Assembly: GCF_025685425.1 (NCBI RefSeq)
Contig: NZ_JAGTAS010000057.1
Span: forward strand, 124,001-188,000
Reading direction: 5' to 3'
Origin: Terriglobus albidus
GTDB lineage: Bacteria > Acidobacteriota > Terriglobia > Terriglobales > Acidobacteriaceae
Length of the DNA: 64,000 bases
Made by a program: the position numbers and the translations under genes
The notes under the pieces: model-generated
Told to the model about the DNA's origin: nothing
What the model saw: only the letters and a program-made list of their open reading frames with translations
Databases searched by the model: none
Part shown: positions 1 to 64,000 of the stretch, one piece after another
Position numbering within the stretch: the stretch's first letter is position 1
How the letters are laid out: each line of letters starts with the position of its first letter

Positions 1-76
1 AACCTCGACCGCCCCGGCCATTGCCCAGGAGCTGCAGCGGGCTTTCGACACCTACTGCGCTAAGACTCCCGCGTAA
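1..76 (+). CDS. C-terminal end of an unidentified protein (partial)
   Basis: An open frame enters from the left edge (codons begin at base 2) and ends with TAA at 74-76, giving 24 residues ending in YCAKTPA. The piece is too short to assign. It is probably the tail of a real gene because the frame has ordinary coding composition and a proper intergenic region with a hairpin follows. It may equally be a chance open stretch. Confidence 0.4.
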   Translation, partial: TSTAPAIAQELQRAFDTYCAKTPA

Positions 77-103
77 ATCCTTAGAAAACTCTTTGTTACA
101 GAT

Positions 104-147
104 TGGCTCACTTTTCCATTGAATCCGCCGATGGAGAAAGTGAGCCA
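104..147 (+). promoter_or_regulatory. Hairpin covering the ribosome-binding site and start codon of the next gene
   Basis: The arm TGGCTCACTTTTCCAT (104-119) is complementary, with a single bulge, to ATGGAGAAAGTGAGCCA (131-147), leaving an 11-nt loop. The right arm contains the Shine-Dalgarno GGAGAAAG (133-140) and the A of the start codon at 147. In RNA it would hide the initiation region. In DNA it is a palindrome that could serve as an operator for the encoded Fis-type regulator. The structure is visible in the sequence; the function is inferred. Confidence 0.6.
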
Positions 148-974
148 TGTCTGTTATGGAACACATCCCTCAGCCCACGTTCTTCGAGATGCTTGGCAGC
201 AGTCCAGCCATGGAGCGGCTGAGATTACAACTCGAGCGCATTGGGCCGCACTTCCGCACCATTCTGCTGACTGGTGAACCCGGCGTCGGCAAAGAACTTG
301 CAGCGCGTATCCTGCACCGGCTCAGTCCTGCCGCGAACGAGCCCTTTTTGGTCTACGACCCCGCTACAACCATTGAAGAATCGCTGGAGTCAGCGGCTCG
401 TGGAACGCTGTTCCTGGATGAGGTCGGCGATACCTCGTCCCCCGTTCAGGCGAAGCTGCTGCGTCTGATGCGTATGGTGGACACCCGCATTATCGCTGCT
501 ACGTATCGCAATCTACGGCATCAGGCCGCCATCGGTGAGTTCCGCTCAGACCTGTACTACCGCCTTTCAACGGTTGAGATCGAGGTGCCGCCGCTGCGGC
601 AGCGCATGGAAGATCTGCCATTGCTTGTGGAGCACATTCTCGCGTTCGCGGGCGAGCGCTATCATAAGCCGACAATGGAGCTCTCGAGTGAGGCAATGGA
701 AACACTTCGCGGCCACTCCTGGCCAGGAAACATTCGCGAACTCGAAAGCGTTCTGAGCAACGCAGCTATGCAGCAGGAAGGAAACGTTATTCATACGATC
801 TCTCTCCCGGAAGTGGCGTCTCCAGTTAAAGCAGATTCGCTGCCTGTCCGATTGGATGATCTGATCTCCCGCCACGTTCGTGGTGTGCTGGCACAGTGCG
901 AAGGCAATAAAGTACGCACAGCGGAGCTGCTCGGCATCAGCCGCTCGACGCTCTACCGGATGCTGGAGGCCTAG
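147..974 (+). CDS. Short AAA+/Fis-type transcriptional regulator lacking the GAFTGA loop
   Basis: This 275-residue protein resembles the AAA+ and DNA-binding parts of sigma-54 activators. Walker A GEPGVGKE is at about 43-50, Walker B GTLFLDEVGD at about 86-95, the motif LYYRL..PPLRQR at about 137-153, WPGNIRELES near 191-200, and a Fis-like helix-turn-helix (TAELLGISRSTLYRML) forms the C-terminus. There is no N-terminal receiver or sensor domain. Between Walker A and B the spacing is roughly 27 residues shorter than in the full-length NtrC-like protein at 38971-40407, and the GAFTGA loop that contacts sigma-54 is absent. It may therefore be a sigma-54-independent regulator, as in the TyrR group, or a degenerate activator. 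GGAGAAAG lies 6 bases before the ATG. The stop codon TAG is the first three bases of a repeat element. Confidence 0.85.
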   Translation: MSVMEHIPQPTFFEMLGSSPAMERLRLQLERIGPHFRTILLTGEPGVGKELAARILHRLSPAANEPFLVYDPATTIEESLESAARGTLFLDEVGDTSSPVQAKLLRLMRMVDTRIIAATYRNLRHQAAIGEFRSDLYYRLSTVEIEVPPLRQRMEDLPLLVEHILAFAGERYHKPTMELSSEAMETLRGHSWPGNIRELESVLSNAAMQQEGNVIHTISLPEVASPVKADSLPVRLDDLISRHVRGVLAQCEGNKVRTAELLGISRSTLYRMLEA

Positions 975-1088
975 AGCATTTTCCCTGTAGGTGTAGTGTA
1001 GGGCTTCCGCATCTATGGGCGTTTTCCGTAATGAAAACGCCGCTACACTCCTCTTCCGGGATACCCAGCAACAGGGAAAATGCGGTTA
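972..1088 (+). repeat. TA-flanked palindromic element, copy A
   Basis: The copy begins TAGAGCATTTTCCCTGT and ends CAACAGGGAAAATGCGGTTA, with the internal palindrome GGCGTTTTCC/GAAAACGCC. Its first three bases are the stop codon of the preceding regulator gene. It shares its terminal TA (1087-1088) with copy B. Confidence 0.9.
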
Positions 1089-1203
1089 GAGCATTTTCCC
1101 TGTAGGTGTAGAAGTAGGGCATCCGCATCTATGGGCGTTTTCCGCAATGAAAACGCCGCTGCACGCCCCTTCCGGGATACCCAGCAACAGGGAAAATGCT
1201 TTA
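1087..1203 (+). repeat. TA-flanked palindromic element, copy B
   Basis: A second copy in direct tandem with copy A and the same orientation (TAGAGCATTTTCCCTGTAGG ... GGGAAAATGCTTTA). The two differ at scattered positions, so they are not a very recent duplication. The copy lies between the regulator gene and the tRNA-Lys promoter region. Confidence 0.9.
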
Positions 1204-1264
1204 AGCGACGGATCGCTGTTTTTACAAACACCCTCATCAGCACCGTGTTCTCAACAGGGTCGAT

Positions 1265-1292
1265 TCGACTTGCGCGTGATCTGTGCTATAGT
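1265..1292 (+). promoter_or_regulatory. Possible sigma-70 promoter for tRNA-Lys
   Basis: TATAGT at 1287-1292 is a good -10 hexamer. TCGACT at 1265-1270 matches four of six positions of TTGACA with a 16-bp spacer. The predicted start, near 1299, would give a leader of about 50 nt before the mature tRNA. No other gene could use it. Confidence 0.35.
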
Positions 1293-1347
1293 CAATAAAG
1301 TGTTCAGCGCTGGCCAGCACATCGGCGAGGGCTGAGAACAACCCATC

Positions 1348-1423
1348 GGACGCGTAGCTCAATTGGCAGAGCATTCGACTCTTAATCGACAGGTTGAAGG
1401 TTCGATTCCTTCCGCGTCCACCA
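1348..1423 (+). tRNA. tRNA-Lys (anticodon CTT)
   Basis: This is a complete cloverleaf. The acceptor stem GGACGCG (1348-1354) pairs with CGCGTCC (1413-1419), followed by discriminator A and an encoded CCA (1421-1423). The D-arm is TAGCTCAATTGGCAGAGCA, the anticodon loop ACTCTTAATC carries CTT, and the T-arm contains GGTTCGATTCC. Anticodon CTT reads AAG (lysine). It is flanked by repeat copies A/B upstream and a membrane protein gene downstream. Confidence 0.97.
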
Positions 1424-1518
1424 TCTGGCCCATTCAGTGTTAACAACTTTCCAAGCGTTAGATCATGTATTTTCTCCTTTTAATTTGGGGTGGCGCGTGG
1501 TAGGTTGGTAGACCCTCC

Positions 1519-2682
1519 ATGGAAAGAGCGGGCGTTGCAATGCGCAGAGCTGCTGAGTTTCTTGTTGTGGCGATATGCACCCTTGCTTTTGCTTTGACTG
1601 CCATCGGAATATGCACGCTGCTGCTCACAGGAAATTCGGCGGGAAACCATGACTTCATCTCCTATTGGGCCGCTGGGCAGCAACTTATCCATCATCAAAA
1701 TCCCTATGATGCTGATGCCATTCTGCGGATCGAACACTCTGCCGGTTTCCCTGTCGGCTATCAGGCTCTCATCATGCGCAATCCGCCGTCGGCACTTCTG
1801 CTGACTCTTCCTCTCGGATTCGTGAGCTTGCGGACAGCCGCTCTGCTGTGGTCGCTTCTTTCGCTTTCCTGCTTGGTAGTTTCCGTCCGGCTGCTCCGCC
1901 CAAAAGGCCGCCTCGGCTTTCTCGGCTACACCTTTGCTCCCGCCCTAGCCTGTCTGCTGGCTGGGCAAACCTCCCTTCTTGTGTTGCTTGGTCTCGTTCT
2001 CTTTCTGCGTCTCCATGAAACCCGATACTTCCTGGCCGGTTGCTCTCTCTGGCTATGCGCCCTCAAGCCGCACCTGTTCCTACCGTTTGCAGTCGCGCTT
2101 ATCCTGTCGAGTCTTATCAAGAAACGATATTCACTCCTCGCCGGCACAGTCCTGGCGCTTGCAGTTAGCTCATCAGTTGCTCTGTACTTCGACCCTTCGA
2201 TATGGAACCACTACAGCCAAATGATGCACGGCCACGAACTGGAAGGCGAGTTCATCCCTTGCCTTAGTGTCGCCCTCCGATTCGCTTTGCACTCGCCGTG
2301 GATTCAATACTTACCCGCGTTGCTTAGCTCTATCTGGGCTGTCTTCTATTTCTCGAAGCACTCATGGACGGAACACGTAGGGCTCTTGCTTCTGGTCTCG
2401 GTTCTGCTCGCTCCCTACGCTTGGTTTACGGATCAAGCGGTTCTGATTGCGACGTTGCTCCCGGCCGCCTATCTCAGCTCCTCTCGCAGCATGATCGCCT
2501 TCCTTGCCCTCATCAGTGCAGCGATTGAGATTCAGACGCTTTTGGGAGTTTCGATGCACTCGTGGACTTACCTCTGGACCGCTCCCGCCTGGATTACCTG
2601 GTACTTCTTCGCGAGCAGTTATGCGATAAAAGTGAATGCCCCGCCAACCCTCGGCGCCGCAATCGCGACCGAGAACCCCTGA
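1519..2682 (+). CDS. Polytopic membrane protein, glycosyltransferase family 87 (DUF2029)-like
   Basis: This 387-residue protein is almost entirely hydrophobic, with about nine to eleven predicted membrane segments. After the first segment it has the block YWAAGQQLIHHQNPYD followed by a PP-containing loop (RNPPSALLLTLPLG). This arrangement is typical of GT87/DUF2029 proteins, which use polyprenyl-phosphate sugars to mannosylate or otherwise glycosylate envelope lipids. The acidic loop residues near the end of TM1 would be the catalytic site by analogy. No good ribosome-binding site precedes the ATG at 1519, and the ATG at 1540 is an alternative. It stands alone between the tRNA and a convergent gene. 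The donor and acceptor cannot be told from sequence. Confidence 0.75.
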   Translation: MERAGVAMRRAAEFLVVAICTLAFALTAIGICTLLLTGNSAGNHDFISYWAAGQQLIHHQNPYDADAILRIEHSAGFPVGYQALIMRNPPSALLLTLPLGFVSLRTAALLWSLLSLSCLVVSVRLLRPKGRLGFLGYTFAPALACLLAGQTSLLVLLGLVLFLRLHETRYFLAGCSLWLCALKPHLFLPFAVALILSSLIKKRYSLLAGTVLALAVSSSVALYFDPSIWNHYSQMMHGHELEGEFIPCLSVALRFALHSPWIQYLPALLSSIWAVFYFSKHSWTEHVGLLLLVSVLLAPYAWFTDQAVLIATLLPAAYLSSSRSMIAFLALISAAIEIQTLLGVSMHSWTYLWTAPAWITWYFFASSYAIKVNAPPTLGAAIATENP

Positions 2683-2753
2683 TGCCGGTGAAGTTGAGGA
2701 CATCTGCTACCTTGACCGTAAATTGTAGGGGGAGTTTCCACCCTCTGGTGAAG

Positions 2754-3479
2754 TCAACTAGATGCGAGGTATTTGCTTCTCACCAGCATGACCCTTACCA
2801 GCACGACCAGCAGAAAGAAACACTCGCCCCAAAGCGCGTGGTTATGAAAACGTGGCGTGCAGTACGCCCCGAGCACAGCGCCTAAAAAGAACATCCCGCA
2901 GATTTGAGCAAAAACCTTTGCCTGTTGCAGGTCTTCTGGGGATCGACCGGCAACGAGCCAAGCAAGCCAACTCCTCATCATTGTGTGCAGATTTCCGGTC
3001 GTAAATGTCGAGCTGTAACTCTGCTTGTTGACCTGGCGGAACGTGGCTACCTGTAGCGAAGCGGCAAATGCGATTGCCATAGAGATCCCGAGAGACGCAC
3101 CGTAGCTTGTAGAAAAGCTCAGGCATATAAGGATTGCAATCTCTAGCGTCAGTACGGCAGCTTCTGGGACGCGAACAGCGGTGGCAATGTACTCATGCTG
3201 CACCAGCCTTGCTGCCGCAATACCAAACAGGAACATCACCAGCACCAGGAAGTGACGCCCCGCATCCTGCCAGGCAACCGTCACCAGATCAATCGCGAGC
3301 AGGACGACATTCCCAGTCATTGCATTCGCGAAGACGTGGCCGTGCCCGATGTAAGTAAATGCATCGAGGTACCCGCCGGCGAATGCCAGCAGAGCGTGCG
3401 CCGATACACCTAGTCTCGTATCGGTTTCAGCGGCAAGGCTCGTTGTCACCAATCGATCCTTCCCTCCCGCACCGATCAT
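2754..3479 (-). CDS. YoaK/DUF1275 family membrane protein
   Basis: The protein has 241 residues from the internal ATG at 3479; an in-frame extension to 3521 looks non-coding. The hallmark GGYLDAFTYIGHGHVFANAMTGNVVLLAIDL block of DUF1275 follows the first hydrophobic stretch, and six membrane segments are predicted. The family is widespread, sometimes annotated as a transporter or permease, and has no firmly established substrate. It is convergent with the GT87-like gene (71-bp gap) and lies downstream of a histidine kinase on the same strand with a gap of about 100 bp. Co-expression with the kinase is possible but unproven. Confidence 0.8.
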   Translation of the reverse strand: MIGAGGKDRLVTTSLAAETDTRLGVSAHALLAFAGGYLDAFTYIGHGHVFANAMTGNVVLLAIDLVTVAWQDAGRHFLVLVMFLFGIAAARLVQHEYIATAVRVPEAAVLTLEIAILICLSFSTSYGASLGISMAIAFAASLQVATFRQVNKQSYSSTFTTGNLHTMMRSWLAWLVAGRSPEDLQQAKVFAQICGMFFLGAVLGAYCTPRFHNHALWGECFFLLVVLVRVMLVRSKYLASS

Positions 3480-3579
3480 ACTTGTGGCAGGCCGGCAATA
3501 GAACAGCAGCATAGCGAGCATACAGCTCTACCGCCGTATGCTCTAAGCAATCGTTCGCCTTGTCTCGAACCGAGACAAC

Positions 3580-5124
3580 TCAAATCTGCGTACGCACAAA
3601 AGGGATGAAGATAGAACAGGTTGTTCCATGATGGGCCGGCCGTATGCTGCTGCGTATACTCAACGCACCATGGTGTTTTGCCAGGAGCTCTGAAACGACC
3701 CACATGCCGAGGCCGGTGCCAGTCTCTTCCTTCGTTGTGAAAAACGGCTCAAGCATTCGCCGATAGACCTGAGGGGGCATACCAGAACCTGAATCCGCAA
3801 CTGTAATACGAACGCCGCGAAGCAGCCGGTCTTTCCAGTGACAGGATGGACGTACTCTGGCACGAAGTCGTCCACCGTGCGGCATTGCCTCAATGGAGTT
3901 GTTGATGAGATTTGTAAGTACCTGCTGTAGCTCTCCGGGCGATCCAAGAACCTCTGCGTTCCCTTCAGCCTCGGTATCGAACTCGATCTTGGCAAGATGC
4001 AGCTTTGGGGAAAGCAAACGTATGGTTGCACTGACTAGCTCCGCCGGTTTTACCGTCACGAACTTTGAAGTGCTCCGCGACATCTGAAGCGTCTGCCGCG
4101 TGATCTCCACAACCCGTTCGAGCTGCTGTCCGGTCTCTTCAACATACCGCGTCTGTTCCGGACTTATGCCGCTGTCTTTCAGTAAAAACAACAATCCCAT
4201 AGCTGCGTTCAGCGGATTATTGATCTCATGAGCGATTGCCGCCGAAAGGCGGCCGGCAACAGCGAGCTTTTCATTTCTCAAAAGTGCTTGATCGGTCAGC
4301 CTTCGCCTGGTTACATCTCCACAGTATCCTGTGATTCCGCGAACCTCTCCGGCCTCATCAAGCTGTGTGACTCCCTGACAAGCAATCCATCGAATGCCGC
4401 CGTCTGGAAGAACCACTCTGTATTCGGTATAGCAGGAGTCTTTCCGCTGGACGGCAAGCTCGAGCTCCCGTTCAGCCTGCCCCACATCATCAGGATGAAC
4501 ACTACGCCGCCAGAGCTCATTAGCCGCCCGAAGCGATGGATCGATACCATGCAGACGATAGAAACCAGTCGACCATATCTCATGATCGGACGAGATATCC
4601 CATTCCCACACGCCGGCATTCGCACCATCGAGCGCCATCTCGATGCGAACCTGATTCTCTCGGGCCAGCTCACTGGCTCGAGCCTGCTCCTGCGCAAGAT
4701 AGCTTTCTGTTCGCGAAAGTGTAAGCTCGTGTTCCAGCTTTAGTGTCTTCGCTTCTTCGCGCTCGCGTGCGGCAATACGCGTGAGGCTGCCCACGAAGAT
4801 CGACCCGATGATAAAGACACACTCGCGGAAGAACCAGCCACTGGGATCAGGCGCCAGATTGATACGATGCGTTGCAAAGATGAAGTACTCAATCCCACAT
4901 CCCGAGACGACAGCGCAGGCTACCGCGCCTGATAAGCCAAGCACCCAGGCACTCAGGATCACTGCAGGATATGACAGCAGGTAAGGCGACCGATGATTGG
5001 GAGCCATCATGAGACTCAGGCCAAATGGAATGCATGCAACCAGAGCTCCGAGAGCTACTTCACTCCAAAAAGACAACCGGAGGGGGAGGTTGCCAAGCGC
5101 GTTGAAGACCCTATGCAGCACCAT
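3580..5124 (-). CDS. Membrane-anchored PAS-domain sensor histidine kinase
   Basis: The 514-residue protein has an N-terminal block of three or four membrane segments (about 20-115, MASE/DUF4118-like) and a coiled linker (about 120-160). A PAS fold follows (about 165-275) with ANAGVWEWD and YRVVLPDGGIRWIACQG, then a HisKA H-box AAIAHEINNPLNA with His near 299. The HATPase domain has NLINNSIEAM (N box), DSGSGM (G1), TKEETGTGLGMWV and a C-terminal G-rich block. It would autophosphorylate in response to a signal in the membrane or PAS domain. No response regulator is adjacent, so it is an orphan kinase here. ATG at 5124 with AGGA four bases upstream is preferred to the TTG one codon earlier. Repeat copy C lies 11 bp upstream of this start. 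Confidence 0.9.
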   Translation of the reverse strand: MVLHRVFNALGNLPLRLSFWSEVALGALVACIPFGLSLMMAPNHRSPYLLSYPAVILSAWVLGLSGAVACAVVSGCGIEYFIFATHRINLAPDPSGWFFRECVFIIGSIFVGSLTRIAAREREEAKTLKLEHELTLSRTESYLAQEQARASELARENQVRIEMALDGANAGVWEWDISSDHEIWSTGFYRLHGIDPSLRAANELWRRSVHPDDVGQAERELELAVQRKDSCYTEYRVVLPDGGIRWIACQGVTQLDEAGEVRGITGYCGDVTRRRLTDQALLRNEKLAVAGRLSAAIAHEINNPLNAAMGLLFLLKDSGISPEQTRYVEETGQQLERVVEITRQTLQMSRSTSKFVTVKPAELVSATIRLLSPKLHLAKIEFDTEAEGNAEVLGSPGELQQVLTNLINNSIEAMPHGGRLRARVRPSCHWKDRLLRGVRITVADSGSGMPPQVYRRMLEPFFTTKEETGTGLGMWVVSELLAKHHGALSIRSSIRPAHHGTTCSIFIPFVRTQI

Positions 5125-5134
5125 CAATCCTGTC

Positions 5135-5250
5135 TAGAGCATTTTCCCTGTTGTTGGGGATCCCGAAGGGAACGTGCAGCGGCGTTTACATTGCAGAAAA
5201 CGCCCATAGATACAGATGCTCTGGCCTACACCTACAGGGAGGATGCTCTA
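5135..5250 (-). repeat. TA-flanked palindromic element, copy C
   Basis: The copy reads TAGAGCATTTTCCCTGTTG ... CAGGGAGGATGCTCTA, with the opposite orientation to copies A and B. It sits immediately upstream of the histidine kinase gene. The remaining 134 bp to the next gene (5251-5384) show no convincing gene or signal. Confidence 0.88.
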
Positions 5251-5384
5251 TGGCTCTTGAGTATACCCCGCAGTTGTTCGGAAAATGCCGCCCGGAATCA
5301 TACGACTCGCTAGCAATCATCGCGGACATCTTCATCTTTTCCGAGTACAGACAAGAGCACCTGGCCAAGAAATGCATCCGTTCT

Positions 5385-7955
5385 TTAGGGAATCACTCTC
5401 ACGTTGTATGCCTTCGCCGGTGGTGTCATGGCGGTGACGGCACAAAGCTGAACCTTGACTGTATCGGCGGCAACAACTGCAGCAGACAGCAGGATCATCG
5501 GCTGAGGAAGGCTGCCATCAGTAGCAGAGACCGCGACCGGCTGCCCTGGAACAGCACCAGGGACGCTTGCATTTCCCGTGGCACACATGCCGGCAGTCAG
5601 CGAAGTTCCTCCTATCGGAGATGTAGCGCCCTCGAGTGCGGCCTGAAGGTTCGGCGCAGTGACAGGCTCTGAAAAAGAGATCTTGCCATTCGACTCCACC
5701 GTCATCACATCGCTATTGCGTGCAACATCGTGCAACGACCAGGACCTTCCGCCTTGTCCCAGTTGCATCGTCCATCCCGTGTTATGTCCGCTATCCAGGA
5801 AAAAGCTGTTGTTGCTAATGACGCTCCCAACAAACCTGGATGCTCCGGTGAATGTCCACGAGGGCGCAGTCGGACTTCCAAATGCCGAAGGAGATGCCGT
5901 AATCGCGCCGTCTCCTTTGTATCCACGTAAATATGCGACCTGGTAGTCCGGCTCGTTCGGACTGCCTTGGGGATATTCAATGGAATGTCCCGCATAAAGA
6001 ATGGTCCGCGGTGCAAATTGTGAATCGAGCATCCGCCCGATCGGCCCTTTCCAGAAAAGGAAGTCAGGCAGCCGCTGCCATCCACCAAGTCCGGAGTAGT
6101 GATTTGCCGGCACGAAATTCTCTAAACAGATAGCACAGCCCGACGCCATTCCGCTCACCCCAGCGTGCAGAATACTTCCGCTACCGGTGAACCCATTGCC
6201 AGGCGTCAATTGCGTCTGGTAGAGGCGCAATGCAGACCCGTTGAAAGACTCTACATGTCCGACCTTTGCAAGGTGGCCAGGTTGCCAGGGAATTCTATTC
6301 TGCTCAACCTCTATATATCCGCTTGCTCCAGCACCTGGCGCATCGGGGTTACTTGTAGAGATGATCTCGGCCCCGTAGTAGAGCGCGTAAGCGTTTGTGC
6401 CCACGATGTTCAGGACTGCGGAATTGCAGGTGCCCGCCGATTTCGTTGCACTTTGATAGGTGAGACTTGAAACATCTGTCGAAGCAATTGGATTGCCGAT
6501 CATCTCATTGAATGACGCATCCTGACATCCACTGACGCTTACACGAGGGTAATGTGCAAAGTCGTGGAGTTCCACACCGCCGCCCCGCCCAGTCGCAACC
6601 ACGGTGCCATCGGGTGCACGCTTCAAGATAACCCCGCGCTCCTGTACCGGAAGCACGAAAGGAGATTCAGCCACTCTGCCTTTTACATCAAACGGCGGGG
6701 CAACCTCTTGACGACTTCCATGACTGTAAAACGCCCAGGCAAGGTGGCCGGCATCGACAGGAACAGCAAAGTAACCTGCCGGCCAGCCGGTCTGCTGTTC
6801 TTCGGCAATTGGGCTTAGCTGTCCGCAGGCCGGTGTTTTGTAGATGAAATGCGTCACACCATTCTTTTCTGGCTTACGCAGCGACAATGTAATGGTCTGG
6901 GTCCCTCCTGCAAGAGGTGTGGCTGACAGCACGGTCGAGTTCTCTGGAAATACACTGCCCATGAAGCACACAGCGTCGCCGGCTTGAAAGCCGGCGCCAC
7001 GCACAATCGTCACAGTCAAATTTCCCGTAGGTTTCGGAACGTTTGCGGTACTTACCTTAGGAATGTCCGGCGGTGCGGGAATATATCCCCAGGTAGGGAC
7101 AGGTGTTAGATTCGCAGGTTCTACGGCCAGTAAAGCGGGCGCATTCCCCGACTCCACTGTTGCCGACAGTAACGCTCCCTGAGCGATGGGTGCGCTACTG
7201 TCGATCAGATACTCTCCCTGTCCGTAGCAATAGCGGTTTCCTTGACTCGCCGGGTTATAGCAGATGCCGTTCTTAGCGTCGAAGTCGGGAAATACCGTCT
7301 GACCGGTAATCGTTCCCTGCATAAACTTTCCCGAAAAGTATTGGCTGTATTGGCCACCGACTGAACTCCAATGAGCACATCCTTCATCGGATCCGGCTGT
7401 CGTACCTCCCGCGCAAAGAGGGTATCCATAGACCATGGAGCTGTCACCAACTCCGCTATGCATATGGTCTATCGTCACAACCTGCGAGATGCCCGCGTAG
7501 GAGGTAAAGTTCGTCAGATGCAATAGACTGCTGGTCATCCACCCGCCGAGATTTCCGAGACTCATGCCCGTCTGATCACCGAGGTTGAGCAACGCATTAC
7601 AGTAATATCTACCGACTCCCTTGGCAGTCGTCGCATTCTGCACGCAACGCAGCATTTCACCGTAACCGATGCCTTGCCCAACAGCAAATACACCAGGAAC
7701 GTCATACGGGACGTCATGCATCTCGTGCGCTTCGATTCCCGGTCCGTGAGCCATGATATGGGTCTGATGGAAGCGGCGGATATTTGCCGCATTGATCGTA
7801 CTGGCAGCATCGACCTGAACGGTCTGCCCATTCCCCGTCAAGGCGGTCAACGGCTGGGCGCTCTGTGCCCGCTGGGCATCCTGTTGAGGCTGCTGCCCCT
7901 CTAAGGCTGAAAGCAGTAAAGACATCGCGACAAGTAGACGAATACCTAGGCTCAC
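5385..7955 (-). CDS. Large exported protein of unknown function
   Basis: About 856 residues from a GTG at 7955, preceded by GAGGAG with an 8-base gap. The frame stays open further upstream to 8189, but that would overlap gnd and place the signal peptide internally. The N-terminus SLGIRLLVAMSLLLSALEG is a clear signal peptide. The mature part begins with a Q/A-rich stretch and continues with Gly/Ser/Thr/Asn-rich sequence containing several Cys pairs (for example CAHWSSVGGQYSQYFSG, CAICLENFVP). A C-terminal segment (WTMQLGQGGRSWSLHDVARNSDVMTVESNGKISF) looks like repetitive beta structure of fibre or pectate-lyase-like surface proteins. I do not recognise a family. It is divergent from gnd, with a 218-bp intergenic region. 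Confidence 0.75.
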   Translation of the reverse strand: MSLGIRLLVAMSLLLSALEGQQPQQDAQRAQSAQPLTALTGNGQTVQVDAASTINAANIRRFHQTHIMAHGPGIEAHEMHDVPYDVPGVFAVGQGIGYGEMLRCVQNATTAKGVGRYYCNALLNLGDQTGMSLGNLGGWMTSSLLHLTNFTSYAGISQVVTIDHMHSGVGDSSMVYGYPLCAGGTTAGSDEGCAHWSSVGGQYSQYFSGKFMQGTITGQTVFPDFDAKNGICYNPASQGNRYCYGQGEYLIDSSAPIAQGALLSATVESGNAPALLAVEPANLTPVPTWGYIPAPPDIPKVSTANVPKPTGNLTVTIVRGAGFQAGDAVCFMGSVFPENSTVLSATPLAGGTQTITLSLRKPEKNGVTHFIYKTPACGQLSPIAEEQQTGWPAGYFAVPVDAGHLAWAFYSHGSRQEVAPPFDVKGRVAESPFVLPVQERGVILKRAPDGTVVATGRGGGVELHDFAHYPRVSVSGCQDASFNEMIGNPIASTDVSSLTYQSATKSAGTCNSAVLNIVGTNAYALYYGAEIISTSNPDAPGAGASGYIEVEQNRIPWQPGHLAKVGHVESFNGSALRLYQTQLTPGNGFTGSGSILHAGVSGMASGCAICLENFVPANHYSGLGGWQRLPDFLFWKGPIGRMLDSQFAPRTILYAGHSIEYPQGSPNEPDYQVAYLRGYKGDGAITASPSAFGSPTAPSWTFTGASRFVGSVISNNSFFLDSGHNTGWTMQLGQGGRSWSLHDVARNSDVMTVESNGKISFSEPVTAPNLQAALEGATSPIGGTSLTAGMCATGNASVPGAVPGQPVAVSATDGSLPQPMILLSAAVVAADTVKVQLCAVTAMTPPAKAYNVRVIP

Positions 7956-8173
7956 TGGGGGATGCTCCTCTTTGGGGTTCTTTGACTGAGACGCTAATCG
8001 CACCGGCGGGTTGTGGTTATTTCTGATAAAAAAGCGCTTCGCAATCGATAACGCAACCTCTGACCGTCCTTCTTTCATACACTTTTCGGCCAGAAACAAG
8101 GCCTTTCGACTATGCTTGTATGCAACAACGATCCCCCGCACACAGAAGCGATCTGAAAGGGTTTTAGAAGAAA

Positions 8174-9634
<1,461 letters not shown>

Positions 9635-9652
9635 TCTTCAGGTACGAATACA

Positions 9653-9688
9653 CGAAGGGCGAGGGCAGCGGCCTCGCCCTTCATTCTT
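9653..9688 (+). terminator. Rho-independent terminator of gnd
   Basis: GAAGGGCGAGG (9653-9663) pairs perfectly with CCTCGCCCTTC (9671-9681) over a 7-nt loop, followed by ATTCTTT. It lies between convergent genes and could act in both directions. Confidence 0.85.
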
Positions 9689-9718
9689 TACGAACAACGA
9701 ACTTGAAAAATGATCTAC

Positions 9719-11566
9719 CTAGAAGGTAAACGCTAGTCCTGCCTGGAGCATACGCGGCGACTGCGCCAGATAAAGGGTTCTGCCATCAGAGGAGAGATAT
9801 GGCTGATAGCCCTGCTCCAGCAGGTTGGTGACGTCGAGGAACGCCTCCATATTCTCAAGCCGGAAACGGCGGACGCGAAGCGGCTGCCGTACTGACAAGC
9901 TCAGATACGGCTGCCGGCTCATGGTTGAGAAGAGATTCACAGGAGTAACTGTCTTCTCATCCTGCCAGCGATAGCTTGCGCGAAGCTGTGTCCCCGAAGT
10001 TGGCATCAGCGCCCTAATTCCGACTGCGGCTGATTTCGTACGGCCTGCACGGAACCTGGTGGTGGTCTGAGACGGCGTCTGAGGAGCATTGACCACCGAC
10101 AAGGCATCGCCAGTATTCAGTTCGAGTGTCGTCCAGAGCTTCTGACCGATCTGTTCACCGGCAGAAACGCTCCAACCGACGGAGGTATATGCATCCCCCA
10201 TCATTCGGGCAGTTCCTGTCGTTGCATCCGCCAGCATGGTTCCATGCGCCAACTGAGAACCGGTAACGGGCCCAATACCGGCCACCATGGGACGATCGAT
10301 CGAATCCCGGTAGTAAGCCGTACGGATACTTCCCTTACTGTTCCGAAGCGTCGCGGCAAATTGCTGGTGGGTACCGCGCTCCTGAAGCATGCGGTCTCCC
10401 TGCAGCACGGCAACCGGAAGAGGAGCATCGGCAGCATCAATATCGTCCGCGCTCTGCGTCTCGCGGGAGCGCGCCATGCGATAGCTCAGCACGAGCATGT
10501 CGCTTGGATGCATCGCCAGCTTTACGAATGGACGGGCCTCCACCGAAGCTGCCCCCATACGTACAGCCCGCAGAGAGCTACCGACTTCCAGGGAAAGCAT
10601 GTCCCCAAAATTCATCACTTCAGCGGAATCAACCGTATATGCCTGGTATCCGCTCGCGCCTCCCTGTCCCATCATTTCAGGATGGTCCTGGAATGAGACC
10701 CGGGTACGGGTATAACCGAACATGCCGGCCGGCTGCTGATAGACCACCGAACCTTCCGTGGCCGCACCCATCGCATAGGGTCCGCTTACGGCGCTGCTGC
10801 CTGCTCGCACAAGAGTACCGTGCCCGTCGCTGCCGGCCGTGCCGTAGGTAACGGTGTTCTTGACTCCGCCACCGCCAAAACCGTCTCCAGTGGCAACTTC
10901 AACCCGCGTATGACTGACACGCCGCGGCGCCTCCGGTCCGGGAGAGATCAACACGACGTCCTGATCGCCCGCCAGGCGCAGAATCGGCCTGTTCGCCGCC
11001 GTGCGCAGCGACCAGGTCCACTCATCCGCCGGTTCATCCGGCTGGCGACGCTCCGCGGGAAGCCAACGGCTCTCTTCAAAGAGAGTTGTCAGTGTCAGAT
11101 TAACGATGGCCTGGGCTCCGGCGCGAAGGCGGAGATCGCCCCGCATCGACGGCAAAAACAGAGCCGCACTTGCGCGCACCTGATATTTTCCAGGAGTGAG
11201 ATTTCGGATGACGTAGTGACCCTTCAGGTCAGTCACAGCCATTCCGGCAGGAGTGGCGTCTGGCAGAAGTGCCTGTACGAGGGCACCCATCTGAGGAATT
11301 CCCTGAGCATCACGCACGATGCCCGACACGGCAGCACCTTTAGGCTGCGCGACGGCAACGCTAATCGCCACCGGCATCAATACCAGCAGCAACGATACGG
11401 ATTGGAGTCGGACTCGCTTCACTGCGCTTGCACACGAAACACTGCGCCAGCCAATTCCAGAAAATCCGCGTCCCTGCACAACAGCCTGGACAGCGTTCTC
11501 AGGTTGCCTCTGCCGCCGATGCTCCTTCGGCTCAGCTATGCAGCTTTCCGGCTTCCTGCCCTGCAA
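9719..11566 (-). CDS. Outer-membrane-type protein with N-terminal carboxypeptidase-regulatory-like domain
   Basis: A 615-residue frame. Residues about 75-155 form a carboxypeptidase regulatory-like beta-sandwich (GAAVSGIVRDAQGIPQMGALVQ, GHYVIRNLTPGKYQVRASA). The remainder is rich in alternating hydrophobic/aromatic strands and ends in RMLQAGLAFTF, a terminal aromatic as in outer-membrane beta-barrels. This is the usual plan of acidobacterial TonB-receptor-like proteins, but the protein is short and shows no clear plug or TonB box. The frame starts with TTG at 11566, four bases after the stop codon of the upstream gene; the GGAG at the end of that gene would be the ribosome-binding site. A GTG at 11422 (VKRVRLQSVSLLL) gives a more typical signal peptide and is a real alternative. 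Probably co-transcribed with the GWxTD gene. Confidence 0.75.
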   Translation of the reverse strand: MQGRKPESCIAEPKEHRRQRQPENAVQAVVQGRGFSGIGWRSVSCASAVKRVRLQSVSLLLVLMPVAISVAVAQPKGAAVSGIVRDAQGIPQMGALVQALLPDATPAGMAVTDLKGHYVIRNLTPGKYQVRASAALFLPSMRGDLRLRAGAQAIVNLTLTTLFEESRWLPAERRQPDEPADEWTWSLRTAANRPILRLAGDQDVVLISPGPEAPRRVSHTRVEVATGDGFGGGGVKNTVTYGTAGSDGHGTLVRAGSSAVSGPYAMGAATEGSVVYQQPAGMFGYTRTRVSFQDHPEMMGQGGASGYQAYTVDSAEVMNFGDMLSLEVGSSLRAVRMGAASVEARPFVKLAMHPSDMLVLSYRMARSRETQSADDIDAADAPLPVAVLQGDRMLQERGTHQQFAATLRNSKGSIRTAYYRDSIDRPMVAGIGPVTGSQLAHGTMLADATTGTARMMGDAYTSVGWSVSAGEQIGQKLWTTLELNTGDALSVVNAPQTPSQTTTRFRAGRTKSAAVGIRALMPTSGTQLRASYRWQDEKTVTPVNLFSTMSRQPYLSLSVRQPLRVRRFRLENMEAFLDVTNLLEQGYQPYLSSDGRTLYLAQSPRMLQAGLAFTF

Positions 11567-11568
11567 TC

Positions 11569-13302
11569 TTACTCCACAACAAACGGTGCTGACTCAGCAA
11601 TTTGCTGCTTTGAGACGCCGTCATCCACCTTGATGGTTACCTGGTACTTGCCAGGCTGCAGGCTGGCAAGCGGGACACTCTTCTCCAACGTTACCTGGTC
11701 GGCATGCGGATTCAGCTTCGCTGTCTCCTCTGTCGCATCCAGAAGTGCTTTATTATTCGATAGATCGGTGATCTGATACTCGATCTTGGCGCTGTTGACC
11801 TTGCTCTTCTCGTCGATACCGAGGTTGTAGACCTGCATCCAGAAGTTCAGGCTCTGGTCGCGCTTGAAGGTAACCGGGACTCCGGAACCAGCCGACACGC
11901 GCGGGCGGATACGGGTATTACCAATCACGAAGTTGCCGGTGCTGATTTCGTGGGTGCTGACCCGCTCCATCTTGTCAGCCAGAATCAGGCTGGAGGCCGC
12001 CAGACGGTCGTCGTCGAACTTCGGTACATTTACGCTGCGCTTCCAGGTGCCGATGTGGTCAGGATTGTTGACATCCTTAATCGCGATATCCACCTTGTAT
12101 AGCCCCGGCTTCAGCGGCAGCGACTTCCAATACACCGAAACGTTGTCCTGCGTCTTCGGCAGCAGCTCGCTGGGAACCTGGATGCTGACCGTATCTTCGA
12201 AGGTCTGTACCACCTTGTGGTTCAGGTTGGTTACGCGGCCAAGAATGTTGACCGTACCCGTCGACACACCATCCTTATTGGAGAAGGTCACATCACGGTT
12301 CTTCACCTGAAGCGTCAGGGGAACAAGCACCGTCTCGTTCGTCACCTTTACGTAGTCCGTACGTACATCGAAGAGGAACGGAGGTCCGTTCAGAATCGTC
12401 GACTTGGTCAGATACTGTTCCAGATCCTTGAACTTGATCTGCGGAGCAGCCATCAGCTTCGCATACGTATTCAGGCGGTCGAACTGCTTGGACTGATTCA
12501 TGGAGCTGCGCGGTCCAAGACCAAGCTGCTCCAGGCCGCCCTGGGTAAAGCGGTCCGTCTTGCTTCCCTGCCCCCACTGCTCGTAAAGCGTGAGACCGGC
12601 GCCGGGGACCATCTTCAGAGCATCCTTTTCAGAACGGTCGATGGTCATGTGGTAGTCGCCGCACATGCAGGTGTCCACAAATTCGATATCGATGTTGTCG
12701 CCGATACCTTCGAGATAGCGGTAATGCCAAGTCTCAAACGGATACGTCGAGGTGGAACCGCCGCCCTCGTCGATGGGACGTTCATACTGGCCGCCCGAGG
12801 GGTGCGAATCGATGCTGTCCGGCTTGCCGTAAGCAATATAGATGTGGCCGCGGTCGGTCTTCCAGCCAGGCTTACCGGCGGCAAAGTGCTCGTTCGCATA
12901 GGCGATGCGCTGGTAATGCTCTTCGCGGTACTCGTTGTCAGGTGAGTCCGGATTCGGGTTACGGCGCTGCCAGAAGGCTTCGATAAACGCGTCGCGCTCC
13001 TCGTCATTCGAGAGCTGCTTGAACGCCTGCAGTTCCTCGTCCGTAATGATCCAGACGACGTCCTGATCGAGCCACTTCTTGTATTCGCCCTTGATTTCCT
13101 TACGGAGATCCTTCTGCTGCTGAATGCGCTCGCGGTCAGAGAGGCGACGCTTCAACGGGTCGGGATGCTCCACGACCTGCGGCTTGGCAGCAGGGCTGTT
13201 GCTGTCACCGGACTGAGCATCCTGTCCATAGGCGACTGCTCCTCCGACTGTCGCAGAAAAAACTAAACTTGCGCCGAGCAGAAGGAAACCACAGGTCTTC
13301 AT
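11569..13302 (-). CDS. GWxTD domain-containing exported protein
   Basis: The 577-residue protein has an N-terminal signal peptide (MKTCGFLLLGASLVFSATVG) and the family signature GWKTDRGHIYIAYGKPD at about 146-162. Upstream of it is the conserved WQRRNPNPDSPDNEYREEHYQRI segment, in which a helical part binds the signature. The C-terminal half is a series of beta-sandwich-like repeats, with LKPGLYKVDIAIKD and LQPGKYQVTIKVDDG as two related strands. GWxTD proteins are common in Acidobacteriota and Bacteroidota; their role is unknown and a periplasmic/extracellular location is inferred. The gene is followed with almost no gap by an outer-membrane-type gene. Repeat copy D lies 38 bp upstream of its ATG. 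Confidence 0.9.
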   Translation of the reverse strand: MKTCGFLLLGASLVFSATVGGAVAYGQDAQSGDSNSPAAKPQVVEHPDPLKRRLSDRERIQQQKDLRKEIKGEYKKWLDQDVVWIITDEELQAFKQLSNDEERDAFIEAFWQRRNPNPDSPDNEYREEHYQRIAYANEHFAAGKPGWKTDRGHIYIAYGKPDSIDSHPSGGQYERPIDEGGGSTSTYPFETWHYRYLEGIGDNIDIEFVDTCMCGDYHMTIDRSEKDALKMVPGAGLTLYEQWGQGSKTDRFTQGGLEQLGLGPRSSMNQSKQFDRLNTYAKLMAAPQIKFKDLEQYLTKSTILNGPPFLFDVRTDYVKVTNETVLVPLTLQVKNRDVTFSNKDGVSTGTVNILGRVTNLNHKVVQTFEDTVSIQVPSELLPKTQDNVSVYWKSLPLKPGLYKVDIAIKDVNNPDHIGTWKRSVNVPKFDDDRLAASSLILADKMERVSTHEISTGNFVIGNTRIRPRVSAGSGVPVTFKRDQSLNFWMQVYNLGIDEKSKVNSAKIEYQITDLSNNKALLDATEETAKLNPHADQVTLEKSVPLASLQPGKYQVTIKVDDGVSKQQIAESAPFVVE

Positions 13303-13339
13303 AACGATGACAACACTCCGAGAGTTGTACGCCCCATTC

Positions 13340-13454
13340 TAGAGCATTTTCCCTGTTGCTGGGTATCCCGTAAGAGGAGTGCAGCGGCGTTTTCATTGCG
13401 GAAACGCCCATAGATACGGAAGCCCTACTCTATACCCACAGCGAAAATGCTCTA
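13340..13454 (-). repeat. TA-flanked palindromic element, copy D
   Basis: The copy reads TAGAGCATTTTCCCTGTTGC ... CAGCGAAAATGCTCTA. It lies between the divergent GWxTD and MacA-like genes, so it sits in or near the promoters of both. Confidence 0.9.
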
Positions 13455-13633
13455 GTGCGGTTTTCGACCGAACTCAACCTGCCGAGGGTATATCCGTTGG
13501 ACGCCCGACTGCTATGATGGTCACCATCCTTACCGGCACCGCGATTTGTACATGGAGCTTTTTGCGAAACCATGAAACCAATCCGCATTCGGCTGCGTAA
13601 TGAAGCTCTGCAGAGGTTCCCGCGAAATCGCCC

Positions 13634-15019
13634 ATGAGCGCCAAAAAAATCGTTGCCATCCTTGCTGTTGTCCTTGTTCTTGCGACTGTCGTCGTCGCTT
13701 CCATTGCGAAAAGCCGTTCCGGCGTAACGCCGGTAGCCACAGCGAAGGTCACCCGCCAGGAACTGGTCTCTATCGTGAGCGGCACTGGCCAGATAAAACC
13801 GAAGACCTATGTAAACGTCGGCGCCACCGCCTTCGGCCGTATCACGCACCTTTACGTGAAGGAAGGCGATCACGTGAAGAAGGGCCAGACGTTGGCGGCA
13901 ATTGAGAGCGTTCAGCCCGAATCGGCTGTAGCTGCCCAAACAGCCAATATTGCTGCCGCGAAGACCGATTTCAGCTCCTCGCAAGCAGCGATTAAGACCG
14001 CCGAGGCGAACCTGGTGCAGGCAAAAGCCGACCTGACGCAAAAGCGTTTCGACTACACCCGGTACGAGCAGCTCTATCAGGAAAAGCTCATCTCCAAGCA
14101 GGACTACGACGCCAAAAAGGCTGCCTTCGAAGTAGCCGCTGCGACCGTAGCACAGCGCGAAGCCGCGCTGAACCAGTCGAAGGCACAGGCGGATTCCTCC
14201 GCCAGCAAGATTCAGCAGGCGGTCGCCAACCAGCGCGCCAACTTCGACACGCTGGATAAGACCGTCTCCCGTGCCCCCTTCGACGCTCTTGTCACCAATG
14301 TCCCGGTCCGCGAGGGCGAGACGATGGTTACCGGCATTCAGAACGCCCTCGGTTCCACGCTGATGACTCTGGCTGACATGTCGGTCATCACCGCGGAGGT
14401 TAAGGTCGATGAGACGGACATCGTGAACGTCAAGATGGACCAGCCCGTAAATGTGACGATCGACGCCTTGCCCGGCCGCAGCTTTAAAGGTCACGTTACC
14501 GAGGTCGGCGACCAAGCGTTGCTACGCACCACCGGTATCGCCACCTCGCAGTCGACCACCGGTACCGAAGAAGCCAAAGACTTCAAGGTGGTTGTGACCC
14601 TCGACGAGGTCTCCGATGATCTGAAGCCCGGTCTCTCCTGCACCGCCAAGATCACAACGGCCAAGGTGCAGAACGCTCTCAGCCTGCCGATCCAGGCTCT
14701 GGTACAGCGTGACCCGGCCATTGAAAACATCTACGCCGCCACAAAGAAGACCACCGAGGCGGCAACCAAAGCAGCAGGCATCAAGGCCAACCCGATCCAG
14801 GGGGTCTACCTTCTGGAGCCTAAGAATGGCAAGCCGGCTGTGCGCTTTGTTCCAGTCACCACCGGAGTTACCGGTGCAACCGAGATTCAGGTACTCTCCG
14901 GTCTCAAAGAAGGGCAGGAGATTGTGATTGGGCGCTTCAAAGTATTGCGAACTCTTAAGTCAGGGATGACCGTAAAGCGAGACAATACTCCAGAGACGGC
15001 CACCGAGAGCGCCTCGTAG
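13634..15019 (+). CDS. Periplasmic adaptor of an ABC-type efflux system (HlyD/MacA family)
   Basis: The 461-residue protein has one N-terminal membrane anchor (about 5-25: VAILAVVLVLATVVVAS) and a biotinyl-lipoyl-like half (GTGQIKPKTYVNVGATAFGRITHLYVKEGDHVKKGQTLAAIE). A long alpha-helical hairpin with heptads follows (about 95-200), then the second lipoyl half (PFDALVTNVPVREGETMV) and beta-barrel and membrane-proximal domains. This is the full adaptor architecture linking an inner-membrane ABC transporter to an outer-membrane channel. The ATPase gene follows after an 80-bp gap. No membrane permease (MacB-like) is adjacent, so the complete pump must draw one from elsewhere. Substrate unknown. 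Confidence 0.88.
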   Translation: MSAKKIVAILAVVLVLATVVVASIAKSRSGVTPVATAKVTRQELVSIVSGTGQIKPKTYVNVGATAFGRITHLYVKEGDHVKKGQTLAAIESVQPESAVAAQTANIAAAKTDFSSSQAAIKTAEANLVQAKADLTQKRFDYTRYEQLYQEKLISKQDYDAKKAAFEVAAATVAQREAALNQSKAQADSSASKIQQAVANQRANFDTLDKTVSRAPFDALVTNVPVREGETMVTGIQNALGSTLMTLADMSVITAEVKVDETDIVNVKMDQPVNVTIDALPGRSFKGHVTEVGDQALLRTTGIATSQSTTGTEEAKDFKVVVTLDEVSDDLKPGLSCTAKITTAKVQNALSLPIQALVQRDPAIENIYAATKKTTEAATKAAGIKANPIQGVYLLEPKNGKPAVRFVPVTTGVTGATEIQVLSGLKEGQEIVIGRFKVLRTLKSGMTVKRDNTPETATESAS

Positions 15020-15099
15020 GTAACTCGTAGGTAAATTGGGGGAACCATTCCCCTCTTGCCAGCGTACAAGCACGCATACGACGATTGGAGAGTAACCAC

Positions 15100-15852
15100 A
15101 TGCTCACGGAGACCCGAGTGGAACCCACCCTGACCCCAAACGCCGACGGTCCACACGCCGGCGAAGTCATCGTTACCGACGACCTCTGGAAGACTTACGT
15201 CATGGGTGAGCAGGAAGTACATGCCCTCCGCGGCGTCAATCTCCGTATCCGTCACAACGAATACGTTGCGATTATGGGTCCCTCAGGTTCGGGCAAATCG
15301 ACCTTCATGAACCTGATCGGTTGCCTGGATTCTCCGACGCAAGGCCGCTACTGGCTGAACGGACATGATGTCTCTCAGCTCGACGATGATGAGCTGGCAC
15401 GCATCCGCAACAAAGAGATTGGGTTCGTCTTTCAAACCTTCAATCTGCTGGCTCGCGCCACGGCACTCCATAATGTCGAGCTGCCGCTGATCTACAACGG
15501 CACCCCGGCGGCGGAACGCATTGAACGCGCCAAGCAGGTATTGGAGTCTGTCGGCCTGGGTACACGTATGGACCATAAGCCGAACGAGATGTCCGGCGGT
15601 CAGCGGCAGCGCGTCGCTATCGCACGAGCCCTGGTCAATTCACCCTCCATCATCCTGGCAGACGAGCCGACCGGCAACCTCGATTCAAAAACCGGCGACG
15701 AGATCATGGCCTTGTTCGATGAGCTGCATGCTCGCGGCAATACGATCGTTCTGGTCACGCACGAACCCGATATTGCCGAGTTCGCGCATCGTATCGTTAC
15801 TATCCGTGACGGCCAGATCGCCAGCGACAACGAGAGCAACCGCGTCCGCTAG
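15100..15852 (+). CDS. ABC transporter ATP-binding protein, MacB/LolD type
   Basis: A 250-residue ATPase: Walker [11 protein letters not shown]-loop [11 protein letters not shown], signature [15 protein letters not shown], Walker [14 protein letters not shown]-loop [18 protein letters not shown] and FNLL are typical of the MacB/LolD/FtsE group. The ATG at 15100 has GGAGAG with an 8-base gap; an upstream in-frame TTG at 15085 overlaps that site and is unlikely. The ATPase is encoded alone, without the usual C-terminal fused permease domain. The stop codon TAG forms the start of repeat copy E. It probably forms an operon with the preceding adaptor. Confidence 0.93.
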
Positions 15853-15965
15853 ACCATTTTCACTGTAGGTGTAGTGCAGGGCTTCCACATCTCTGGGCGT
15901 TTTCCGCAATGAAAACGCCGCTGCACGCCCTTTCCGGGATATCCAGCAACAGTGAAAATGCTCTA
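15850..15965 (+). repeat. TA-flanked palindromic element, copy E
   Basis: The copy begins TAGACCATTTTCACTGTAGG and ends AGTGAAAATGCTCTA. The A-to-C change in the left terminus is not mirrored on the right, but the C/G change in CACTGT/ACAGTG is compensated, so pairing is preserved there. Its TAG ends the ABC ATPase gene. Confidence 0.9.
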
Positions 15966-15986
15966 GGCGTATCGCGTTTTCAAGAC

Positions 15987-16018
15987 AAAGGGGGTGATCC
16001 TATGGATCACTCCCTTTT
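15987..16018 (+). terminator. Rho-independent terminator after the adaptor/ATPase operon
   Basis: AAAGGGGGTGATCC (15987-16000) pairs with GGATCACTCCCTTT (16004-16017) over a 3-nt loop, with one G-U pair, followed by T and GC-poor sequence. It lies beyond repeat copy E and would end transcripts of the operon. Confidence 0.75.
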
Positions 16019-16081
16019 GCTGGTCTACACAGCGGTCCAAAAGGCAGAACCCATCGCAAAATTCGCAGACTACTTCCACTC

Positions 16082-16231
16082 GAGCAATTCTCTTAATACT
16101 TGTAGCGTTGGATAAATCTGCGAAGGCCGTTTTCTTCGCGGGAAAACGGCGCAAACAGCCAAAACCTCTCCCCAGCGAACAAGTTCGCTGGGGAGCCCGA
16201 ACTCCGCTCTACACCTTTAGGAGAATCGCTC
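16082..16231. repeat. 150-bp inverted-repeat element of a second type
   Basis: GAGCAATTCTCTTAA (16082-16096) is inverted at 16217-16231 as GAGCGATTCTCCTAA on the minus strand (13/15). Inside are GCCGTTTTC/GAAAACGGC and a perfect 13-bp hairpin CTCCCCAGCGAAC/GTTCGCTGGGGAG (16168-16195). The design (terminal GAGC, central G-C-G-TTTTC palindrome, GGTGTAG) resembles the 115-bp family but the sequence is clearly different. The element fills the gap before lpxD. Confidence 0.6.
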
Positions 16232-16267
16232 TATCCAACCTTTCGCCTAACTTCTACAATTTCCAGC

Positions 16268-17278
16268 ATGAAACTCTCAGCCATTGCAGAGGCGCTTAAC
16301 GCCACGCTTGTCGGTGATGGCAACGTCGAGATCACCGGTCTGGCAGGAATTGAAGAAGCCGGTCCAGGCGATCTGACCTTCGTCGCTAATCCGAAATACG
16401 CCTCCGCTGCCCGCACCACCCATGCCTCTGCCGTGCTGGTCGATCCCAAGTTTCCAGAGATCGAAGCGGCCACTCTGCGGACTACAAACCCGTATTACGC
16501 ATTCGCGCGCGCAATCGAGCTTTTCTACAACCCTCCTCGTTATGCGCCGGGAGTTCACCCTACTGCGGTCATCGATCCAACCGCGACCATCGGCGAAGGA
16601 GCGCATATCGGCGCTTACGTGGTCGTCTCAGCCGATGTCACCATCGGCGACCACGCCACGCTGCTGCCCCATACGGTGATCTATCCGGGTGTAACGATCG
16701 GTCACTACTTTTTTGCCCATGCGCACGCCGTCGTACGGGAACATTGTGTTCTGGGTGACCATGTCACGCTGCAAAACGGCGTAGTTCTGGGCGCCGACGG
16801 CTTTGGATTCGCAAAAGACAGCGCCGGGAACTGGCACAAAATTCTGCAGTCAGGTCCGGCGGTCGTGGAAGATTACGTCGAAATCCAGGCGAACGCTACG
16901 GTTGACCGCGCTTCAATCGGTGAAACCCGCATTAAAACCGGGGCCAAAATCGACAATCTGGTACAGGTAGGCCACGGTTCCTCAGTCGGAGAGCACACAT
17001 TGCTATGTGCCCAGGTTGGTCTTGCGGGCTCCACCACCGTTGGAAAAAATGTCATCCTTGCAGGCCAAGTAGGTGTTGCAGGCCATCTCCATGTGGGCGA
17101 CAATGTCATCGCTACCGCACAGACCGGTATTCCGAGCGATGTGCCGGCGGGTAAAGTGGTCTCCGGATATCCAGCCATCGATAACCGGCAATGGCTGAAA
17201 TCTGCCGCGATCTTCAACAAGCTCCCCGAAATTATCCGAGAACTAAGGGGAAAGAAAGAAACTTCCGGCAACCAGTAA
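16268..17278 (+). CDS. lpxD: UDP-3-O-acylglucosamine N-acyltransferase
   Basis: The enzyme transfers a 3-hydroxyacyl chain from acyl-ACP to UDP-3-O-acylglucosamine, the third step of lipid A synthesis in the cytosol. The 336-residue protein has the LpxD N-terminal uridine-binding domain (GLAGIEEAGPGDLTFVANPKYASAARTTHASAVLV). A left-handed beta-helix of hexapeptide repeats runs from about 105 to 300, and the catalytic-His region FAHAHAVVREHCVLGDHVTLQNGVVLGADGFGF is present. The C-terminal helix PEIIRELRGKK is complete. Its presence argues for an LPS-bearing outer membrane. Other lpx genes are not adjacent. It follows two inverted-repeat elements. Confidence 0.95.
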   Translation: MKLSAIAEALNATLVGDGNVEITGLAGIEEAGPGDLTFVANPKYASAARTTHASAVLVDPKFPEIEAATLRTTNPYYAFARAIELFYNPPRYAPGVHPTAVIDPTATIGEGAHIGAYVVVSADVTIGDHATLLPHTVIYPGVTIGHYFFAHAHAVVREHCVLGDHVTLQNGVVLGADGFGFAKDSAGNWHKILQSGPAVVEDYVEIQANATVDRASIGETRIKTGAKIDNLVQVGHGSSVGEHTLLCAQVGLAGSTTVGKNVILAGQVGVAGHLHVGDNVIATAQTGIPSDVPAGKVVSGYPAIDNRQWLKSAAIFNKLPEIIRELRGKKETSGNQ

Positions 17279-17311
17279 GCAACACCGGGTCTCTAAGGAA
17301 GGGAGACACCG

Positions 17312-18124
17312 ATGGCCAACGACACAATGGACGAACTCCAGCAGGACGTTTCCGCGCCCACTCTGGTACGCGTACTTTTGCTGGATGACGAACCGGCAAA
17401 TCTTCTGCTGCGTACCGCTATTCTTCGCAAGAACGGGTACCACTGCCTTCCTGCCTCAACGGTGGAGGAGGCCAACGAGCTCCTGGACCAGATTGATGTC
17501 GCCGTACTGGACTATCACCTGGGCCATGGCAAATTTGGCACAGAAGTCGCCATTGAGCTGCGCCGGCGCCGGCCCGAAGTTCCAATCGTCATTCTTTCGG
17601 CCACACTGGAACACCGCTTCGGCGGGCCAGAAGATATGCATCTGCTCAAGGGCTACTCTTCGGTTGACGACCTTCTGCATGCCCTTGCTTCCTTTTCAGC
17701 AAAGCGGCGGGGAAAGCCCGTCGTTGTGGATGCACGTGACTTCTTCTACGAACGCATCTCTATGGCATTGGGCAATGACATCCTGGTGCAGATCCTGGAT
17801 AACGACGGGACATGGCAGTATGTCAACGAAGCAGCAGCAGACTACCTCGCCCATCCGCGCGAGTGGTTTCCGGGCCGTAACATGTTTGTGGAGATGCCCA
17901 ATCTGCTGCGCGACTGGCGGAGAGTGATTGCCACTGTCTCAACCACACGCGAGACATATATCGACCGCACTCGCCGCGGTCTGCTTTCTGTTCCAAAACC
18001 TGACGAGCGACCGGGAACGTGGTCCATTCTTGCCTTCCCCATGACCCTCCACTCGGGAGAGACCGGAGTTGTTCTAACGGCGCGAGTTCTGGAACGTGGG
18101 TCTATCACCAACGGCGTCGCCTGA
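17312..18124 (+). CDS. Response regulator with C-terminal PAS-like domain
   Basis: The 270-residue protein has a receiver domain at about 12-130 with the acidic pair DDE (LLLDDEPAN), phospho-acceptor Asp in VAVLDYHLGHG, Ser in VILSAT and Lys in HLLKGYSSVDDLL. A PAS-like fold at about 150-265 (ILVQILDNDGTWQYVNEAAADYLAHPREWFPGRNMFV) precedes the end. There is no DNA-binding, EAL/GGDEF or kinase domain, so output is probably through protein-protein contact. The ATG at 17312 follows AGGGAGAC. It lies 33 bp after lpxD and 35 bp before a lipoprotein gene on the same strand. No kinase is adjacent. Confidence 0.85.
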   Translation: MANDTMDELQQDVSAPTLVRVLLLDDEPANLLLRTAILRKNGYHCLPASTVEEANELLDQIDVAVLDYHLGHGKFGTEVAIELRRRRPEVPIVILSATLEHRFGGPEDMHLLKGYSSVDDLLHALASFSAKRRGKPVVVDARDFFYERISMALGNDILVQILDNDGTWQYVNEAAADYLAHPREWFPGRNMFVEMPNLLRDWRRVIATVSTTRETYIDRTRRGLLSVPKPDERPGTWSILAFPMTLHSGETGVVLTARVLERGSITNGVA

Positions 18125-18159
18125 CTCCCATCCGAGTCTCAAGTAGCTATACTCAACCC

Positions 18160-18516
18160 ATGCAGTTTCAGAAAGCAGCAGCCCTTTTCTTTCTTCTCAT
18201 CGCCCTCGCCGGCTGCCGCTCTCGCTACATCGCAGCGACCATTACAAACGACACAGCAAGTCCCGTCAGCGTCGTACAGGTCGACTACCCTTCAGCCAGC
18301 TTCGGTACGCAGTCGCTCGCTCCGGGGCAGACATTTAGTTATCGCTTCAAGATTCAAGGTTCCGGTCTGGTGAAGATGACGTGGTTAACGACTGACCGGC
18401 AGGAGATGCACGCCAACGGCCCCACACTCTCAGAAGGCCAGGAGGGTCAGCTCGCCATCCACATTCGAACAAATGCTGACCCTACCTTTGCCTTTACCTC
18501 TGTCAAAGGACGCTAG
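18160..18516 (+). CDS. Small predicted lipoprotein
   Basis: A 118-residue protein starting at ATG 18160; the longer in-frame ORF begins inside the previous gene. The N-terminus MQFQKAAALFFLLIALAGC has a lipobox (LAGC), so it would be lipid-anchored. The mature part is a small beta-sandwich-like sequence (ITNDTASPVSVVQVDYPSAS, LAPGQTFSYRFKIQGSG, EGQEGQLAIHI), similar in style to envelope proteins seen in acidobacteria. Function unknown. No strong ribosome-binding site is visible. Confidence 0.75.
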   Translation: MQFQKAAALFFLLIALAGCRSRYIAATITNDTASPVSVVQVDYPSASFGTQSLAPGQTFSYRFKIQGSGLVKMTWLTTDRQEMHANGPTLSEGQEGQLAIHIRTNADPTFAFTSVKGR

Positions 18517-18573
18517 TTAGACCTTGCGTCCACTAGACCTTATGTACATTAGACCCCTTGCGTCCATTAGACT
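18516..18573. repeat. Degenerate 16-18 bp tandem repeat between convergent genes
   Basis: The motif TAGACC(CC)TTGCGTCCAT recurs: TAGAC is at 18518, 18534, 18550 and 18568, and CTTGCGTCCA is present twice in full. It fills the gap between the lipoprotein stop and the stop codon of the small minus-strand gene, which uses the last copy. Confidence 0.6.
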
Positions 18574-18725
18574 TCGCGCCCATGCGCCCGCGGTTGCCGT
18601 CTCCGCTGATGGATTCCCGCATTCCCACTCATATGCGGATGATCGCTCTGCTTGGTCATGAACATGTACAGCAGGAAGAGCGCCGCAAACATCGGAATTA
18701 ACATAATGAAGCCATAAAAAAGCAT
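18567..18725 (-). CDS. 52-residue membrane protein
   Basis: ATG at 18725 (minus strand) is preceded by an excellent Shine-Dalgarno GGGGAGGTG with a 4-base gap. The frame runs 52 codons to TAA at 18567-18569. The sequence begins MLFYGFIMLIPMFAALFLLY, a single membrane span, followed by MFMTKQSDHP and a basic C-terminal tail (HQRRRQPRAHGREV). I do not recognise it. The strong ribosome-binding site and the clean span-plus-tail design make it a credible gene despite its size. A longer ORF in another frame over the same bases (18517-18747) is a shadow. Confidence 0.7.
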   Translation of the reverse strand: MLFYGFIMLIPMFAALFLLYMFMTKQSDHPHMSGNAGIHQRRRQPRAHGREV

Positions 18726-18880
18726 GGCAACACCTCCCCAAAATCATCCTGTTTATAAGACTCGCCTCGCCATGCCGTCGTTGCTTTCTGAAAAGTCATC
18801 GTCTTGTCCCTCGGTTGTACTCCATGCTCGATAACTCGCGGTCTTACTGTGTACCTCGCTGTAAAGGACACACGCGCATC

Positions 18881-19495
18881 TTGTTGAAGCTCCACCGTCT
18901 TGCTCTCTGTCTTGTTCTCACCGGCACAGTACTCACAACGTCTTCTTCAGCACAGGCAACCGCCACGGCGTCCGCGACTTCAAACCTTGAGCTCTTCGGC
19001 GGGGTTTCGAAGGTGTACACCGGCATACAAGGCCAGAACACAAGCTTTACGGCCGGTGGAGATTTTATTCTTCGCCGTTTCGCGGGGTTCGTGCCATCGG
19101 CTGAGGTCCGTGGAACGTACGCATTCCGGAAAGGCAACATTGCCGCGGAGAAAAATATCCTCGGAGGCATCAAACTCACGCGAGAGTTCGGTTCCGTCCA
19201 CCCATACGTTGACTTCCTCGCCGGCCGCGGCTCCATCAACTTCCCCAATAAGACCTACGGCGGCAGTCTATATGAGTATGTTTCCGGTACCGTACTGTCT
19301 CCCGGAGGCGGTATCGACTTCTCCCTCGACTCACACTGGTCGGCCAAACTCGACTTCCAGTACCAGCGCTGGGGTGTTCCAGTCACCGGCTCCGGATCAA
19401 TCTACTCCAGGTCAGTCACGGCCGGCGTAGAGTATCGTTTCAACTTTGACTCACTCGGCCGCCGGCACAAAAAGACACGCGACTACAAGGACTAG
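18881..19495 (+). CDS. Small outer-membrane beta-barrel protein
   Basis: About 204 residues from a TTG at 18881; the frame is open from 18815. The signal peptide LKLHRLALCLVLTGTVLTTSSSAQA is followed by an eight-strand-like barrel: LELFGGVSKVYTG, FTAGGDFILRRFAGFVPSAEVRGTYAF, GGIKLTREFGSVHPYVDFLAGRGS, GGGIDFSLDSHWSAKLDFQYQRWG, and a final strand YSRSVTAGVEYRFNF ending on an aromatic. This is the OmpA/OmpW-like small barrel layout; the function is unknown. The start is uncertain because no ATG precedes the signal peptide closely. The stop TAG is the first three bases of a truncated repeat copy (F). Confidence 0.8.
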   Translation: MLKLHRLALCLVLTGTVLTTSSSAQATATASATSNLELFGGVSKVYTGIQGQNTSFTAGGDFILRRFAGFVPSAEVRGTYAFRKGNIAAEKNILGGIKLTREFGSVHPYVDFLAGRGSINFPNKTYGGSLYEYVSGTVLSPGGGIDFSLDSHWSAKLDFQYQRWGVPVTGSGSIYSRSVTAGVEYRFNFDSLGRRHKKTRDYKD

Positions 19496-19523
19496 AGCAT
19501 TTCCCTGTTGCTGGTATCCCGGC
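19493..19523 (-). repeat. Fragment of the TA-flanked palindromic element, copy F
   Basis: TAGAGCATTTCCCTGTTGC followed by TGGTATCCCGG matches one end of the family and then diverges. The central palindrome and the other end are missing. It supplies the TAG stop of the barrel protein gene. Confidence 0.75.
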
Positions 19524-19568
19524 GGTTCGCCGCAAGTATGTTTTTCCGGAATCGAATACACTTGGCCC

Positions 19569-20210
19569 ATGCCGCGCGGCTTTTTTATTACCTTTGAGGG
19601 GCTGGACGGCTCCGGAAAAACAACGCAGCTCCGGCTGTTACACAAATGGATGGCCGAGCAGGGCCATACTGTCACAACCCTGCGTCAGCCTGGGGGAACA
19701 AAACTCGGCGAAGGCATCCGCGAGCTGATCGTCAGTTCAAAGGGAGAGGCGGCAGTCGGCCCTATCGACTCCTTCACGGAACTCGCCCTGATGTTCGCTG
19801 ATCGCGCTCAGTCCATCGCCGAGATCATTCGTCCGGCTCTTGACCGCGGCGAGGTCGTACTCTGTGATCGTTATACCGATTCCTCTGAGGCCTACCAGGG
19901 CGGCGGACGCGGCCTTGGCAGCGAAACCATCCTCGGGCTGCACCGTCTGCTCTGCGGCAACCTGCAACCGGACCTTACGATTCTGCTGTTGCCGGATTTC
20001 AATGCCTCGCTTGCCCGGGCGCGACGCCGAGACGGCGATGAGTCACGCTTCGAGCAAGAGCACAACGACTTCTTTCGGCGTGTATGGGACGCCTACAAGG
20101 TTATCGCCGCCCGTGAGTGCGGGCGTGTCGTCCTTGTCGAAGGAAATGCCTCCATCGATAAAGTGCATGCGGTCATCCTTGAGGCAGTCACGACCCGGCT
20201 CTTTTCCTGA
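19569..20210 (+). CDS. tmk: Thymidylate kinase
   Basis: The enzyme phosphorylates dTMP to dTDP for DNA synthesis. The 213-residue protein starts at the ATG 19569; the longer frame from 19446 overlaps the previous gene. P-loop FEGLDGSGKTTQ is at about 9-20, the DR(Y/H) motif is in VLCDRYTDSSEAYQGGGRGLG, and a lid/LID-like basic segment RARRRDG is present. The arrangement of P-loop and lid residues fits bacterial Tmk. The P450 gene starts five bases after its stop and holB follows that, so all three are probably one transcript. Confidence 0.95.
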   Translation: MPRGFFITFEGLDGSGKTTQLRLLHKWMAEQGHTVTTLRQPGGTKLGEGIRELIVSSKGEAAVGPIDSFTELALMFADRAQSIAEIIRPALDRGEVVLCDRYTDSSEAYQGGGRGLGSETILGLHRLLCGNLQPDLTILLLPDFNASLARARRRDGDESRFEQEHNDFFRRVWDAYKVIAARECGRVVLVEGNASIDKVHAVILEAVTTRLFS

Positions 20211-20215
20211 TTGAG

Positions 20216-21592
20216 ATGAACGATCCAGCCACACTCCCGGTCGTCCAGCGCGGAGCGTATCGCTTCCCTCCCGGCCTGCGTTACAACCTGCCCTTTTATA
20301 TGGGGCGCAAGCCATGGGCGCGGGTCGGGCGTCCTATCCTGCTCTTCGAGCACCTGGCGAAGACCTATGGCCCTGCGACCCACTATCGCATGATGGGCAC
20401 TGACATCCTCTTCCTCAATCACCCGGACTTCGTCCAGGAGGTGCTCGTCACCCAGAGCGGCAATTTCATCCGCGAGCGCACTCTGCGACGTATGAAGATC
20501 CTGCTGGGTGAGGGTCTGCTTACAAGTAATGATCCGGTCCACATGCAACACCGCCGTATTGTCGCACCTGCGTTCCATCGCCAGCGAATTGCGGCCTATG
20601 CCGATGAGATCGTACGCTCAGCCGCAGCGATGGCCGAACGATGGAAATCCGGTCAGACGATCGACATCGGTGCAGCCATGATGGAGCTTTCGCTTTCGAT
20701 TGTGGCCCGGACGCTGTTTGCCAGCGAGGTCACCGACGATGTCCGGGCCATCAACCATGAAACCCATGCCATCATGCGTCTCTACAACCTGCTGGTCATC
20801 CTGCCAAGGCTCGAAAGCTACCTGCATTGGCCATTGCCCGGCGTGACCCGGTTCCGAAAAGCGCGGGGTCACCTCGATTCGGTTGTTTATCGCATTATCC
20901 GGGAACGCCGTGAAGATCCCGACGATCGTCACGACCTTCTCTCCATGTTGCTACTTTCACGGGATGAGGATGGCAATGCCCTCTCCGATGAACAGGTGCG
21001 CGATGAGATGCTGACAATCTTCCTCGCCGGCTATGAGACGACTGCGAACGCACTCACGTGGACCTGGTATCTACTCTCACAAAATCCTGATGCCCGCGAG
21101 CAGATGCATGGTGAACTGGACAAAGTTCTGGCAGGCCGCAAGCCAACGCTGGCTGACTACGCGAACCTCACCTACACACAACAGGTCTTCTCCGAATCTA
21201 TGCGACTTTATCCGCCTGTCTGGGCTATGGGGCGGGAAGCCGCGGTCGATGTCGAGCTCGGGCCCTATCGGATTCCCGCAGGATCGCACGTCTTCTTCTC
21301 CCAGTGGATCATTCATCGTAGTCCGGAGTTCTTTCCGGATCCATTGCAGTTTGATCCGTCGCGCCATACCGAAGCGGCCAAAGCAGCGCGTCCGCGGTTT
21401 TCCTACTTTCCGTTCGGAGGAGGCTCCCGCCAGTGCATCGGTGAAAGTTTCGCGTGGATGGAAGGAATCCTTGCCGTGGCAACCATTGCACAACAATGGA
21501 AGCTGAATCTCGTACCGAATCAGCGCATCGACGTACAGGAGAAGATCACACTTCGGCCGAGGTATCCCATTCTGGTGACTTCGCAGAGGTAA
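20216..21592 (+). CDS. Cytochrome P450
   Basis: A 458-residue soluble P450. Landmarks: PPGLRYNLPF near the N-terminus (proline-rich entry), I-helix AGYETTANALTW, K-helix ESMRLYPP (ExxR), the aromatic/PERF-like block FDPSRH, and the heme loop FPFGGGSRQCIGESFAW with axial Cys near 407. It would be a monooxygenase needing external redox partners; none is encoded nearby. The overall look is close to fatty-acid/CYP4- or CYP102-like bacterial P450s. It lies between tmk and holB, with a 5-bp gap from tmk, which is an unusual place. Substrate unknown. Confidence 0.95.
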   Translation: MNDPATLPVVQRGAYRFPPGLRYNLPFYMGRKPWARVGRPILLFEHLAKTYGPATHYRMMGTDILFLNHPDFVQEVLVTQSGNFIRERTLRRMKILLGEGLLTSNDPVHMQHRRIVAPAFHRQRIAAYADEIVRSAAAMAERWKSGQTIDIGAAMMELSLSIVARTLFASEVTDDVRAINHETHAIMRLYNLLVILPRLESYLHWPLPGVTRFRKARGHLDSVVYRIIRERREDPDDRHDLLSMLLLSRDEDGNALSDEQVRDEMLTIFLAGYETTANALTWTWYLLSQNPDAREQMHGELDKVLAGRKPTLADYANLTYTQQVFSESMRLYPPVWAMGREAAVDVELGPYRIPAGSHVFFSQWIIHRSPEFFPDPLQFDPSRHTEAAKAARPRFSYFPFGGGSRQCIGESFAWMEGILAVATIAQQWKLNLVPNQRIDVQEKITLRPRYPILVTSQR

Positions 21593-21593
21593 A

Positions 21594-21625
21594 CCTTTTC
21601 CGTCACCGGTGACGGAAAAAGGTGA
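21594..21625 (+). promoter_or_regulatory. Hairpin overlapping the holB ribosome-binding site
   Basis: CCTTTTCCGTCACC (21594-21607) pairs with GGTGACGGAAAAAGG (21608-21622), with one bulged A. The right arm plus the next bases (AAAAAGGTGA) form the Shine-Dalgarno, 8 bases before the TTG start of holB. There is no T-run, so it is not a standard terminator. It may dampen holB translation relative to the upstream genes. Confidence 0.6.
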
Positions 21626-21633
21626 CATAAAAT

Positions 21634-22752
21634 TTGGAAGTGGACTTCTCCAGCTTTATTGGAAACGCACCCGCTGTCGATCAGCTCCGCGCTGCTATCG
21701 CCGCAGGACGCCTTCCGCATTCCATGATCCTAGCCGGGCCAAAAGGCGCCGGAAAGTACACCCTCGCCATCTTATTGACGCAGGCATTGCTTTGCCAGAA
21801 CCAGCCACGTGAAACCCTTGGCAATGGTCAAGAGGCAGCGCTCGCATGCCGAACCTGTGCCAACTGCACTCGCATTGCCGCGGCAATGCCACTCGACACT
21901 CTGGTCGACGAAGCCGTAGCGGCCCGAGAAGAGCTGCGGGAAACGGATAAAAAAGAGACACGCGTCCTGATTCAGACACACCCGGACCTACTCATTGTTC
22001 CTCCGGATCCTCCTCAGTTACTGATCAAGGTCGGTCAGATCCGCACGCTGATCCACTCCGCATATCGCGCTCCTGCCGAAGCCAAACGTAAGGTCTTTAT
22101 CCTAACGGCCTCCAGTTTTATGAAAGAGGCGGCTAATTCCCTTCTCAAGGTTCTTGAGGAGCCCCCCGCCTACGCACATCTGATTCTGCTGGCAGATAAC
22201 CCGGGGGAACTTCTGCCTACGATCCGGTCTCGCTGCGCCATGGTCCGCCTCGGAGCCCTGCCTCCGCATGAGATCGAAGGTCTGTTGGCCGCAAAGCATC
22301 CGGACTGGAAGGCAGCCCAGCGCCAGCTTGTCGCCCGTCTGGCACAGGGAGCCGCCGGCCGTGCCCTCAACTTTGATCTTGGCGCTTTCACTGCCGCCCG
22401 CCAGGATGCGCTCGTCGTTCTGCGGAATGCCGTAGGCGATCCCGACCATACGGCTCTCTTTAAAATGACGGAAACCTATCGTGCAGGCGCAGAAGGTCAG
22501 CAAAAGACACAGGATCTGCTCGGCGCCCTGTCGTCGCTGCTGGAGGACCTGCTGCTGCTACAGGCAGGAACACCGGAGATGATTCGCAATGTCGATCTGA
22601 TGGCCGAACTGGAGCGAACCGCAGCAGCTGTTCCTTTCGAATGGATCGAAGGAGCCTCCCGCGCGCTTGACCAGGTACAGTCCGGCATGCGGCGCAACCT
22701 GCTGCGTTCACTCTCCCTGGACGCCTTCGCATCACAACTCGTGGTACGGTGA
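21634..22752 (+). CDS. holB: DNA polymerase III delta-prime subunit
   Basis: A clamp-loader subunit that helps open and load the beta sliding clamp. The 372-residue protein starts with TTG at 21634 (AAGGTGA eight bases upstream). Residues about 10-60 contain IGNAPAVDQLRAAIAAGRLPHSMILAGPKGAGKYTLA, a P-loop in which the usual Ser/Thr after GK is Tyr. Cys residues in LLCQ and CRTCANCTR form the zinc module. SFMKEAANSLLKVLEEPP is the conserved SRC-like helix region, and the C-terminal collar domain is present. Loss of a classical P-loop fits delta-prime, which does not hydrolyse ATP. Tmk and holB are often neighbours in bacteria; here a P450 separates them. Confidence 0.93.
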   Translation: MEVDFSSFIGNAPAVDQLRAAIAAGRLPHSMILAGPKGAGKYTLAILLTQALLCQNQPRETLGNGQEAALACRTCANCTRIAAAMPLDTLVDEAVAAREELRETDKKETRVLIQTHPDLLIVPPDPPQLLIKVGQIRTLIHSAYRAPAEAKRKVFILTASSFMKEAANSLLKVLEEPPAYAHLILLADNPGELLPTIRSRCAMVRLGALPPHEIEGLLAAKHPDWKAAQRQLVARLAQGAAGRALNFDLGAFTAARQDALVVLRNAVGDPDHTALFKMTETYRAGAEGQQKTQDLLGALSSLLEDLLLLQAGTPEMIRNVDLMAELERTAAAVPFEWIEGASRALDQVQSGMRRNLLRSLSLDAFASQLVVR

Positions 22753-22893
22753 CGTACAAAAAATCACCAATCGATGCGACCTTCGTTAGACTAGACGCAT
22801 CCCTATCGTTAAGAGCTCCATTTAGTCGTTTCTCTTGTACGGACGCGCTGACCCGTAGGGTTCGCTTGCTGTATTTCTGGAATCTGCTGCTTC

Positions 22894-23277
22894 ATGAGTG
22901 ATCACCCCCCCATCTCGACCGTCGATCAGACCTTCAATGGCAATCGCAAGCTGATACGCCCTTCCCTGGTAGGCCGTATGCTGCGCCGCGGCAACGTGCG
23001 TCATGAAGAACCACTCTCGAATGCAGCGCTGCAGGAGAATCATCCTCCCGGCGAAAGCAGTCACGCCGAAGCTTTCTACTTTCAGAAGCAGATTCAGCAA
23101 AAGACCGAGATGGTTGTCGTACTCGAAGACGGTGAACGGCTGGATGGACAGATCGAGTGGTACGACCGTGGCGTCATCAAGCTCTGCACCACATCAAGGC
23201 AGCGGGTGCTGATCTACAAGTCGTCCGTCAAGTACATCTACAAAGCCAGCGAAGTTCCTACGTCGACCCTGCTTTAG
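22894..23277 (+). CDS. Hfq-like (Sm fold) RNA chaperone with N-terminal extension
   Basis: The 127-residue protein has an unstructured N-terminal part (about 1-58) rich in polar residues. A C-terminal Sm-like core follows: AFYFQKQIQQKTEMVVVLEDGERLDGQIEWYDRGVIKL (Sm1) and RVLIYKSSVKYIYK (Sm2). In canonical Hfq, Sm2 carries the YKH motif; here it reads YKS. The pattern of Q-x-Q, GxxLxGxIxxYD and YKxxxxxI supports Hfq ancestry, and variants of this shape occur in acidobacteria. It would bind small RNAs and mRNAs as a ring, but the changed Sm2 and long N-terminus leave this uncertain. It stands alone. The stop TAG is formed by repeat copy G. Confidence 0.75.
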   Translation: MSDHPPISTVDQTFNGNRKLIRPSLVGRMLRRGNVRHEEPLSNAALQENHPPGESSHAEAFYFQKQIQQKTEMVVVLEDGERLDGQIEWYDRGVIKLCTTSRQRVLIYKSSVKYIYKASEVPTSTLL

Positions 23278-23390
23278 AGCGTTTTCCCTGTTGCTGGGTG
23301 TTTCCGGAACGGACGTGAGCGGCGTTTTCATTGCGGAAAACGCCCATCCATGAGGAGACCCTACTCGACACCTGCAGGGAAAATCCTTTA
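23275..23390 (-). repeat. TA-flanked palindromic element, copy G
   Basis: The copy reads TAGAGCGTTTTCCCTGTTGC ... CAGGGAAAATCCTTTA. It lies between the convergent Hfq-like and Sua5 genes. Its left end supplies the Hfq-like stop codon. Confidence 0.9.
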
Positions 23391-23396
23391 GGCACT

Positions 23397-24395
23397 CTAA
23401 CTAACCCGGGCTGCCTTCCGCAGTCTGTCCAGAAGAGCTGCTCCGACTCCATGCTCCGGTGGCAGCGGGCAGACGATGGAGGTCACCCCGCGAGAGTCCA
23501 GATCGCGCAGACCGGCAAAGAGCCGCTGTGCCATCTCCTCCGGCGTGCGCCCCCAATCAAAAATTTGTCCTCCGGACGTCCATCCTGCGGGGAGCAGCAC
23601 ACCCGTCCGCTCCGGTCCCAGAGAGGCCACTCTTGCCTGCAACTCCGCCTGATCCCTTACCAGCACGACCCTGGCCCGAGGAGCGTAGTGACGGATTCCC
23701 ACCCCCGGGGACGGCAGACTCTCAGGTTTTTGGGTCATCGCGGGAGGCTCATAGCGCACGGCGGGACCAGCAGTCTGCTCAAGCATTTGTAGTGTCACCG
23801 CGCCTGGCCGGTAAACCACAATCGGAGTTTGACAGGGGTCCACGACCGTCGACTCCACGCCGACTTCGGTTGCACCACCGTCCAAAACAGCGTCGATGCG
23901 GCCTTCCAGGTCCTCAAGCACGTGCGCGGCACTCGTCGGACTGGTTCTTCCAAAGCGGTTGGCACTCGGGGCAGCTACCGGAACGCCCGCCTCCCGAATC
24001 ACCTGCAGCATTACCGGATGACGCGGCATCCGGACTCCCACCAGCGACCGGCCGGCTGTCACCAGGTCCGGAACTGCATCGGACTTCGGCAGCAGCAGTG
24101 TCAGCGGCCCCGGCCAGAAAGCCTCCATCAACCGAAGCGCCGCGGAGGGTATCTCGCGAACCACAAGCCGCAGCATCGCCTCATCGGCCACGTGGACGAT
24201 CAAAGGATCCCACTCCGGACGCTCCTTGGCCGCAAAAATCCTCACAACCGCCTTTGGATTGAGAGCATTCGCTCCCAACCCATAGACCGTTTCTGTCGGC
24301 AAAGCAACGGTCCCGCCCTGACGCAGGATCTCCGCCGCCCGGGTGATTCCGCCGGCGGTTTCCTGAAGCCGTTCTGTTGTTCCTACAAAATCCAC
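23397..24395 (-). CDS. L-threonylcarbamoyladenylate synthase, long Sua5 form
   Basis: The enzyme makes threonylcarbamoyl-AMP from Thr, bicarbonate and ATP for t6A37 of ANN-reading tRNAs, including the tRNA-Lys in this window. The 332-residue protein has the YrdC core (GGTVALPTETVYGLGANALN, KERPEWDPLIVHV, FWPGPLTLLLP, VGVRMPRHPV, APSANRFGRTSPT, GATEVGVESTVVDP) followed by the Sua5-specific C-terminal domain (GVGIRHYAP...). GTG at 24395 has AGGATGATGAA upstream. It is divergent from the CYTH gene (46 bp apart) and convergent with the Hfq-like gene. The long form with the Sua5 domain distinguishes it from short TsaC. Confidence 0.93.
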   Translation of the reverse strand: MDFVGTTERLQETAGGITRAAEILRQGGTVALPTETVYGLGANALNPKAVVRIFAAKERPEWDPLIVHVADEAMLRLVVREIPSAALRLMEAFWPGPLTLLLPKSDAVPDLVTAGRSLVGVRMPRHPVMLQVIREAGVPVAAPSANRFGRTSPTSAAHVLEDLEGRIDAVLDGGATEVGVESTVVDPCQTPIVVYRPGAVTLQMLEQTAGPAVRYEPPAMTQKPESLPSPGVGIRHYAPRARVVLVRDQAELQARVASLGPERTGVLLPAGWTSGGQIFDWGRTPEEMAQRLFAGLRDLDSRGVTSIVCPLPPEHGVGAALLDRLRKAARVS

Positions 24396-24441
24396 TTCAT
24401 CATCCTAGCGTCCGGCGGACAAACGGGCCTATACTTCCACC

Positions 24442-25041
24442 ATGTCCTCAGCCGAGATCGAGCTGAAGTTTGCTGTCCGTTCTTCGGATAAGCTCCGTGC
24501 CCAACTTCCATCTCTTGGCCTTACGCTGCTTACTCCTTGTACGCTTGAGCAGAATACCCTTTACGACACGCCAGATCGTTCGCTGCGCGAGCAAAAGCAG
24601 ATTCTCCGCATTCGCAGCTATAACGGCCGATGGACGCTAACCTACAAACGTCCTTCAGCTGATGACACCCTGCTCGACCTGCGCTTCAAACTGCGGTACG
24701 AGACGGAAACCGAGATAGCCAATGGGCCCGCTCTCGGTGAGGTCTTCGAGCACCTGGGATATCTGCCTGCCTTCCGGTACGAGAAATACCGGGAGGAATG
24801 GCTGCATACGGAGAGCGGAGGCCACGTGGTGATTGATGAGACTCCGATCGGCACCTGGGCAGAGCTGGAGGGCTCTCCCGATTGGATCGATACCATGCTC
24901 GCCGGCCTGGGGATTCCGGCAGAGGACTCAACTACGGACAGCTATGGCCGACTGTTTCTCTCATGGAAAGAACAGACCGGACATCCAGCAGAAAACCTCA
25001 CCTTTGAAGAGATTGCCCTGGATACAGTTCCGGCCCGTTAA
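24442..25041 (+). CDS. CYTH domain protein (triphosphate-processing)
   Basis: The 199-residue protein has the ExExK start (AEIELKF at 4-10) and the CYTH tunnel residues (NTLYDTPDRSLREQKQILRIRSYNGRWTLTYKRP, RYETETEI). The family includes class IV adenylate cyclases, thiamine triphosphatases and tripolyphosphatases, all binding triphosphates with divalent metal. No CHAD domain is attached. Which activity it has cannot be decided from this sequence. The neighbours (Sua5 and an exported kinase-like protein) do not help. About 270 bp of apparently non-coding sequence follows, in which I see no gene or terminator. Confidence 0.85.
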   Translation: MSSAEIELKFAVRSSDKLRAQLPSLGLTLLTPCTLEQNTLYDTPDRSLREQKQILRIRSYNGRWTLTYKRPSADDTLLDLRFKLRYETETEIANGPALGEVFEHLGYLPAFRYEKYREEWLHTESGGHVVIDETPIGTWAELEGSPDWIDTMLAGLGIPAEDSTTDSYGRLFLSWKEQTGHPAENLTFEEIALDTVPAR

Positions 25042-25311
25042 CCTCGTCCCTACTTCCATCGAAATTTCTGTTCGCGTCTGATCGTGCATGGTGGAAACCA
25101 TGGGTGGTGCCGCCCGAAGTGGTTATCCGCTGTTGCGGCCCTGCTCGCCGACTTCATGGCTTACCTTTGCATATCCACTGCTTCGGGCGCCCTTCTGGAT
25201 CATCCGCCGCTTTCGCATCGTGGTGGATGGCTGAAACGACGATGTATCACCACTTGCGCATCCAACACGTGACATGCTGCCTATCAAAGGCAGTAGCTCG
25301 TGGAGGAATTC

Positions 25312-26367
25312 TTGCCGCGTCGCCATCTCCGTTGCGCCCTGCTTCTTCTGCTTTTGTTCTCTACGGTCCCATTGCGTACGTTCGCGCAAGACGCGCCTGT
25401 TACTGCAAAAGAAGCTGACAGTAACGACAACGACGCCCTCGTCCGTCCGGAACAGATACACAACCCCATCCTCTGGCACGATCCGGGCGATATGGCCTCA
25501 CTCGATCTCTTCTTCGGACAGGGGGGAAAGAAGGGGCAGCCTGCCGCTCCGTTTACTTTTGAAAAAGAGATCCGCAGGCAGAGCACACCAAAATTTGACG
25601 CTCGTGACGCACGCGGAAAAAAGTGGCGTGTCAAGCTGGGACACGAAGCCCGGCCCGAGGTCGTATCGTCCCGCCTGCTGTGGGCAGCAGGATACTTCGC
25701 CAGCGATGACTATGTGCTTCCCTCCGCCGAAATCTCCGGCATTCACATGCATCGAGGTAAGAAATACATTCAAGGAGAACGAATCACCGACGCGCGCTTT
25801 GCCCGCAAACCTTCAGGCCAGAAGAAGGTGTATACGTGGCGCTGGAAAGAGAATCCATTTATCGGTACGCGCGAACTGAATGGCCTGCGCGTGATGATGG
25901 CCCTGCTGAATAGCTGGGACCTGAAGGACGAAAACAACGCAATTTTCTACGACGAGAAGAATGACCGGCAAATCTTTCTCATCAGCGATATAGGAACCAC
26001 CTTCGGTCGGACCGGCTTGCACTTTACTAACGGGCCATCCAAAGACAATGTGAAGGCCTATGTCGCTTCAAAATTCATCCTGCGTACGACGGAAACTACG
26101 GTTGATTTCGCAACTCCGTCGCGCACACCAAGTCTCCTTTTCGAGACGCTCGGTTTCGGGATCAAACAATATCTCCGCCGCAACGGCATGGTCTGGATCG
26201 GACGCGATATTCCTCGTCAAGATGCCCACTGGATCGGCACGTTGCTGGGACGGCTCAGCCACCGGCAACTTGTAGATGCATTCCGCGCCGGAAACTATTC
26301 ACCGGGGGAGATCGATCAGTTCGTGAAGGTTGTGGAGCAGCGTATCGCAGAGCTGAAAGCTCTGTAG
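25312..26367 (+). CDS. Exported protein with kinase-like motifs (unknown family)
   Basis: About 351 residues from a TTG at 25312 with GGAGG five bases upstream; the GTG at 25300 would leave no ribosome-binding site. There is a signal peptide (HLRCALLLLLLFSTVPLRTFAQ). The mature sequence has, in kinase-like order: KWRVKLG (Lys about 108), PEVVSSRLLWAAGY (Glu about 116), NSWDLKDENNAIF (Asp/Asn about 203-209) and FLISDIGTTFG (Asp about 226, DxG). These match the VAIK lysine, C-helix Glu, catalytic-loop D..N and DFG elements of atypical kinases such as Fam20/CotH or HipA. I did not recognise a named family. A secreted or periplasmic kinase is an inference; a degenerate pseudokinase is the alternative. 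It is monocistronic. Confidence 0.7.
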   Translation: MPRRHLRCALLLLLLFSTVPLRTFAQDAPVTAKEADSNDNDALVRPEQIHNPILWHDPGDMASLDLFFGQGGKKGQPAAPFTFEKEIRRQSTPKFDARDARGKKWRVKLGHEARPEVVSSRLLWAAGYFASDDYVLPSAEISGIHMHRGKKYIQGERITDARFARKPSGQKKVYTWRWKENPFIGTRELNGLRVMMALLNSWDLKDENNAIFYDEKNDRQIFLISDIGTTFGRTGLHFTNGPSKDNVKAYVASKFILRTTETTVDFATPSRTPSLLFETLGFGIKQYLRRNGMVWIGRDIPRQDAHWIGTLLGRLSHRQLVDAFRAGNYSPGEIDQFVKVVEQRIAELKAL

Positions 26368-26445
26368 CACCGGCCACGTTTGCGTCGTCCGATATGATGA
26401 ACGCATCGCACCATAAATGTTTTCTCAAGAGGTACCGCCGCCCGC

Positions 26446-27753
26446 ATGCGAGCTGCGCTCGAACGCTACTTTCAGTTTCATGAGCTGGGAACCGACTGGC
26501 GTACGGAGATTCTGGCCGGGGTGACTACTTTCGTCACCATGGCTTATATCATCTTCGTGAATCCGTCCATTCTGTCGCAGACCGGTATGCCCATTGCGGC
26601 GGTGACCATCGCCACATGCCTCTGCGCGGCCTTTGGTTCCATCCTGATGGGGGCTTTGGCCCGCTATCCGCTGGCGCTGGCGCCCGGTATGGGGTTGAAT
26701 GCCTATTTCACCTATACCGTCTGCCTGAAGATGCATGTGCCATGGCAGACGGCGCTTGGCGCCGTCTTTCTTTCCGGCATCATCTTTCTTCTGCTCACAC
26801 TTGGCGGCATCCGCCAGTTGCTTATCTCCGCAATTCCCCGTGAGCTTCACGCCGCCGTTGCCGGTGGAATCGGTCTGTTTATCGCGTTTATCGGGCTGCG
26901 TAATGCCGGCATTATCGTTAGTGATCCTGCAACAGCCGTCACGCTCGGCAATTTGCGCTCTCCACAAACAGCGCTCTCGCTCTTCGGTCTAATTCTGATT
27001 GCAGTGCTGCAGGTACTGCGGGTGCGTGCATCGATTCTCATCGGCATCGCCGGAACCATGCTGACTGGCTTCATCTTCCACCAGGTGCACTGGCAGCCCG
27101 GCCACGCAAGCCTTTCCGCCATTCGTCAAACGGCCCTTCATCTCGATATTCCTGGAGCATTGAAGCTTAACGCCGTCGAGATCGTCTTCGTGTTTCTTTT
27201 CGTCGATCTCTTTGACAATATCGGCACCCTCCTTGCCGTTACACAGAAGACCGGCCTTATTCCTACCTCTGGTGTGATTCCGCGGGTGCAGCGCATCTTC
27301 TTCGCCGACGCCATCTCCACCGTGGCAGGTTCGTTGGCCGGAACCTCTACCGTCTGCTCCTACATCGAATCCAGCGCGGGTGTCGCTGCCGGCGGCCGTA
27401 CCGGCATCACTGCCATTACCACCGGCCTGCTGTTTTTCGCATCCATCTTCGTCGCTCCGCTGGTTGGGGCAATCCCGGTTTCCGCGACCTCACCAGCGCT
27501 CATCATCGTCGGAGCACTCATGCTCGGCAGCATCGGAGAGCTCGACTGGCATGATCCGCTGGTTGCAATTCCGGCATTTCTCACGCTTATTACCATCCCA
27601 CTCACCTATTCCATTGCCACCGGACTAGGATTCGGTGTCATTGCTTTTGCCGCACTACGATTGTTTAGCGGTCGCGCGAAGAAGTCGGATTGGTTACTTT
27701 ACTTGCTGGCGACCGTCTTTCTGATCAGGTTTATTTATCTCGCCGCAGGTTGA
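26446..27753 (+). CDS. NCS2-family purine permease (AzgA-like)
   Basis: A 435-residue inner-membrane transporter for hypoxanthine/guanine/adenine (nucleobase-proton symport). The N-terminus has EILAGVTTFVTMAYIIFVNPSIL; LALAPGMGLNAYFTY in TM3 and FLFVDLFDNIGTLLAVTQK in TM8 are the AzgA/PbuG signatures, and GTSTVCSYIESSAGVAAGGRTG follows. About 13 hydrophobic segments are present. Exact base preference cannot be set from these motifs. Monocistronic, between the exported kinase-like protein and a small membrane protein; no purine-salvage enzyme is adjacent. Confidence 0.92.
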   Translation: MRAALERYFQFHELGTDWRTEILAGVTTFVTMAYIIFVNPSILSQTGMPIAAVTIATCLCAAFGSILMGALARYPLALAPGMGLNAYFTYTVCLKMHVPWQTALGAVFLSGIIFLLLTLGGIRQLLISAIPRELHAAVAGGIGLFIAFIGLRNAGIIVSDPATAVTLGNLRSPQTALSLFGLILIAVLQVLRVRASILIGIAGTMLTGFIFHQVHWQPGHASLSAIRQTALHLDIPGALKLNAVEIVFVFLFVDLFDNIGTLLAVTQKTGLIPTSGVIPRVQRIFFADAISTVAGSLAGTSTVCSYIESSAGVAAGGRTGITAITTGLLFFASIFVAPLVGAIPVSATSPALIIVGALMLGSIGELDWHDPLVAIPAFLTLITIPLTYSIATGLGFGVIAFAALRLFSGRAKKSDWLLYLLATVFLIRFIYLAAG

Positions 27754-27785
27754 GATGTTGACAAGCGGTCTATACTGACCATAAT
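27750..27785 (+). promoter_or_regulatory. Possible promoter abutting the small membrane gene
   Basis: TTGAGA (27750-27755) and TATACT (27771-27776) are 15 bp apart; TTGACA (27758-27763) and CATAAT (27780-27785) are 16 bp apart. The first pair would start transcription within a few bases of the ATG at 27787 (leaderless message). The second would start inside the gene. Both are motif matches only. Confidence 0.35.
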
Positions 27786-27786
27786 C

Positions 27787-28161
27787 ATGCGCTTAACCTC
27801 CCATCGAGCAGCATCGAATGCCGGGAAACCTGTCTTACGGGTCTCGTGGGCCTTCGCATTGCTTTGTCTCATCGTGATGGTGGCGGTATTCGCATGGGGA
27901 ACGGCTTATAAGATTTCGCTTTATCGCACTGTTGACGGTCCCACATTTCCGCATGTGAAGATGGGCACTACGTCCGACGGCCCTATGAAACGGGCCATCG
28001 GCACGGCAGTTCTTGCGCTGGCAGTTCTTCCCTGGCTGGCAGCGCTGAAACCTCCCAGACAGATGCACCGCGTGGCCCGTAGTTGGATTACGCCGCCGCG
28101 TCCGGCCACTATCGCGAAACAGCCTCAGCTTTTCTTTCGACCTCCTCCCCGCATCCGCTAG
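27787..28161 (+). CDS. Hypothetical two-span membrane protein
   Basis: A 124-residue protein with two predicted membrane segments: VSWAFALLCLIVMVAVFAWGTAYKISLY (about 18-45) and AIGTAVLALAVLPWLAAL (about 70-87). The loop between is short and polar. The C-terminal tail is Pro/Arg-rich (PPRPATIAKQPQLFFRPPPRIR). I do not recognise it. No convincing Shine-Dalgarno precedes the ATG; a promoter-like sequence ends two bases before it, so the start may be leaderless or may lie elsewhere. It could be a real small protein of acidobacterial envelopes or a chance frame. Confidence 0.5.
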   Translation: MRLTSHRAASNAGKPVLRVSWAFALLCLIVMVAVFAWGTAYKISLYRTVDGPTFPHVKMGTTSDGPMKRAIGTAVLALAVLPWLAALKPPRQMHRVARSWITPPRPATIAKQPQLFFRPPPRIR

Positions 28162-28237
28162 CTCATCCTCGCTCATATTTCTCATGAGCGCTTCCATGGC
28201 TGCGTTGCCTCGGCATCGCCTTCACTGGAGAAGCTAG

Positions 28238-28813
28238 ATGGATCAGCATCATACCCCCTGCCCAACGGGGCGCATTGTCGCACTCACAGAGCTGTTTCTT
28301 AACCGCCGCTCACTTCTGAAGGGCATAGCCCACTCGATCCTGAGGAACGAAGCAGACGCAGAAGATGCCCTGCAGGAGGCCTATTACAAGGCCATGAACC
28401 GCATCGAGCAGCTCGCCGACGAGCAGGCACTGCTCGGCTGGCTCTGCATGATCGTCCGCAATCACTCCTTGCAGATGCTGCGCAGCCGCCGAGTTCGCCA
28501 GGCCGGCTCGATCGACACCGAACCCGAGATGCGGTTTGCCGTCGAATCGCTTACCACCACCGAGGATGAGTCTCCGGAACACATCTGCATCGAACGCGAG
28601 ATGTTCCGGCGCACCATGGCCCGGCTCGACCTTCTGCCAGCCAATATGAAGGCAACCGTCACGATGCACTATCTCTCGGAGATGAGTCTGAGCGAGATTT
28701 CGGAGCTCCAGGGACATACAATCCCGGCACTCAAAAGCTATCTCTACCGGGGCCGGAAAATACTTCGGGGAGGGCCACTGCCCTCCCCGCGTGAAGAAAC
28801 TGCCTGCGCCTGA
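28238..28813 (+). CDS. RNA polymerase sigma-70 family factor, ECF type
   Basis: The 191-residue protein has region 2 (about 14-85: LLKGIAHSILRNEADAEDALQEAYYKAMNRI ... GWLCMIVRNHSLQMLRSRR) with the -10-binding helix, and region 4 (about 130-185: MARLDLLPANMKATVTMHYLSEMSLSEISELQGHTIPALKSYLYRGRKIL) with the helix-turn-helix. Region 1.1, 3 and other group-1 features are missing. ATG 28238 follows GGAGAAG at an 8-base gap. There is no adjacent anti-sigma factor, so the regulating partner lies elsewhere. The last codons and the stop are part of the tandem repeat that follows. Confidence 0.9.
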   Translation: MDQHHTPCPTGRIVALTELFLNRRSLLKGIAHSILRNEADAEDALQEAYYKAMNRIEQLADEQALLGWLCMIVRNHSLQMLRSRRVRQAGSIDTEPEMRFAVESLTTTEDESPEHICIEREMFRRTMARLDLLPANMKATVTMHYLSEMSLSEISELQGHTIPALKSYLYRGRKILRGGPLPSPREETACA

Positions 28814-28876
28814 CGCTTACTCTGCGCCTGACGCTTACTCTGCGCCTGACGCTTACTCTGCGCCTGACGCTTACTT
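28805..28876. repeat. 18-bp tandem repeat, four copies
   Basis: The unit TGCGCCTGACGCTTACTC occurs at 28805-28822, 28823-28840, 28841-28858 and 28859-28876 (last base T). It contains the stop TGA of the sigma factor in the first unit and, on the minus strand, the TAA stop of the DsbA-like gene at the far end. The copies are otherwise identical, which suggests recent slippage. Confidence 0.93.
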
Positions 28877-29833
28877 GGACGGTGTTCCTGCCGGAACGCC
28901 GTCCTGCACCGCCTGAAATGCGACGATCTGCTTCAGGACCTCGTAGGGGACATTCCCGAGGGGAATCAGATGTCCATTCACGGAGATCATCGGAGTCTGG
29001 TCGACTCCGGAATCTTCCGCCAGTTTGATTTGTGCATCCACTTTCGCCTTTGTGGCCGGCGTTGACGCACAGGCAGCGATCGCAGCCGGATCCTGTCCGG
29101 CGGCAGTTGCTGCGGCAGCCAGAGTCTGGTCACCGGCTTCGGGTGTCAGCGCCTCCTGCTTTGCGAAGACCTCATGCAAGAAGGTAAAGAAAGCATCATT
29201 GCCCTTCTGTGCCACGCAGACTCCATAAGAAGCTGCTTTATAGGCGTACGGATGAATCTCCGTCAGAGGAAAGTTCTGGAACACGACACGCGCATTCGGG
29301 AAGTCTGTCACCAGTTGATCGAAAATCTTTTCGGATTCCTTGCAGTGCGGGCACTGCATATCGGCGAACTCAACCAGCAGCAGATCCTTCCCCGCGGCTC
29401 CTTTGGCCGGCCCGTCGGCCCGCTGCTGCAGCGTTGATCGCAGCGCCGCGAACGGCTTTTCGCCAAATGGCATCACCTGGTCACCAGTCAGAGCGAACTT
29501 GCCGTCAGGCGTCGTCAGAAATTGTAGGGACTGCGGCTGCTGGTTTGCCTGTCCCTTTTGGGTAATGAAGACCACGACGCGGCTTATTCCCGGCGCCATC
29601 GTCTTCTGGATTGCCATGACACGCCAGATACGATTTGTGTCATAACCCCACTGCGCCTTCAAAAAGGCGTTCACAGTCGCGACCGTTGGTGTCTCAGCGG
29701 TAAAGAACTTTGGATTGGGCTGCGGCAACGGATCAGCCTGTGCCGCGGAAGGAGCGTCCGCTGTCTGCGCCATGGCGACCGCGCTGCCAGTAAGCGCCGC
29801 CGCGAGAACTAAACCAAGCATTTTCTTATTCAA
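28871..29833 (-). CDS. Exported DsbA-like thioredoxin-fold protein
   Basis: 320 residues from TTG at 29833 (AAAGG six bases upstream). The signal peptide (MLGLVLAAALTGSAVAMAQ) and a linker precede an N-terminal part (about 30-125) that is not thioredoxin. The DsbA fold starts at KDLLLVEFADMQCPHCKESEKIFDQL, with the CPHC active site near residue 160, and ends with VDQTPMISVNGHLIPLG (cis-Pro TPM). It would oxidise or isomerise disulfides in the periplasm. The gene lies 12 bp after nadE, on the same strand. Its stop lies at the edge of the 18-bp tandem repeat. Confidence 0.9.
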   Translation of the reverse strand: MNKKMLGLVLAAALTGSAVAMAQTADAPSAAQADPLPQPNPKFFTAETPTVATVNAFLKAQWGYDTNRIWRVMAIQKTMAPGISRVVVFITQKGQANQQPQSLQFLTTPDGKFALTGDQVMPFGEKPFAALRSTLQQRADGPAKGAAGKDLLLVEFADMQCPHCKESEKIFDQLVTDFPNARVVFQNFPLTEIHPYAYKAASYGVCVAQKGNDAFFTFLHEVFAKQEALTPEAGDQTLAAAATAAGQDPAAIAACASTPATKAKVDAQIKLAEDSGVDQTPMISVNGHLIPLGNVPYEVLKQIVAFQAVQDGVPAGTPSK

Positions 29834-29844
29834 GGGTAGCCTTT

Positions 29845-31506
29845 CTAAACCTGAACCTTTACTGCAATGGGGAACCTGCGGCCGTTGCCAAAAGATTTGC
29901 GCGTCACCTTCAGCACCGGCGCGGCCTGTTGCCGCTTGTATTCACTGCGCTCGACCAATCGTAAGACCTGTTCGACCAAAGAACGGTCAACGCCCTGTGT
30001 CTTTGCTATCTGCTCGGCGCTCTCGTAGCGCTCCACATAGGCTTCAAGGATCGGATCGAGAATATCGTACGGCGGCAACGAGTCCGTATCCAGTTGTCCC
30101 GGCCGTAGCTCCGCTGACGGTGGTTTCTCAATCGTTGCCACAGGAATGATCTCGCGCTCGCGATTGACATAGCGGCTTAGCTCATAGACGCGTGTCTTGG
30201 CCACATCTCCAATCACCGCCAAGCCGCCTACCATATCGCCGTAAAGCGTACAGTAGCCAACTGCCATCTCGCTTTTATTGCCGGTCGTGAGCACCAGCGC
30301 ACCAAATTTGTTCGATAGCGCCATCAGCAGCGTTCCACGGATGCGTGGCTGAATGTTCTCCTCGGCAAGCCCGAACGGTGTTCCCTGAAAGAGCGGATGC
30401 AGCACCTGGGTGAACTGGTCGTAGATCTCGCGGATGGCAAGCAGCTCGAAGCGAATCCCCAGGTTTTGAGCCAAGGCTCGCGCATCCTCAATCGAGTGAG
30501 ATGACGAGAACTCACTGGGCATGCCAACGCCGATCACATTCTCCGCTCCAAAGGCTTCCGTAGCGATTGCTGCAACCAGCGCCGAGTCGATGCCTCCGCT
30601 CAAGCCGACCAGGACCTTTGAAAATCCGCATTTGCGGACGTAGTCGCGCGTGCCCATTACCAGTGCCTGCCAGGCGCCAGCCACCTCATCGTCCTGCGCG
30701 ACGGGAACACAGGGAGTACTGCGATCGGCGGTATCGAAGAGTAGCAGATCTTCTTCGAACGATTTTGCCCGGGCGATCACACAGCCTTCCGGATCGAATG
30801 CGATCGAAGTCCCGTCGAACAGAAGGCTGTCATTGCCTCCGACCTGATTGCACATGGCGACCACCGCATGGTGGCGGCGGGCGAGTGCTGCCAACATCTC
30901 ACTGCGCATCTGTCGCTTCTCGTGCCAATAAGGAGACGCTGAGATATTCAGAATGATGCGCGCTGTATCGCTCTGCTGTGGCCATTTCTTCATCAGCTCT
31001 TCGACCGGATCTATCGGATAAAACCGGCGCGGCCAGTACAGCTTGTCATTCCACGCATCCTCGCAGATCGTGATAGCGATCGGCTGGCCTTTCAACGTAA
31101 CGATGGTCTGCTGCTGAGCCGGCTCGAAGTAACGTTGCTCGTCGAAGACGTCGTAAAACGGCAGCAGCATCTTCTGCTGCAGAAAGCTCACACGTCCCTC
31201 GGTCAATAAAGCCGCCACATTGCGCACGTTCTTACCCGTAATCACGCCGGACGGCAGCACGGAACCACACAGGACGGAGGTATAGGTCGTCTGTTCCGCG
31301 ATTTTTGCCAAAGTCTCGCTCGCGCGAGCGATGAAGGCGTCTTTTTCCAGAAAGTCAGCAGGCAGATAGCCACAGACTGCGAGCTCCGGAAAGACGGTCA
31401 GGTCAGCCCCTGCGTCGACCGCCCGCTGGGTGAAGTCCAGAATTTTCTTGAGGTTGCCGGAGAAATCCCCGATCGTAGGGTTAATCTGCGCCAGAGCAAT
31501 CTTCAC
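29845..31506 (-). CDS. nadE: Glutamine-dependent NAD+ synthetase
   Basis: The enzyme converts deamido-NAD to NAD with ammonia from glutamine. The 553-residue protein has an N-terminal nitrilase-like glutaminase domain (about 1-265) with Glu in FPELAVCGY, Lys-loop QKMLLPFYDVFDE and Cys in TICEDAWND. The C-terminal synthetase domain has GLSGGIDSALVAAI (P-loop) and TTGNKSEMAVGYCTLYGDMVGG. GTG at 31506 gives VKIALAQINPTIGDF as the natural N-terminus; the frame remains open to 31677 but that part is not conserved sequence. DsbA follows, 12 bp away. Confidence 0.95.
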   Translation of the reverse strand: MKIALAQINPTIGDFSGNLKKILDFTQRAVDAGADLTVFPELAVCGYLPADFLEKDAFIARASETLAKIAEQTTYTSVLCGSVLPSGVITGKNVRNVAALLTEGRVSFLQQKMLLPFYDVFDEQRYFEPAQQQTIVTLKGQPIAITICEDAWNDKLYWPRRFYPIDPVEELMKKWPQQSDTARIILNISASPYWHEKRQMRSEMLAALARRHHAVVAMCNQVGGNDSLLFDGTSIAFDPEGCVIARAKSFEEDLLLFDTADRSTPCVPVAQDDEVAGAWQALVMGTRDYVRKCGFSKVLVGLSGGIDSALVAAIATEAFGAENVIGVGMPSEFSSSHSIEDARALAQNLGIRFELLAIREIYDQFTQVLHPLFQGTPFGLAEENIQPRIRGTLLMALSNKFGALVLTTGNKSEMAVGYCTLYGDMVGGLAVIGDVAKTRVYELSRYVNREREIIPVATIEKPPSAELRPGQLDTDSLPPYDILDPILEAYVERYESAEQIAKTQGVDRSLVEQVLRLVERSEYKRQQAAPVLKVTRKSFGNGRRFPIAVKVQV

Positions 31507-31532
31507 AGATCCAGTGTACCGCCGACCGGCGT

Positions 31533-33038
31533 TTAGGTACCGGTGCCGGTGAAGACCACGCTGATGGTGCGAATCAGAATCTTGAGATCCAGGCCAAAGG
31601 TCCAGTTCTCGACATATGCCGTATCGAGGGAGATGTAGTTGTCGAACGACGGATCCTGACGTGCTTCCACCTGCCAAAGCCCTGTGATTCCCGGCAATAC
31701 ATCAAGGCGGCGAAGGTGTGAGATATCGTAACGCTCGACTTCCGCGGCAAGTGGAGGCCGCGGGCCAACCAGGCTCATGTCCCCTCGAAGTACATTCCAT
31801 AACTGCGGCAGCTCATCCAGGGAATACTTCCGCAGGACGCGGCCAACGCTCGTAATGCGCGGATCATGCTTGATTTTGAAGAGAATGCCGTCGCGCTCAT
31901 TCATATGAGCCAGTTTTTTCTTCAACTCGTCGGCGTTCGGCACCATCGTGCGGAACTTGAAGCATGCAAACTTACGTCCCTTGCGGCCAATACGCTCTGC
32001 ACGATAGAAGATGGGCCCCTTCGAATTGGCCCTGATCATGATGGCAATCAGAAGCATCAGCGGCGACAGCAAGGTCAAAGCCAGCGATGAAATGACGAGA
32101 TCCAGGATTCTCTTCGCCATAAAAGCCCCGATCGGGAACTCACGGCGATGCAGAGGAATCGTTGGGAACTGACCGATGTACTCTACCGGCGCATTCCAGG
32201 CCAGGCCGTCATACAGGTCAGGCACAACGCGGACGTCAATTCCCGCGGACCGCGCCTCTTCAACAACACCGATGACGATATTCCGCTCTGCTGGTACCGA
32301 AAAGAAAACCTCATCGACAAACAGACTGCGCGCCAGCGGAACGATATTGCGGAGATCGCCCACAATCTCCCGGTTCGAATTCAGCGCATCCTCCGGCGTC
32401 AACGAGACGAAGCCTTTGAAGCGGAAACCGAAATGTTGCAGTGTCTCCAGGTGATTACGGAGAGCCTGGGCTACACGACCTGTTCCGATAATGAGAACGT
32501 TACGAACCTCAAGCCCCTCGCGATAACGCGAATACACCATCCTGCGCCACGCAACACGACGGATCGAGAGCGCTACCTGGGTAAAGGCTACAGTCAGCAG
32601 CACCACAACCCGCGAGATACTCTCGCCATGCGTCAAATAGAGGAATCCGCAAAACAGAAGCCCGGCTGTCAGCACAGACTCGAAGGTCACTCGCTGTTCA
32701 TGGAGACCACTATGATGCTGGATTGGAGCGTACAGCCCATGAAGCCGCGAGAAGAAAACCACGCAAAATGCGAATGAGAGCAGGTACCAAAGAAACTGCT
32801 GCTGTATCGCTTGAAGCAACATCTCGTGATAGAGAGTGGTGCTGGGCAAGCCAGTTCCCTGGAATCGCATCCGGAACGCGATCACGCCGCATAAAACAGC
32901 GGTTAAATAATCTACGGATGCCCACATGAGCGCAGGCGCAGAACTACTCAGCACAGCGCCCCGGCCGGCTCGGCGCGCAGCAGAACGCCCGCGCTTGCCC
33001 GCCACTACCGCCTGTTGCAGATATTCAGGTGCCGCCAT
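31533..33038 (-). CDS. Polyprenyl-phosphate sugar phosphotransferase (WcaJ/WbaP type)
   Basis: The enzyme transfers a sugar-1-phosphate, probably glucose or galactose, to undecaprenyl phosphate, starting exopolysaccharide or O-antigen synthesis at the inner membrane. About 501 residues from ATG 33038. Four or five N-terminal membrane segments precede the NAD-like CoA-binding fold ([20 protein letters not shown]) and a fifth hydrophobic segment ([21 protein letters not shown]). The C-terminal catalytic domain has [50 protein letters not shown] and [13 protein letters not shown]. No other polysaccharide genes flank it here. It ends 27 bp before nadE. Confidence 0.92.
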
Positions 33039-33271
33039 CGAAACTCGCCTAATCCTGGCTAAACAAAGGTTTTGTGAGCCTTCAGTGCACCGATACCGTC
33101 TGCACAATATCGCCTTCTGAAGGTGAAGTGACTACAGCGTCTGGATCTAAGTCCTTTGTTGACAGGATAACCTTGCGGCATCTCTCAGAACAACCCCCAA
33201 GATGCTGCTAGGTACCATTCGTAAGTCTATTTTTCTCCGTTAGATAACACAAACCAGAGATGAAAGTTGCC

Positions 33272-34186
33272 TTACACAGGCAAAACAAGTTCATCAAGCG
33301 CCAGGAACTCCCGCAGGACAGGATCCTGGGTTCTCTCCATCTCCTCAATCGTCCCAAAGAACTGCGCTTTTCCCTCGTGCAGGAATACCACGCGGTCTGC
33401 CAGTTTTTTGGCGAACCTCATGTCGTGTGTCACAACAATACTGGTTAGGTGAAGTTGACGCTTTAAGCGTTCGATCAGGTTGCCCAAAAGTTGTCCCATC
33501 AATGGGTCCACCATGGTTGTGGGCTCATCATACAAAATTGCCTCCGGCTGCGATGCCAATGCCCGGGCAATCGCCACGGACCGCTTCATCCCGGTAGACA
33601 GGTCTGATGGAAGGAGGTCTTCCATCCCTGCTACTCCAACCATCTCAAGCAATCCTTTGACCACTTGGCTGATCTGCTCCTCTCCAAGATCGCCGCGCTC
33701 ACGTAGAGGAAAGGCAACATTCTCGCCCACGGTAATCGAATCGAACAGAGCCCCATTTTGAAAGACCATCGTGACCTTGCGCCGGATCGCCTGCATCTCG
33801 CGCTCCGTGAACCCGCAAATGTCCTCCCCGGCCACGCGTACCTTGCCGCTGTCAGCCTTCAGAAATCCCATCAGAATCTGCAAGGCAACCGACTTTCCTA
33901 CGCCGCTTCGGCCAAGAATACAAAGGGTCTCGCCTGGCAGCACGCAGAAGCTGACTTTCTGCAGAACATGAGCATCGCCAAACGACTTGGAGACTTTCTC
34001 AAATGAGATATAGGGTAACGGCTTGCCCGGAACAACCGCCGATTCCTTTGCCGCTTCGTTCTGCTCAGCGGCTTCCGTCATGAACTCTTCTACGACATCG
34101 GCCAACTCCGGGGATACATCCGCCGTTAACGGCGCATCCTCTCCAGGAATCTCCTCAGGTACCTCTGGTTCCCTTTCGTGCATCAT
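33272..34186 (-). CDS. ABC transporter ATPase, MlaF-like, with acidic N-terminal extension
   Basis: The 304-residue protein has an acidic N-terminal extension (about 1-55, EPEVPEEIPGED...) not usual in MlaF. The ATPase core has Walker A ILGRSGVGKSVA, MVFQNGALFDSITVGENVAFPL, signature LSTGMKRSVAIARAL, Walker B AILYDEPTTMVDPL and VVTHDM. The FQ.GALFDS..V.ENV and DEPT..VDP motifs are typical of MlaF/Mkl ATPases that move phospholipids between membranes. No permease (MlaE) or MCE protein (MlaD) is next to it; it follows mobA with a six-base gap. The substrate is inferred. Confidence 0.88.
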   Translation of the reverse strand: MMHEREPEVPEEIPGEDAPLTADVSPELADVVEEFMTEAAEQNEAAKESAVVPGKPLPYISFEKVSKSFGDAHVLQKVSFCVLPGETLCILGRSGVGKSVALQILMGFLKADSGKVRVAGEDICGFTEREMQAIRRKVTMVFQNGALFDSITVGENVAFPLRERGDLGEEQISQVVKGLLEMVGVAGMEDLLPSDLSTGMKRSVAIARALASQPEAILYDEPTTMVDPLMGQLLGNLIERLKRQLHLTSIVVTHDMRFAKKLADRVVFLHEGKAQFFGTIEEMERTQDPVLREFLALDELVLPV

Positions 34187-34192
34187 CTCTCT

Positions 34193-34777
34193 CTACCCCC
34201 ATGAGACGTTGAAGCCTAACCGGCGCAGGTCAGAAACTTCCTGAGGAGTATTCAGATTGCGAAACTGCCCGGAAAATTCTTCCCCTGTTTCCACCCACTG
34301 CACCGGCGACACAAGAGCAGCCATCACTTTGTATTGTGCCACCTCAAGCGCCCGCCGCAGCTCAGGCAGCACGCCTCGCCGATATGCCGCAACCAGTGGC
34401 TGCGGGCCTTCCGGAGTCCGGGTCACGATCGCCATTGAGTTGGATGTCACCGTCATCTGCGCCAGGTGACGCATCCATGCTTCTGGGACCAATGGCATGT
34501 CTACCGGAAGAAACAACATCCACTCTGCTTCGGATGCTTCGAGAGCCGTAACGATGCCCCCCACTGGACCGCACGAGTATGGATCCTTCAATACGATAGA
34601 ACGCCGTTCTTCTGGATCGACCTGTTCCCCGGAGGTGTACAGCAAGGTTGTACACGCCGCCAGTTTGTCCACGGCAAGAGCATGCAGCGTTCTGCCACCG
34701 ACCCGCAGTAGCGCCTTGTCACGCCCCATCCGCGTACTCCTGCCGCCGGCCAGCACGCATCCTGCAAGCCGTTCCAC
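34193..34777 (-). CDS. mobA: Molybdenum cofactor guanylyltransferase
   Basis: The enzyme attaches GMP to molybdopterin in the last step of Mo-bis-MGD cofactor synthesis. The 194-residue protein has the nucleotidyltransferase start LAGCVLAGGRSTRMGRDKALLRVGG, VEALEASEAEWMLFLPVDMPLVP (VDMP = metal site) and a conserved terminal part. GTG at 34777 is three bases after the stop of the M20 gene. The fit to the MobA/IspD-like group is good; a MobA-like enzyme of other nucleotide specificity is the alternative. No other Mo cofactor genes are adjacent. Confidence 0.85.
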   Translation of the reverse strand: MERLAGCVLAGGRSTRMGRDKALLRVGGRTLHALAVDKLAACTTLLYTSGEQVDPEERRSIVLKDPYSCGPVGGIVTALEASEAEWMLFLPVDMPLVPEAWMRHLAQMTVTSNSMAIVTRTPEGPQPLVAAYRRGVLPELRRALEVAQYKVMAALVSPVQWVETGEEFSGQFRNLNTPQEVSDLRRLGFNVSWG

Positions 34778-34780
34778 GCG

Positions 34781-36154
34781 CTATACCCCGCAGTTTTCCA
34801 GAAACAGAATGATGGAATCGATTCCCCGATAGAAATTCGCGATATGGAACTTCTCATTGGGCGCATGCAGATTGTCATCTGGCAGACCGAAGCCCATCAG
34901 GATCACCGGCACCTTCAGGTGGCGCTCGAACTCTCCGACAATCGGAATCGAACCGCCGCCGCGGACAAAGACCGTGTCCTTCTTCCAGATCTCGTGCATT
35001 GCCTTGACGGCTTTCTGCACGAAGGGATTATCCGTACCGATCACCACCGGTTCCCCGGAATGGATCAGGCGCGTCTCCACCGTTACGCCCCGGGGCGAGA
35101 GCTGCTGGACATATGCGGCGTACTTCTCATACGCGCCGGCTGACGTCATATTCGGCACGAGCCGCATACTGACCTTCGCTACAGCCTTGGCCGGAATCAC
35201 GGTCTTCGCTCCAGCTCCTGTGAATCCTCCCGGCATTCCGTGTACGTCCAGCGTAGGCCTGACTGAGACACGTTCAATGACGGAATACCCTTTCTCTCCG
35301 ACCAGTTCCGGAGAGCCGACCTCGGTCTGACGGTAATGTTCTTCGTCAAACGGAAGACGCTTCCATGCGGCGAGTTCGTCCTCTGTCGGCGGCTGGAGAT
35401 CGTCGTAAAAGCCTGGAATGCAAATATGCTCGTTTGCATCCTTCAAACCGGCAATAATCTGCGCCAACGCGACAAAGGGATTAGGCGCGGCGCCGCCATA
35501 GATGCCCGAATGAAGATCGGTTTTGGCTCCGCGGACCTCGATCTCGGTATAGATCATGCCGCGCAGTCCAACGCACAGAGTGGGCAGCTCCGGTGCGAAC
35601 ATCTCGGTGTCGCAGACCAGCGCCACGTCCGCCTTCAACGCCTCAGGGTGCTGTTGTACGTACTCTGCAATTCCCTCGCCTCCGACCTCCTCTTCCCCTT
35701 CGCAAAGCACCCTTACGTTCACCGGCAACTTGCCGCCGTACTCATGGAACAGCGCCTCCAGAGCCTTCACCTGCATCCAGAGTTGTCCTTTGTCGTCGAC
35801 GGCGCCACGCGCATAGATGTTGCCATTACGCTCCACTGGTTCAAAGGGAGGCGATAGCCACTCATCCAGAGGATCGGGCGGTTGTACATCGTAATGTCCG
35901 TAACACAGCACCGTTGGCTTTGCCGTAGCTCCCAGCCAGTCGCCGTAGACCAGGGGATGGCCCGAAGTCTCAATCAGGCGTACATTCTCCAGCCCGATGC
36001 GCTTCAGCTCATCTGCAAGAAATACAGCCGCCTTGCGAACATCCCCGGCGTGATCTGGCAGTGTAGAGATGGAGGGAATGCGAAGAAATTCTTTCAGCTC
36101 CGCCAATGCTTTCCCCTGATTCTTCGTTGCGAACTCTAACGCTTTCTTGGACAT
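34781..36154 (-). CDS. M20 family dipeptidase/metallohydrolase
   Basis: The 457-residue protein has the di-zinc M20 core: Leu-rich N-terminus, CYGHYDVQPPDPLDEW (first His/Asp), GAVDDKGQLWMQ (bridging Asp), CEGEEEVGGEG (catalytic Glu), VCDTEMFAP and GGSIPIVGEFER. The dimerisation (lid) domain is at about 195-340 with RPTLDVHGMPGGFTGAG. This is the dipeptidase/carnosinase-like subgroup, probably a cytosolic peptide hydrolase. Start ATG 36154 has GGAAGG upstream. It is the first gene of an operon with mobA and the MlaF-like ATPase, divergent from the TetR-regulated exporter. Confidence 0.92.
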   Translation of the reverse strand: MSKKALEFATKNQGKALAELKEFLRIPSISTLPDHAGDVRKAAVFLADELKRIGLENVRLIETSGHPLVYGDWLGATAKPTVLCYGHYDVQPPDPLDEWLSPPFEPVERNGNIYARGAVDDKGQLWMQVKALEALFHEYGGKLPVNVRVLCEGEEEVGGEGIAEYVQQHPEALKADVALVCDTEMFAPELPTLCVGLRGMIYTEIEVRGAKTDLHSGIYGGAAPNPFVALAQIIAGLKDANEHICIPGFYDDLQPPTEDELAAWKRLPFDEEHYRQTEVGSPELVGEKGYSVIERVSVRPTLDVHGMPGGFTGAGAKTVIPAKAVAKVSMRLVPNMTSAGAYEKYAAYVQQLSPRGVTVETRLIHSGEPVVIGTDNPFVQKAVKAMHEIWKKDTVFVRGGGSIPIVGEFERHLKVPVILMGFGLPDDNLHAPNEKFHIANFYRGIDSIILFLENCGV

Positions 36155-36234
36155 ACGCGCGACCTTCCCAATCCTGAGACTCCCTTGAGGGGCCTTCCCG
36201 AAAGGTCAATCATATACACGGCCGAAGTTCGGTG

Positions 36235-36283
36235 TTGACATAAATAAACTAAACCGTTCAGTATTTATAACCGGAGGAGCGAT
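36235..36283 (+). promoter_or_regulatory. Promoter and TetR-type operator of the ABC exporter operon
   Basis: TTGACA (36235-36240) is followed by the pseudo-palindrome ACTAAACCGTTCAGT (36248-36262; ACTAAAC-C-GTTCAGT). This is the ACTNAAC-N-GTTNAGT type seen with many TetR repressors. CAGTAT (36259-36264) may be the -10 (18-bp spacer). A GGAGGAG Shine-Dalgarno (36273-36279) precedes the ATG at 36288. The TetR gene is the third gene of this operon, so autorepression is likely. Confidence 0.6.
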
Positions 36284-36287
36284 CTGC

Positions 36288-37073
36288 ATGATCAGTGTCC
36301 GTAACCTTGTCCGGCGATTTGGAGATTTCACCGCAGTCAAAGAGATCTCCTTCGATGTCGCCCAGGGCGAGATCTTTGCCTTCCTTGGCCCCAATGGGGC
36401 GGGTAAATCCACCACCATCAAAATGCTGACTACCCTGCTGCGGCCGACCAGCGGCGCCATTCAGCTAGACGGCATGGACCCCAATGTCCATCAGAAGGAA
36501 GCCCGTCAGCGCTTTGGCATCGTCTTTCAGGATCCCAGCCTCGACCAGGAGCAGACTGCCTGGGAGAACATGGAGCTCCACGGCGTTCTTTATCACGTAC
36601 CTCGCAAGGTAAGGGCAACGCGTATTGTGTTTCTACTGAAGACCTTTGAGCTCTGGGACCGTAAGGACTCACTGGTTAAGACCTTTTCCGGCGGCATGAA
36701 GCGGCGGCTTGAGATCGCACGCGGACTGCTGCATACGCCGAAGATTCTCTTTCTCGATGAACCCACACTTGGCCTTGACCCGCAGAGCCGCAATCAGCTC
36801 TGGACGCATGTGAAGGCATTGAACGAGACCGAAAAGACTACTGTCTTCCTGACGACACACTACATGGACGAGGCCGAAAAAGTGGCGCATCGCATTGCCA
36901 TCATGGATCACGGCGCCATCGTCGCGCAGGGCACCGCGGCTGAGCTCAAACAACAGACATCCACGGACTCACTTGAGGCTGCATTCCTCGCGCTGACGGG
37001 CTCGTCTCTGCGAAATGAAAGTGCCGATGCAAAAGCAGGGCTGCGCCAGATGGCGCAGATGTGGAGGCGATAG
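36288..37073 (+). CDS. ABC transporter ATPase, drug-resistance (DrrA/CcmA-like) type
   Basis: The 261-residue protein has Walker A GPNGAGKSTT, the YNYYRR-like LRPTSGAIQLDGMD, GIVFQDPSLDQEQTAWENMELHGVLYHVP (a DrrA-like extended Q-loop), signature FSGGMKRRLEIARGLLHTPKILFLDEPTLGLDPQSR, and H-loop TTHYMDEAEKV. It powers an exporter with the permease encoded three bases downstream. GGAGGAG precedes the ATG. It is under a probable TetR operator, so the pump is likely substrate-induced. Confidence 0.93.
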   Translation: MISVRNLVRRFGDFTAVKEISFDVAQGEIFAFLGPNGAGKSTTIKMLTTLLRPTSGAIQLDGMDPNVHQKEARQRFGIVFQDPSLDQEQTAWENMELHGVLYHVPRKVRATRIVFLLKTFELWDRKDSLVKTFSGGMKRRLEIARGLLHTPKILFLDEPTLGLDPQSRNQLWTHVKALNETEKTTVFLTTHYMDEAEKVAHRIAIMDHGAIVAQGTAAELKQQTSTDSLEAAFLALTGSSLRNESADAKAGLRQMAQMWRR

Positions 37074-37075
37074 CA

Positions 37076-37822
37076 ATGGGAGCAATTTACATTCTGTGGC
37101 TGCGCGAATTGAAGCGGTATGTCCGCTCCCGGGTACAGGTGGTCGCCTCGCTGGCGCAACCCTGTCTGTACCTGTTCGCATTCGGCTTTGGATTTGGCGC
37201 TGTCTTTCGGCAGGCTGGCCGCGGCAGTTACCTGCAATTCATGGCTCCGGGCGTCGTGGCTATGACAGTGCTTTTCTCTGCTGTTTTTTCAGGAATCGCA
37301 ATGTTGTGGGACCGCCAGTTCGGCTTCCTGAAAGAGACCCTCGTAGCACCTGTCTCACGGCTACAGATCATGATCGGCCGTACGCTTGGAGGTGCGACAG
37401 TGGCCATCATTCAGGGAACGATCGTCCTTTGCGTCTGCCTTCTGGCCGGCTTCCGCCCGCAAAGCTGGCTGGCGTTGCCAGGTGCGTTTCTCTTCCTCTT
37501 TCTCATTGCCCTGGTCTTTGCCGCACTGGGCACAGCGCTCGGCTCGGCGATCAAAGACATGCAGGGATTCCAGATCGTGATGAATTTTCTGGTCATGCCT
37601 ATCTACTTTCTGTCGGGAGCCTTGTTCCCTCTCGACAATCAGAAGATCGGCATGAGGATCGCGAATCAGATTGATCCACTGTCATACGGAGTCGACGGGT
37701 TGAGAGGAATGCTCACCAATGTGTGGCACTTCACACCATCCACGAACCTAATGGTCCTGACGGTGGTCGCGGGGGCCTTCCTCTTGCTGGGCGCTTACCT
37801 GTTTTCTAAGATCGAAGTCTAG
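37076..37822 (+). CDS. ABC-2 type permease of drug-export system
   Basis: The 248-residue protein starts at ATG 37076, three bases after the ATPase stop, with GGAGG nine bases upstream. Six membrane segments are predicted. The conserved ABC-2 block FSAVFSGIAMLWDRQFGFLKETLVAPVSRLQIMIGRTLGG and FLVMPIYFLSGALFPLDN (between TM5 and TM6) are present. It forms the membrane channel with the upstream ATPase. The pump direction (export) is from family knowledge; substrate unknown. The last bases overlap the TetR GTG start by one base. Confidence 0.93.
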   Translation: MGAIYILWLRELKRYVRSRVQVVASLAQPCLYLFAFGFGFGAVFRQAGRGSYLQFMAPGVVAMTVLFSAVFSGIAMLWDRQFGFLKETLVAPVSRLQIMIGRTLGGATVAIIQGTIVLCVCLLAGFRPQSWLALPGAFLFLFLIALVFAALGTALGSAIKDMQGFQIVMNFLVMPIYFLSGALFPLDNQKIGMRIANQIDPLSYGVDGLRGMLTNVWHFTPSTNLMVLTVVAGAFLLLGAYLFSKIEV

Positions 37823-38421
37823 TGGCACGCACGCGAAGTCAGATAGCGCACCAAAAGGTCATCGAGGCCGCAATCTCGCTCTTTGCAGAGCGCGGCCTCG
37901 ATGCCACCAGCATGGACACCATCGCTGAGGTCTCGGGGGTCAGCAAAGCAACCATCTACAAGCACTGGCCGAACAAAGATGCGCTCTGCCTGGAAGCTCT
38001 GAGCTATCTTGTCGGGAGTGATATCAAGGTTCCCGTACCAGATACCGGAGATCTGCGTGCTGATCTCATTGCACGCCTGAGCTATCAACCCGCCCCGGAC
38101 CGTGCTCTTCTGCGCGAGCGAATTATGCCCCATGTCCTTGCGTATGCCTCCAGGAACCTGGAATTCGGCAGAGCCTGGCGGGCGCGCGCCATGTCCCCTG
38201 TCATCACTGCCCTGCAGGAATGGATACAGCGCGAGCAGCAGCGTGGAACGCTGGTCCCAACGATCGATGTAGAGTCGGCGATTTCTTTGCTTATGGGACC
38301 ACTGCTCTATCGCAATATCTTTCACAAGCGCGAACCCGGTAGCCAGGGTCAATTCGCACCTCACCTGGAACGGCATATCGCTGAGGCGTTTCTCGCCCTA
38401 TATGCGCTGCCCAGACGTTAG
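37822..38421 (+). CDS. TetR-family transcriptional repressor
   Basis: The 199-residue protein has an N-terminal helix-turn-helix: VIEAAISLFAERGLDATSMDTIAEVSGVSKATIYKHWPNKDALCLEAL (about 10-60), the TetR signature. A helical ligand-binding domain follows. The GTG start overlaps the permease stop TAG by one base, so it is in the same operon as the exporter and would bind the operator at 36248. Stop TAG is the first three bases of repeat copy H. The effector is unknown. Confidence 0.93.
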   Translation: MARTRSQIAHQKVIEAAISLFAERGLDATSMDTIAEVSGVSKATIYKHWPNKDALCLEALSYLVGSDIKVPVPDTGDLRADLIARLSYQPAPDRALLRERIMPHVLAYASRNLEFGRAWRARAMSPVITALQEWIQREQQRGTLVPTIDVESAISLLMGPLLYRNIFHKREPGSQGQFAPHLERHIAEAFLALYALPRR

Positions 38422-38534
38422 AGCATTTCCCTGTAGGTGTAGAGGAGGGCTTCCGCAATCTATGGGCGATTTTCCGCGATGAAAACGCTGCTGCACACCC
38501 CTTCCGGGGTACCTGGCAGCAGGGAAATACTTTA
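38419..38534 (+). repeat. TA-flanked palindromic element, copy H
   Basis: The copy reads TAGAGCATTTCCCTGTAGG ... CAGCAGGGAAATACTTTA. It sits between the convergent TetR and rhodanese genes. One T is lost in both inverted arms (TTTCCC/GGGAAA), a compensated change. Confidence 0.9.
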
Positions 38535-38543
38535 GAATGTCTC

Positions 38544-38867
38544 TTAGTATCGGGGAATAGTGGGATCAAGTTCGCGCGACCATGCGTCGATTCCGCCCGC
38601 GATAGACTGCACGTTCTCGAATCCCTCACGGCGAAGCCAGGCCGTCACTGAAAGGGAACGTGCCCCGTGATGACAGAGCACCACGATGTGCGCGTCCGGG
38701 TCCAACTCCTGGTGGGCACGAGCCTTCACTTCGCCCATGGGCATCAAAACCGCACCTTCGATACTGGCGAGCTGTACTTCAAGCGGCTCACGAACGTCAA
38801 CCAGAACGGGGGCTGCCGGCTGCTGTTTTAACTTTGCGTACTCGCTGACGGAGATCTCCCAATCCAT
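38544..38867 (-). CDS. Rhodanese-domain protein
   Basis: A 107-residue single-domain rhodanese from ATG 38867; the longer frame to 38948 is not rhodanese. Landmarks are VLVDVREPLEVQLASIEGAVLMPMGEV, the active-site loop VVLCHHGARS (Cys followed by a five-residue loop) and GFENVQSIAGGIDAWSREL. It would transfer sulfur or act in persulfide metabolism. It is divergent from the NtrC gene at 38971 and convergent with TetR. Confidence 0.9.
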   Translation of the reverse strand: MDWEISVSEYAKLKQQPAAPVLVDVREPLEVQLASIEGAVLMPMGEVKARAHQELDPDAHIVVLCHHGARSLSVTAWLRREGFENVQSIAGGIDAWSRELDPTIPRY

Positions 38868-38970
38868 ATCATAAGGATACCCTGTGCGCGCATTTCCTGC
38901 TCTTCCGCACTGTAATGGTGAACATTTTGCATCTAAACGCTCGTACACTTTTAGCTAGGATAGTTTTTTT

Positions 38971-40407
38971 GTGAATAAGGTTCTTATTGTTGAAGACGAG
39001 CCGAACGCTCGCACAGGACTCGCGGAACTGGTAGCCAGTTGGGGTTACCGTACGGACGTAGCCGGAGACGGTCTGGAAGGTCTGGAGAAGATCCAGCAGT
39101 GGGCTCCTTCCATCGTTATCACCGATCTGCGCATGCCGCGGATGGATGGTCTGGAATTACTGGATCGCATTTCGGAACTGCAAACGAAGGTCGCCGTCAT
39201 CATGGTGACGGCGCAGGGATCGATCGAGTCCGCTGTTGAAGCCATGCGCATTGGCGCCTATGACTTCATCCAAAAACCCATTGATCCCGTTCGTCTGCGT
39301 ACCATTCTGCAGAATGCAAGCCGCCAGGTGGGTGCGGACATCGAGCTGGAAATCACACGCCGCCGCCTGAAAGAGACCGGTGTGCTTGGCCCGCTCATCG
39401 GTTCTTCGAACAGCATGAAGGACATCTTCGAGCTGATCGAGCGCATTGCCCCCTCCAATGTCTCAGTCCTCATCACGGGCGAGAGTGGGACGGGCAAGGA
39501 GTTGGCTGCCCGGGCCCTGCACGACCTCAGCCCTCGCAGAGCCAAACCTTTTGTGGCGGTCAACTGTGCCGCCATTCCGGAGACGCTGATCGAGAGCGAG
39601 ATCTTCGGCCACGAAAAAGGCGCATTCACCGGCGCGCAGGAACGCCGTGCGGGTTGCTTTGAGCTGGCGGAGGAAGGCACGCTGCTGCTTGATGAGATCG
39701 GCGAGATGCCGGCGGCAACCCAGGCCAAGCTGTTGCGCGTCCTGGAAGACCGCAAACTCCGCCGTCTGGGCGCAAAGGCTGAGACACCGGTCGACGTCCG
39801 TGTTATCGCCGCGACCAACAAAGACCCGCAGGCGGCAGTCAGCGCCGGCGAGCTGCGGGGCGACCTCTACTATCGTCTGAATGTCTTCAACATTCACATG
39901 CCTCCGCTGCGCGACCATCTCAGCGATGTCCCTGCAATCGCCCAGTCGATGATCGAAGACATGAACAATCGCCACCACTGCACTGTCTCCGGCTTGACGG
40001 ATACGCTCATGGCCCGGCTGATGCACTATCCCTGGCCCGGCAACGTCCGCGAACTCCGCAATACCATTGAACGTGCGGTGATTCTTGCCGGCAGCGGCGC
40101 TCTGGATATGAAGCATCTGCCGGCGAACTTCGGAGAACATGGTTTTATTCCTCCGAATCACACGGCATTCCAGAAGCCTGTACCGCAGGTTCCGCCGCCA
40201 TTCCGGGAATCCGCCTCCGGGGCAGGAAACGATATCGTAGAACTAGAGGTCGGCACGACGGTTGATGAGGCCGAGCGCCAACTTATCCTGAAGACACTGG
40301 AGTCAACGAACAACAATAAGACCCGCGCCGCCGAAATTCTTGGCATCAGCTCGAAGACCCTGCAGAACAAGCTGAAGGAATACGCCAGTGCGGGCGATGA
40401 GGCGTAG
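38971..40407 (+). CDS. NtrC-type sigma-54-dependent response regulator
   Basis: The 478-residue protein has a receiver domain (about 1-115; acidic pair EDE, phospho-Asp52 in VITDLRMPRMDG, Thr in MVTAQG, Lys102). The AAA+ domain has Walker A GESGTGKE, the sigma-54 loop GAFTGA at 217-222, Walker B GTLLLDEIGE and the R-finger region LYYRLNVFNIHMPPLRD. The C-terminal Fis-type helix-turn-helix is NNKTRAAEILGISSKTLQNKLKEY. It would be phosphorylated by the NtrB-like kinase encoded 17 bp downstream and would drive sigma-54 promoters. Start GTG at 38971; a TAGGAT-like site lies upstream. The intact GAFTGA makes it a useful contrast to the gene at 147. Confidence 0.95.
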   Translation: MNKVLIVEDEPNARTGLAELVASWGYRTDVAGDGLEGLEKIQQWAPSIVITDLRMPRMDGLELLDRISELQTKVAVIMVTAQGSIESAVEAMRIGAYDFIQKPIDPVRLRTILQNASRQVGADIELEITRRRLKETGVLGPLIGSSNSMKDIFELIERIAPSNVSVLITGESGTGKELAARALHDLSPRRAKPFVAVNCAAIPETLIESEIFGHEKGAFTGAQERRAGCFELAEEGTLLLDEIGEMPAATQAKLLRVLEDRKLRRLGAKAETPVDVRVIAATNKDPQAAVSAGELRGDLYYRLNVFNIHMPPLRDHLSDVPAIAQSMIEDMNNRHHCTVSGLTDTLMARLMHYPWPGNVRELRNTIERAVILAGSGALDMKHLPANFGEHGFIPPNHTAFQKPVPQVPPPFRESASGAGNDIVELEVGTTVDEAERQLILKTLESTNNNKTRAAEILGISSKTLQNKLKEYASAGDEA

Positions 40408-40424
40408 CCCCTCCCCCGATCGAC

Positions 40425-42317
40425 ATGCGCCTGAAGACCAAGCTCGTTCTCGCATTTACCGCGCTTACTTTCGCCGTCGTGCTGGTGTTGTGCCTGGTTT
40501 TTCTGGGCGAACTGTTGCGCCAACGCATTACGCAGACGGGCGACAGCAATGATGTATTGGTACGCGAGGTAACCCTCAGCACCCGCCAGGCGCTCGTGAC
40601 CGGCCTGCGGGAGCATCCCCCTACGGATAACTCCGACGAAGCGTTTCAGAGCGCTGTGGCCAACGCCATTCGCGGATACCAGCCCCTGACGGATGAGATG
40701 AACGCTATTGTGCGTTACTCTCCGCCGGTACAGGACGTCACTGTGACCGGCCTCCATGGCGTGGTTCTCTCTTCGACGGATCCGACCCTGCTGGATCAGC
40801 AATTTCCTTACCGCTCGCCCTTCAACCGCATTAGTGGAGGCGGTGTTCTGGAACAGGCACGGACCGTCTTTGGCCGTCCCCAGGTGCTGGATGTCACCCT
40901 TCCTCTGGATCGCAACGGCCAGCCGTTCCTTACGATCCATCTGGGGGTCCGTTCGACGTTTCTGCGCAGCAGCTACGCACCCTGGTTGAAGGCCGCGGTT
41001 ATCTTTGCCCTGGTGGCGCTTGCCGCCTGTGTCGTGATCGCTGCTCTGCTCTCCAGTCTCGCCCTTCACCCTATCGAGCGCATCAACCAGCAGCTTGAAC
41101 AACTCATGCTGGCAAATTCGTCGACACCGCTGATCGAAGCTCCGCGTGATCAACCGGACGCCGTGGTCCGTGCCTCGCAAAGTATCGCCAAGCTCGGAGA
41201 AAAGATTCGCACCACCGAACAGATCTATTCCGCGCTACAGACCAATCTGAACCAGATGCTGGAGACCCTGCGCGACGGCGTTATCCTTTTCACCGCCGAC
41301 CGGCGTGCCGTCATGGTCTCTGAAGCCGTTGAAGGATTTCTCGGGCGCGATCGTGACGCCATTCTGGGCAGTACCGCCGAAGATATCTTCCATCGTGGAA
41401 CAGTGCTGGGACAGGCCGTCCGCGATTGCTTCGCCATGCATGCCAATCTGATTGAAGAGCCGGTCGTACTGGAAGACGGCCGTGAAGCAAAGGTTTCTCT
41501 TCAGTTCATCCACGGCGAGCAGACGGGCAATGGGGAACGCCTGGGCGCCCTGCTGACCCTGCATGATGCTCACTCCGCCAAGCAATTGGAGCAGGAGATT
41601 GAGGTCTCGCGCCGTCTGGCGGCAATCGGACGTCTCACCGCCGGTGTGGGCCACGAGGTCAAAAATCCCATCAACGCCATGGTGGTCCATCTGGAGCTGC
41701 TGCGCAGCAAACTCGCAGAGGCGACCGATGACAGCGCGCAGAAACACGTCGATATTCTTGCCCAGGAGATGCAGCGCCTGGATCGTGTCGTACAGACCCT
41801 GGCGGACTTCTCCCGGCCGATCGACCTTCGTCTCTATGACTACGATCTGCGTGAGATTGTGCGTAAGGTTGGCGCACTCACCGCCGAGTCGTTTTCGCAC
41901 CAGAAGATCACCCTGGTTGAAGAACTGCCCTCCACGCCACTGATGGTTCTGGTTGATGCGGAGATGCTGCAACAAGCTGTGCTGAACATCGTCTTAAATG
42001 GTGCACAGGCTATGCCTGCGGGCGGTACCCTGCGTATTGTGCTTGATCGTAACGATGGCGACGCGCGACTGCGTATTATGGATGAGGGAGTTGGAATTCC
42101 CGCTGAACTTCTGCCAAAGGTTTTCGATCTGTACTTTACTACCAAGCCAAAAGGAAGCGGCATTGGTCTGGCCATGACGTATCGCATGTTGCAATTGCAC
42201 GGTGGTTCGATCGACGTAATATCGAACACGAACCAGAGTGCGCCGGACCGCGGAAGCACCTTCACGATTTTGCTTCCATTGAGCCACGGAGTACCGGGCG
42301 AAAGGAGCCGCGTATGA
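40425..42317 (+). CDS. Two-component sensor histidine kinase, NtrB-like
   Basis: The 630-residue protein has TM1 (about 7-30), a periplasmic sensor region (about 35-185), TM2 (about 188-212) and a HAMP-like linker HPIERINQQLEQLML. A PAS domain follows (about 265-385), then HisKA with GRLTAGVGHEVKNPINAM (His410). The HATPase_c domain has NIVLNGAQAM, DEGVGIPAELL and GSGIGLAMTY. Partner regulator is the upstream NtrC-type gene. The stop overlaps the next ATG (ATGA), so translation is coupled. Signal unknown. Confidence 0.94.
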   Translation: MRLKTKLVLAFTALTFAVVLVLCLVFLGELLRQRITQTGDSNDVLVREVTLSTRQALVTGLREHPPTDNSDEAFQSAVANAIRGYQPLTDEMNAIVRYSPPVQDVTVTGLHGVVLSSTDPTLLDQQFPYRSPFNRISGGGVLEQARTVFGRPQVLDVTLPLDRNGQPFLTIHLGVRSTFLRSSYAPWLKAAVIFALVALAACVVIAALLSSLALHPIERINQQLEQLMLANSSTPLIEAPRDQPDAVVRASQSIAKLGEKIRTTEQIYSALQTNLNQMLETLRDGVILFTADRRAVMVSEAVEGFLGRDRDAILGSTAEDIFHRGTVLGQAVRDCFAMHANLIEEPVVLEDGREAKVSLQFIHGEQTGNGERLGALLTLHDAHSAKQLEQEIEVSRRLAAIGRLTAGVGHEVKNPINAMVVHLELLRSKLAEATDDSAQKHVDILAQEMQRLDRVVQTLADFSRPIDLRLYDYDLREIVRKVGALTAESFSHQKITLVEELPSTPLMVLVDAEMLQQAVLNIVLNGAQAMPAGGTLRIVLDRNDGDARLRIMDEGVGIPAELLPKVFDLYFTTKPKGSGIGLAMTYRMLQLHGGSIDVISNTNQSAPDRGSTFTILLPLSHGVPGERSRV

Positions 42318-42910
42318 CAAGCCGCTATCCAGTGCTGCTTACACTTGCGGCCGCCTGCATCGTGACCCAGGGCTGCAAGCACTCCCCAAAGGCCGTTCAG
42401 GCGGCCACGCCTCCCGTAATCACGGCCCCGCCGATCCAGGTGCCTCCGGCTACTGTCCGGGACGCGGAACGCCGCGCGGAAGCCGATGTCCCTGCGCCTC
42501 CGCCACCGGCGCCACCGAAACAGGAAGAGCCGCAGCATCCCGCCCGGACGCAACGCCGGCAACAACGGCCGCCGACGCAGACGCAGACGCAACCCGCCAC
42601 GACTCCACCTCCGACTCAGAGCGCGAGCACAGGGACGCCTGCGCCAGATGCCGCATCAGTGATCGGAGAGCTCTCTACCGGCGGCGATACCTCGGCACAG
42701 GCCCGGCAGCAGGCAGCCGAGCTCATCGCGGCGCAGCAAAAGCGTCTTGACGGCCTTTCCGGCACAGTGGCGGGTTCTCACAAGACTGCCGTGGACCAGA
42801 TTAAGGATTTCCTCTCAAAGGCGCGGGAGGCGCTGAAAGCCGGCGATCTGGATGGAGCGAATACGCTGACAACCAAAGCCAAGCTGTTGCTCGACGATAT
42901 CGTGCGCTGA
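42314..42910 (+). CDS. Proline/glutamine-rich lipoprotein of the NtrBC operon
   Basis: The 198-residue protein overlaps the kinase stop by four bases (ATGA). The N-terminus MTSRYPVLLTLAAACIVTQGC is a lipoprotein signal (Cys21 then K). The middle is disordered (PPPPAPPKQEE, TQRRQQRPPTQTQTQPAT). The C-terminal 75 residues form a helical pair (AELIAAQQKRLDGLSGT, VDQIKDFLSKAREALKAGDLDGANTLTTKAKLLLDDIV), probably a coiled hairpin. Tight coupling to the kinase suggests a periplasmic partner of the sensor. The family is unknown to me. Confidence 0.8.
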   Translation: MTSRYPVLLTLAAACIVTQGCKHSPKAVQAATPPVITAPPIQVPPATVRDAERRAEADVPAPPPPAPPKQEEPQHPARTQRRQQRPPTQTQTQPATTPPPTQSASTGTPAPDAASVIGELSTGGDTSAQARQQAAELIAAQQKRLDGLSGTVAGSHKTAVDQIKDFLSKAREALKAGDLDGANTLTTKAKLLLDDIVR

Positions 42911-43010
42911 GTAATTGAATGATCAAATAAATTGAATAATTGAAGGGAAATCTAGGCGGAGCTCCCAAAGGAGCTTCACTCACCTTCAACAAAGAATCGT
43001 TGCACGGCCC

Positions 43011-43120
43011 CAGAGTATTTCCCTGTTGCTGGGTATCCCGGAAGGGCGTGCAGCGCGTTTTCATTGCGGAAAACGCCCATAGATGGGGATGCTTTGGACT
43101 AAACCAACAGGGAATATGCT

Positions 43121-43123
<3 letters not shown>
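43011..43123 (-). repeat. TA-flanked palindromic element, copy I
   Basis: The copy reads CAGAGTATTTCCCTGTTGC ... CAACAGGGAATATGCTCTA. The left end has lost the TA. The right end supplies the TAG stop codon of secA (minus strand) at 43121-43123. It lies between convergent lipoprotein and secA genes. Confidence 0.88.
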
Positions 43124-46105
<2,982 letters not shown>

Positions 46106-46170
46106 AACGAGTTGTCCCTCGGGCGCAATGCGCCCATCTATCAGTTTAGACGAAAGCTTCTGCCCGCGCT

Positions 46171-46989
46171 CTACCGGAGGTACGTCATCAGCGGCGAGTT
46201 TGCGCGCCTCAGCGCCTCAACCACGGCGCCAGCATTCAGCTCCGCGCCTTCGGCACTGGTGTGCGTGTGATCGATGGGAAATAAAAGTTTTGTCTTTTCA
46301 GCACCCATCGCTTCCAACTTGTCGGCCTCGACCGTCGCCATGTCCAAATATGCGACATGTTCCGCCTCAGCGGTCTGCTGGATAAAGCCGTCATACCCCA
46401 TATCCCGCTCGATTCGGCCATCCGTCCAGATATTGCGCACCGTCAGGCTCAGCAGAATCGGCGTCGCCCCCTTGGCGCGCGTATCGGCAATATACTTCCG
46501 CAGATACCAACCGTAGGTATGGACAATTTCCTTCGATCCATCCTGCAGTGTCACTTCTTTCTGCTCTTCGCCGATTCCTTTCAGCGTGCCGCGCGGCTTT
46601 TCCCCATCCAGTTGGCCGCCATCGTTGTGTCCCATCTGAATCAGGACAAAATCCCCCTTCTTGAGTTGCGAGAGCAAGGCATCCCACGCGCCTTCGCGGA
46701 TAAATGTCCGGCTGCTGCGACCCGCGCGGGCCCGGTTCGCTACATTGACGTGCGAGGTATCGAAGTAGTGAGCGAAATGGTCGCCCCAGCCCAGATCTGT
46801 CTTGTTCTGCGCCGTCGAATCCCCCACGATGAAGATGGTTGGAAGTGCCGGATTTAGTGGCGCCGCGGCGCTGTCGTACTTCGTCACTGGCCGGGCAACA
46901 GCATCGTCCGGATTGGTCTGGGAGCTGGCCGCCTGGCCCATCACAGCGCCAGAGCACATCAGCAGCAGAAAGAAATGCAAGGTACGCAT
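46171..46989 (-). CDS. Exported SGNH esterase, rhamnogalacturonan acetylesterase-like
   Basis: The 272-residue protein has a signal peptide ([19 protein letters not shown]). The mature protein has SGNH blocks: [12 protein letters not shown] (Ser), [24 protein letters not shown] (block II, Gly), MGHNDGG (block III, Asn) and [16 protein letters not shown] (Asp/His). This is the RhgT/rhamnogalacturonan acetylesterase branch (carbohydrate esterase family 12), which deacetylates pectin. A role in plant polysaccharide use is inferred; no other pectin genes flank it. Confidence 0.9.
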
Positions 46990-47031
46990 ACGCGCAACTT
47001 TACTACTAAAACGCTCCCTGTTTCTGGATCC

Positions 47032-47967
47032 CTAGCGCGCCCGAGGATGTGTCTCGTCATAGACGCGCTGTACCTGGTTGACCGTAAGTTGCGTATAACG
47101 CTGGGTCGTCGAGAGCCGTTCGTGGCCAAGAATTTCCTGAATCGCGCGCAGATCGGCGCCCTCTTCCAGCATATGCGCCCCGAAAGCGTGGCGCAGGGTA
47201 TGTGGATGGACGTCCGCGGGCAAACCTTTGCTGACGGCAATCGCCTTCACAATACGGCCGATGCTGCGCGTGGTCAGTCGTGCTGCCCCACGAATCCGCG
47301 CATTCACAAGAAGTGGCCCCTCTTCTACCAGGGCTCCTTTTCCGGCAGCCGTCAAGCGCTGCTCCCTCTCCGGAAGATAGGCACGAATCGCCTCTGCGGC
47401 AGCGTCTCCAAGGGGAACAAACCGCTCCTTGCGTCCTTTACCGCGGATAAGAATGACTTCGTTCTTCCACTGAATGTCCGCGAGATCCATGCCTACCAGC
47501 TCGGAGTTACGGATGCCGCAGCCATAGAGCAGCTCCCAGATCATGCGCTCACGCGCCGGCCAGGTTGCAGCCTCTTCATCGTTATCCATTGAGTCCAGAA
47601 CGCGATTAACCTCTTCTACGCTGGGCACACGCGGTAGATGCTTCGGCAATTTCGGAGTGGAAACCAGGAGAGCCGGATTCTGCTGCACGTGACCCGCCTT
47701 CGCCAGCCACTTGAACCACGATCGAATGGCGGCGAGGGCTCGCGCGGCTGATGGCTTTCCCAAGCCGCGATCAAACAAGACGGCGAGATAGTTCCGGATG
47801 TGCGTGTGCTCGATCTTGAGGATGCTTCCCTGCTCGCCGAATGTCTCCGCCAGATACGCAGCGAAGTCCTTCAACTCGCGGCGGTATGCCCGCAGGGTAT
47901 GCGGCGAAGCGCCACGTTCACCTTCAATCACCCGTAGAAACTCTTCCGCCAGATCCGCAAAACTCAT
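47032..47967 (-). CDS. xerC: Tyrosine recombinase, XerC-like
   Basis: The 311-residue protein has an N-terminal SAM-like core-binding domain and a C-terminal catalytic domain with Arg in [14 protein letters not shown], Lys-hairpin [21 protein letters not shown] (HxxR), [14 protein letters not shown] (H/W and nucleophile Tyr). It would act with XerD at dif to resolve chromosome dimers. The gene follows xerD with a 4-bp overlap. Assignment to XerC rather than XerD is from relative similarity only. Confidence 0.85.
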
Positions 47968-48899
47968 GAGGCAGCCCCTTCACGGCGCTTTGCGCGCGGA
48001 TGATGGAGACGATGCACCTGTTTCAAGCGCCCCAGAGCCACATGCGTATAGACCTGGGTCGTAGCGATATCGGCATGGCCCAGCAGTGTCTGCACGCTGC
48101 GAAGGTCAGCGCCATGCTCCACCATGTGCGTAGCGCAGCTATGCCGCAGCATATGCGGGCTGGCGCGTTTGTCCCACTTCTTCACCATCGTCCATACCCA
48201 GTCACGTGTCAGCGGCTTGCCCCGTACACTCAGAAACAGCGTGCGCTCAAACTGTTTGCCGCATAGCGCCGGACGGCCTTCTTTCAGATAACGTTCCAGA
48301 GCTTTGATCGATGGAACCCCGAGAGGCACGATGCGTTCTTTATCGCCCTTGCCGCGCACCTGGACACGGGCCTGATCCAGATGCAGATCAGCCTCGCGCA
48401 ATGTCGTAATCTCACTGACCCGCAATCCTCCCGCATACAAGAGTTCCAGAATGGCGTAATCGCGCAGCATCTGTGGCTCAGCCTGCGGATGGGCCGCCAT
48501 CTGCGCCGCACGCGTCAGGACGTCACCCACTTCTGCCTCGGCCAGCGACTTCGGCAGAACCTTCCACGAGGCAGGTGTCTCAAGGTTGACAGTCGGATCA
48601 TGCTGAATACGCTTGTCTTTCAGCAGCCAGCGATAGAAGCCACGCCAACAACTCAGCTTCCTCGCAATGGAACGCGACTCGACATGGCGCGACCGCATAT
48701 CCTCCATGAACGCACTCACCTGCGTCTGTGTTGCTGAAAGCAGCAAGGTGTGCGTCGTCTCCAGAAACTCCGCCAGCTGCTCCAGGTCCCGCAGGTAACT
48801 TTCGCGGGAGAGAGGGCGCAGCCCTTTCTCCACGCTGAGGTACGTCATGTACTCGCGCAGCAGTGCCGAATTGCGGGCGGCGTCGCTCATCCTTGTCAT
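47964..48899 (-). CDS. xerD: Tyrosine recombinase, XerD-like
   Basis: 311 residues from ATG 48899; an in-frame ATG also lies at 48890. N-terminal domain [31 protein letters not shown]. The catalytic residues are in [15 protein letters not shown] (Arg), [10 protein letters not shown] (Lys), [13 protein letters not shown] (HxxR) and [14 protein letters not shown] (His/Tyr). It is co-transcribed with xerC downstream, overlapping by four bases. Divergent from the HAD gene. No dif-like site was identified in the window. Confidence 0.85.
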
Positions 48900-48974
48900 T
48901 ATCCGGCGACGTGTACGCCGGCCTGCCATGGAGGAACCAAGGTGGATAGCAGGGCGATCATGCAGAATAGAGAG

Positions 48975-49682
48975 ATGCCCGTATCACTCAGCACGGACCA
49001 GTTTCTCGCCTCTATCCGCACACTCGCGCCCAAAGTTGCTGTCTTCGACTGCGACGGCACCTTGTGGCATCCGGACTCAGGTTCGGGTTTCATGCGCTGG
49101 AGCACTCAAACCGGCCTCTTCTCTCCGGAACAGAGCGCATGGATTGAAGGCCGGCACGCTGCCTATCGTAATGGCGAAGTCGACGAAATCACGATCTGCG
49201 GCGAGATGGTACAGGTTTACGAGGGGCTGAGCGAGGAGGCTATCCGTTCCTCCGCCGCCGAGTTCTTCCGTACCGAGATCGAACCCTTTATCTTCCCTGA
49301 GATGTTCGACCTGGTTGCGGAGCTGCAAAAGAACGGAACCGAGATCTGGGCTGTCTCCTCCACATGCGACTGGGTGGTGGAAGAGGGCGCCAGCCGCTTT
49401 CATATTCCGCCCGAACGCGTTCTGGCGGCCTGTGTCGAGGTCAAAGGCGGTATTGCAACACGCTCCCTGCGGGATGTCCCATCGGATGAAAACAAAGCCA
49501 TCTCTCTGCGCCGTGTCGGCCTTCCCCAGCCTGACGCTGTCTTCGGAAACTCGGTCCATGATGCGGCCATGCTTGAGATCGCGAAGAAGCCGTATCCCGT
49601 AAACCCAACCGCCGCCCTGGCCGAGATAAGCCATACAAATGGCTGGGCCGTTTACTATCCGGCTGCCGTCAGAACTCTCTGA
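48975..49682 (+). CDS. HAD-superfamily phosphatase (phosphoserine phosphatase-like)
   Basis: 235 residues from ATG 48975, preceded by AGAGAG; an in-frame extension upstream is antisense to xerD. HAD motif I VAVFDCDGTLW (DxD), motif II SSTCDW, motif III/IV GNSVHDAAML. The C1 cap is helical, typical of the SerB/PSP-like subgroup. Soluble and probably cytosolic. The substrate is not determined. Confidence 0.85.
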   Translation: MPVSLSTDQFLASIRTLAPKVAVFDCDGTLWHPDSGSGFMRWSTQTGLFSPEQSAWIEGRHAAYRNGEVDEITICGEMVQVYEGLSEEAIRSSAAEFFRTEIEPFIFPEMFDLVAELQKNGTEIWAVSSTCDWVVEEGASRFHIPPERVLAACVEVKGGIATRSLRDVPSDENKAISLRRVGLPQPDAVFGNSVHDAAMLEIAKKPYPVNPTAALAEISHTNGWAVYYPAAVRTL

Positions 49683-49714
49683 GGCTTAGAGACCCTCTCG
49701 GGCGTCTAACCTGT

Positions 49715-50185
49715 GTGTACGTGAGCCGAGCCGCGAAAAAAAGCCGACGCCGTCATGCAGCCAAGGAAGCTGCGAAGCAGATTCGTCTCGTAGTCGCCGC
49801 GCTGATCCTGCGCGAGACGGAGACGGGCCGCGAAGTCCTTGTCTGTCAGCGGCGTCCGGAACAGGCGATGGCCCTCAAATGGGAGTTCCCCGGCGGCAAG
49901 ATCGAGGCCGGCGAATCTCCCGAGGCGGCCCTGCGCCGCGAGCTGAACGAAGAGCTCGGCATCGAGGCTGTCATCGGCCCACGTATTACCCGCCTGCGTC
50001 ACAATTATCGCAACGGCGGGGCCGTCGACCTTCAGTTCTTTGCTGTCCATGAGTTCAAAGGAGAGCTGGAGAACCTTATTTTCAATGACATGCAGTGGAC
50101 TTTGCTATCCCGGCTACCGGAGTTCGACTTTCTGGCCGCGGATCTGACTCTGATCCAGGACCTCGCCTCCGGCAAGCTGCTTTAG
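49715..50185 (+). CDS. NUDIX hydrolase, MutT-like
   Basis: The 156-residue protein has the NUDIX box GGKIEAGESPEAALRRELNEELGI. WEFPGGK precedes it, as in MutT 8-oxo-dGTP diphosphatases. The N-terminus is a basic extension (SRAAKKSRRRHAAKEAAK) of about 22 residues not typical for MutT. Start GTG at 49715 is tentative. The stop overlaps the convergent NRAMP gene by four bases. Sanitising oxidised nucleotides is the likely role. Confidence 0.88.
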   Translation: MYVSRAAKKSRRRHAAKEAAKQIRLVVAALILRETETGREVLVCQRRPEQAMALKWEFPGGKIEAGESPEAALRRELNEELGIEAVIGPRITRLRHNYRNGGAVDLQFFAVHEFKGELENLIFNDMQWTLLSRLPEFDFLAADLTLIQDLASGKLL

Positions 50186-51435
50186 AACAGCCCCCGGATC
50201 GTATTCCACAGCATCACAGCGGTCAGTCCGATCACAACTACAGCTGTCGTCCACGCAACCAGATTCAGCCATAGATTGTTCGTCCAGGTCCCCATCAGCT
50301 CCTTCCGGTTGATGAGCTTGAGCATGAAGATCAGGACGATCGGCAACAGCACACCGTTCAGCACCTGCGACAGAATCGTCATCGGCACGAGCGGAAAGTT
50401 GGGAATCAACACTACCGCGGCTCCCGCCACAATCAGGATCGTATAAAGCCAGTAGAAGAACGGAGCCTGGCCAAATCTCTTATCGACACCGCTCTCGAAC
50501 CCCAGGCCCTCGCACACCGTGTATGCCGTGGAAAGAGGCAGAATCGACGCCGCGAAGAGACTGGCATTAAATAACCCGGCGGCAAACAGGATGAATGCGT
50601 AGTCGCCAGCGACAGGCTTCATCGCCTCCGCAGCATCGGCCGGCACCTGAATGTCCCGCATACCGTGCGTATAGAGCGTCACGGCGCACACCACCACGAT
50701 GAACCACGCGACGATATCGGTAAAGATCGAGCCGATGATCACGTCCAGCCTGGACGCGCGATACTGCCTGACCGAGACACCTTTCTCAACGATCGACGAC
50801 TGCAAATAGAACTGCATCCATGGCGTAATGGTTGTACCGATCACACCGATGGTCATGTAGATGTAGTTGCGGTCACTCCAGACCTCTCGTCCAGGGAGTT
50901 TCACCGTTTCAACCATCGCTGCGTGCCAATCCGGGCGGCCGAGCACGCCGGCGATGATGTACGCGATATAGAACACGCTGGCCGCAAGAAAGATCTTCTC
51001 CACGTTTTTGTAATCGCCAAACACCACCAGAGCCCATACCAGCACAGCGCAAATGGGCACACTGATGTACTTGCTCAGGTGGAAGAGCTGCAGGCTGCCG
51101 GCGATACCGGAGAACTCGGCGATGACATTTCCGAAGTTGACGATGACCAGCAGCACCATCATCACGAAGGTCATTCTTAACCCGAACTCCTCGCGGATCA
51201 GGTCGCTCAGCCCCTTGCCGGTCACCGCTCCCATGCGTGCGCACATCTCCTGCACCACGATCAGCGCCAGCGTGATGGGGATCATCGTCCAGAGCAGCTT
51301 GTAGCCGTACTGTGCCCCTGCCTGGGAATAGGTCAGGATGCCACCTGCATCGTTGTCGACATTGGCGGTGATGAAGCCTGGCCCGAGCACGGCAAGGAAC
51401 AACAACAGTCTTGTGCGCAGACTGAACTTCTTCAT
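50182..51435 (-). CDS. NRAMP-superfamily divalent metal transporter, possibly Mg2+-type
   Basis: A 417-residue inner-membrane transporter with 11 predicted segments. In TM1 the canonical DPGN reads DNDA (ITANVDNDAGGILTYSQAG). In TM6 the MPH motif reads TPW (GTTITPWMQFYLQSS). These are the two metal-binding motifs of Mn/Fe-type NRAMPs, and their replacement points to the NRAMP-related magnesium transporter group, although other divergent NRAMPs exist. ATG overlaps the preceding glycosyltransferase stop (ATGA). It is third in an operon with a soluble MgtE-like sensor, which fits Mg2+. Confidence 0.85.
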   Translation of the reverse strand: MKKFSLRTRLLLFLAVLGPGFITANVDNDAGGILTYSQAGAQYGYKLLWTMIPITLALIVVQEMCARMGAVTGKGLSDLIREEFGLRMTFVMMVLLVIVNFGNVIAEFSGIAGSLQLFHLSKYISVPICAVLVWALVVFGDYKNVEKIFLAASVFYIAYIIAGVLGRPDWHAAMVETVKLPGREVWSDRNYIYMTIGVIGTTITPWMQFYLQSSIVEKGVSVRQYRASRLDVIIGSIFTDIVAWFIVVVCAVTLYTHGMRDIQVPADAAEAMKPVAGDYAFILFAAGLFNASLFAASILPLSTAYTVCEGLGFESGVDKRFGQAPFFYWLYTILIVAGAAVVLIPNFPLVPMTILSQVLNGVLLPIVLIFMLKLINRKELMGTWTNNLWLNLVAWTTAVVVIGLTAVMLWNTIRGLF

Positions 51436-52493
51436 CCGGCGGCCGCCTCTGCCCGTACCTTCGGAACAATCGATTCCAGGCGTTCCAGAATTTTTTTGAC
51501 CTGGCCGTCGTTATGGTATTCGCCGGCCTCGGCACGTCGACGTCCGGCTGCAGCGATGCGCGCCCTTCCCGCTTCATCCGGGAGCCAGCGCCTGATCTTC
51601 GCCAGCAGCTCCTCGAATCCGTCGAAGAAAACTGCCTCTTCGTCCTCGACAAATCGTTCCAGGTGTCCTTGAGATCGCTCCGCGAGTAGAAAGCCGCCGC
51701 AACCTGCAATCTCAAAGCTCTTGTGCACAAACTCGTCCTGATTAGAGTGCGTAATGAAGCTCAGATTGATCTTCGATCTCCAGATGGCCTCTCGATACGC
51801 TGCACCGTAAAGTTCGCCTTCCCGGTATAGAGTCCGCATGGCATCTGCATCCAAAGCCTTTGCCCAATGTCTCTGGGTTCCGGAAATCACCACCGGCACA
51901 CCAAACTCCCGAGCCAGACGAGTGAGTGTCTCCGCCCGCTGATCGTACGGTGTACCGATGAAAGACACTTCGCGATCGCGATTTTTGTCGCTCCATCCTG
52001 CCGGTGGAGGAAAGTGAAGTGTCTGTTCATAAGCCGTCTGGATCTTCAGAACGTCACGCGCACCGGCCGCACGGTATGAGATCACATTCGCGTCGCGCTG
52101 AGTGACATGCAGGTCATACTCACGCAGATTCTTACGATACAAGCGCCAGCCGGGATCTTTTCGGGGGCCAAAGAAGTTGTCGATCATATAGCTGACGGTG
52201 GTAATGCCCATCTTCCGCAACTTCCTCAGGGTGGAGGGCCATAACCAAAGAGCCTTATCTGCCCAGAGCACATCAGGCTGATGGATCTGCGCTTGCTTCA
52301 ATACCTCTCGATTCAGGCGCATCACCTCAGGCCCCACCGCCAAACGAAACTCAATCTTGTGGAGCAGAGGCTGCTTGAAACCGTAGTCGTAGAGATTGAT
52401 GGGAAACAGGTGCTGACCGGCGCGTTCCAGAGCCCACTGCCGGTATAGCGTCGTATCGTTTTCTGATATCTGCGCGACATACAGAATCTTCAT
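51432..52493 (-). CDS. CgeB-like glycosyltransferase
   Basis: The 353-residue protein begins MKILYVAQISENDTTLYRQWALERAGQHLF and has a GT-B-like layout. Its C-terminal part, VHKSFEIAGCGGFLLAERSQGHLERFVEDEEAVFFDGFEELLAKIRRWL, is the CgeB/GT1-like acceptor block seen in CgeB-type proteins, with A..GGFLL and the E-rich loop. Family members glycosylate spore-coat or surface proteins, but the acceptor here is unknown. The start directly abuts the stop of the MgtE-like gene, and the stop overlaps the NRAMP start. The role in a metal operon is unexplained. Confidence 0.8.
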   Translation of the reverse strand: MKILYVAQISENDTTLYRQWALERAGQHLFPINLYDYGFKQPLLHKIEFRLAVGPEVMRLNREVLKQAQIHQPDVLWADKALWLWPSTLRKLRKMGITTVSYMIDNFFGPRKDPGWRLYRKNLREYDLHVTQRDANVISYRAAGARDVLKIQTAYEQTLHFPPPAGWSDKNRDREVSFIGTPYDQRAETLTRLAREFGVPVVISGTQRHWAKALDADAMRTLYREGELYGAAYREAIWRSKINLSFITHSNQDEFVHKSFEIAGCGGFLLAERSQGHLERFVEDEEAVFFDGFEELLAKIRRWLPDEAGRARIAAAGRRRAEAGEYHNDGQVKKILERLESIVPKVRAEAAAG

Positions 52494-53759
52494 CTATCGA
52501 TCCTCACGCAGGAGGGAGATCACTTCCTCCGCCAGAATGATGCCCACCAGTTTCTTCTCCTCGTTCAGAACCGGTAAAGACCGCAGATTGTATTTATCGA
52601 ACAGCTCCGCCACGTGTTTGCCGTTCGCATCCGCTGTCGTAGATACCGGACGGCCTTCAACCAGGTCCTTCAAAAGCGTATCTTTCGGGGCGAGCAACAA
52701 TCTCGCCAGCCCAACCACACCCTCAAGTTCTTCGTTCTCATTGGTGAGGTAAATATCCGTCACAGAGGCGATGTCTCCCTCGAACCCCTTCAACGCCACA
52801 ATTGCGTCAGCCACTGTGGCATCACCGGAGACGCTGATGTACTCCGTTGTCATGCGGCCCGCTGCAGACTTCTCCGGGAACTCGAGGAGTTCCTCCACTT
52901 CCTGCCGCTCCTCGGGATCCATCTCTTCGAGAATCGCTTCGGAACGCTCCTCAGGAAGTTCCGCCAGAAGGTCGGCTGCGGCTCCGGGATCCATCTCTTC
53001 GACGATGTCAGCGACACGCTCCGAGTCCAGGCCTTCGAGCAGGGCCTTCTGCAGCTTTGGATCGACCTCTTCCAGGGCCTCGGCAGCAACCTCTTCATCC
53101 AGGCTGGCAAAGACAGCTTCGCGCTCTGCCGGGGCAAGCTCTTCCAGGATGTCGGCGATATCGGCCGGATGCATCTTTGCAAGCCGGTTCTGCTCGATCT
53201 TCAGGCGCACCCGGCGAGCGGGATCGCGTTCGATCAGATCCACGAACTCCCAGGGAATAATCCGCGCCACTGCGCGCTCGCTCAACGAGACCACAGGCCG
53301 CGGCAGCCCCTTCATCAGCCGGCGCAGAGCACCACGGAGACCGACTTCTACCTCGGCGATGCGCAGCCGCAATGGACCGTGCCCGTTTTCCCCCTCCCAT
53401 GCGAGGTCAACATCATTCACACGGACGACCTTGTGGCCGTGCACGTCAATGATCTGCTGATCCAGCAGGTCGCGGTCCAGCAGCAGATATTCATGATCGG
53501 TACCGATAGGGCTGACCTCGGCCCCTGCACGCAATCGCAGGTCCCCAGACTCGGTCCTCTCCAGAGATTCAATGGAGACCCATCCCGGCGCCCGTTCTTT
53601 CCCGGCGCGGCGCAGGACGAAACCCGCAACATGGTTGGTGTCTTTTGCCGGATCGACGGCCACATCCCGCACCCTTCCCAGAACGCCCCCATGGGCATTC
53701 TTCACCGGCATACCGATCATGGCTGCGGCACTGGTCCGGAGATGGAGAGGAGCGTGCAT
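52494..53759 (-). CDS. PRC-barrel, MgtE N-domain and CBS protein without a membrane channel
   Basis: The 421-residue soluble protein has two PRC-barrel-like units (about 13-85 and 90-150: GMPVKNAHGGVLGRVRDVAVD, GHKVVRVNDVDLA). An MgtE N-terminal helical domain follows (about 190-300: MHPADIADILEELAPAEREAVFASLDEE, VADIVEEMDPGAAADLLAELPEERSEAILEEMDPEER), then a CBS pair (about 300-421: TEYISVSGDATVADAIVAL, VAELFDKYNLRSLPVLNEEKKLVGIIL). In MgtE these cytosolic domains sense Mg2+ and gate the channel, but the five-span channel is absent. The stop touches the start of the glycosyltransferase. It is probably a sensor or regulator for the NRAMP-type transporter of the operon. Confidence 0.9.
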   Translation of the reverse strand: MHAPLHLRTSAAAMIGMPVKNAHGGVLGRVRDVAVDPAKDTNHVAGFVLRRAGKERAPGWVSIESLERTESGDLRLRAGAEVSPIGTDHEYLLLDRDLLDQQIIDVHGHKVVRVNDVDLAWEGENGHGPLRLRIAEVEVGLRGALRRLMKGLPRPVVSLSERAVARIIPWEFVDLIERDPARRVRLKIEQNRLAKMHPADIADILEELAPAEREAVFASLDEEVAAEALEEVDPKLQKALLEGLDSERVADIVEEMDPGAAADLLAELPEERSEAILEEMDPEERQEVEELLEFPEKSAAGRMTTEYISVSGDATVADAIVALKGFEGDIASVTDIYLTNENEELEGVVGLARLLLAPKDTLLKDLVEGRPVSTTADANGKHVAELFDKYNLRSLPVLNEEKKLVGIILAEEVISLLREDR

Positions 53760-53826
53760 CCTGTTCGCAGTCTACCCAAGCATTCAGATGCGCACCACCA
53801 GTGCTATGTAATAGAACCAAAAAGAG

Positions 53827-53858
53827 AAAGCCGGCACTCGAAAAGAGAGCCGGCTTTT
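53827..53858 (-). terminator. Hairpin terminator downstream of the M13 peptidase gene
   Basis: AAAGCCGGC (53827-53835) pairs with GCCGGCTTT (53849-53857) over a 13-nt loop. On the minus strand it is followed by the T-rich TCTCTTTTT. It separates the M13 gene (with repeat copy J) from the MgtE-like operon. Confidence 0.65.
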
Positions 53859-53876
53859 GGAGATTCAGGCGTGCGT

Positions 53877-53992
53877 TAGAGCGTTTTTCCTGTTGCTCGG
53901 TATCCCGGGAGGAGCGTGCAGCGGCGTTTTCATTGAGGAAAACGCCCATAAATGCGGAGACCCTACGCTACACCTACAGGAAAAATGCTCTA
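53877..53992 (-). repeat. TA-flanked palindromic element, copy J
   Basis: The copy reads TAGAGCGTTTTTCCTGTTGC ... TACAGGAAAAATGCTCTA. Its right end supplies the TAG stop of the M13 peptidase gene (minus strand, 53990-53992). It belongs to a subgroup with copies K and L that spell TTTTTCCTGT. Confidence 0.9.
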
Positions 53993-56053
53993 CCACACCT
54001 TGCAGACCGTCTCCTTCACCATCGGCTGGCCTTTTTTGCATCCGAAGGCTGTGGCAAATTCGGGCATATTCGTCACGATACCGTTGATACGTGCATAACC
54101 CGGGGAGTGTGGATTGGTAATCGCGCTCACCCGCAGGTTTTCCGGCCGCTGGTTCTCGCAGGCCCACTGGGCAAACCCGATAAAGAACCGCTGGTCAGGG
54201 GTGAATCCCTCCACTGGTGCAAGCCGCTGATTTCCTGTCGCCTTCTTCCAGGCGATATACGCGATCAGCGTTCCCCCCAGATCAGCTACATCTTCGCCGC
54301 TGGTCAGCTTCGAGTTGATCTTAATGTCGTCCACGATGGTGTAGGTAGCAAACTGATCGCGCAGGCAATTGATCTGCTTTTCAAAACCTTCGGCGTCTTC
54401 CTTCGTCCACCAGTCCTTCAGGTTTCCTGCTCCGTCGAACTGTCGCCCTTCATCGTCAAAGGCGTGCGTCAGCTCGTGGCCGATGGTTGATCCTGTATTG
54501 CCATAGTTGGGAGCGTCGTCGAGCTTGGCGTCATACAACGGCGGCTGCAGCACACCGGCCGGGAAGTTGATGTCGTTCATCTGGGGGTTGTAATAGGCAT
54601 TGACGGTCGGCGGCGTCATGTCCCACTCGTTCTTGTCCACCGGCTTACCCACCTTGGCCCACTGACGCTGGTCCTCGAAAAGAGAGGCCCGCAGCATGTT
54701 GCCGAAGTAATCGTCGGCTTTGACCTCCAGCTTGGAATAGTCGCGCCACTTGTCCGGATACCCGATCTTGTTCCGGACCAGGTGCAGCTTTTCGATCGCA
54801 CGCTGTTTGGTGGCATCGCTCATCCAGGTCAAGCCTTTGATCTCTCCAGCCATGGCCTGCTCGATCTCATCCGTCATCTTCACCGTCTTGGCTTTGGTAT
54901 CCGGACCGAAGGTCCGGCGGACAAACTCCTGTCCCAGAGCTTCGCCAAGCATGTTGTCCACCTGGCGGGTGCAGCGCTTCCACCTGGGCTGCTGTTGCTG
55001 CACGCCGCGCAGATACTTCGAATAGAAGTTGAACTGAGCTTCATCGAAGTCCTTCGACAGTGAGGGAGCCGCGGCGGTAATCGCATGGAAGCGCAGGTAC
55101 GCCTTCAAGGCCGGCAACGGCTCCGCTGTCAGCTCGGTCTGGAGTGCTTTCTGGAAGTCAGGCTGGTTCACATTCAGCGACGTCACGGTCGGGACATTCT
55201 GCGTTGCAAAATAGCGGTTCCAATCGATCGAGGGCGTCAGCTTGCCCAAATCCTCGACCGACATCTTGTGGTACTCCTTGTATGGATCGCGGCGTTCGAC
55301 GCGGGTCAGCGAGGCCTTTGCGAGAGCGGTTTCGATCTTCATAATCGCGGCAGCGTCAGTCTCCGCCGCCGCCTTCGGTTCTCCGGCAAGCGTCAACTGC
55401 TGTGCGATGTAGGCGACATACTTTGCCCGGGTCTCTTCGCTCTTGGCGTCGGTCTTGGTGTAGTAGTCGCGGTCGGGCAATCCCAGGCCTCCCGCAGCGA
55501 TAAATGCGATCACCTGCGAGGAGTCGCCAAGATCCTGCCCCGAGCCGGAGCCGAAGAAGAAGTTCCCTACCTGTTCGTGATGCAGCACTGGAAGATAGGC
55601 CACCAGTTCTTCACGCGTCTTCAAGCCATCGATGCGGGCAAGCAGAGGCTTCAGAGGCCCCAGACCGCGCTTGTTAATGGAATCTTCATCCATGCAGGCG
55701 CCAAAATAATCGCCGATCTTCTGCTGACTGGGTGTGCGATTGCCGGCCTTCGAGGCATCCACCAGGATGCCCCACAGAAACTGGAGATTGTCCTGCGCCA
55801 GCTTGCCATAGACGCTCCATCCGGCCTGGTCCGCTGGAATCGGATTGCTCTTCATCCATCCGCCGCAGGAGTACTGGTAGAAGTCCACGCACGGATCGAC
55901 CGACTTATCCATATCGGCGACATTCAAGCTGGGGGAGTACGGCATCGCCTGCAAAGGCTTCAGCGATGTCGATTGCGCGGCTGGAAATTGCGCAAAAACT
56001 GCACCTGCCAAGCCACACCACAATGCCGCCGCCAAACCAAAGCGCAAACGCAT
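53990..56053 (-). CDS. M13-family zinc metallopeptidase (neprilysin/PepO-like)
   Basis: 687 residues from ATG 56053 (GGAG upstream); an in-frame extension reaches into repeat K. The signal peptide (LRFGLAAALWCGLAGAVFAQ) implies export. The N-terminal helical domain contains CVDFYQYSCGGWMKSNPIP. The catalytic domain contains NAYYNPQMNDINFPAG, IGHELTHAFDDEGRQFDG (HExxH) and SGEDVADLGG (Glu ligand, GENIAD variant), ending in CKVW as in eukaryotic M13. It would cleave oligopeptides outside the cytoplasmic membrane. The C-terminal tetrapeptide is conserved in the family. Bounded by repeats J and K. Confidence 0.95.
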   Translation of the reverse strand: MRLRFGLAAALWCGLAGAVFAQFPAAQSTSLKPLQAMPYSPSLNVADMDKSVDPCVDFYQYSCGGWMKSNPIPADQAGWSVYGKLAQDNLQFLWGILVDASKAGNRTPSQQKIGDYFGACMDEDSINKRGLGPLKPLLARIDGLKTREELVAYLPVLHHEQVGNFFFGSGSGQDLGDSSQVIAFIAAGGLGLPDRDYYTKTDAKSEETRAKYVAYIAQQLTLAGEPKAAAETDAAAIMKIETALAKASLTRVERRDPYKEYHKMSVEDLGKLTPSIDWNRYFATQNVPTVTSLNVNQPDFQKALQTELTAEPLPALKAYLRFHAITAAAPSLSKDFDEAQFNFYSKYLRGVQQQQPRWKRCTRQVDNMLGEALGQEFVRRTFGPDTKAKTVKMTDEIEQAMAGEIKGLTWMSDATKQRAIEKLHLVRNKIGYPDKWRDYSKLEVKADDYFGNMLRASLFEDQRQWAKVGKPVDKNEWDMTPPTVNAYYNPQMNDINFPAGVLQPPLYDAKLDDAPNYGNTGSTIGHELTHAFDDEGRQFDGAGNLKDWWTKEDAEGFEKQINCLRDQFATYTIVDDIKINSKLTSGEDVADLGGTLIAYIAWKKATGNQRLAPVEGFTPDQRFFIGFAQWACENQRPENLRVSAITNPHSPGYARINGIVTNMPEFATAFGCKKGQPMVKETVCKVW

Positions 56054-56085
56054 ATCGTTCTTTCTCCTTTTTAGACACTTCATCC

Positions 56086-56200
56086 TAAGCATTTTTCCTG
56101 TTGCTGGGTATCCGGGAAGAGGAATGCAGCGGCGTTTTCATCGGGGAAAACGCCCATAAATGCGGAGACCCTACGCTACACCTACAGGAAAAATGCTCTA
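56086..56200 (-). repeat. TA-flanked palindromic element, copy K
   Basis: The copy reads TAAGCATTTTTCCTGTTGC ... TACAGGAAAAATGCTCTA. It lies 33 bp upstream of the M13 start codon, between divergent genes, and shares most of its sequence with copy J. Confidence 0.88.
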
Positions 56201-56388
56201 TCGCGGTGAAAGGGCATACGCTCCCCCGGAGAGGAAGGTTCCCTGCTGGGGTTGATTGACCCTCCGATTCCAATTTCTTGACTTTTGCTTCCCTGGGAAG
56301 CAAACTGCCTTTGCAAGCACCTTGGACGAAACTCCGGCTCCTCTGGCGTCGGCGGCTCCAAAATCAGCACCTCGCCTGCAGGAGTAAT

Positions 56389-56829
56389 TTGGCCGACTCG
56401 ATAACAAGCCGCGCCAGCTTCACCCTCGACTCGACGCTCGACACCGTCAATCGGCTCGAGCTGGAGGCTGAGCAATTCGCCCAGCGTGCAGGATTTTCCG
56501 AGGACGATATCCCCAACATTGCGATGGCCGTGCGTGAAGCCGCAGTGAATGCAGTGCTTCATGGCAATAACTACAGCACGGAGAAGCATGTAAGCGCGTC
56601 CTTTGAAACCACCTCATCGGATCTGGTCATCAAGATTGCTGACCAGGGGCCGGGACTTGACCCTGACACCATTCCCGACCCGCTCGCGCCAGAGAATATC
56701 CTGCGCGGATCGGGACGAGGTATCTTCCTCATCCGCGCTTTTATGGATGAGGTACACTTCCGGCAGACCCATCCCGGGACGGAACTGACCCTGATCAAAC
56801 ACCGCACTCCCGCACCAGCGGGCAATTAA
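56389..56829 (+). CDS. RsbW-like anti-sigma factor / serine kinase (HATPase)
   Basis: 146 residues from TTG 56389, preceded by AGGAG at a 4-base gap; the longer frame from 56278 has no conserved sequence. HATPase landmarks: N-box MAVREAAVNAVLHGNNYS, G1 KIADQGPGLDP, and G2 RGSGRGIFLIRAFMDEV. It belongs to the GHKL anti-sigma group that phosphorylates STAS partners. The partner STAS gene lies 17 bp downstream. The usual order (STAS first) is reversed. No sigma factor gene is adjacent. Confidence 0.88.
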   Translation: MADSITSRASFTLDSTLDTVNRLELEAEQFAQRAGFSEDDIPNIAMAVREAAVNAVLHGNNYSTEKHVSASFETTSSDLVIKIADQGPGLDPDTIPDPLAPENILRGSGRGIFLIRAFMDEVHFRQTHPGTELTLIKHRTPAPAGN

Positions 56830-56846
56830 CTAGGAGGAATCACCAC

Positions 56847-57194
56847 GTGAGCATGAAAGTCAGCACCCGCCAGGTAGACGGCGTCACTATCCTGGATCTG
56901 AGCGGCCGCATCACTCTCGGAGAAGGCAGCGTCGTGTTGCGCGACGCGATCCGCGACCAGCTCGCTAAGGGCAATAAGAGCGTTCTGTTGAACCTGGGCG
57001 ACGTCAGCTATATCGACTCCTCGGGTATCGGCGAGCTCGTCAGCTCCTTCACCACCGTCAAGAACTCCGGTGGCGAGCTGAAACTGCTGAACCTGACCAA
57101 GAAGGTCCACGACCTGCTCCAGATCACGAAGCTCTACACCGTCTTCGACGTCAAGGACGATGAAGCTTCGGCCGTCGCTTCATTCACGAAGTAG
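56847..57194 (+). CDS. STAS-domain anti-anti-sigma factor (RsbV/SpoIIAA type)
   Basis: A 115-residue single STAS domain: TRQVDGVTILDLSGRITLGEGS (strand-turn), VLLNLGDVSYIDSSGIGELVSSFTTVKNSGGELKLLNLTKKV. The phosphorylatable Ser is in DSSGIG. GTG at 56847 or ATG at 56853 may start; AGGAGG precedes. It would sequester the upstream RsbW-like kinase when dephosphorylated, freeing a sigma factor. A strong terminator follows. Confidence 0.93.
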   Translation: MSMKVSTRQVDGVTILDLSGRITLGEGSVVLRDAIRDQLAKGNKSVLLNLGDVSYIDSSGIGELVSSFTTVKNSGGELKLLNLTKKVHDLLQITKLYTVFDVKDDEASAVASFTK

Positions 57195-57233
57195 CCGGTT
57201 CCCTGATCTGCACTGGGACTCTGACGCAACGAT

Positions 57234-57268
57234 AAAGGCCGCCCTGACGGGCGGCCTTTCTGTTTTAT
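57234..57268 (+). terminator. Rho-independent terminator of the RsbW/RsbV pair
   Basis: AAAGGCCGCCC (57234-57244) pairs perfectly with GGGCGGCCTTT (57249-57259) over the tetraloop TGAC, followed by CTGTTTTATT. It also separates the convergent LemA gene. Confidence 0.92.
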
Positions 57269-57281
57269 TGATCTAGCGGCG

Positions 57282-57854
57282 CTACTTGCCAAAATCCACT
57301 TTCGGCGCGGTCTTCGAGCCCGGATCGGCTGCGTAGTAACCCGTCTTCGGAGTGAACCCGGCCATACCCGCCCAGATGGAGTGCGGGAACTGCTGGATGT
57401 ACACGTTGTAGTCCTTGATGGAATCGTTATAGCGGCGGCGCGCAACGGCAATGCGGTTTTCCGTACCGCTCAACTCATCTTCCAAGCGCTGGAACTGCTC
57501 ATTGCTCTTCAGCTCCGGATAGGTCTCCTGCAGGCGGGTCAACGGCAGCAGTGCCACGCTCAAACGGTCGTTCGCCGCCAGCTTTTCATCGGGTGTTCTT
57601 GCGGTCAGCAGGCCGGCGCGTGCGTTGGAGATCGCCGTCAGCACGTCCAGCTCCTGCTTGGCGTAACCCTTCACGGTCGCCACCAGGTTCGGGATCAGAT
57701 CAGCGCGGCGCTGCAGGTTCACATCGATCTCAGAGAAGGCTGCTGTAACCTCCTCGTTCTTCTGCACCATCGTGTTTTTGGAGCCCGTATAGCTGCCGAA
57801 TGCCAACACCACAATCAGTACAACGGCTACCAGCCCAATCAGAAAACCTTTCAT
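57282..57854 (-). CDS. LemA-family protein
   Basis: 190 residues from ATG 57854, with GGAGACGAGG upstream; the frame remains open to 57896. One N-terminal membrane span (FLIGLVAVVLIVVLAFGSYTG), then NTMVQKNEEVTAAFSEIDVNLQRRADLIPNLVATVKGYAKQE, the LemA motif, and helical ENRIAVARRRYNDSIKDYNVYIQQFP. LemA proteins sit in the cytoplasmic membrane with helices outside; the role is unclear. It is followed downstream in family fashion by a TPM gene (upstream on this strand), a widespread pairing. Confidence 0.93.
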   Translation of the reverse strand: MKGFLIGLVAVVLIVVLAFGSYTGSKNTMVQKNEEVTAAFSEIDVNLQRRADLIPNLVATVKGYAKQELDVLTAISNARAGLLTARTPDEKLAANDRLSVALLPLTRLQETYPELKSNEQFQRLEDELSGTENRIAVARRRYNDSIKDYNVYIQQFPHSIWAGMAGFTPKTGYYAADPGSKTAPKVDFGK

Positions 57855-57908
57855 TTGCCTCGTCTCCTGTTTCTCCGGAGGCTTGCCTCCGGCCAACTCT
57901 GAAAATCT

Positions 57909-58790
57909 TTACCAGTCTCCGCTGGAGCCACCGCCACCGGAGTCACCACCACCAAAACCACCGAAGCCGCCGCTGGAATCGCCTCCATCGCTGCCACCAC
58001 CCCAGCCGCCACCACCATCGCCTCGGCCACCCCACTCACGGCGTCCACCGCCGCTGCCCAGAATGTTGCCGAGAATTAGCCAGGGCAGCCAACCACCGCC
58101 GCCACCACCGCCGAAACCACCAGGACCACCGCCCCCGAAGATACGGCGCAGAATGCTCACAACAATCAGGAAGAGGATAAAGCCAACGACCAGAACACCG
58201 ATGCCGATGCCGCCACCGGAGTGTACCGTCGCACGATGATAGGTATGTACTGTCTGCGGAGGATTGAGCGTGACTCCAGCGTCGTCCGCAATTATCTGTC
58301 CGATCTCTGTCACACCGAGACGAATCGCTTCGTCCCACTGGTTCTGCTGCAGCAGCGGCCGCATCGCCCGTCCGATATCGCCAGTTTTGGCATCGGGAAG
58401 AATCCCTTCGAGACCGAAGCCAACTTCGATACGCCGCTTGCGATCCTGCGTGGCAAACAGCAACAGGATGCCACGATCTTTGTATTTCGGATCCTTAGGT
58501 CCAATGCCCCAGGTATGGAAGAGATCGTTCGCGTAGTCTTCGATGGGACGGTCGTCGAGGGACTTGATGATGACCACGGCAATCTGCGCGTGCGCCTGCC
58601 GCTCCACCTCGCCTGCATACTGATTGATCTGTGCTTTGGCCGGATCGGACAATACGCCCGCCAGATCGGTTACGTAAGCCGTCGGCTTGGGAAGGTCGCT
58701 TACCTTCTCTCCCACCGCCGCCAAGGGCGCCAGCACGATCAGCAGCGCCCACATCCACGATCTGGCCCATCGGCCCATATCTGTCATCAT
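57909..58790 (-). CDS. TPM-domain membrane protein (YgcG-like) with Gly-rich tail
   Basis: 293 residues. The signal peptide (MWALLIVLAPLAAVGEK) is followed by the TPM domain (about 30-165): YVTDLAGVLSDPAKAQINQYAGEVERQAHAQIAVVIIKSLDDRPIEDYANDLFHTWGIG, LLFATQDRKRRIEVGFGLEGILPD. A membrane span (GIGVLVVGFILFLIVVSILRRIF) then leads to a Gly-rich tail with Trp. This is the form that pairs with LemA. No clear ribosome-binding site is seen: repeat copy L ends 3 bp upstream of the ATG, so initiation may use AGGA in the element. Confidence 0.9.
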   Translation of the reverse strand: MMTDMGRWARSWMWALLIVLAPLAAVGEKVSDLPKPTAYVTDLAGVLSDPAKAQINQYAGEVERQAHAQIAVVIIKSLDDRPIEDYANDLFHTWGIGPKDPKYKDRGILLLFATQDRKRRIEVGFGLEGILPDAKTGDIGRAMRPLLQQNQWDEAIRLGVTEIGQIIADDAGVTLNPPQTVHTYHRATVHSGGGIGIGVLVVGFILFLIVVSILRRIFGGGGPGGFGGGGGGGWLPWLILGNILGSGGGRREWGGRGDGGGGWGGGSDGGDSSGGFGGFGGGDSGGGGSSGDW

Positions 58791-58792
58791 TC

Positions 58793-58899
58793 TAGAGCAT
58801 TTTTCCTGTTGCTAAGTATCCCGGAAGGCGGCGTTTTCATTGCGGAAAACGCCCATAGATGCACAAGCCCTGCACTACACCTACAGGAAAGATGCTCTA
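58793..58899 (-). repeat. TA-flanked palindromic element, copy L
   Basis: The copy reads TAGAGCATTTTTCCTGTTGC ... TACAGGAAAGATGCTCTA. It is shorter than the other full copies because part of the left half is missing (CCCGGAAGGCGGCG). It ends 3 bp before the TPM gene start codon. Confidence 0.9.
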
Positions 58900-58930
58900 C
58901 GCTTTCGCCCTGCCAAAGGTTCCGCAGGGC

Positions 58931-58966
58931 AAGACAAAGGCGGGCCTTCGCGCCCGCCTTTGTCTT
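58931..58966 (-). terminator. Rho-independent terminator of the DUF4142 gene
   Basis: AAGACAAAGGCGGGC (58931-58945) pairs perfectly with GCCCGCCTTTGTCTT (58952-58966) over a 6-nt loop. It lies 13 bp past the stop of the DUF4142 gene. No strong T-run on either side, but the 15-bp stem is the most stable in the region. Confidence 0.75.
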
Positions 58967-58979
58967 CCAGCATCTTACC

Positions 58980-59627
58980 TTACTGCATTGCAAGATAACC
59001 GTTCTTACGCGCGACCGAATCGGCCTGCATGATGTGGTCCTGAATGACAGGGATGGTGCGGTCGAGAGCGTCTCTGAGTGAGTTATTTGAGGTGGCCACC
59101 ATGGTGTCGCGGAAGAGCTTCAGATCTTCGCGGTGACTTTCTGCCATGGCCATCATGTACTCCTTGTCGAACTGCTCTCCTGAAAGACCGCTCAACCGGT
59201 CATACAGTTTCTGGTCCCTTTTGGAAAGTTCCCGGGCTGGAGGACCGCCGAGCTCCTGCGCCAGCGGCTTCCAGGTGCGCGCGAGTGCGGCATGGTCGGT
59301 CATGATCTTCTGCGCAAACGCCTTCACATCGTCGTTGCTGGACTTCGCCAAAGCAAGCTGGCTCATGCGTACGACTCCCCTGCTGCTTTGAGCCGCCGTC
59401 TTCAGAAAGAAGCGGTCCCGCATACGTTCGCCGGTATCTCCCAGCGGGGCCGAGGTATCTTCCGGTCGTGCATTGGAAACACCAACACCTGCCGGCTTCT
59501 CCTGCCGCTGCTGCTGCGGTGTTGGATTGGTGTTGTAGACACCGCCGCTCGTGTCCTGCTGTGCGGCTAAAGTTGCCGCACCAAATCCCAACATCACCAC
59601 AAAGGCTGAAACGCCTGATATTCGCAT
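58980..59627 (-). CDS. Exported DUF4142 protein
   Basis: 215 residues from ATG 59627 with AGGAGGGCCCGAAAAG upstream. Signal peptide SGVSAFVVMLGFGAATLAAQ, then a low-complexity stretch (NTNPTPQQQRQEKPAG). The DUF4142 helical bundle (about 70-212) has VVRMSQLALAKSSNDDVKAFAQKIMTDHAAL and FDKEYMMAMAESHREDLKLFRDT. The family has a ferritin-like four-helix layout; its function is unclear. It is divergent from the oligopeptidase gene. Confidence 0.9.
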   Translation of the reverse strand: MRISGVSAFVVMLGFGAATLAAQQDTSGGVYNTNPTPQQQRQEKPAGVGVSNARPEDTSAPLGDTGERMRDRFFLKTAAQSSRGVVRMSQLALAKSSNDDVKAFAQKIMTDHAALARTWKPLAQELGGPPARELSKRDQKLYDRLSGLSGEQFDKEYMMAMAESHREDLKLFRDTMVATSNNSLRDALDRTIPVIQDHIMQADSVARKNGYLAMQ

Positions 59628-59750
59628 CTTTTCGGGCCCTCCTGTAGCTCTACGATCTCTACGACGAGGCACAATACTCCACTCTTTCTTAGGGTGGCAA
59701 CATTGATCTGCGGTTGCCTGTATCCTCTACCTTTGGAGCCGAATCAAGAG

Positions 59751-61835
59751 ATGCAACCACCTGTCGCCCGCCGCGAGCCGAATCCCACCCACATTCATGG
59801 ACACACTCTGGAAGACGATTACTTTTGGCTCCGCAATAAGGACTCAGAAGATGTAATCGAGTATCTGAAGGCCGAGAACGCCTACACCCACGCCTTCATG
59901 GAGCCCACCAAAGAGTTACAGGACAAGCTCTACCGTGAGATGCTGTCGCACATCAAGGAGACCGATGTCTCGGTCCCCTACCTCGCGAACGGGTACTTCT
60001 ATTACACCCGCACGGTCGAAGGCCTGCAGTACCCCATCTACTGCCGCAAGCCATCACCCGTTCCAGACGACCCGAACGCCGTCTATAACGACGATGCCGC
60101 AGAGCAGGTCATTCTTGACGTCAATGAGCTGGCCAAAGGCCAGCCCTTCATGGCCATCGGTGGCCTTGCGGTCTCGCCGGATAACACACTGCTGGCCTAT
60201 TCGACTGACAACACCGGCTACCGCCAGTACACGCTGCACATCCGCTCCCTGGACACCGGAAAAGACCTACCGGATACCGCGCTGCGCACGGGTTCCCTGG
60301 TATGGGCCGACGACTCAAAGACGCTCTTCTACACCGTGGAAGACGAACAGACTAAGCGTCACTATCGCCTTTACCGTCATACGCTCGGGGAGGACACGAC
60401 AAAGGACACCATCATCTTTGAGGAGACGGACGAACGTTTCAATCTCGGCGCTGGACGCAGCCGTGATCGCAAGTACATCTTCATGGAGTCCGGCAGTCAC
60501 ACAACAACCGAGGTACGGTTCGCGCTCGCTTCCAACCCGACGATGTTCACTCTGCTGGCTCCGCGCATTAATGATCAGGAGTACTACGCCGACCATCGCA
60601 ACGGCCGCTTCTATATCCGTGTGAATGACACCGGCAAGAACTTTCGTCTGGTATCGGCGGAGGTGGCTGCTCCTGGACGCGAGCACTGGACCGAAGAGCT
60701 TCCAGAGGATCCAGAGTATCCGCTCGAAGACTTCGATCTCTTCCGCGACTTTGCGGTCGCCTCCGACCGCGTGCTCGGCCTGCCTCGGCTTCGCGTCTTT
60801 GGCTGGAGTGGCGAGAAGCTGACGTCCACATCGGAAGAGGTAACCTTCCCTGAGCCGACCTACTCTGCAGGTTTGCACGTCAATGCGGAGTTCGCCGCGG
60901 CTAGCTTCCGCTATAGCTATCAGTCACTGGTCTCACCATCGTCGGTCTATAGCTACGATGTCCAGACACATTCGTCCACTCTGTTGAAGCAACAGGAGGT
61001 CCCCGGCGGTTTCGACCGCTCCCGTTATGCTTCCGAGCGCATCTGGGCGACAGCATCCGACGGGACAAAGATCCCGATCTCCCTTGTCTATCGTCGCGAT
61101 GAGTTCGTCCGCAACGGCGAGAATCCGCTGTATATCTACGGCTACGGTTCTTACGGTTACGCACTCCCCGTTGGCTTCAACCCGAACCGTCTTTCGCTGC
61201 TCGATCGCGGTCTGGTACTGGCCTATGCACATATCCGCGGCGGCGGCGATCTTGGTGACAAATGGCACGATGCCGGCAAGATGCAGATGAAGATGAACAC
61301 CTTTACGGACTTCATCGCCGCGACCGAGCATCTCGTTGCTGAAGGCTATGGCGATCCGAAACGGGTCGCCATCGAAGGCGGCTCCGCAGGAGGCCTGCTG
61401 ATGGGCGCTGTCACCAATCTTCGTCCTGATCTCTTCAGCGTTGTGCTCTCGCATGTGCCCTTCGTCGACGTGATGAACACCATGCTCGATGACTCGCTTC
61501 CGCTCACCGTCGGCGAGTATGAAGAGTGGGGTAACCCGAACGAGCCGGAAGCGTTTGCCACCATGCACGCCTATTCGCCGTACGACAATCTGAAACCGGG
61601 CGGCTACCCGGCAATGCTGGTGAAAACCAGCCTGAACGATTCGCAGGTGATGTACTGGGAGCCGGCCAAGTATGTCGCCAAGCTGCGCACCCTGAAGACG
61701 AACGACACGCCGCTTCTGCTTGAGACCAACATGGACGCGGGTCATGGAGGAGCTTCAGGCCGTTATGACTATCTGAAGGAGATCGCCTTCGATTATGCCT
61801 TCCTGCTGACCCAGTTGGGAGTTGAAAAACCATGA
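59751..61835 (+). CDS. Oligopeptidase B-like S9 serine peptidase
   Basis: 694 residues from ATG 59751, preceded by AAGAG; the frame from 59694 is likely leader. An N-terminal propeller (about 40-400: DDYFWLRNK, PYLANGYFYYTRTVEGLQYPIYCRK) is followed by the alpha/beta hydrolase domain: GYGSYGYALPVGFNPNRLSLLDRGLVLAYAHIRGGGDLGDKWHDAGK, GGSAGGLLMGAV (Ser in GGSAGG), LNDSQVMYWEPAKY (Asp) and DAGHGGASGRY (His). The order and IRGGG block are those of oligopeptidase B, which cuts after Arg/Lys in short peptides. No signal peptide is evident, so it is cytosolic or periplasm-uncertain. Coupled to the next gene by ATGA. Confidence 0.94.
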   Translation: MQPPVARREPNPTHIHGHTLEDDYFWLRNKDSEDVIEYLKAENAYTHAFMEPTKELQDKLYREMLSHIKETDVSVPYLANGYFYYTRTVEGLQYPIYCRKPSPVPDDPNAVYNDDAAEQVILDVNELAKGQPFMAIGGLAVSPDNTLLAYSTDNTGYRQYTLHIRSLDTGKDLPDTALRTGSLVWADDSKTLFYTVEDEQTKRHYRLYRHTLGEDTTKDTIIFEETDERFNLGAGRSRDRKYIFMESGSHTTTEVRFALASNPTMFTLLAPRINDQEYYADHRNGRFYIRVNDTGKNFRLVSAEVAAPGREHWTEELPEDPEYPLEDFDLFRDFAVASDRVLGLPRLRVFGWSGEKLTSTSEEVTFPEPTYSAGLHVNAEFAAASFRYSYQSLVSPSSVYSYDVQTHSSTLLKQQEVPGGFDRSRYASERIWATASDGTKIPISLVYRRDEFVRNGENPLYIYGYGSYGYALPVGFNPNRLSLLDRGLVLAYAHIRGGGDLGDKWHDAGKMQMKMNTFTDFIAATEHLVAEGYGDPKRVAIEGGSAGGLLMGAVTNLRPDLFSVVLSHVPFVDVMNTMLDDSLPLTVGEYEEWGNPNEPEAFATMHAYSPYDNLKPGGYPAMLVKTSLNDSQVMYWEPAKYVAKLRTLKTNDTPLLLETNMDAGHGGASGRYDYLKEIAFDYAFLLTQLGVEKP

Positions 61836-62932
61836 GGAGAAAGAGAGCACTTTTTGCGCTGGCTGCGGCTGCCATGATCTCCATGACCACACTTGCCCAA
61901 ACACCACAGACACTTCACAAATGGGCCATCGTCATCCACGGAGGCGCCGGCGTCATCGAACGAAAGAATATGACCCCTGAAGCCGAAAAGGCCTACCGCG
62001 CTGCCCTCGACAAGGTACTGCAGACCGGCGCGGACGTTCTGGCCAAAGGCGGATCTTCCCTCGATGCCATTGAAGCTTCTATCAAACTGATGGAAGACGA
62101 TCCGCTGTTCAATGCCGGCCGGGGCGCCGTCTTTACCGCGGCCGGACGCAATGAACTGGACGCTGCCATCATGGACGGCAAGACCCTGAACGCAGGCGCA
62201 GTTGCTGAAGTCACCCGCACAAGGCACCCCATCTCGCTGGCACGCACGGTCATGGAGAAGTCTCCGCACGTCATGCTGATCGGCAACGGAGCAGATGAGT
62301 TCGGCGCCGAGCGGGACCTTGAGCAGGTCGATCCTAGCTATTTCTTCACCGAGCGCCGCTGGCAACAGCTTGTGAAGGCGCTCAAGGCCAAGGGCAAACC
62401 GATTCCTCCGCGCCCTGCAGGCGCTCCTCCTGAGCCAAAGGAACCTATCTCTTTCCTGCAACCCGATGAACTGCCTGCCGCGGCGTGGCCTGATGAGAAC
62501 CAGACACACAAGTACGGTACTGTCGGGGTCGTCGCTCTCGACCGGGATGGTAATGTGGCTGCCGGCACCTCCACCGGAGGCACAACGGCGAAGCTCTATG
62601 GCCGCGTCGGCGATTCGCCCATCATCGGGGCGGGTACGTACGCTTCCAATCAGAGCTGCGCTGTTTCTGCCACGGGCACAGGCGAATACTTCATTCGCCT
62701 TACGGTCGCCCGCGAGATCTGCGCGCTGGTCGAGTACAAGGGAATGAAGCTACAGGCGGCAGCCGACGAGGTGATTCAGAAGCGTCTTACTGCCCTCAAG
62801 GGTGATGGTGGGATCATCGCGATCACACCCGATGGACAACTGGCATGGAGCTTCAATACTCCCGGGATGTATCGCGCCAGGCTGGCGGAAGGTGGCAAGG
62901 CTCAGGTCAGCATCTATCACGATGAGCCGTAA
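61832..62932 (+). CDS. Exported isoaspartyl peptidase / L-asparaginase (Ntn hydrolase)
   Basis: 366 residues, overlapping the upstream stop (ATGA). Signal peptide RALFALAAAAMISMTTLA. The alpha chain starts WAIVIHGGAGVIERKNM and the beta chain follows the autocleavage site at HKYGTVGVVALDRDGNVAAGTSTGG, with Thr as nucleophile. GDSPIIGAGTYASN and GTGEYFIR complete the active site. It hydrolyses isoaspartyl dipeptides, asparagine or related amides after export. With the upstream oligopeptidase it suggests peptide degradation. Confidence 0.94.
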   Translation: MRRKRALFALAAAAMISMTTLAQTPQTLHKWAIVIHGGAGVIERKNMTPEAEKAYRAALDKVLQTGADVLAKGGSSLDAIEASIKLMEDDPLFNAGRGAVFTAAGRNELDAAIMDGKTLNAGAVAEVTRTRHPISLARTVMEKSPHVMLIGNGADEFGAERDLEQVDPSYFFTERRWQQLVKALKAKGKPIPPRPAGAPPEPKEPISFLQPDELPAAAWPDENQTHKYGTVGVVALDRDGNVAAGTSTGGTTAKLYGRVGDSPIIGAGTYASNQSCAVSATGTGEYFIRLTVAREICALVEYKGMKLQAAADEVIQKRLTALKGDGGIIAITPDGQLAWSFNTPGMYRARLAEGGKAQVSIYHDEP

Positions 62933-63276
62933 GGCTAGGAGGTATCGACGAATTCGGCGGATCTGACGCAGTCAAAGCTGACTGAAACTGGTGGGAGCAG
63001 CCGGCTTCAGCCAAGCTGATAAAAGCGTAAAAGTAGATCGGCTTAAAGCCCATTTTTATGTTGACCCACAGCTCCCACCCGGTTCGAGCTTCGCTCGAAT
63101 AGTTGACCCCAGCGAACTAAGCTCGCCGGGACCCCGAATATCCCACCCGTTGCGTTGCAATGGATGGGCACCCAGAGTGTGGGCGCCCAAATTTATGTAG
63201 ACCCACCTACAATTTCCGGAAAATGAAAGAGGGGCATTCGCCCCCTCTCTTTATTGAGTGCGGTAATTTCGAATGC
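62933..63276. repeat. Intergenic region with nested inverted repeats (possible element)
   Basis: GGTGGGAGC (62990-62998) is inverted at 63071-63079 as GCTCCCACC, framing a 90-bp unit with an internal stem AAGC(T)GAT...ATCGGCTT. After it come TTCGAGC/GCTCGAA, ACCCCAGCGAAC (also present in the element upstream of lpxD) and two inverted GGGC/GCCC pairs. There is no open reading frame with support. I see no other signal than the terminator at 63225-63255. Confidence 0.5.
63225..63255 (-). terminator. Terminator between the isoaspartyl peptidase and ABC exporter genes
   Basis: AAAGAGGGG and CCCCCTCTCTTT around the loop CATTCG form a stem of about 8-9 bp with flanking A/T runs on either side (TTATT on the plus strand). 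It may terminate both convergent genes. Confidence 0.65.
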
Positions 63277-64000
63277 CTACGCCTTTGCCTCTTCCTCGAG
63301 CTTGTCGCCTTCGCCCGGAGCCAGGAACATATTCATCTCTACGCCATGCTGCCGCATGTAGAGCTCGTAATAGCGTCCGCCAAGCGCAAGCAGTTCTTCA
63401 TGGCGTCCACGCTCACGGATGCTGCCTTGTTCTACAACCAGGATCTGATCTGCCCTGCGAATAGTTGAGAGCCGGTGAGCAATGACGAACGTCGTTCGTC
63501 CCCGCATCAGGTAGTTCAGACCTTCCTGGATCAGGGCCTCGCTCTCCGAATCAAGCGAACTGGTCGCTTCATCCAGAATCAGAATGCGAGGATCGGCAAG
63601 GATGGCGCGTGCGATCGAGAGCCGCTGTCTCTGGCCCCCGCTGAGTTTCACGCCCCGCTCGCCGACGATGGTCTCATAGCCTTCTGGGAAGCGCTCCACG
63701 AACTCGTCTACACGTGCGATGCGACAGGCTTCTCTCCACTGCTCTTCCGTTGCCTCAGGGCGTGAGAACAACACGTTCTCCCGCACTGTGCCGTCGAAGA
63801 GGAAGGTCTCCTGCAGCACCACACCTAGCTGCGAGCGATAGCTGCTCAGCTTCACTTCCGCCAGGTCGACGCCATCGACCACTACGCGGCCATGCTGTGC
63901 GGTATGGAAGGCGCACACCAGGCTGATGATGGTCGACTTGCCGGAACCGGACGAGCCCACCAGCGCCGTCGAGGTCCCGGGCCTGGCCACGAAGTCAATG
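63277..64000 (-). CDS. ABC exporter ATPase domain (partial, MsbA/multidrug type)
   Basis: The frame enters from the right edge (continuing upstream of base 64000) and ends at 63277, giving about 240 residues of the ATPase domain. Walker A GSSGSGKST, Q-loop LGVVLQETFLFDGTVRENVLF, signature LSGGQRQRLSIARAI, Walker B ILILDEATSSLD, H-loop VIAHRLSTIRRADQI are all present. The C-terminus MFLAPGEGDKLEEEAKA is intact. The upstream membrane domain is outside the window. The ENVLFSRP style fits ABC exporters with fused permease and ATPase. Confidence 0.93.
   Translation of the reverse strand, partial: IDFVARPGTSTALVGSSGSGKSTIISLVCAFHTAQHGRVVVDGVDLAEVKLSSYRSQLGVVLQETFLFDGTVRENVLFSRPEATEEQWREACRIARVDEFVERFPEGYETIVGERGVKLSGGQRQRLSIARAILADPRILILDEATSSLDSESEALIQEGLNYLMRGRTTFVIAHRLSTIRRADQILVVEQGSIRERGRHEELLALGGRYYELYMRQHGVEMNMFLAPGEGDKLEEEAKA

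What the first reader, a model, noticed from the sequence alone, without database searches (positions are those of the whole stretch)
972..58899. A TA-flanked, 115-bp palindromic element family (11 full copies and one fragment) resembling a MITE
Twelve intergenic copies (972, 1087, 5135, 13340, 15850, 19493 partial, 23275, 38419, 43011, 53877, 56086, 58793) share TIRs TAGAGCATTTTCCCTGT, a central GGCGTTTTC/GAAAACGCC palindrome and, in nearly every full copy, TA at both outer ends. They occur in both orientations (GTAGG side first in A, B, E, H; TTGCTGG side first in the others). Several changes are compensated in the opposite arm (for example TTTCCC/GGGAAA in copy H), as expected if hairpin structure is kept. 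TA ends fit target duplication by an IS630/mariner-type transposase acting on a miniature element. An alternative is a REP-like sequence mobilised by another enzyme. No transposase lies in the window.
Basis: partly seen in the sequence, partly recalled or inferred. Interest (0 to 1): 0.8.

Follow-up and report, generated by a model that had tools for sequence, protein, structure and literature searches.

The report
Stop-codon-landing mini-transposon of soil acidobacteria
A 112-bp hairpin-forming DNA element has spread to hundreds of places in some acidobacteria, landing at the letters TA and very often inside a gene's stop codon, which it rebuilds as it lands; it is a new family of a known kind of small mobile DNA.

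Summary
In detail: the window has 11 full copies and one fragment of a 112-bp palindrome bounded by TA. The host (an Acidobacteriaceae genome) has hundreds. A relative about 89% identical gives 23 precise empty sites, 17 still TA, so the element is mobile and duplicates TA. Targets favour CTAG; RTAY contexts were used 0 of 3939 times. This resembles IS630/Tc1-mariner integration, but no autonomous partner was found and the TIR was absent at the five IS630-type loci seen. Four of 19 same-genus genomes carry it in quantity; full-length relatives at 75-86% identity occur in three other genera. Paired changes confirm arm symmetry.

New here: 48 of 130 insertions sit in the TA of a TAA/TAG stop codon, odds ratio 10.6 over other non-coding TAs. 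Both ends read TA-GAGC, so either orientation rebuilds TAG. Target sequence and gene-end tolerance explain most of this; about 2-fold remains against matched TAs within 30 bp downstream. Tandem arrays share an odd junction, best explained by one microhomology duplication whose multimers then moved as units. Verdict: a new MITE family with an unusual landing habit.

The parts
972..1086 (+). full copy 1 of a head-to-tail array; its TAG (972-974) is the stop codon of ORF 147-974
1087..1203 (+). full copy 2 of the array; junction AAAATGCGGTTAGAGC
5135..5250 (-). full copy; G002 lacks it and has a single TA (alignment; the automatic rule filed this one under 'other')
13340..13454 (-). full copy; clean empty site in G002 (TTTTAGTG)
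15850..15965 (+). full copy in the stop codon of ORF 15100-15852
19493..19534 (.). 5' fragment (TIR plus about 25 bp); its TAG ends ORF 18815-19495
23275..23390 (-). full copy in the stop codon of ORF 22894-23277; shared with G002
38419..38534 (+). full copy in the stop codon of ORF 37822-38421; one base lost from each arm (TTTCCC/GGGAAA)
43011..43123 (-). full copy; its right end is the stop codon of ORF 43121-46105 (-), whose C-terminus reads [15 protein letters not shown], SecA-like (motif recalled); left TA mutated to CA
53877..53992 (-). full copy in the stop codon of ORF 53990-55945 (-); shared with G002
56086..56200 (-). full copy, left end shortened (TAAGC); empty site in G002 (CCTATCG)
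58793..58899 (-). full copy with an internal deletion; empty site in G002 and in G017 (ATTCTACG)

Best explanation
It is a non-autonomous miniature inverted-repeat transposable element (MITE): 112 bp, 15-17 bp terminal repeats, no gene. SHOWN: it inserts at a TA that is duplicated, prefers CTAG and YTAR targets, has hundreds of copies, differs in presence between related genomes, and often lies in TAA/TAG stop codons. INFERRED: an IS630/Tc1-mariner-type transposase, encoded elsewhere or now lost, binds the GAGCATTTTCCCTG ends, excises the element and pastes it at TA. The stop-codon bias is inferred to come mainly from the YTAR preference, the harmlessness of gene ends and the element's ends: the first base after TA is G at both ends, so a stop codon is rebuilt as TAG in either orientation. 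Tandem arrays are inferred to come from one microhomology-mediated duplication (TGC of the element end against TTGC in the flank at G000:C39:464512), whose multimers later transposed as units.
For: Clean empty sites: 23, of which 17 TA, 3 TG, 2 CA, 1 CG (examples). Target use, insertions per non-coding or occupied TA: CTAG 24/540, CTAA 32/1372, TTAA 5/491, ATAA 16/1722, CTAC 14/1846, ATAG 12/2008, GTAA 8/1788, GTAC+ATAT+ATAC 0/3939. IS630 is reported to prefer TA in CTAG (Tenzen & Ohtsubo 1991, seen only as a title in the reference list of PMC2170065), and ISY100 of the same family duplicates TA (abstract and passages of that paper). Stop-codon TA 48/1129 against 3' 1-10 bp 5/449, 3' 11-30 bp 10/849, coding 6/47742. 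Named MAG contigs: 35 of 89 units have an ORF running in with TA as codon start, 33 of them TAA/TAG with the element removed, against 4 and 5 in the other frames; genera g18 and g20: 7 of 22 against 0 and 0 (at least two copies are in both sets). Arrays of 4, 3 and 2 copies each lie at one empty site in G002 reading TA, CA and TA; junctions GCGAT/GCGAC/GCGGT and founder flank GTTGCGAT.
Against: No transposase-bearing element with these ends was found. DDE_3 (PF13358) hits occur in 3 of 7 genomes searched, five loci, none with the TIR. A pattern for TIRs that do not continue as the MITE gave 69 places in 4 of 5 genomes; 30 of them as loci and 5 more as fetched regions were inspected, none was an autonomous element, one end (L223) stayed without a partner, and the other 34 were not looked at. 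Other transposase families were not searched. The nearest pair of single copies still differs at 3 positions, so activity is not fresh. 19 of 130 units lack TA at the scored end. In named MAG contigs CTAG is not the commonest target and one of 57 is ATAT (counts without rates).
Confidence: 0.77

Rival explanations
1. True stop-codon targeting: the integration complex, or a host factor tied to translation termination or gene-end structure, steers the element to TAA/TAG stop codons beyond local sequence and tolerance.
For: Stop TA against TA within 30 bp downstream: odds ratio 3.8 raw, 2.1-2.6 after context matching (p 0.008-0.036); within 60 bp, 2.6-3.6 (p <= 0.0013). Already present in young insertions: 8 of 23 clean-empty units against 7.6% of non-coding TAs (p 2e-4; p 0.025 against a context-corrected share of 16%).
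Against: Most of the 10.6-fold excess goes when sequence context and nearness to gene ends are matched. No mechanism is known. Gene calls are my own.
Confidence: 0.2
2. The bias is produced by selection: insertions elsewhere at gene ends are purged, or hairpins abutting stop codons are kept because they stabilise or process the mRNA.
For: Stop-type share is 8/23 in clean-empty, 6/17 in altered-empty and 8/15 in shared rows, a trend in that direction. ERIC hairpins are reported to alter mRNA stability (PMC2229807, passages).
Against: The trend was not tested for significance and is small; shared rows can count a locus once per genome. Young insertions already show the bias.
Confidence: 0.35
3. 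A REP/RAYT-type element moved by a HUH transposase.
For: Palindrome, high copy number, mostly intergenic.
Against: 2-bp TA duplication at precise empty sites, 112-bp unit, CTAG preference. RAYT genes were not searched for.
Confidence: 0.04
4. A structured RNA or regulatory element inherited vertically, not mobile.
For: Full-length conservation at 75-86% in three other genera, strong folding of four copies (z -3.4 to -6.0) and arm covariation.
Against: Empty sites at orthologous loci; no match in 14 of 19 same-genus genomes and one weak partial match in a further one; no Rfam match in the window at gathering score other than a tRNA.
Confidence: 0.03

Closest known systems
ERIC/IRU (RU-1) of enterobacteria
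   Same: 127 bp, stable stem-loop, TA at the ends and duplicated, several genera, mobilising transposase unknown (PMC2229807 and PMC2759123 passages; one ERIC copy read).
   Different: Different sequence and ends (that ERIC copy begins TATACTC). A stop-codon excess for ERIC was not tested, because the K-12 genome was not searchable.
RUP of Streptococcus pneumoniae
   Same: 107 bp, TA targets, proposed IS630-Spn1 transposase (PMC2229807 passages).
   Different: RUP shares TIRs with a known IS; here no such IS was found.
Correia/NEMIS of Neisseria
   Same: 107-155 bp, long TIR, TA ends, transcript hairpins (PMC2229807 passages).
   Different: Different host; it has an IHF motif in one form. Landing pattern not compared.
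BOX repeats of S. pneumoniae; QMITE1/2 of Coxiella
   Same: Some copies overlap gene ends: in 36 cases BOX encodes the stop codon of a CDS (PMC3049150 passage); QMITEs overlap C-termini by 1-50 bp (PMC5896051 passages).
   Different: In the passages seen no rate per available site is given; QMITE overlaps vary in length, whereas here the overlap is exactly the natural stop codon and is counted per TA.
IS630 / ISY100
   Same: TA duplication; CTAG preference reported for IS630 (PMC2170065: abstract, passages, one reference title).
   Different: Autonomous. The IS630-type copies in G000/G002 lack this TIR; by eye their ends read AATGTCCTATT / AAAGTCCTATT.

Membership tests
MITE | short (<600 bp), no transposase gene | tested here: met
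   net insertion 112-114 bp in 103 of 122 single units
MITE | terminal inverted repeats | tested here: met
   15-17 bp, arms covary
MITE | target-site duplication with precise empty sites | tested here: met
   23 clean empty sites, 17 TA
MITE | high copy number, presence/absence polymorphism | tested here: met
MITE | mobilised by an autonomous element with the same ends | tested here: inconclusive
   none found; not all places and not all transposase families examined
IS630/Tc1-mariner derivative (considered, not filed) | TA target duplicated | tested here: met
IS630/Tc1-mariner derivative (considered, not filed) | CTAG target preference (reported for IS630) | tested here: met
   one search agrees only in part
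IS630/Tc1-mariner derivative (considered, not filed) | TIR shared with an IS630-type transposase element in the host | tested here: not met
   TIR with up to 4 mismatches absent at all five DDE_3 loci
ERIC | ERIC sequence | tested here: not met
   ends and sequence differ by eye; no formal alignment
REP/RAYT | 20-40 bp unit without target duplication | tested here: not met
   112 bp, TA duplication; unit size from the abstract start of PMC3733652, lack of duplication recalled
Rfam RNA family | match to the element | tested here: not met
   window: only tRNA at gathering score; L013, L240, L246 at E<=1: one weak hit, outside the element

The most novel reading that the evidence does not exclude
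A bacterial transposable element whose integration is steered to translation stop codons and whose ends are built to regenerate the stop (TA-G at both ends), making gene ends a safe harbour, as some eukaryotic transposons have safe harbours.
Probability: 0.2. Interest if true: 0.82.

Novelty: new member of a known kind. Interest (0 to 1): 0.52.

Why it matters
It gives a large, measurable natural insertion set for a TA-specific MITE in a phylum for which my searches listed no paper on such an element. It puts a rate on a stop-codon landing habit that in the papers I saw is only noted case by case (BOX, QMITE). It makes 'targeting or tolerance?' directly testable, points to transposition of multimers, and warns that TAG stop codons and 3' hairpins at many genes here come from the element.

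Tried and rejected
IS630 as the direct partner: found, but without the TIR. IS5 group (recalled: some subgroups have TA/TNA targets): DUF4096 in 1 of 5 genomes, G012, with ends GGGTGTATCGACA. Longer element with the same ends: the 375-380-bp cases at G002:353744 and 4498175 are MITE copies carrying a second nested palindrome; the pair at G002:2356910/2357505 is two separate MITE copies. Plasmids, phages and viral contigs: no match. Text search for GAGCATTTTC: the 20 titles shown of 68 are unrelated. ERIC control for stop-codon bias: not possible. The first marker chosen for C28 synteny had no clear ortholog; CheA worked. I first read the G000:C39:459929 site as a tyrosine codon; it is TAG in both alleles. 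The first stop-codon null (7.7% of TAs) was too generous and was replaced by context- and distance-matched tests.

Rows dropped: 24 partial hits of 166 were left out of the 130 units. Of these 130, 44 had no synteny and 31 were 'other' in the orthology table (one of them, 5135, is empty by alignment); 19 were not TA at the scored end and drop out of the per-TA rates. 10 of 99 units near contig ends were dropped.

Full report
WHAT IS THERE. The window lies in G000:C39:124001-188000 of a 6.1-Mb, 58-contig genome. The element is TA-[112 bp]-TA, consensus TAGAGCATTTTCCCTGTAGGTGTAG...GGGCGTTTTCCGCAATGAAAACGCC...CAGCAACAGGGAAAATGCTCTA. Eleven full copies and one fragment are in the window. Genome-wide, the covariance-model search scored only 150 of 3139 first-look candidates, and all 150 were full-length hits. 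In 1.364 Mb of G000 there are 121 hits, 104 of them full, which scales to roughly 540 per genome. Density is uneven: 1 in the first 120 kb of C39, 59 in the next 544 kb fetched. In G002 (6.4 Mb, one contig) the TIR with up to 1 mismatch occurs 363 times, with a reversed-pattern control of 0.

WHO HAS IT. Among the 19 genomes of the genus, G000, G002, G012 and G015 carry it in quantity, G010 has one weak partial hit, 14 have none at E<=1e-5. In 298 genomes drawn from the order, 24 match at E<=1e-8, in 6 of 70 genera, with at most two matches scored per genome: full-length at 75-86% identity in g18, g20 and g27, partial in g16 and g35. By 100% identical stretches G015 is MAG Bin6.3 (Acidobacteriaceae), G116 (g18) is Acidobacteriales 59-55 and G065 (g20) is Granulicella sp. 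clean312. No match in plasmid, phage or viral collections.

MOBILITY. G002 is about 89% identical to the window's region in synteny. Alignments show TA-[element]-TA against a single TA, for example CATCATTC-TA-CGCTTT at 58793, also empty in G017. Over 130 insertion units in G000+G002, 23 are clean empty in the other genome (TA 17, TG 3, CA 2, CG 1), 17 empty with an altered junction, 15 rows shared, 31 other, 44 without synteny. Copies are not fresh: among 122 single units the closest pair differs at 3 positions, and the means from consensus are 12.5 (G000) and 16.2 (G002) columns.

TARGET. Per non-coding or occupied TA, CTAG is used at 44 per 1000, CTAA 23, TTAA 10, ATAA 9, CTAC 8, ATAG 6, GTAA 4.5, and GTAC/ATAT/ATAC 0 of 3939. 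IS630 is reported to prefer CTAG, and the related ISY100 duplicates TA (PMC2170065: abstract, passages, reference title). In named MAG contigs, 57 of 99 units have TA at both ends and 35 at one; the targets of the 57 are CTAA 15, CTAC 12, ATAG 11, CTAG 11, ATAA 3, TTAA 3, ATAT 1, GTAA 1. In g18/g20, 16 of 22 have both TAs: CTAA 6, CTAG 4, ATAG 2, CTAC 2, GTAA 1, ATAA 1 (counts, no rates).

STOP CODONS. With the element removed and genes re-called by my own codon model, insertions per TA are: stop-codon TA 48/1129, 3' 1-10 bp 5/449, 3' 11-30 bp 10/849, 3' 31-100 bp 13/1817, 5' within 100 bp 13/2908, other non-coding 16/7629, coding 6/47742. The Mantel-Haenszel odds ratio against all other non-coding TA is 10.6 raw and 5.1-5.3 with local context matched. 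In a first set of 86 units, 37 abutted a stop; with the element removed the codon is TAA 18, TAG 18, TAC 1, so nearly all are natural stops, not truncated genes. Orientation to the gene is mixed (30 same, 18 opposite), and both element ends give TAG. Other sets agree: named MAG contigs 35 of 89 in the stop frame against 4 and 5 in the other two (2 of the 35 would be TAC); g18/g20 7 of 22 against 0 and 0. These two sets share at least two copies; neither overlaps the G000/G002 regions at 96% identity over 600 bp. Against TAs within 30 bp downstream the excess is 3.8-fold raw and 2.1-2.6-fold context-matched (p 0.008-0.036); within 60 bp, 2.6-3.6-fold matched. So most of the bias is YTAR preference plus gene-end tolerance, with a modest unexplained rest. 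Young insertions already show it (8 of 23).

STRUCTURE. In 30 copies (29 distinct) from three genera the outer stem has 8 of 17 pairs with two-sided changes and the central hairpin 2 of 9; the other three helices have none. The whole has 30 such cells against 7.8 shuffled and 3-8 when slid; the count of further pair types does not exceed shuffles. Within G000/G002, 62 two-sided against 18.8 shuffled. This shows that the arms stay complementary; it does not tell TIR co-recognition from hairpin function or from arm-to-arm copying.

ARRAYS. Eight arrays in the G000 stretches (2-4 copies) are all head to tail. Internal junctions read AAAATGC-GAT/GAC/GGT-TAGAGC or close variants (325486 reads GCGATAGAGC), not the GCTCTAGAGC expected from repeated insertion. 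At C39:464512 the left flank is GTTGCGAT; slippage at TGC between that flank and the element's AAAATGC end would produce the junction. The other array flanks differ. Arrays at 265262, 268760 and 274735 sit on single empty sites in G002, reading TA, CA and TA. I infer one founder duplication and transposition of multimers; amplification in place after a dimer arrived is not excluded.

ENZYME. Not found; see the Against line and Tried and rejected. The IS630 reading therefore rests on target behaviour, not on shared ends.

LITERATURE. Searches listed no paper on such an element in Acidobacteria and none on systematic stop-codon landing by a TA MITE; the listings are partial and most subscription papers are not in the library. 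Seen: PMC2229807, PMC2759123, PMC3049150, PMC5896051 (passages), PMC2170065 (abstract and passages), PMC8841776 (passages; MITE occurs only in its reference list), PMC10969869 (term search, no passage); others as listings with abstract starts only.

Noticed in passing
G002:C1:353744-354118 (L189) and 4498175-4498554 (L181): A second, longer palindromic element (about 265-270 bp, ends AGGGTGTGTCATCAAACTC) is nested at the same spot inside two MITE copies; its ends resemble the IS5-type ends GGGTGTATCGACA seen in G012 (L149).
   Followed up: partly
L218:1487-1517; L221 about 1960-1985; L139 (G000:C39:113488): Mini-palindromes of about 20-35 bp that are little more than the two TIRs joined, apparently internal-deletion derivatives.
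   Followed up: partly
G000:C42 and C55 contig ends: MITE tandem arrays lie at contig ends, suggesting that arrays are longer than assembled and break the assembly.
   Followed up: no
L005:1501-1616 (typical copy): The commonest net insertion is 114 bp (38 codons; 52 of 122) and three of six frames are open.
   Followed up: partly
window 1348-1423: tRNA-Lys(CTT) gene about 150 bp downstream of the 972/1087 array.
   Followed up: no
G002:C1:4262158: Left flank CCAGCGATTAGAGC looks like the remnant of a deleted upstream array copy.
   Followed up: no
genus g1 genomes: Two of the four carriers are the largest genomes (6.1 and 6.4 Mb; the other two 4.3 and 5.2), the rest 2.7-5.2 Mb; the element itself is far too small to explain this.
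   Followed up: no

Follow-up and report, generated by a model that had tools for sequence, protein, structure and literature searches.

Does the acidobacterium Terriglobus albidus export a kinase? The question is raised by a reading frame in a 64,000-nucleotide stretch of its genome (the window), in which a first-pass annotation had noticed an exported protein with a kinase-like motif series and proposed an atypical kinase of the Fam20/CotH/HipA type. That proposal is supported by a profile link to HipA-like kinases, by conserved motif residues, by a signal peptide and by the gene neighborhoods of relatives. Judging from its sequence, the protein probably belongs to the HipA-like branch of the protein-kinase-like superfamily and acts as a kinase outside the cytoplasm.

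The gene, its export signal and its family

The frame and its immediate surroundings comprise the following features:

24442..25041, + strand: upstream gene for a CYTH-domain protein (triphosphate tunnel enzyme fold; PF01928, E = 3e-20)
25302..25307, + strand: putative Shine-Dalgarno-like GGAGGA just 5' of the TTG, read directly from the sequence
25312..26367, + strand: coding sequence for the 351-aa kinase-like exported protein (open frame, dN/dS, homologs in Acidobacteriota)
25312..25386, + strand: predicted Sec signal peptide covering residues 1-25 and cut after TFA (sequence; N-terminal hydrophobic segment in homologs)
26446..27753, + strand: downstream gene for a membrane permease, in the same position in loci L004 and L005

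The 351-residue frame opens with a TTG at 25312, and an in-frame GTG at 25300 offers an alternative start that would give 355 residues. Because GGAGGA precedes the TTG and the orthologs in L004 and L005 start at the same point, we regard 25312 as the better choice; family alignments were numbered from the GTG, and four is subtracted to give the residue numbers used here. Compared with the same two orthologs, the gene has a dN/dS of 0.15. The frame as first annotated, open and encoding an exported protein with the motif series, is thus confirmed; it is real and under purifying selection.

Residues 1 to 25 (MPRRHLRCALLLLLLFSTVPLRTFA, followed by Q) form what appears to be a classic Sec signal peptide, and an N-terminal hydrophobic segment is above the cut-off used in 50 of 52 short homologs, the remaining two falling marginally under it. 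The signal peptide first noted is thereby borne out, and export of the window protein is strongly supported by this prediction. Its sole cysteine lies within the signal peptide, leaving a mature protein without cysteine.

The CYTH gene holds the same position in L005, an arrangement kept in close relatives only, and its product scores too low for the NCBIfam class IV adenylate cyclase model. The CYTH fold includes polyphosphate and triphosphate hydrolases, and this protein is a possible, unproven functional neighbor of the kinase-like protein. The downstream permease, which by eye we take to be nucleobase-permease-like, is probably unrelated in function.

Searches of Pfam, NCBIfam and the PDB with the single protein gave no match, and no family model was matched at its cut-off. 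Scanning genome contigs revealed just three close relatives. The host genome carries a second copy (contig C28, 55% identity) that adjoins a PLD-like gene and an ABC exporter. A single-sequence search found matches in 25 of 199 Acidobacteriota genomes; a family-profile search of the phylum, a check that the first-pass annotation had suggested, found them in 75 of 297 genomes and 55 of 166 genera. Members are of two types, short exported proteins (mostly about 310-440 aa) and long proteins (480 to over 1000 aa), and comparison of the core and long types marks them clearly as one family (hhalign, P = 3e-39). No relatives appeared in three scans of viral contigs or among the plasmids scanned, and no description of the family was found in a literature search that had most subscription journals outside its reach. 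The protein belongs to an unnamed, undescribed family that is widespread in Acidobacteriota.

Two members lie side by side in L056 (the second partial), L060, L084, L116 and L184, which suggests tandem duplication. The relatives in L107, L114, L115, L121, L131 and L132 are long, at about 1000-1100 aa.

Motif residues and the profile link to HipA-like kinases

All four peptides picked out in the first-pass annotation are present in the order given, a pattern beyond chance by its invariance across 61 homologs. The residues concerned, with the family's C-terminal signature, are as follows:

25633..25635, + strand: Lys108, VAIK-type ATP-binding lysine (KWRVKLG), invariant in 61 homologs and aligned with the HipA_2 lysine
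25657..25659, + strand: Glu116, C-helix glutamate (PEVVSSRLLWAAG), with Asp in one of the 52 short members and Glu in the other 51
25918..25920, + strand: Asp203, catalytic aspartate (NSWDLKDENN), unchanged in all 52 short members and across alignment A7
25933..25938, + strand: Asn208 and Asn209, of which Asn208 is at D+5, as is the metal-binding Asn of HRDxKxxN
25987..25995, + strand: Asp226-Ile-Gly228, DxG metal-binding motif, Asp and Gly in 52 of 52 short members
26230..26289, + strand: family-specific C-terminal signature W307...RQLVDAFRA, invariant or near-invariant columns in alignment A1

Among 61 diverse members (alignment A7) the only invariant columns are Lys108, one Gly, Asp203 and Asp226, and conservation is 90% or higher for Glu116 and Gly228. 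The residues originally proposed for the active site hold up in part: Lys108, Glu116 and Asp226 stand, whereas position 206 is variable, the invariant catalytic Asp being Asp203, and the metal-binding Asn is most likely Asn208 instead of Asn209. The catalytic loop so defined is D-x(4)-N, matching the spacing of HRDxKxxN; of 52 short members, 44 have N at position 208 and the other 8 have Q, and 22 of the 25 long members have N there. Some of the long proteins (L114, L121, L132) lack the Lys or the catalytic Asp, and several such proteins may be pseudokinases.

Profile comparison with hhalign linked the 77-sequence broad family to members of Pfam HipA_2 (PF20613, HipA-like kinase) at P = 2e-7, with 1.3e-6 in a repeat of the comparison, and the long subfamily at P = 2e-9; as a yardstick, HipA_2 against HipA_C gave P = 8.6e-6. 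In a null of 150 control profiles of HipA_2 (149 column-shuffled and one reversed) the best control scored 23, against real scores of 57 for the broad family and 75 for the long subfamily. The significance of this link derives from distant members: the core family alone scored 23.4, barely above the null maximum of 22.6, so that its link taken alone is only suggestive. The family and HipA_2 align in register, Lys on Lys, Glu on Glu and DxG on IDHG. One distant long member, the best relative, matches PF20613 directly (E = 9e-4, 19 bits); at the gathering cut-off of 27 bits the window protein has no match, and no member examined reaches it.

Comparison with HipA_C (PF07804) gave a weak link (P = 0.004), CotH (PF08757) showed no significant one (P = 0.06 for the full family, 0.01 for the core), and the APH profile gave no support; Pfam found neither a CotH nor a HipA_C domain in the window protein. 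The best PDB profile match, the eukaryotic actin-fragmin kinase (1cja), aligned at Lys and the C-helix Glu and is insignificant alone (E = 0.18, and 2.1 in another search). AlphaFold models built from a 4-sequence alignment reached pLDDT 34.5 at full length and 35.0 when trimmed, and at this very low confidence the predicted order of elements (three strands, helix, later helix, loop, two strands, DxG) is compatible with a kinase. Given such a pLDDT, the case for a kinase fold comes from sequence profiles only.

The family and HipA_2 share the kinase core motif series (Lys, Glu, D-x4-N, DxG) in register. They differ in that the HipA_2 members fetched show no signal peptide by eye and in the W...QLxDAFRA tail peculiar to the studied family. 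HipA toxin kinases (PF07804) belong to the same broad clan; unlike them, the window gene has no HipB-type antitoxin gene beside it, its neighbors being the CYTH protein and the permease. Fam20C kinases are eukaryotic and disulfide-rich, in contrast to the cysteine-free mature protein studied here, and the likeness to them is drawn by analogy. It would lie in action outside the cytosol on exported substrates (for these secretory-pathway kinases, see the review PMC7948968).

A different HipA-like group (A5), tried as a relative, aligned at the catalytic loop only and not significantly. Acidobacteriota also contain a second group with HipA-like motifs (FDALIxNxDRNxxNIL...WKLWLIDHTRAF), distinct from the studied family and with an apparent signal peptide in at least some members (L047:1405-2526, L048:1345-2217, L049:1330-3030 and L050:1366-2319, all on the - strand).

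Gene neighborhoods of the family

Loci were fetched around relatives, including 53 with a short member, and a partner was defined as a recurrent gene within 3 kb. Because the partner search profiles were built from these same loci, the neighbor counts are descriptive; the DUF4956 test alone is independent. At least one recurrent partner lies within 3 kb in 33 of the 53 short-member loci, and either exported phosphatase is found in 24 of 53, across 11 taxonomic families. The partners are:

PLD-like protein: 18 of 53 loci, 9 taxonomic families
Exported metallophosphatase: 15 of 53 loci, 7 taxonomic families
DUF4956 membrane protein: 12 of 53 loci, 8 taxonomic families
ABC exporter (MsbA-like): 11 of 53 loci, 6 taxonomic families
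Exported DSP/tyrosine-type phosphatase: 9 of 53 loci, 5 taxonomic families
Small exported protein: 9 of 53 loci, 5 taxonomic families
PPK1: 4 of 53 loci, 1 taxonomic family
FHA protein: 4 of 53 loci, 2 taxonomic families

The gene order PLD-DUF4956-kinase-metallophosphatase-small protein recurs in L068 and L184, and these recurrent orders suggest operons. The small exported protein (about 195 aa), found with the kinase in nine loci (e.g. L192:5290-5862, - strand; L202:8194-8802, + strand; L203:742-1332, - strand), has a C-terminus that is weakly CigR-like, under the cut-off, and is a possible substrate or regulator of the kinase. In L194, L197 and L198, which come from one taxonomic family, the kinase has as its neighbor a large protein that combines two FHA domains with a zinc ribbon and DUF3616.

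On the gene map, neither the window locus nor its orthologs in L004-L006 have any of the relatives' recurrent partners: DUF4956, near 14 relatives, and PPK1, near 4, are both absent near the window copy. Placement of the window gene in a phosphatase/polyphosphate operon was rejected, with only the CYTH gene nearby. Since the locus lacks partner genes, the functional reading of the window gene is taken from its relatives.

A curated-family search of 294 genomes returned 52 DUF4956 and 20 VTC polyphosphate polymerase matches. For 14 of the 52 DUF4956 genes a member of the kinase family is found within 3 kb, compared to 0.11 expected under random placement; 18 DUF4956 genes lie within 4 kb of a VTC polyphosphate polymerase, and none lies near both. 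A search for CotH that covered 60 genomes placed six DUF4956 genes within 5 kb of it. This split of DUF4956 between the kinase family and VTC/CotH indicates that, in some Acidobacteriota lineages, the family stands in for CotH next to DUF4956, and the family looks like CotH's equivalent in a module for phosphorylation outside the cytoplasm. Both are atypical kinases with DUF4956 nearby, and some loci also contain a gene for polyphosphate synthesis (VTC with CotH, PPK1 with the studied family); however, their partner sets are disjoint, DUF4956 genes near VTC never being near the studied kinase. For CotH, the linkage to DUF4956 and polyphosphate genes applies to some of the family and does not define it. 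A gene set of CotH, poly-phosphate polymerase and DUF4956 has been published for streptococci, clostridia and bifidobacteria (PMC7112168). In Acidobacteriota, CotH, VTC and DUF4956 genes occur together at G028:C38, G005:C178, G005:C167, G001:C4 and G015:C18, separate from the kinase-family loci.

Candidate activities and their meaning

An exported small-molecule or lipid kinase, resembling PI3/4-kinases or AnkK/MavQ and acting on a phosphoinositide-like lipid, inositol phosphate or envelope glycan in place of protein, is a possibility of some weight, though short of probable. PLD-like proteins are the most frequent neighbors (18 loci) and 11 loci contain MsbA-like ABC exporters, which fits envelope lipids, and the exported phosphatase of the DSP type has a further match to PTPlike_phytase. 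Lipids are also the presumed substrates of Legionella kinases close to the FAM20/CotH group (PMC9758233). However, PLD-like proteins are a catch-all family, the window gene has no adjacent lipid-biosynthesis genes, and the closest profile among those compared is HipA_2, not APH or CotH.

We consider it unlikely that the kinase fold serves something other than phosphate transfer, as in a pseudokinase or an AMPylase- or glutamylase-type enzyme, like SelO or SidJ, that uses the same residues differently. Several kinase-fold families do catalyze other transfers, and motif residues have been lost in some long relatives, but Lys108, Asp203, Asp226 and Gly228 are each present in 52 of 52 short members and Glu116 in 51, a degree of conservation unusual for pseudokinases, and the phosphatase neighbors suit phosphate transfer. 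A coincidental motif order in a fold unrelated to kinases, in keeping with the lack of a curated model match and the AlphaFold pLDDT of 35, is already very unlikely, as it is precisely Lys, catalytic Asp and metal Asp that are found among the four columns invariant in 61 sequences, and none of the 150 shuffles approaches the HipA_2 profile score.

For the extracytoplasmic HipA-like kinase that we favor, we infer the activity, substrate and phosphate donor as follows. The Lys-Glu pair and two metal sites would hold Mg and a donor, either a nucleotide or another polyphosphate, and Asp203 would activate a hydroxyl on an exported protein, or on an envelope lipid or glycan; the exported phosphatases encoded beside many relatives would reverse the reaction. 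The DUF4956 membrane protein and polyphosphate enzymes may serve the same module, much as the genes for CotH, VTC polymerase and DUF4956 occur together in other bacteria. The window copy is a second member, located apart from the host's C28 copy. The periplasm is not known to contain ATP, which counts against an exported kinase. We speculate, giving the idea a low probability, that polyphosphate (PPK1; VTC in CotH loci; DUF4956 handling it at the membrane) could be the donor in an undescribed extracytoplasmic module; if true, this would solve the missing ATP outside the membrane.

Conserved kinase residues, together with relatives encoded beside exported phosphatase and polyphosphate genes, suggest that the family may form part of an extracytoplasmic phosphorylation system in Acidobacteriota, and DUF4956 gains a second, independent kinase partner. 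Extracytoplasmic kinases are familiar from animals, and bacteria have few. For the question of how phosphate donors are supplied to that space, the family and its recurrent exported phosphatase, DUF4956 and polyphosphate-enzyme neighbors provide a concrete, testable gene set.
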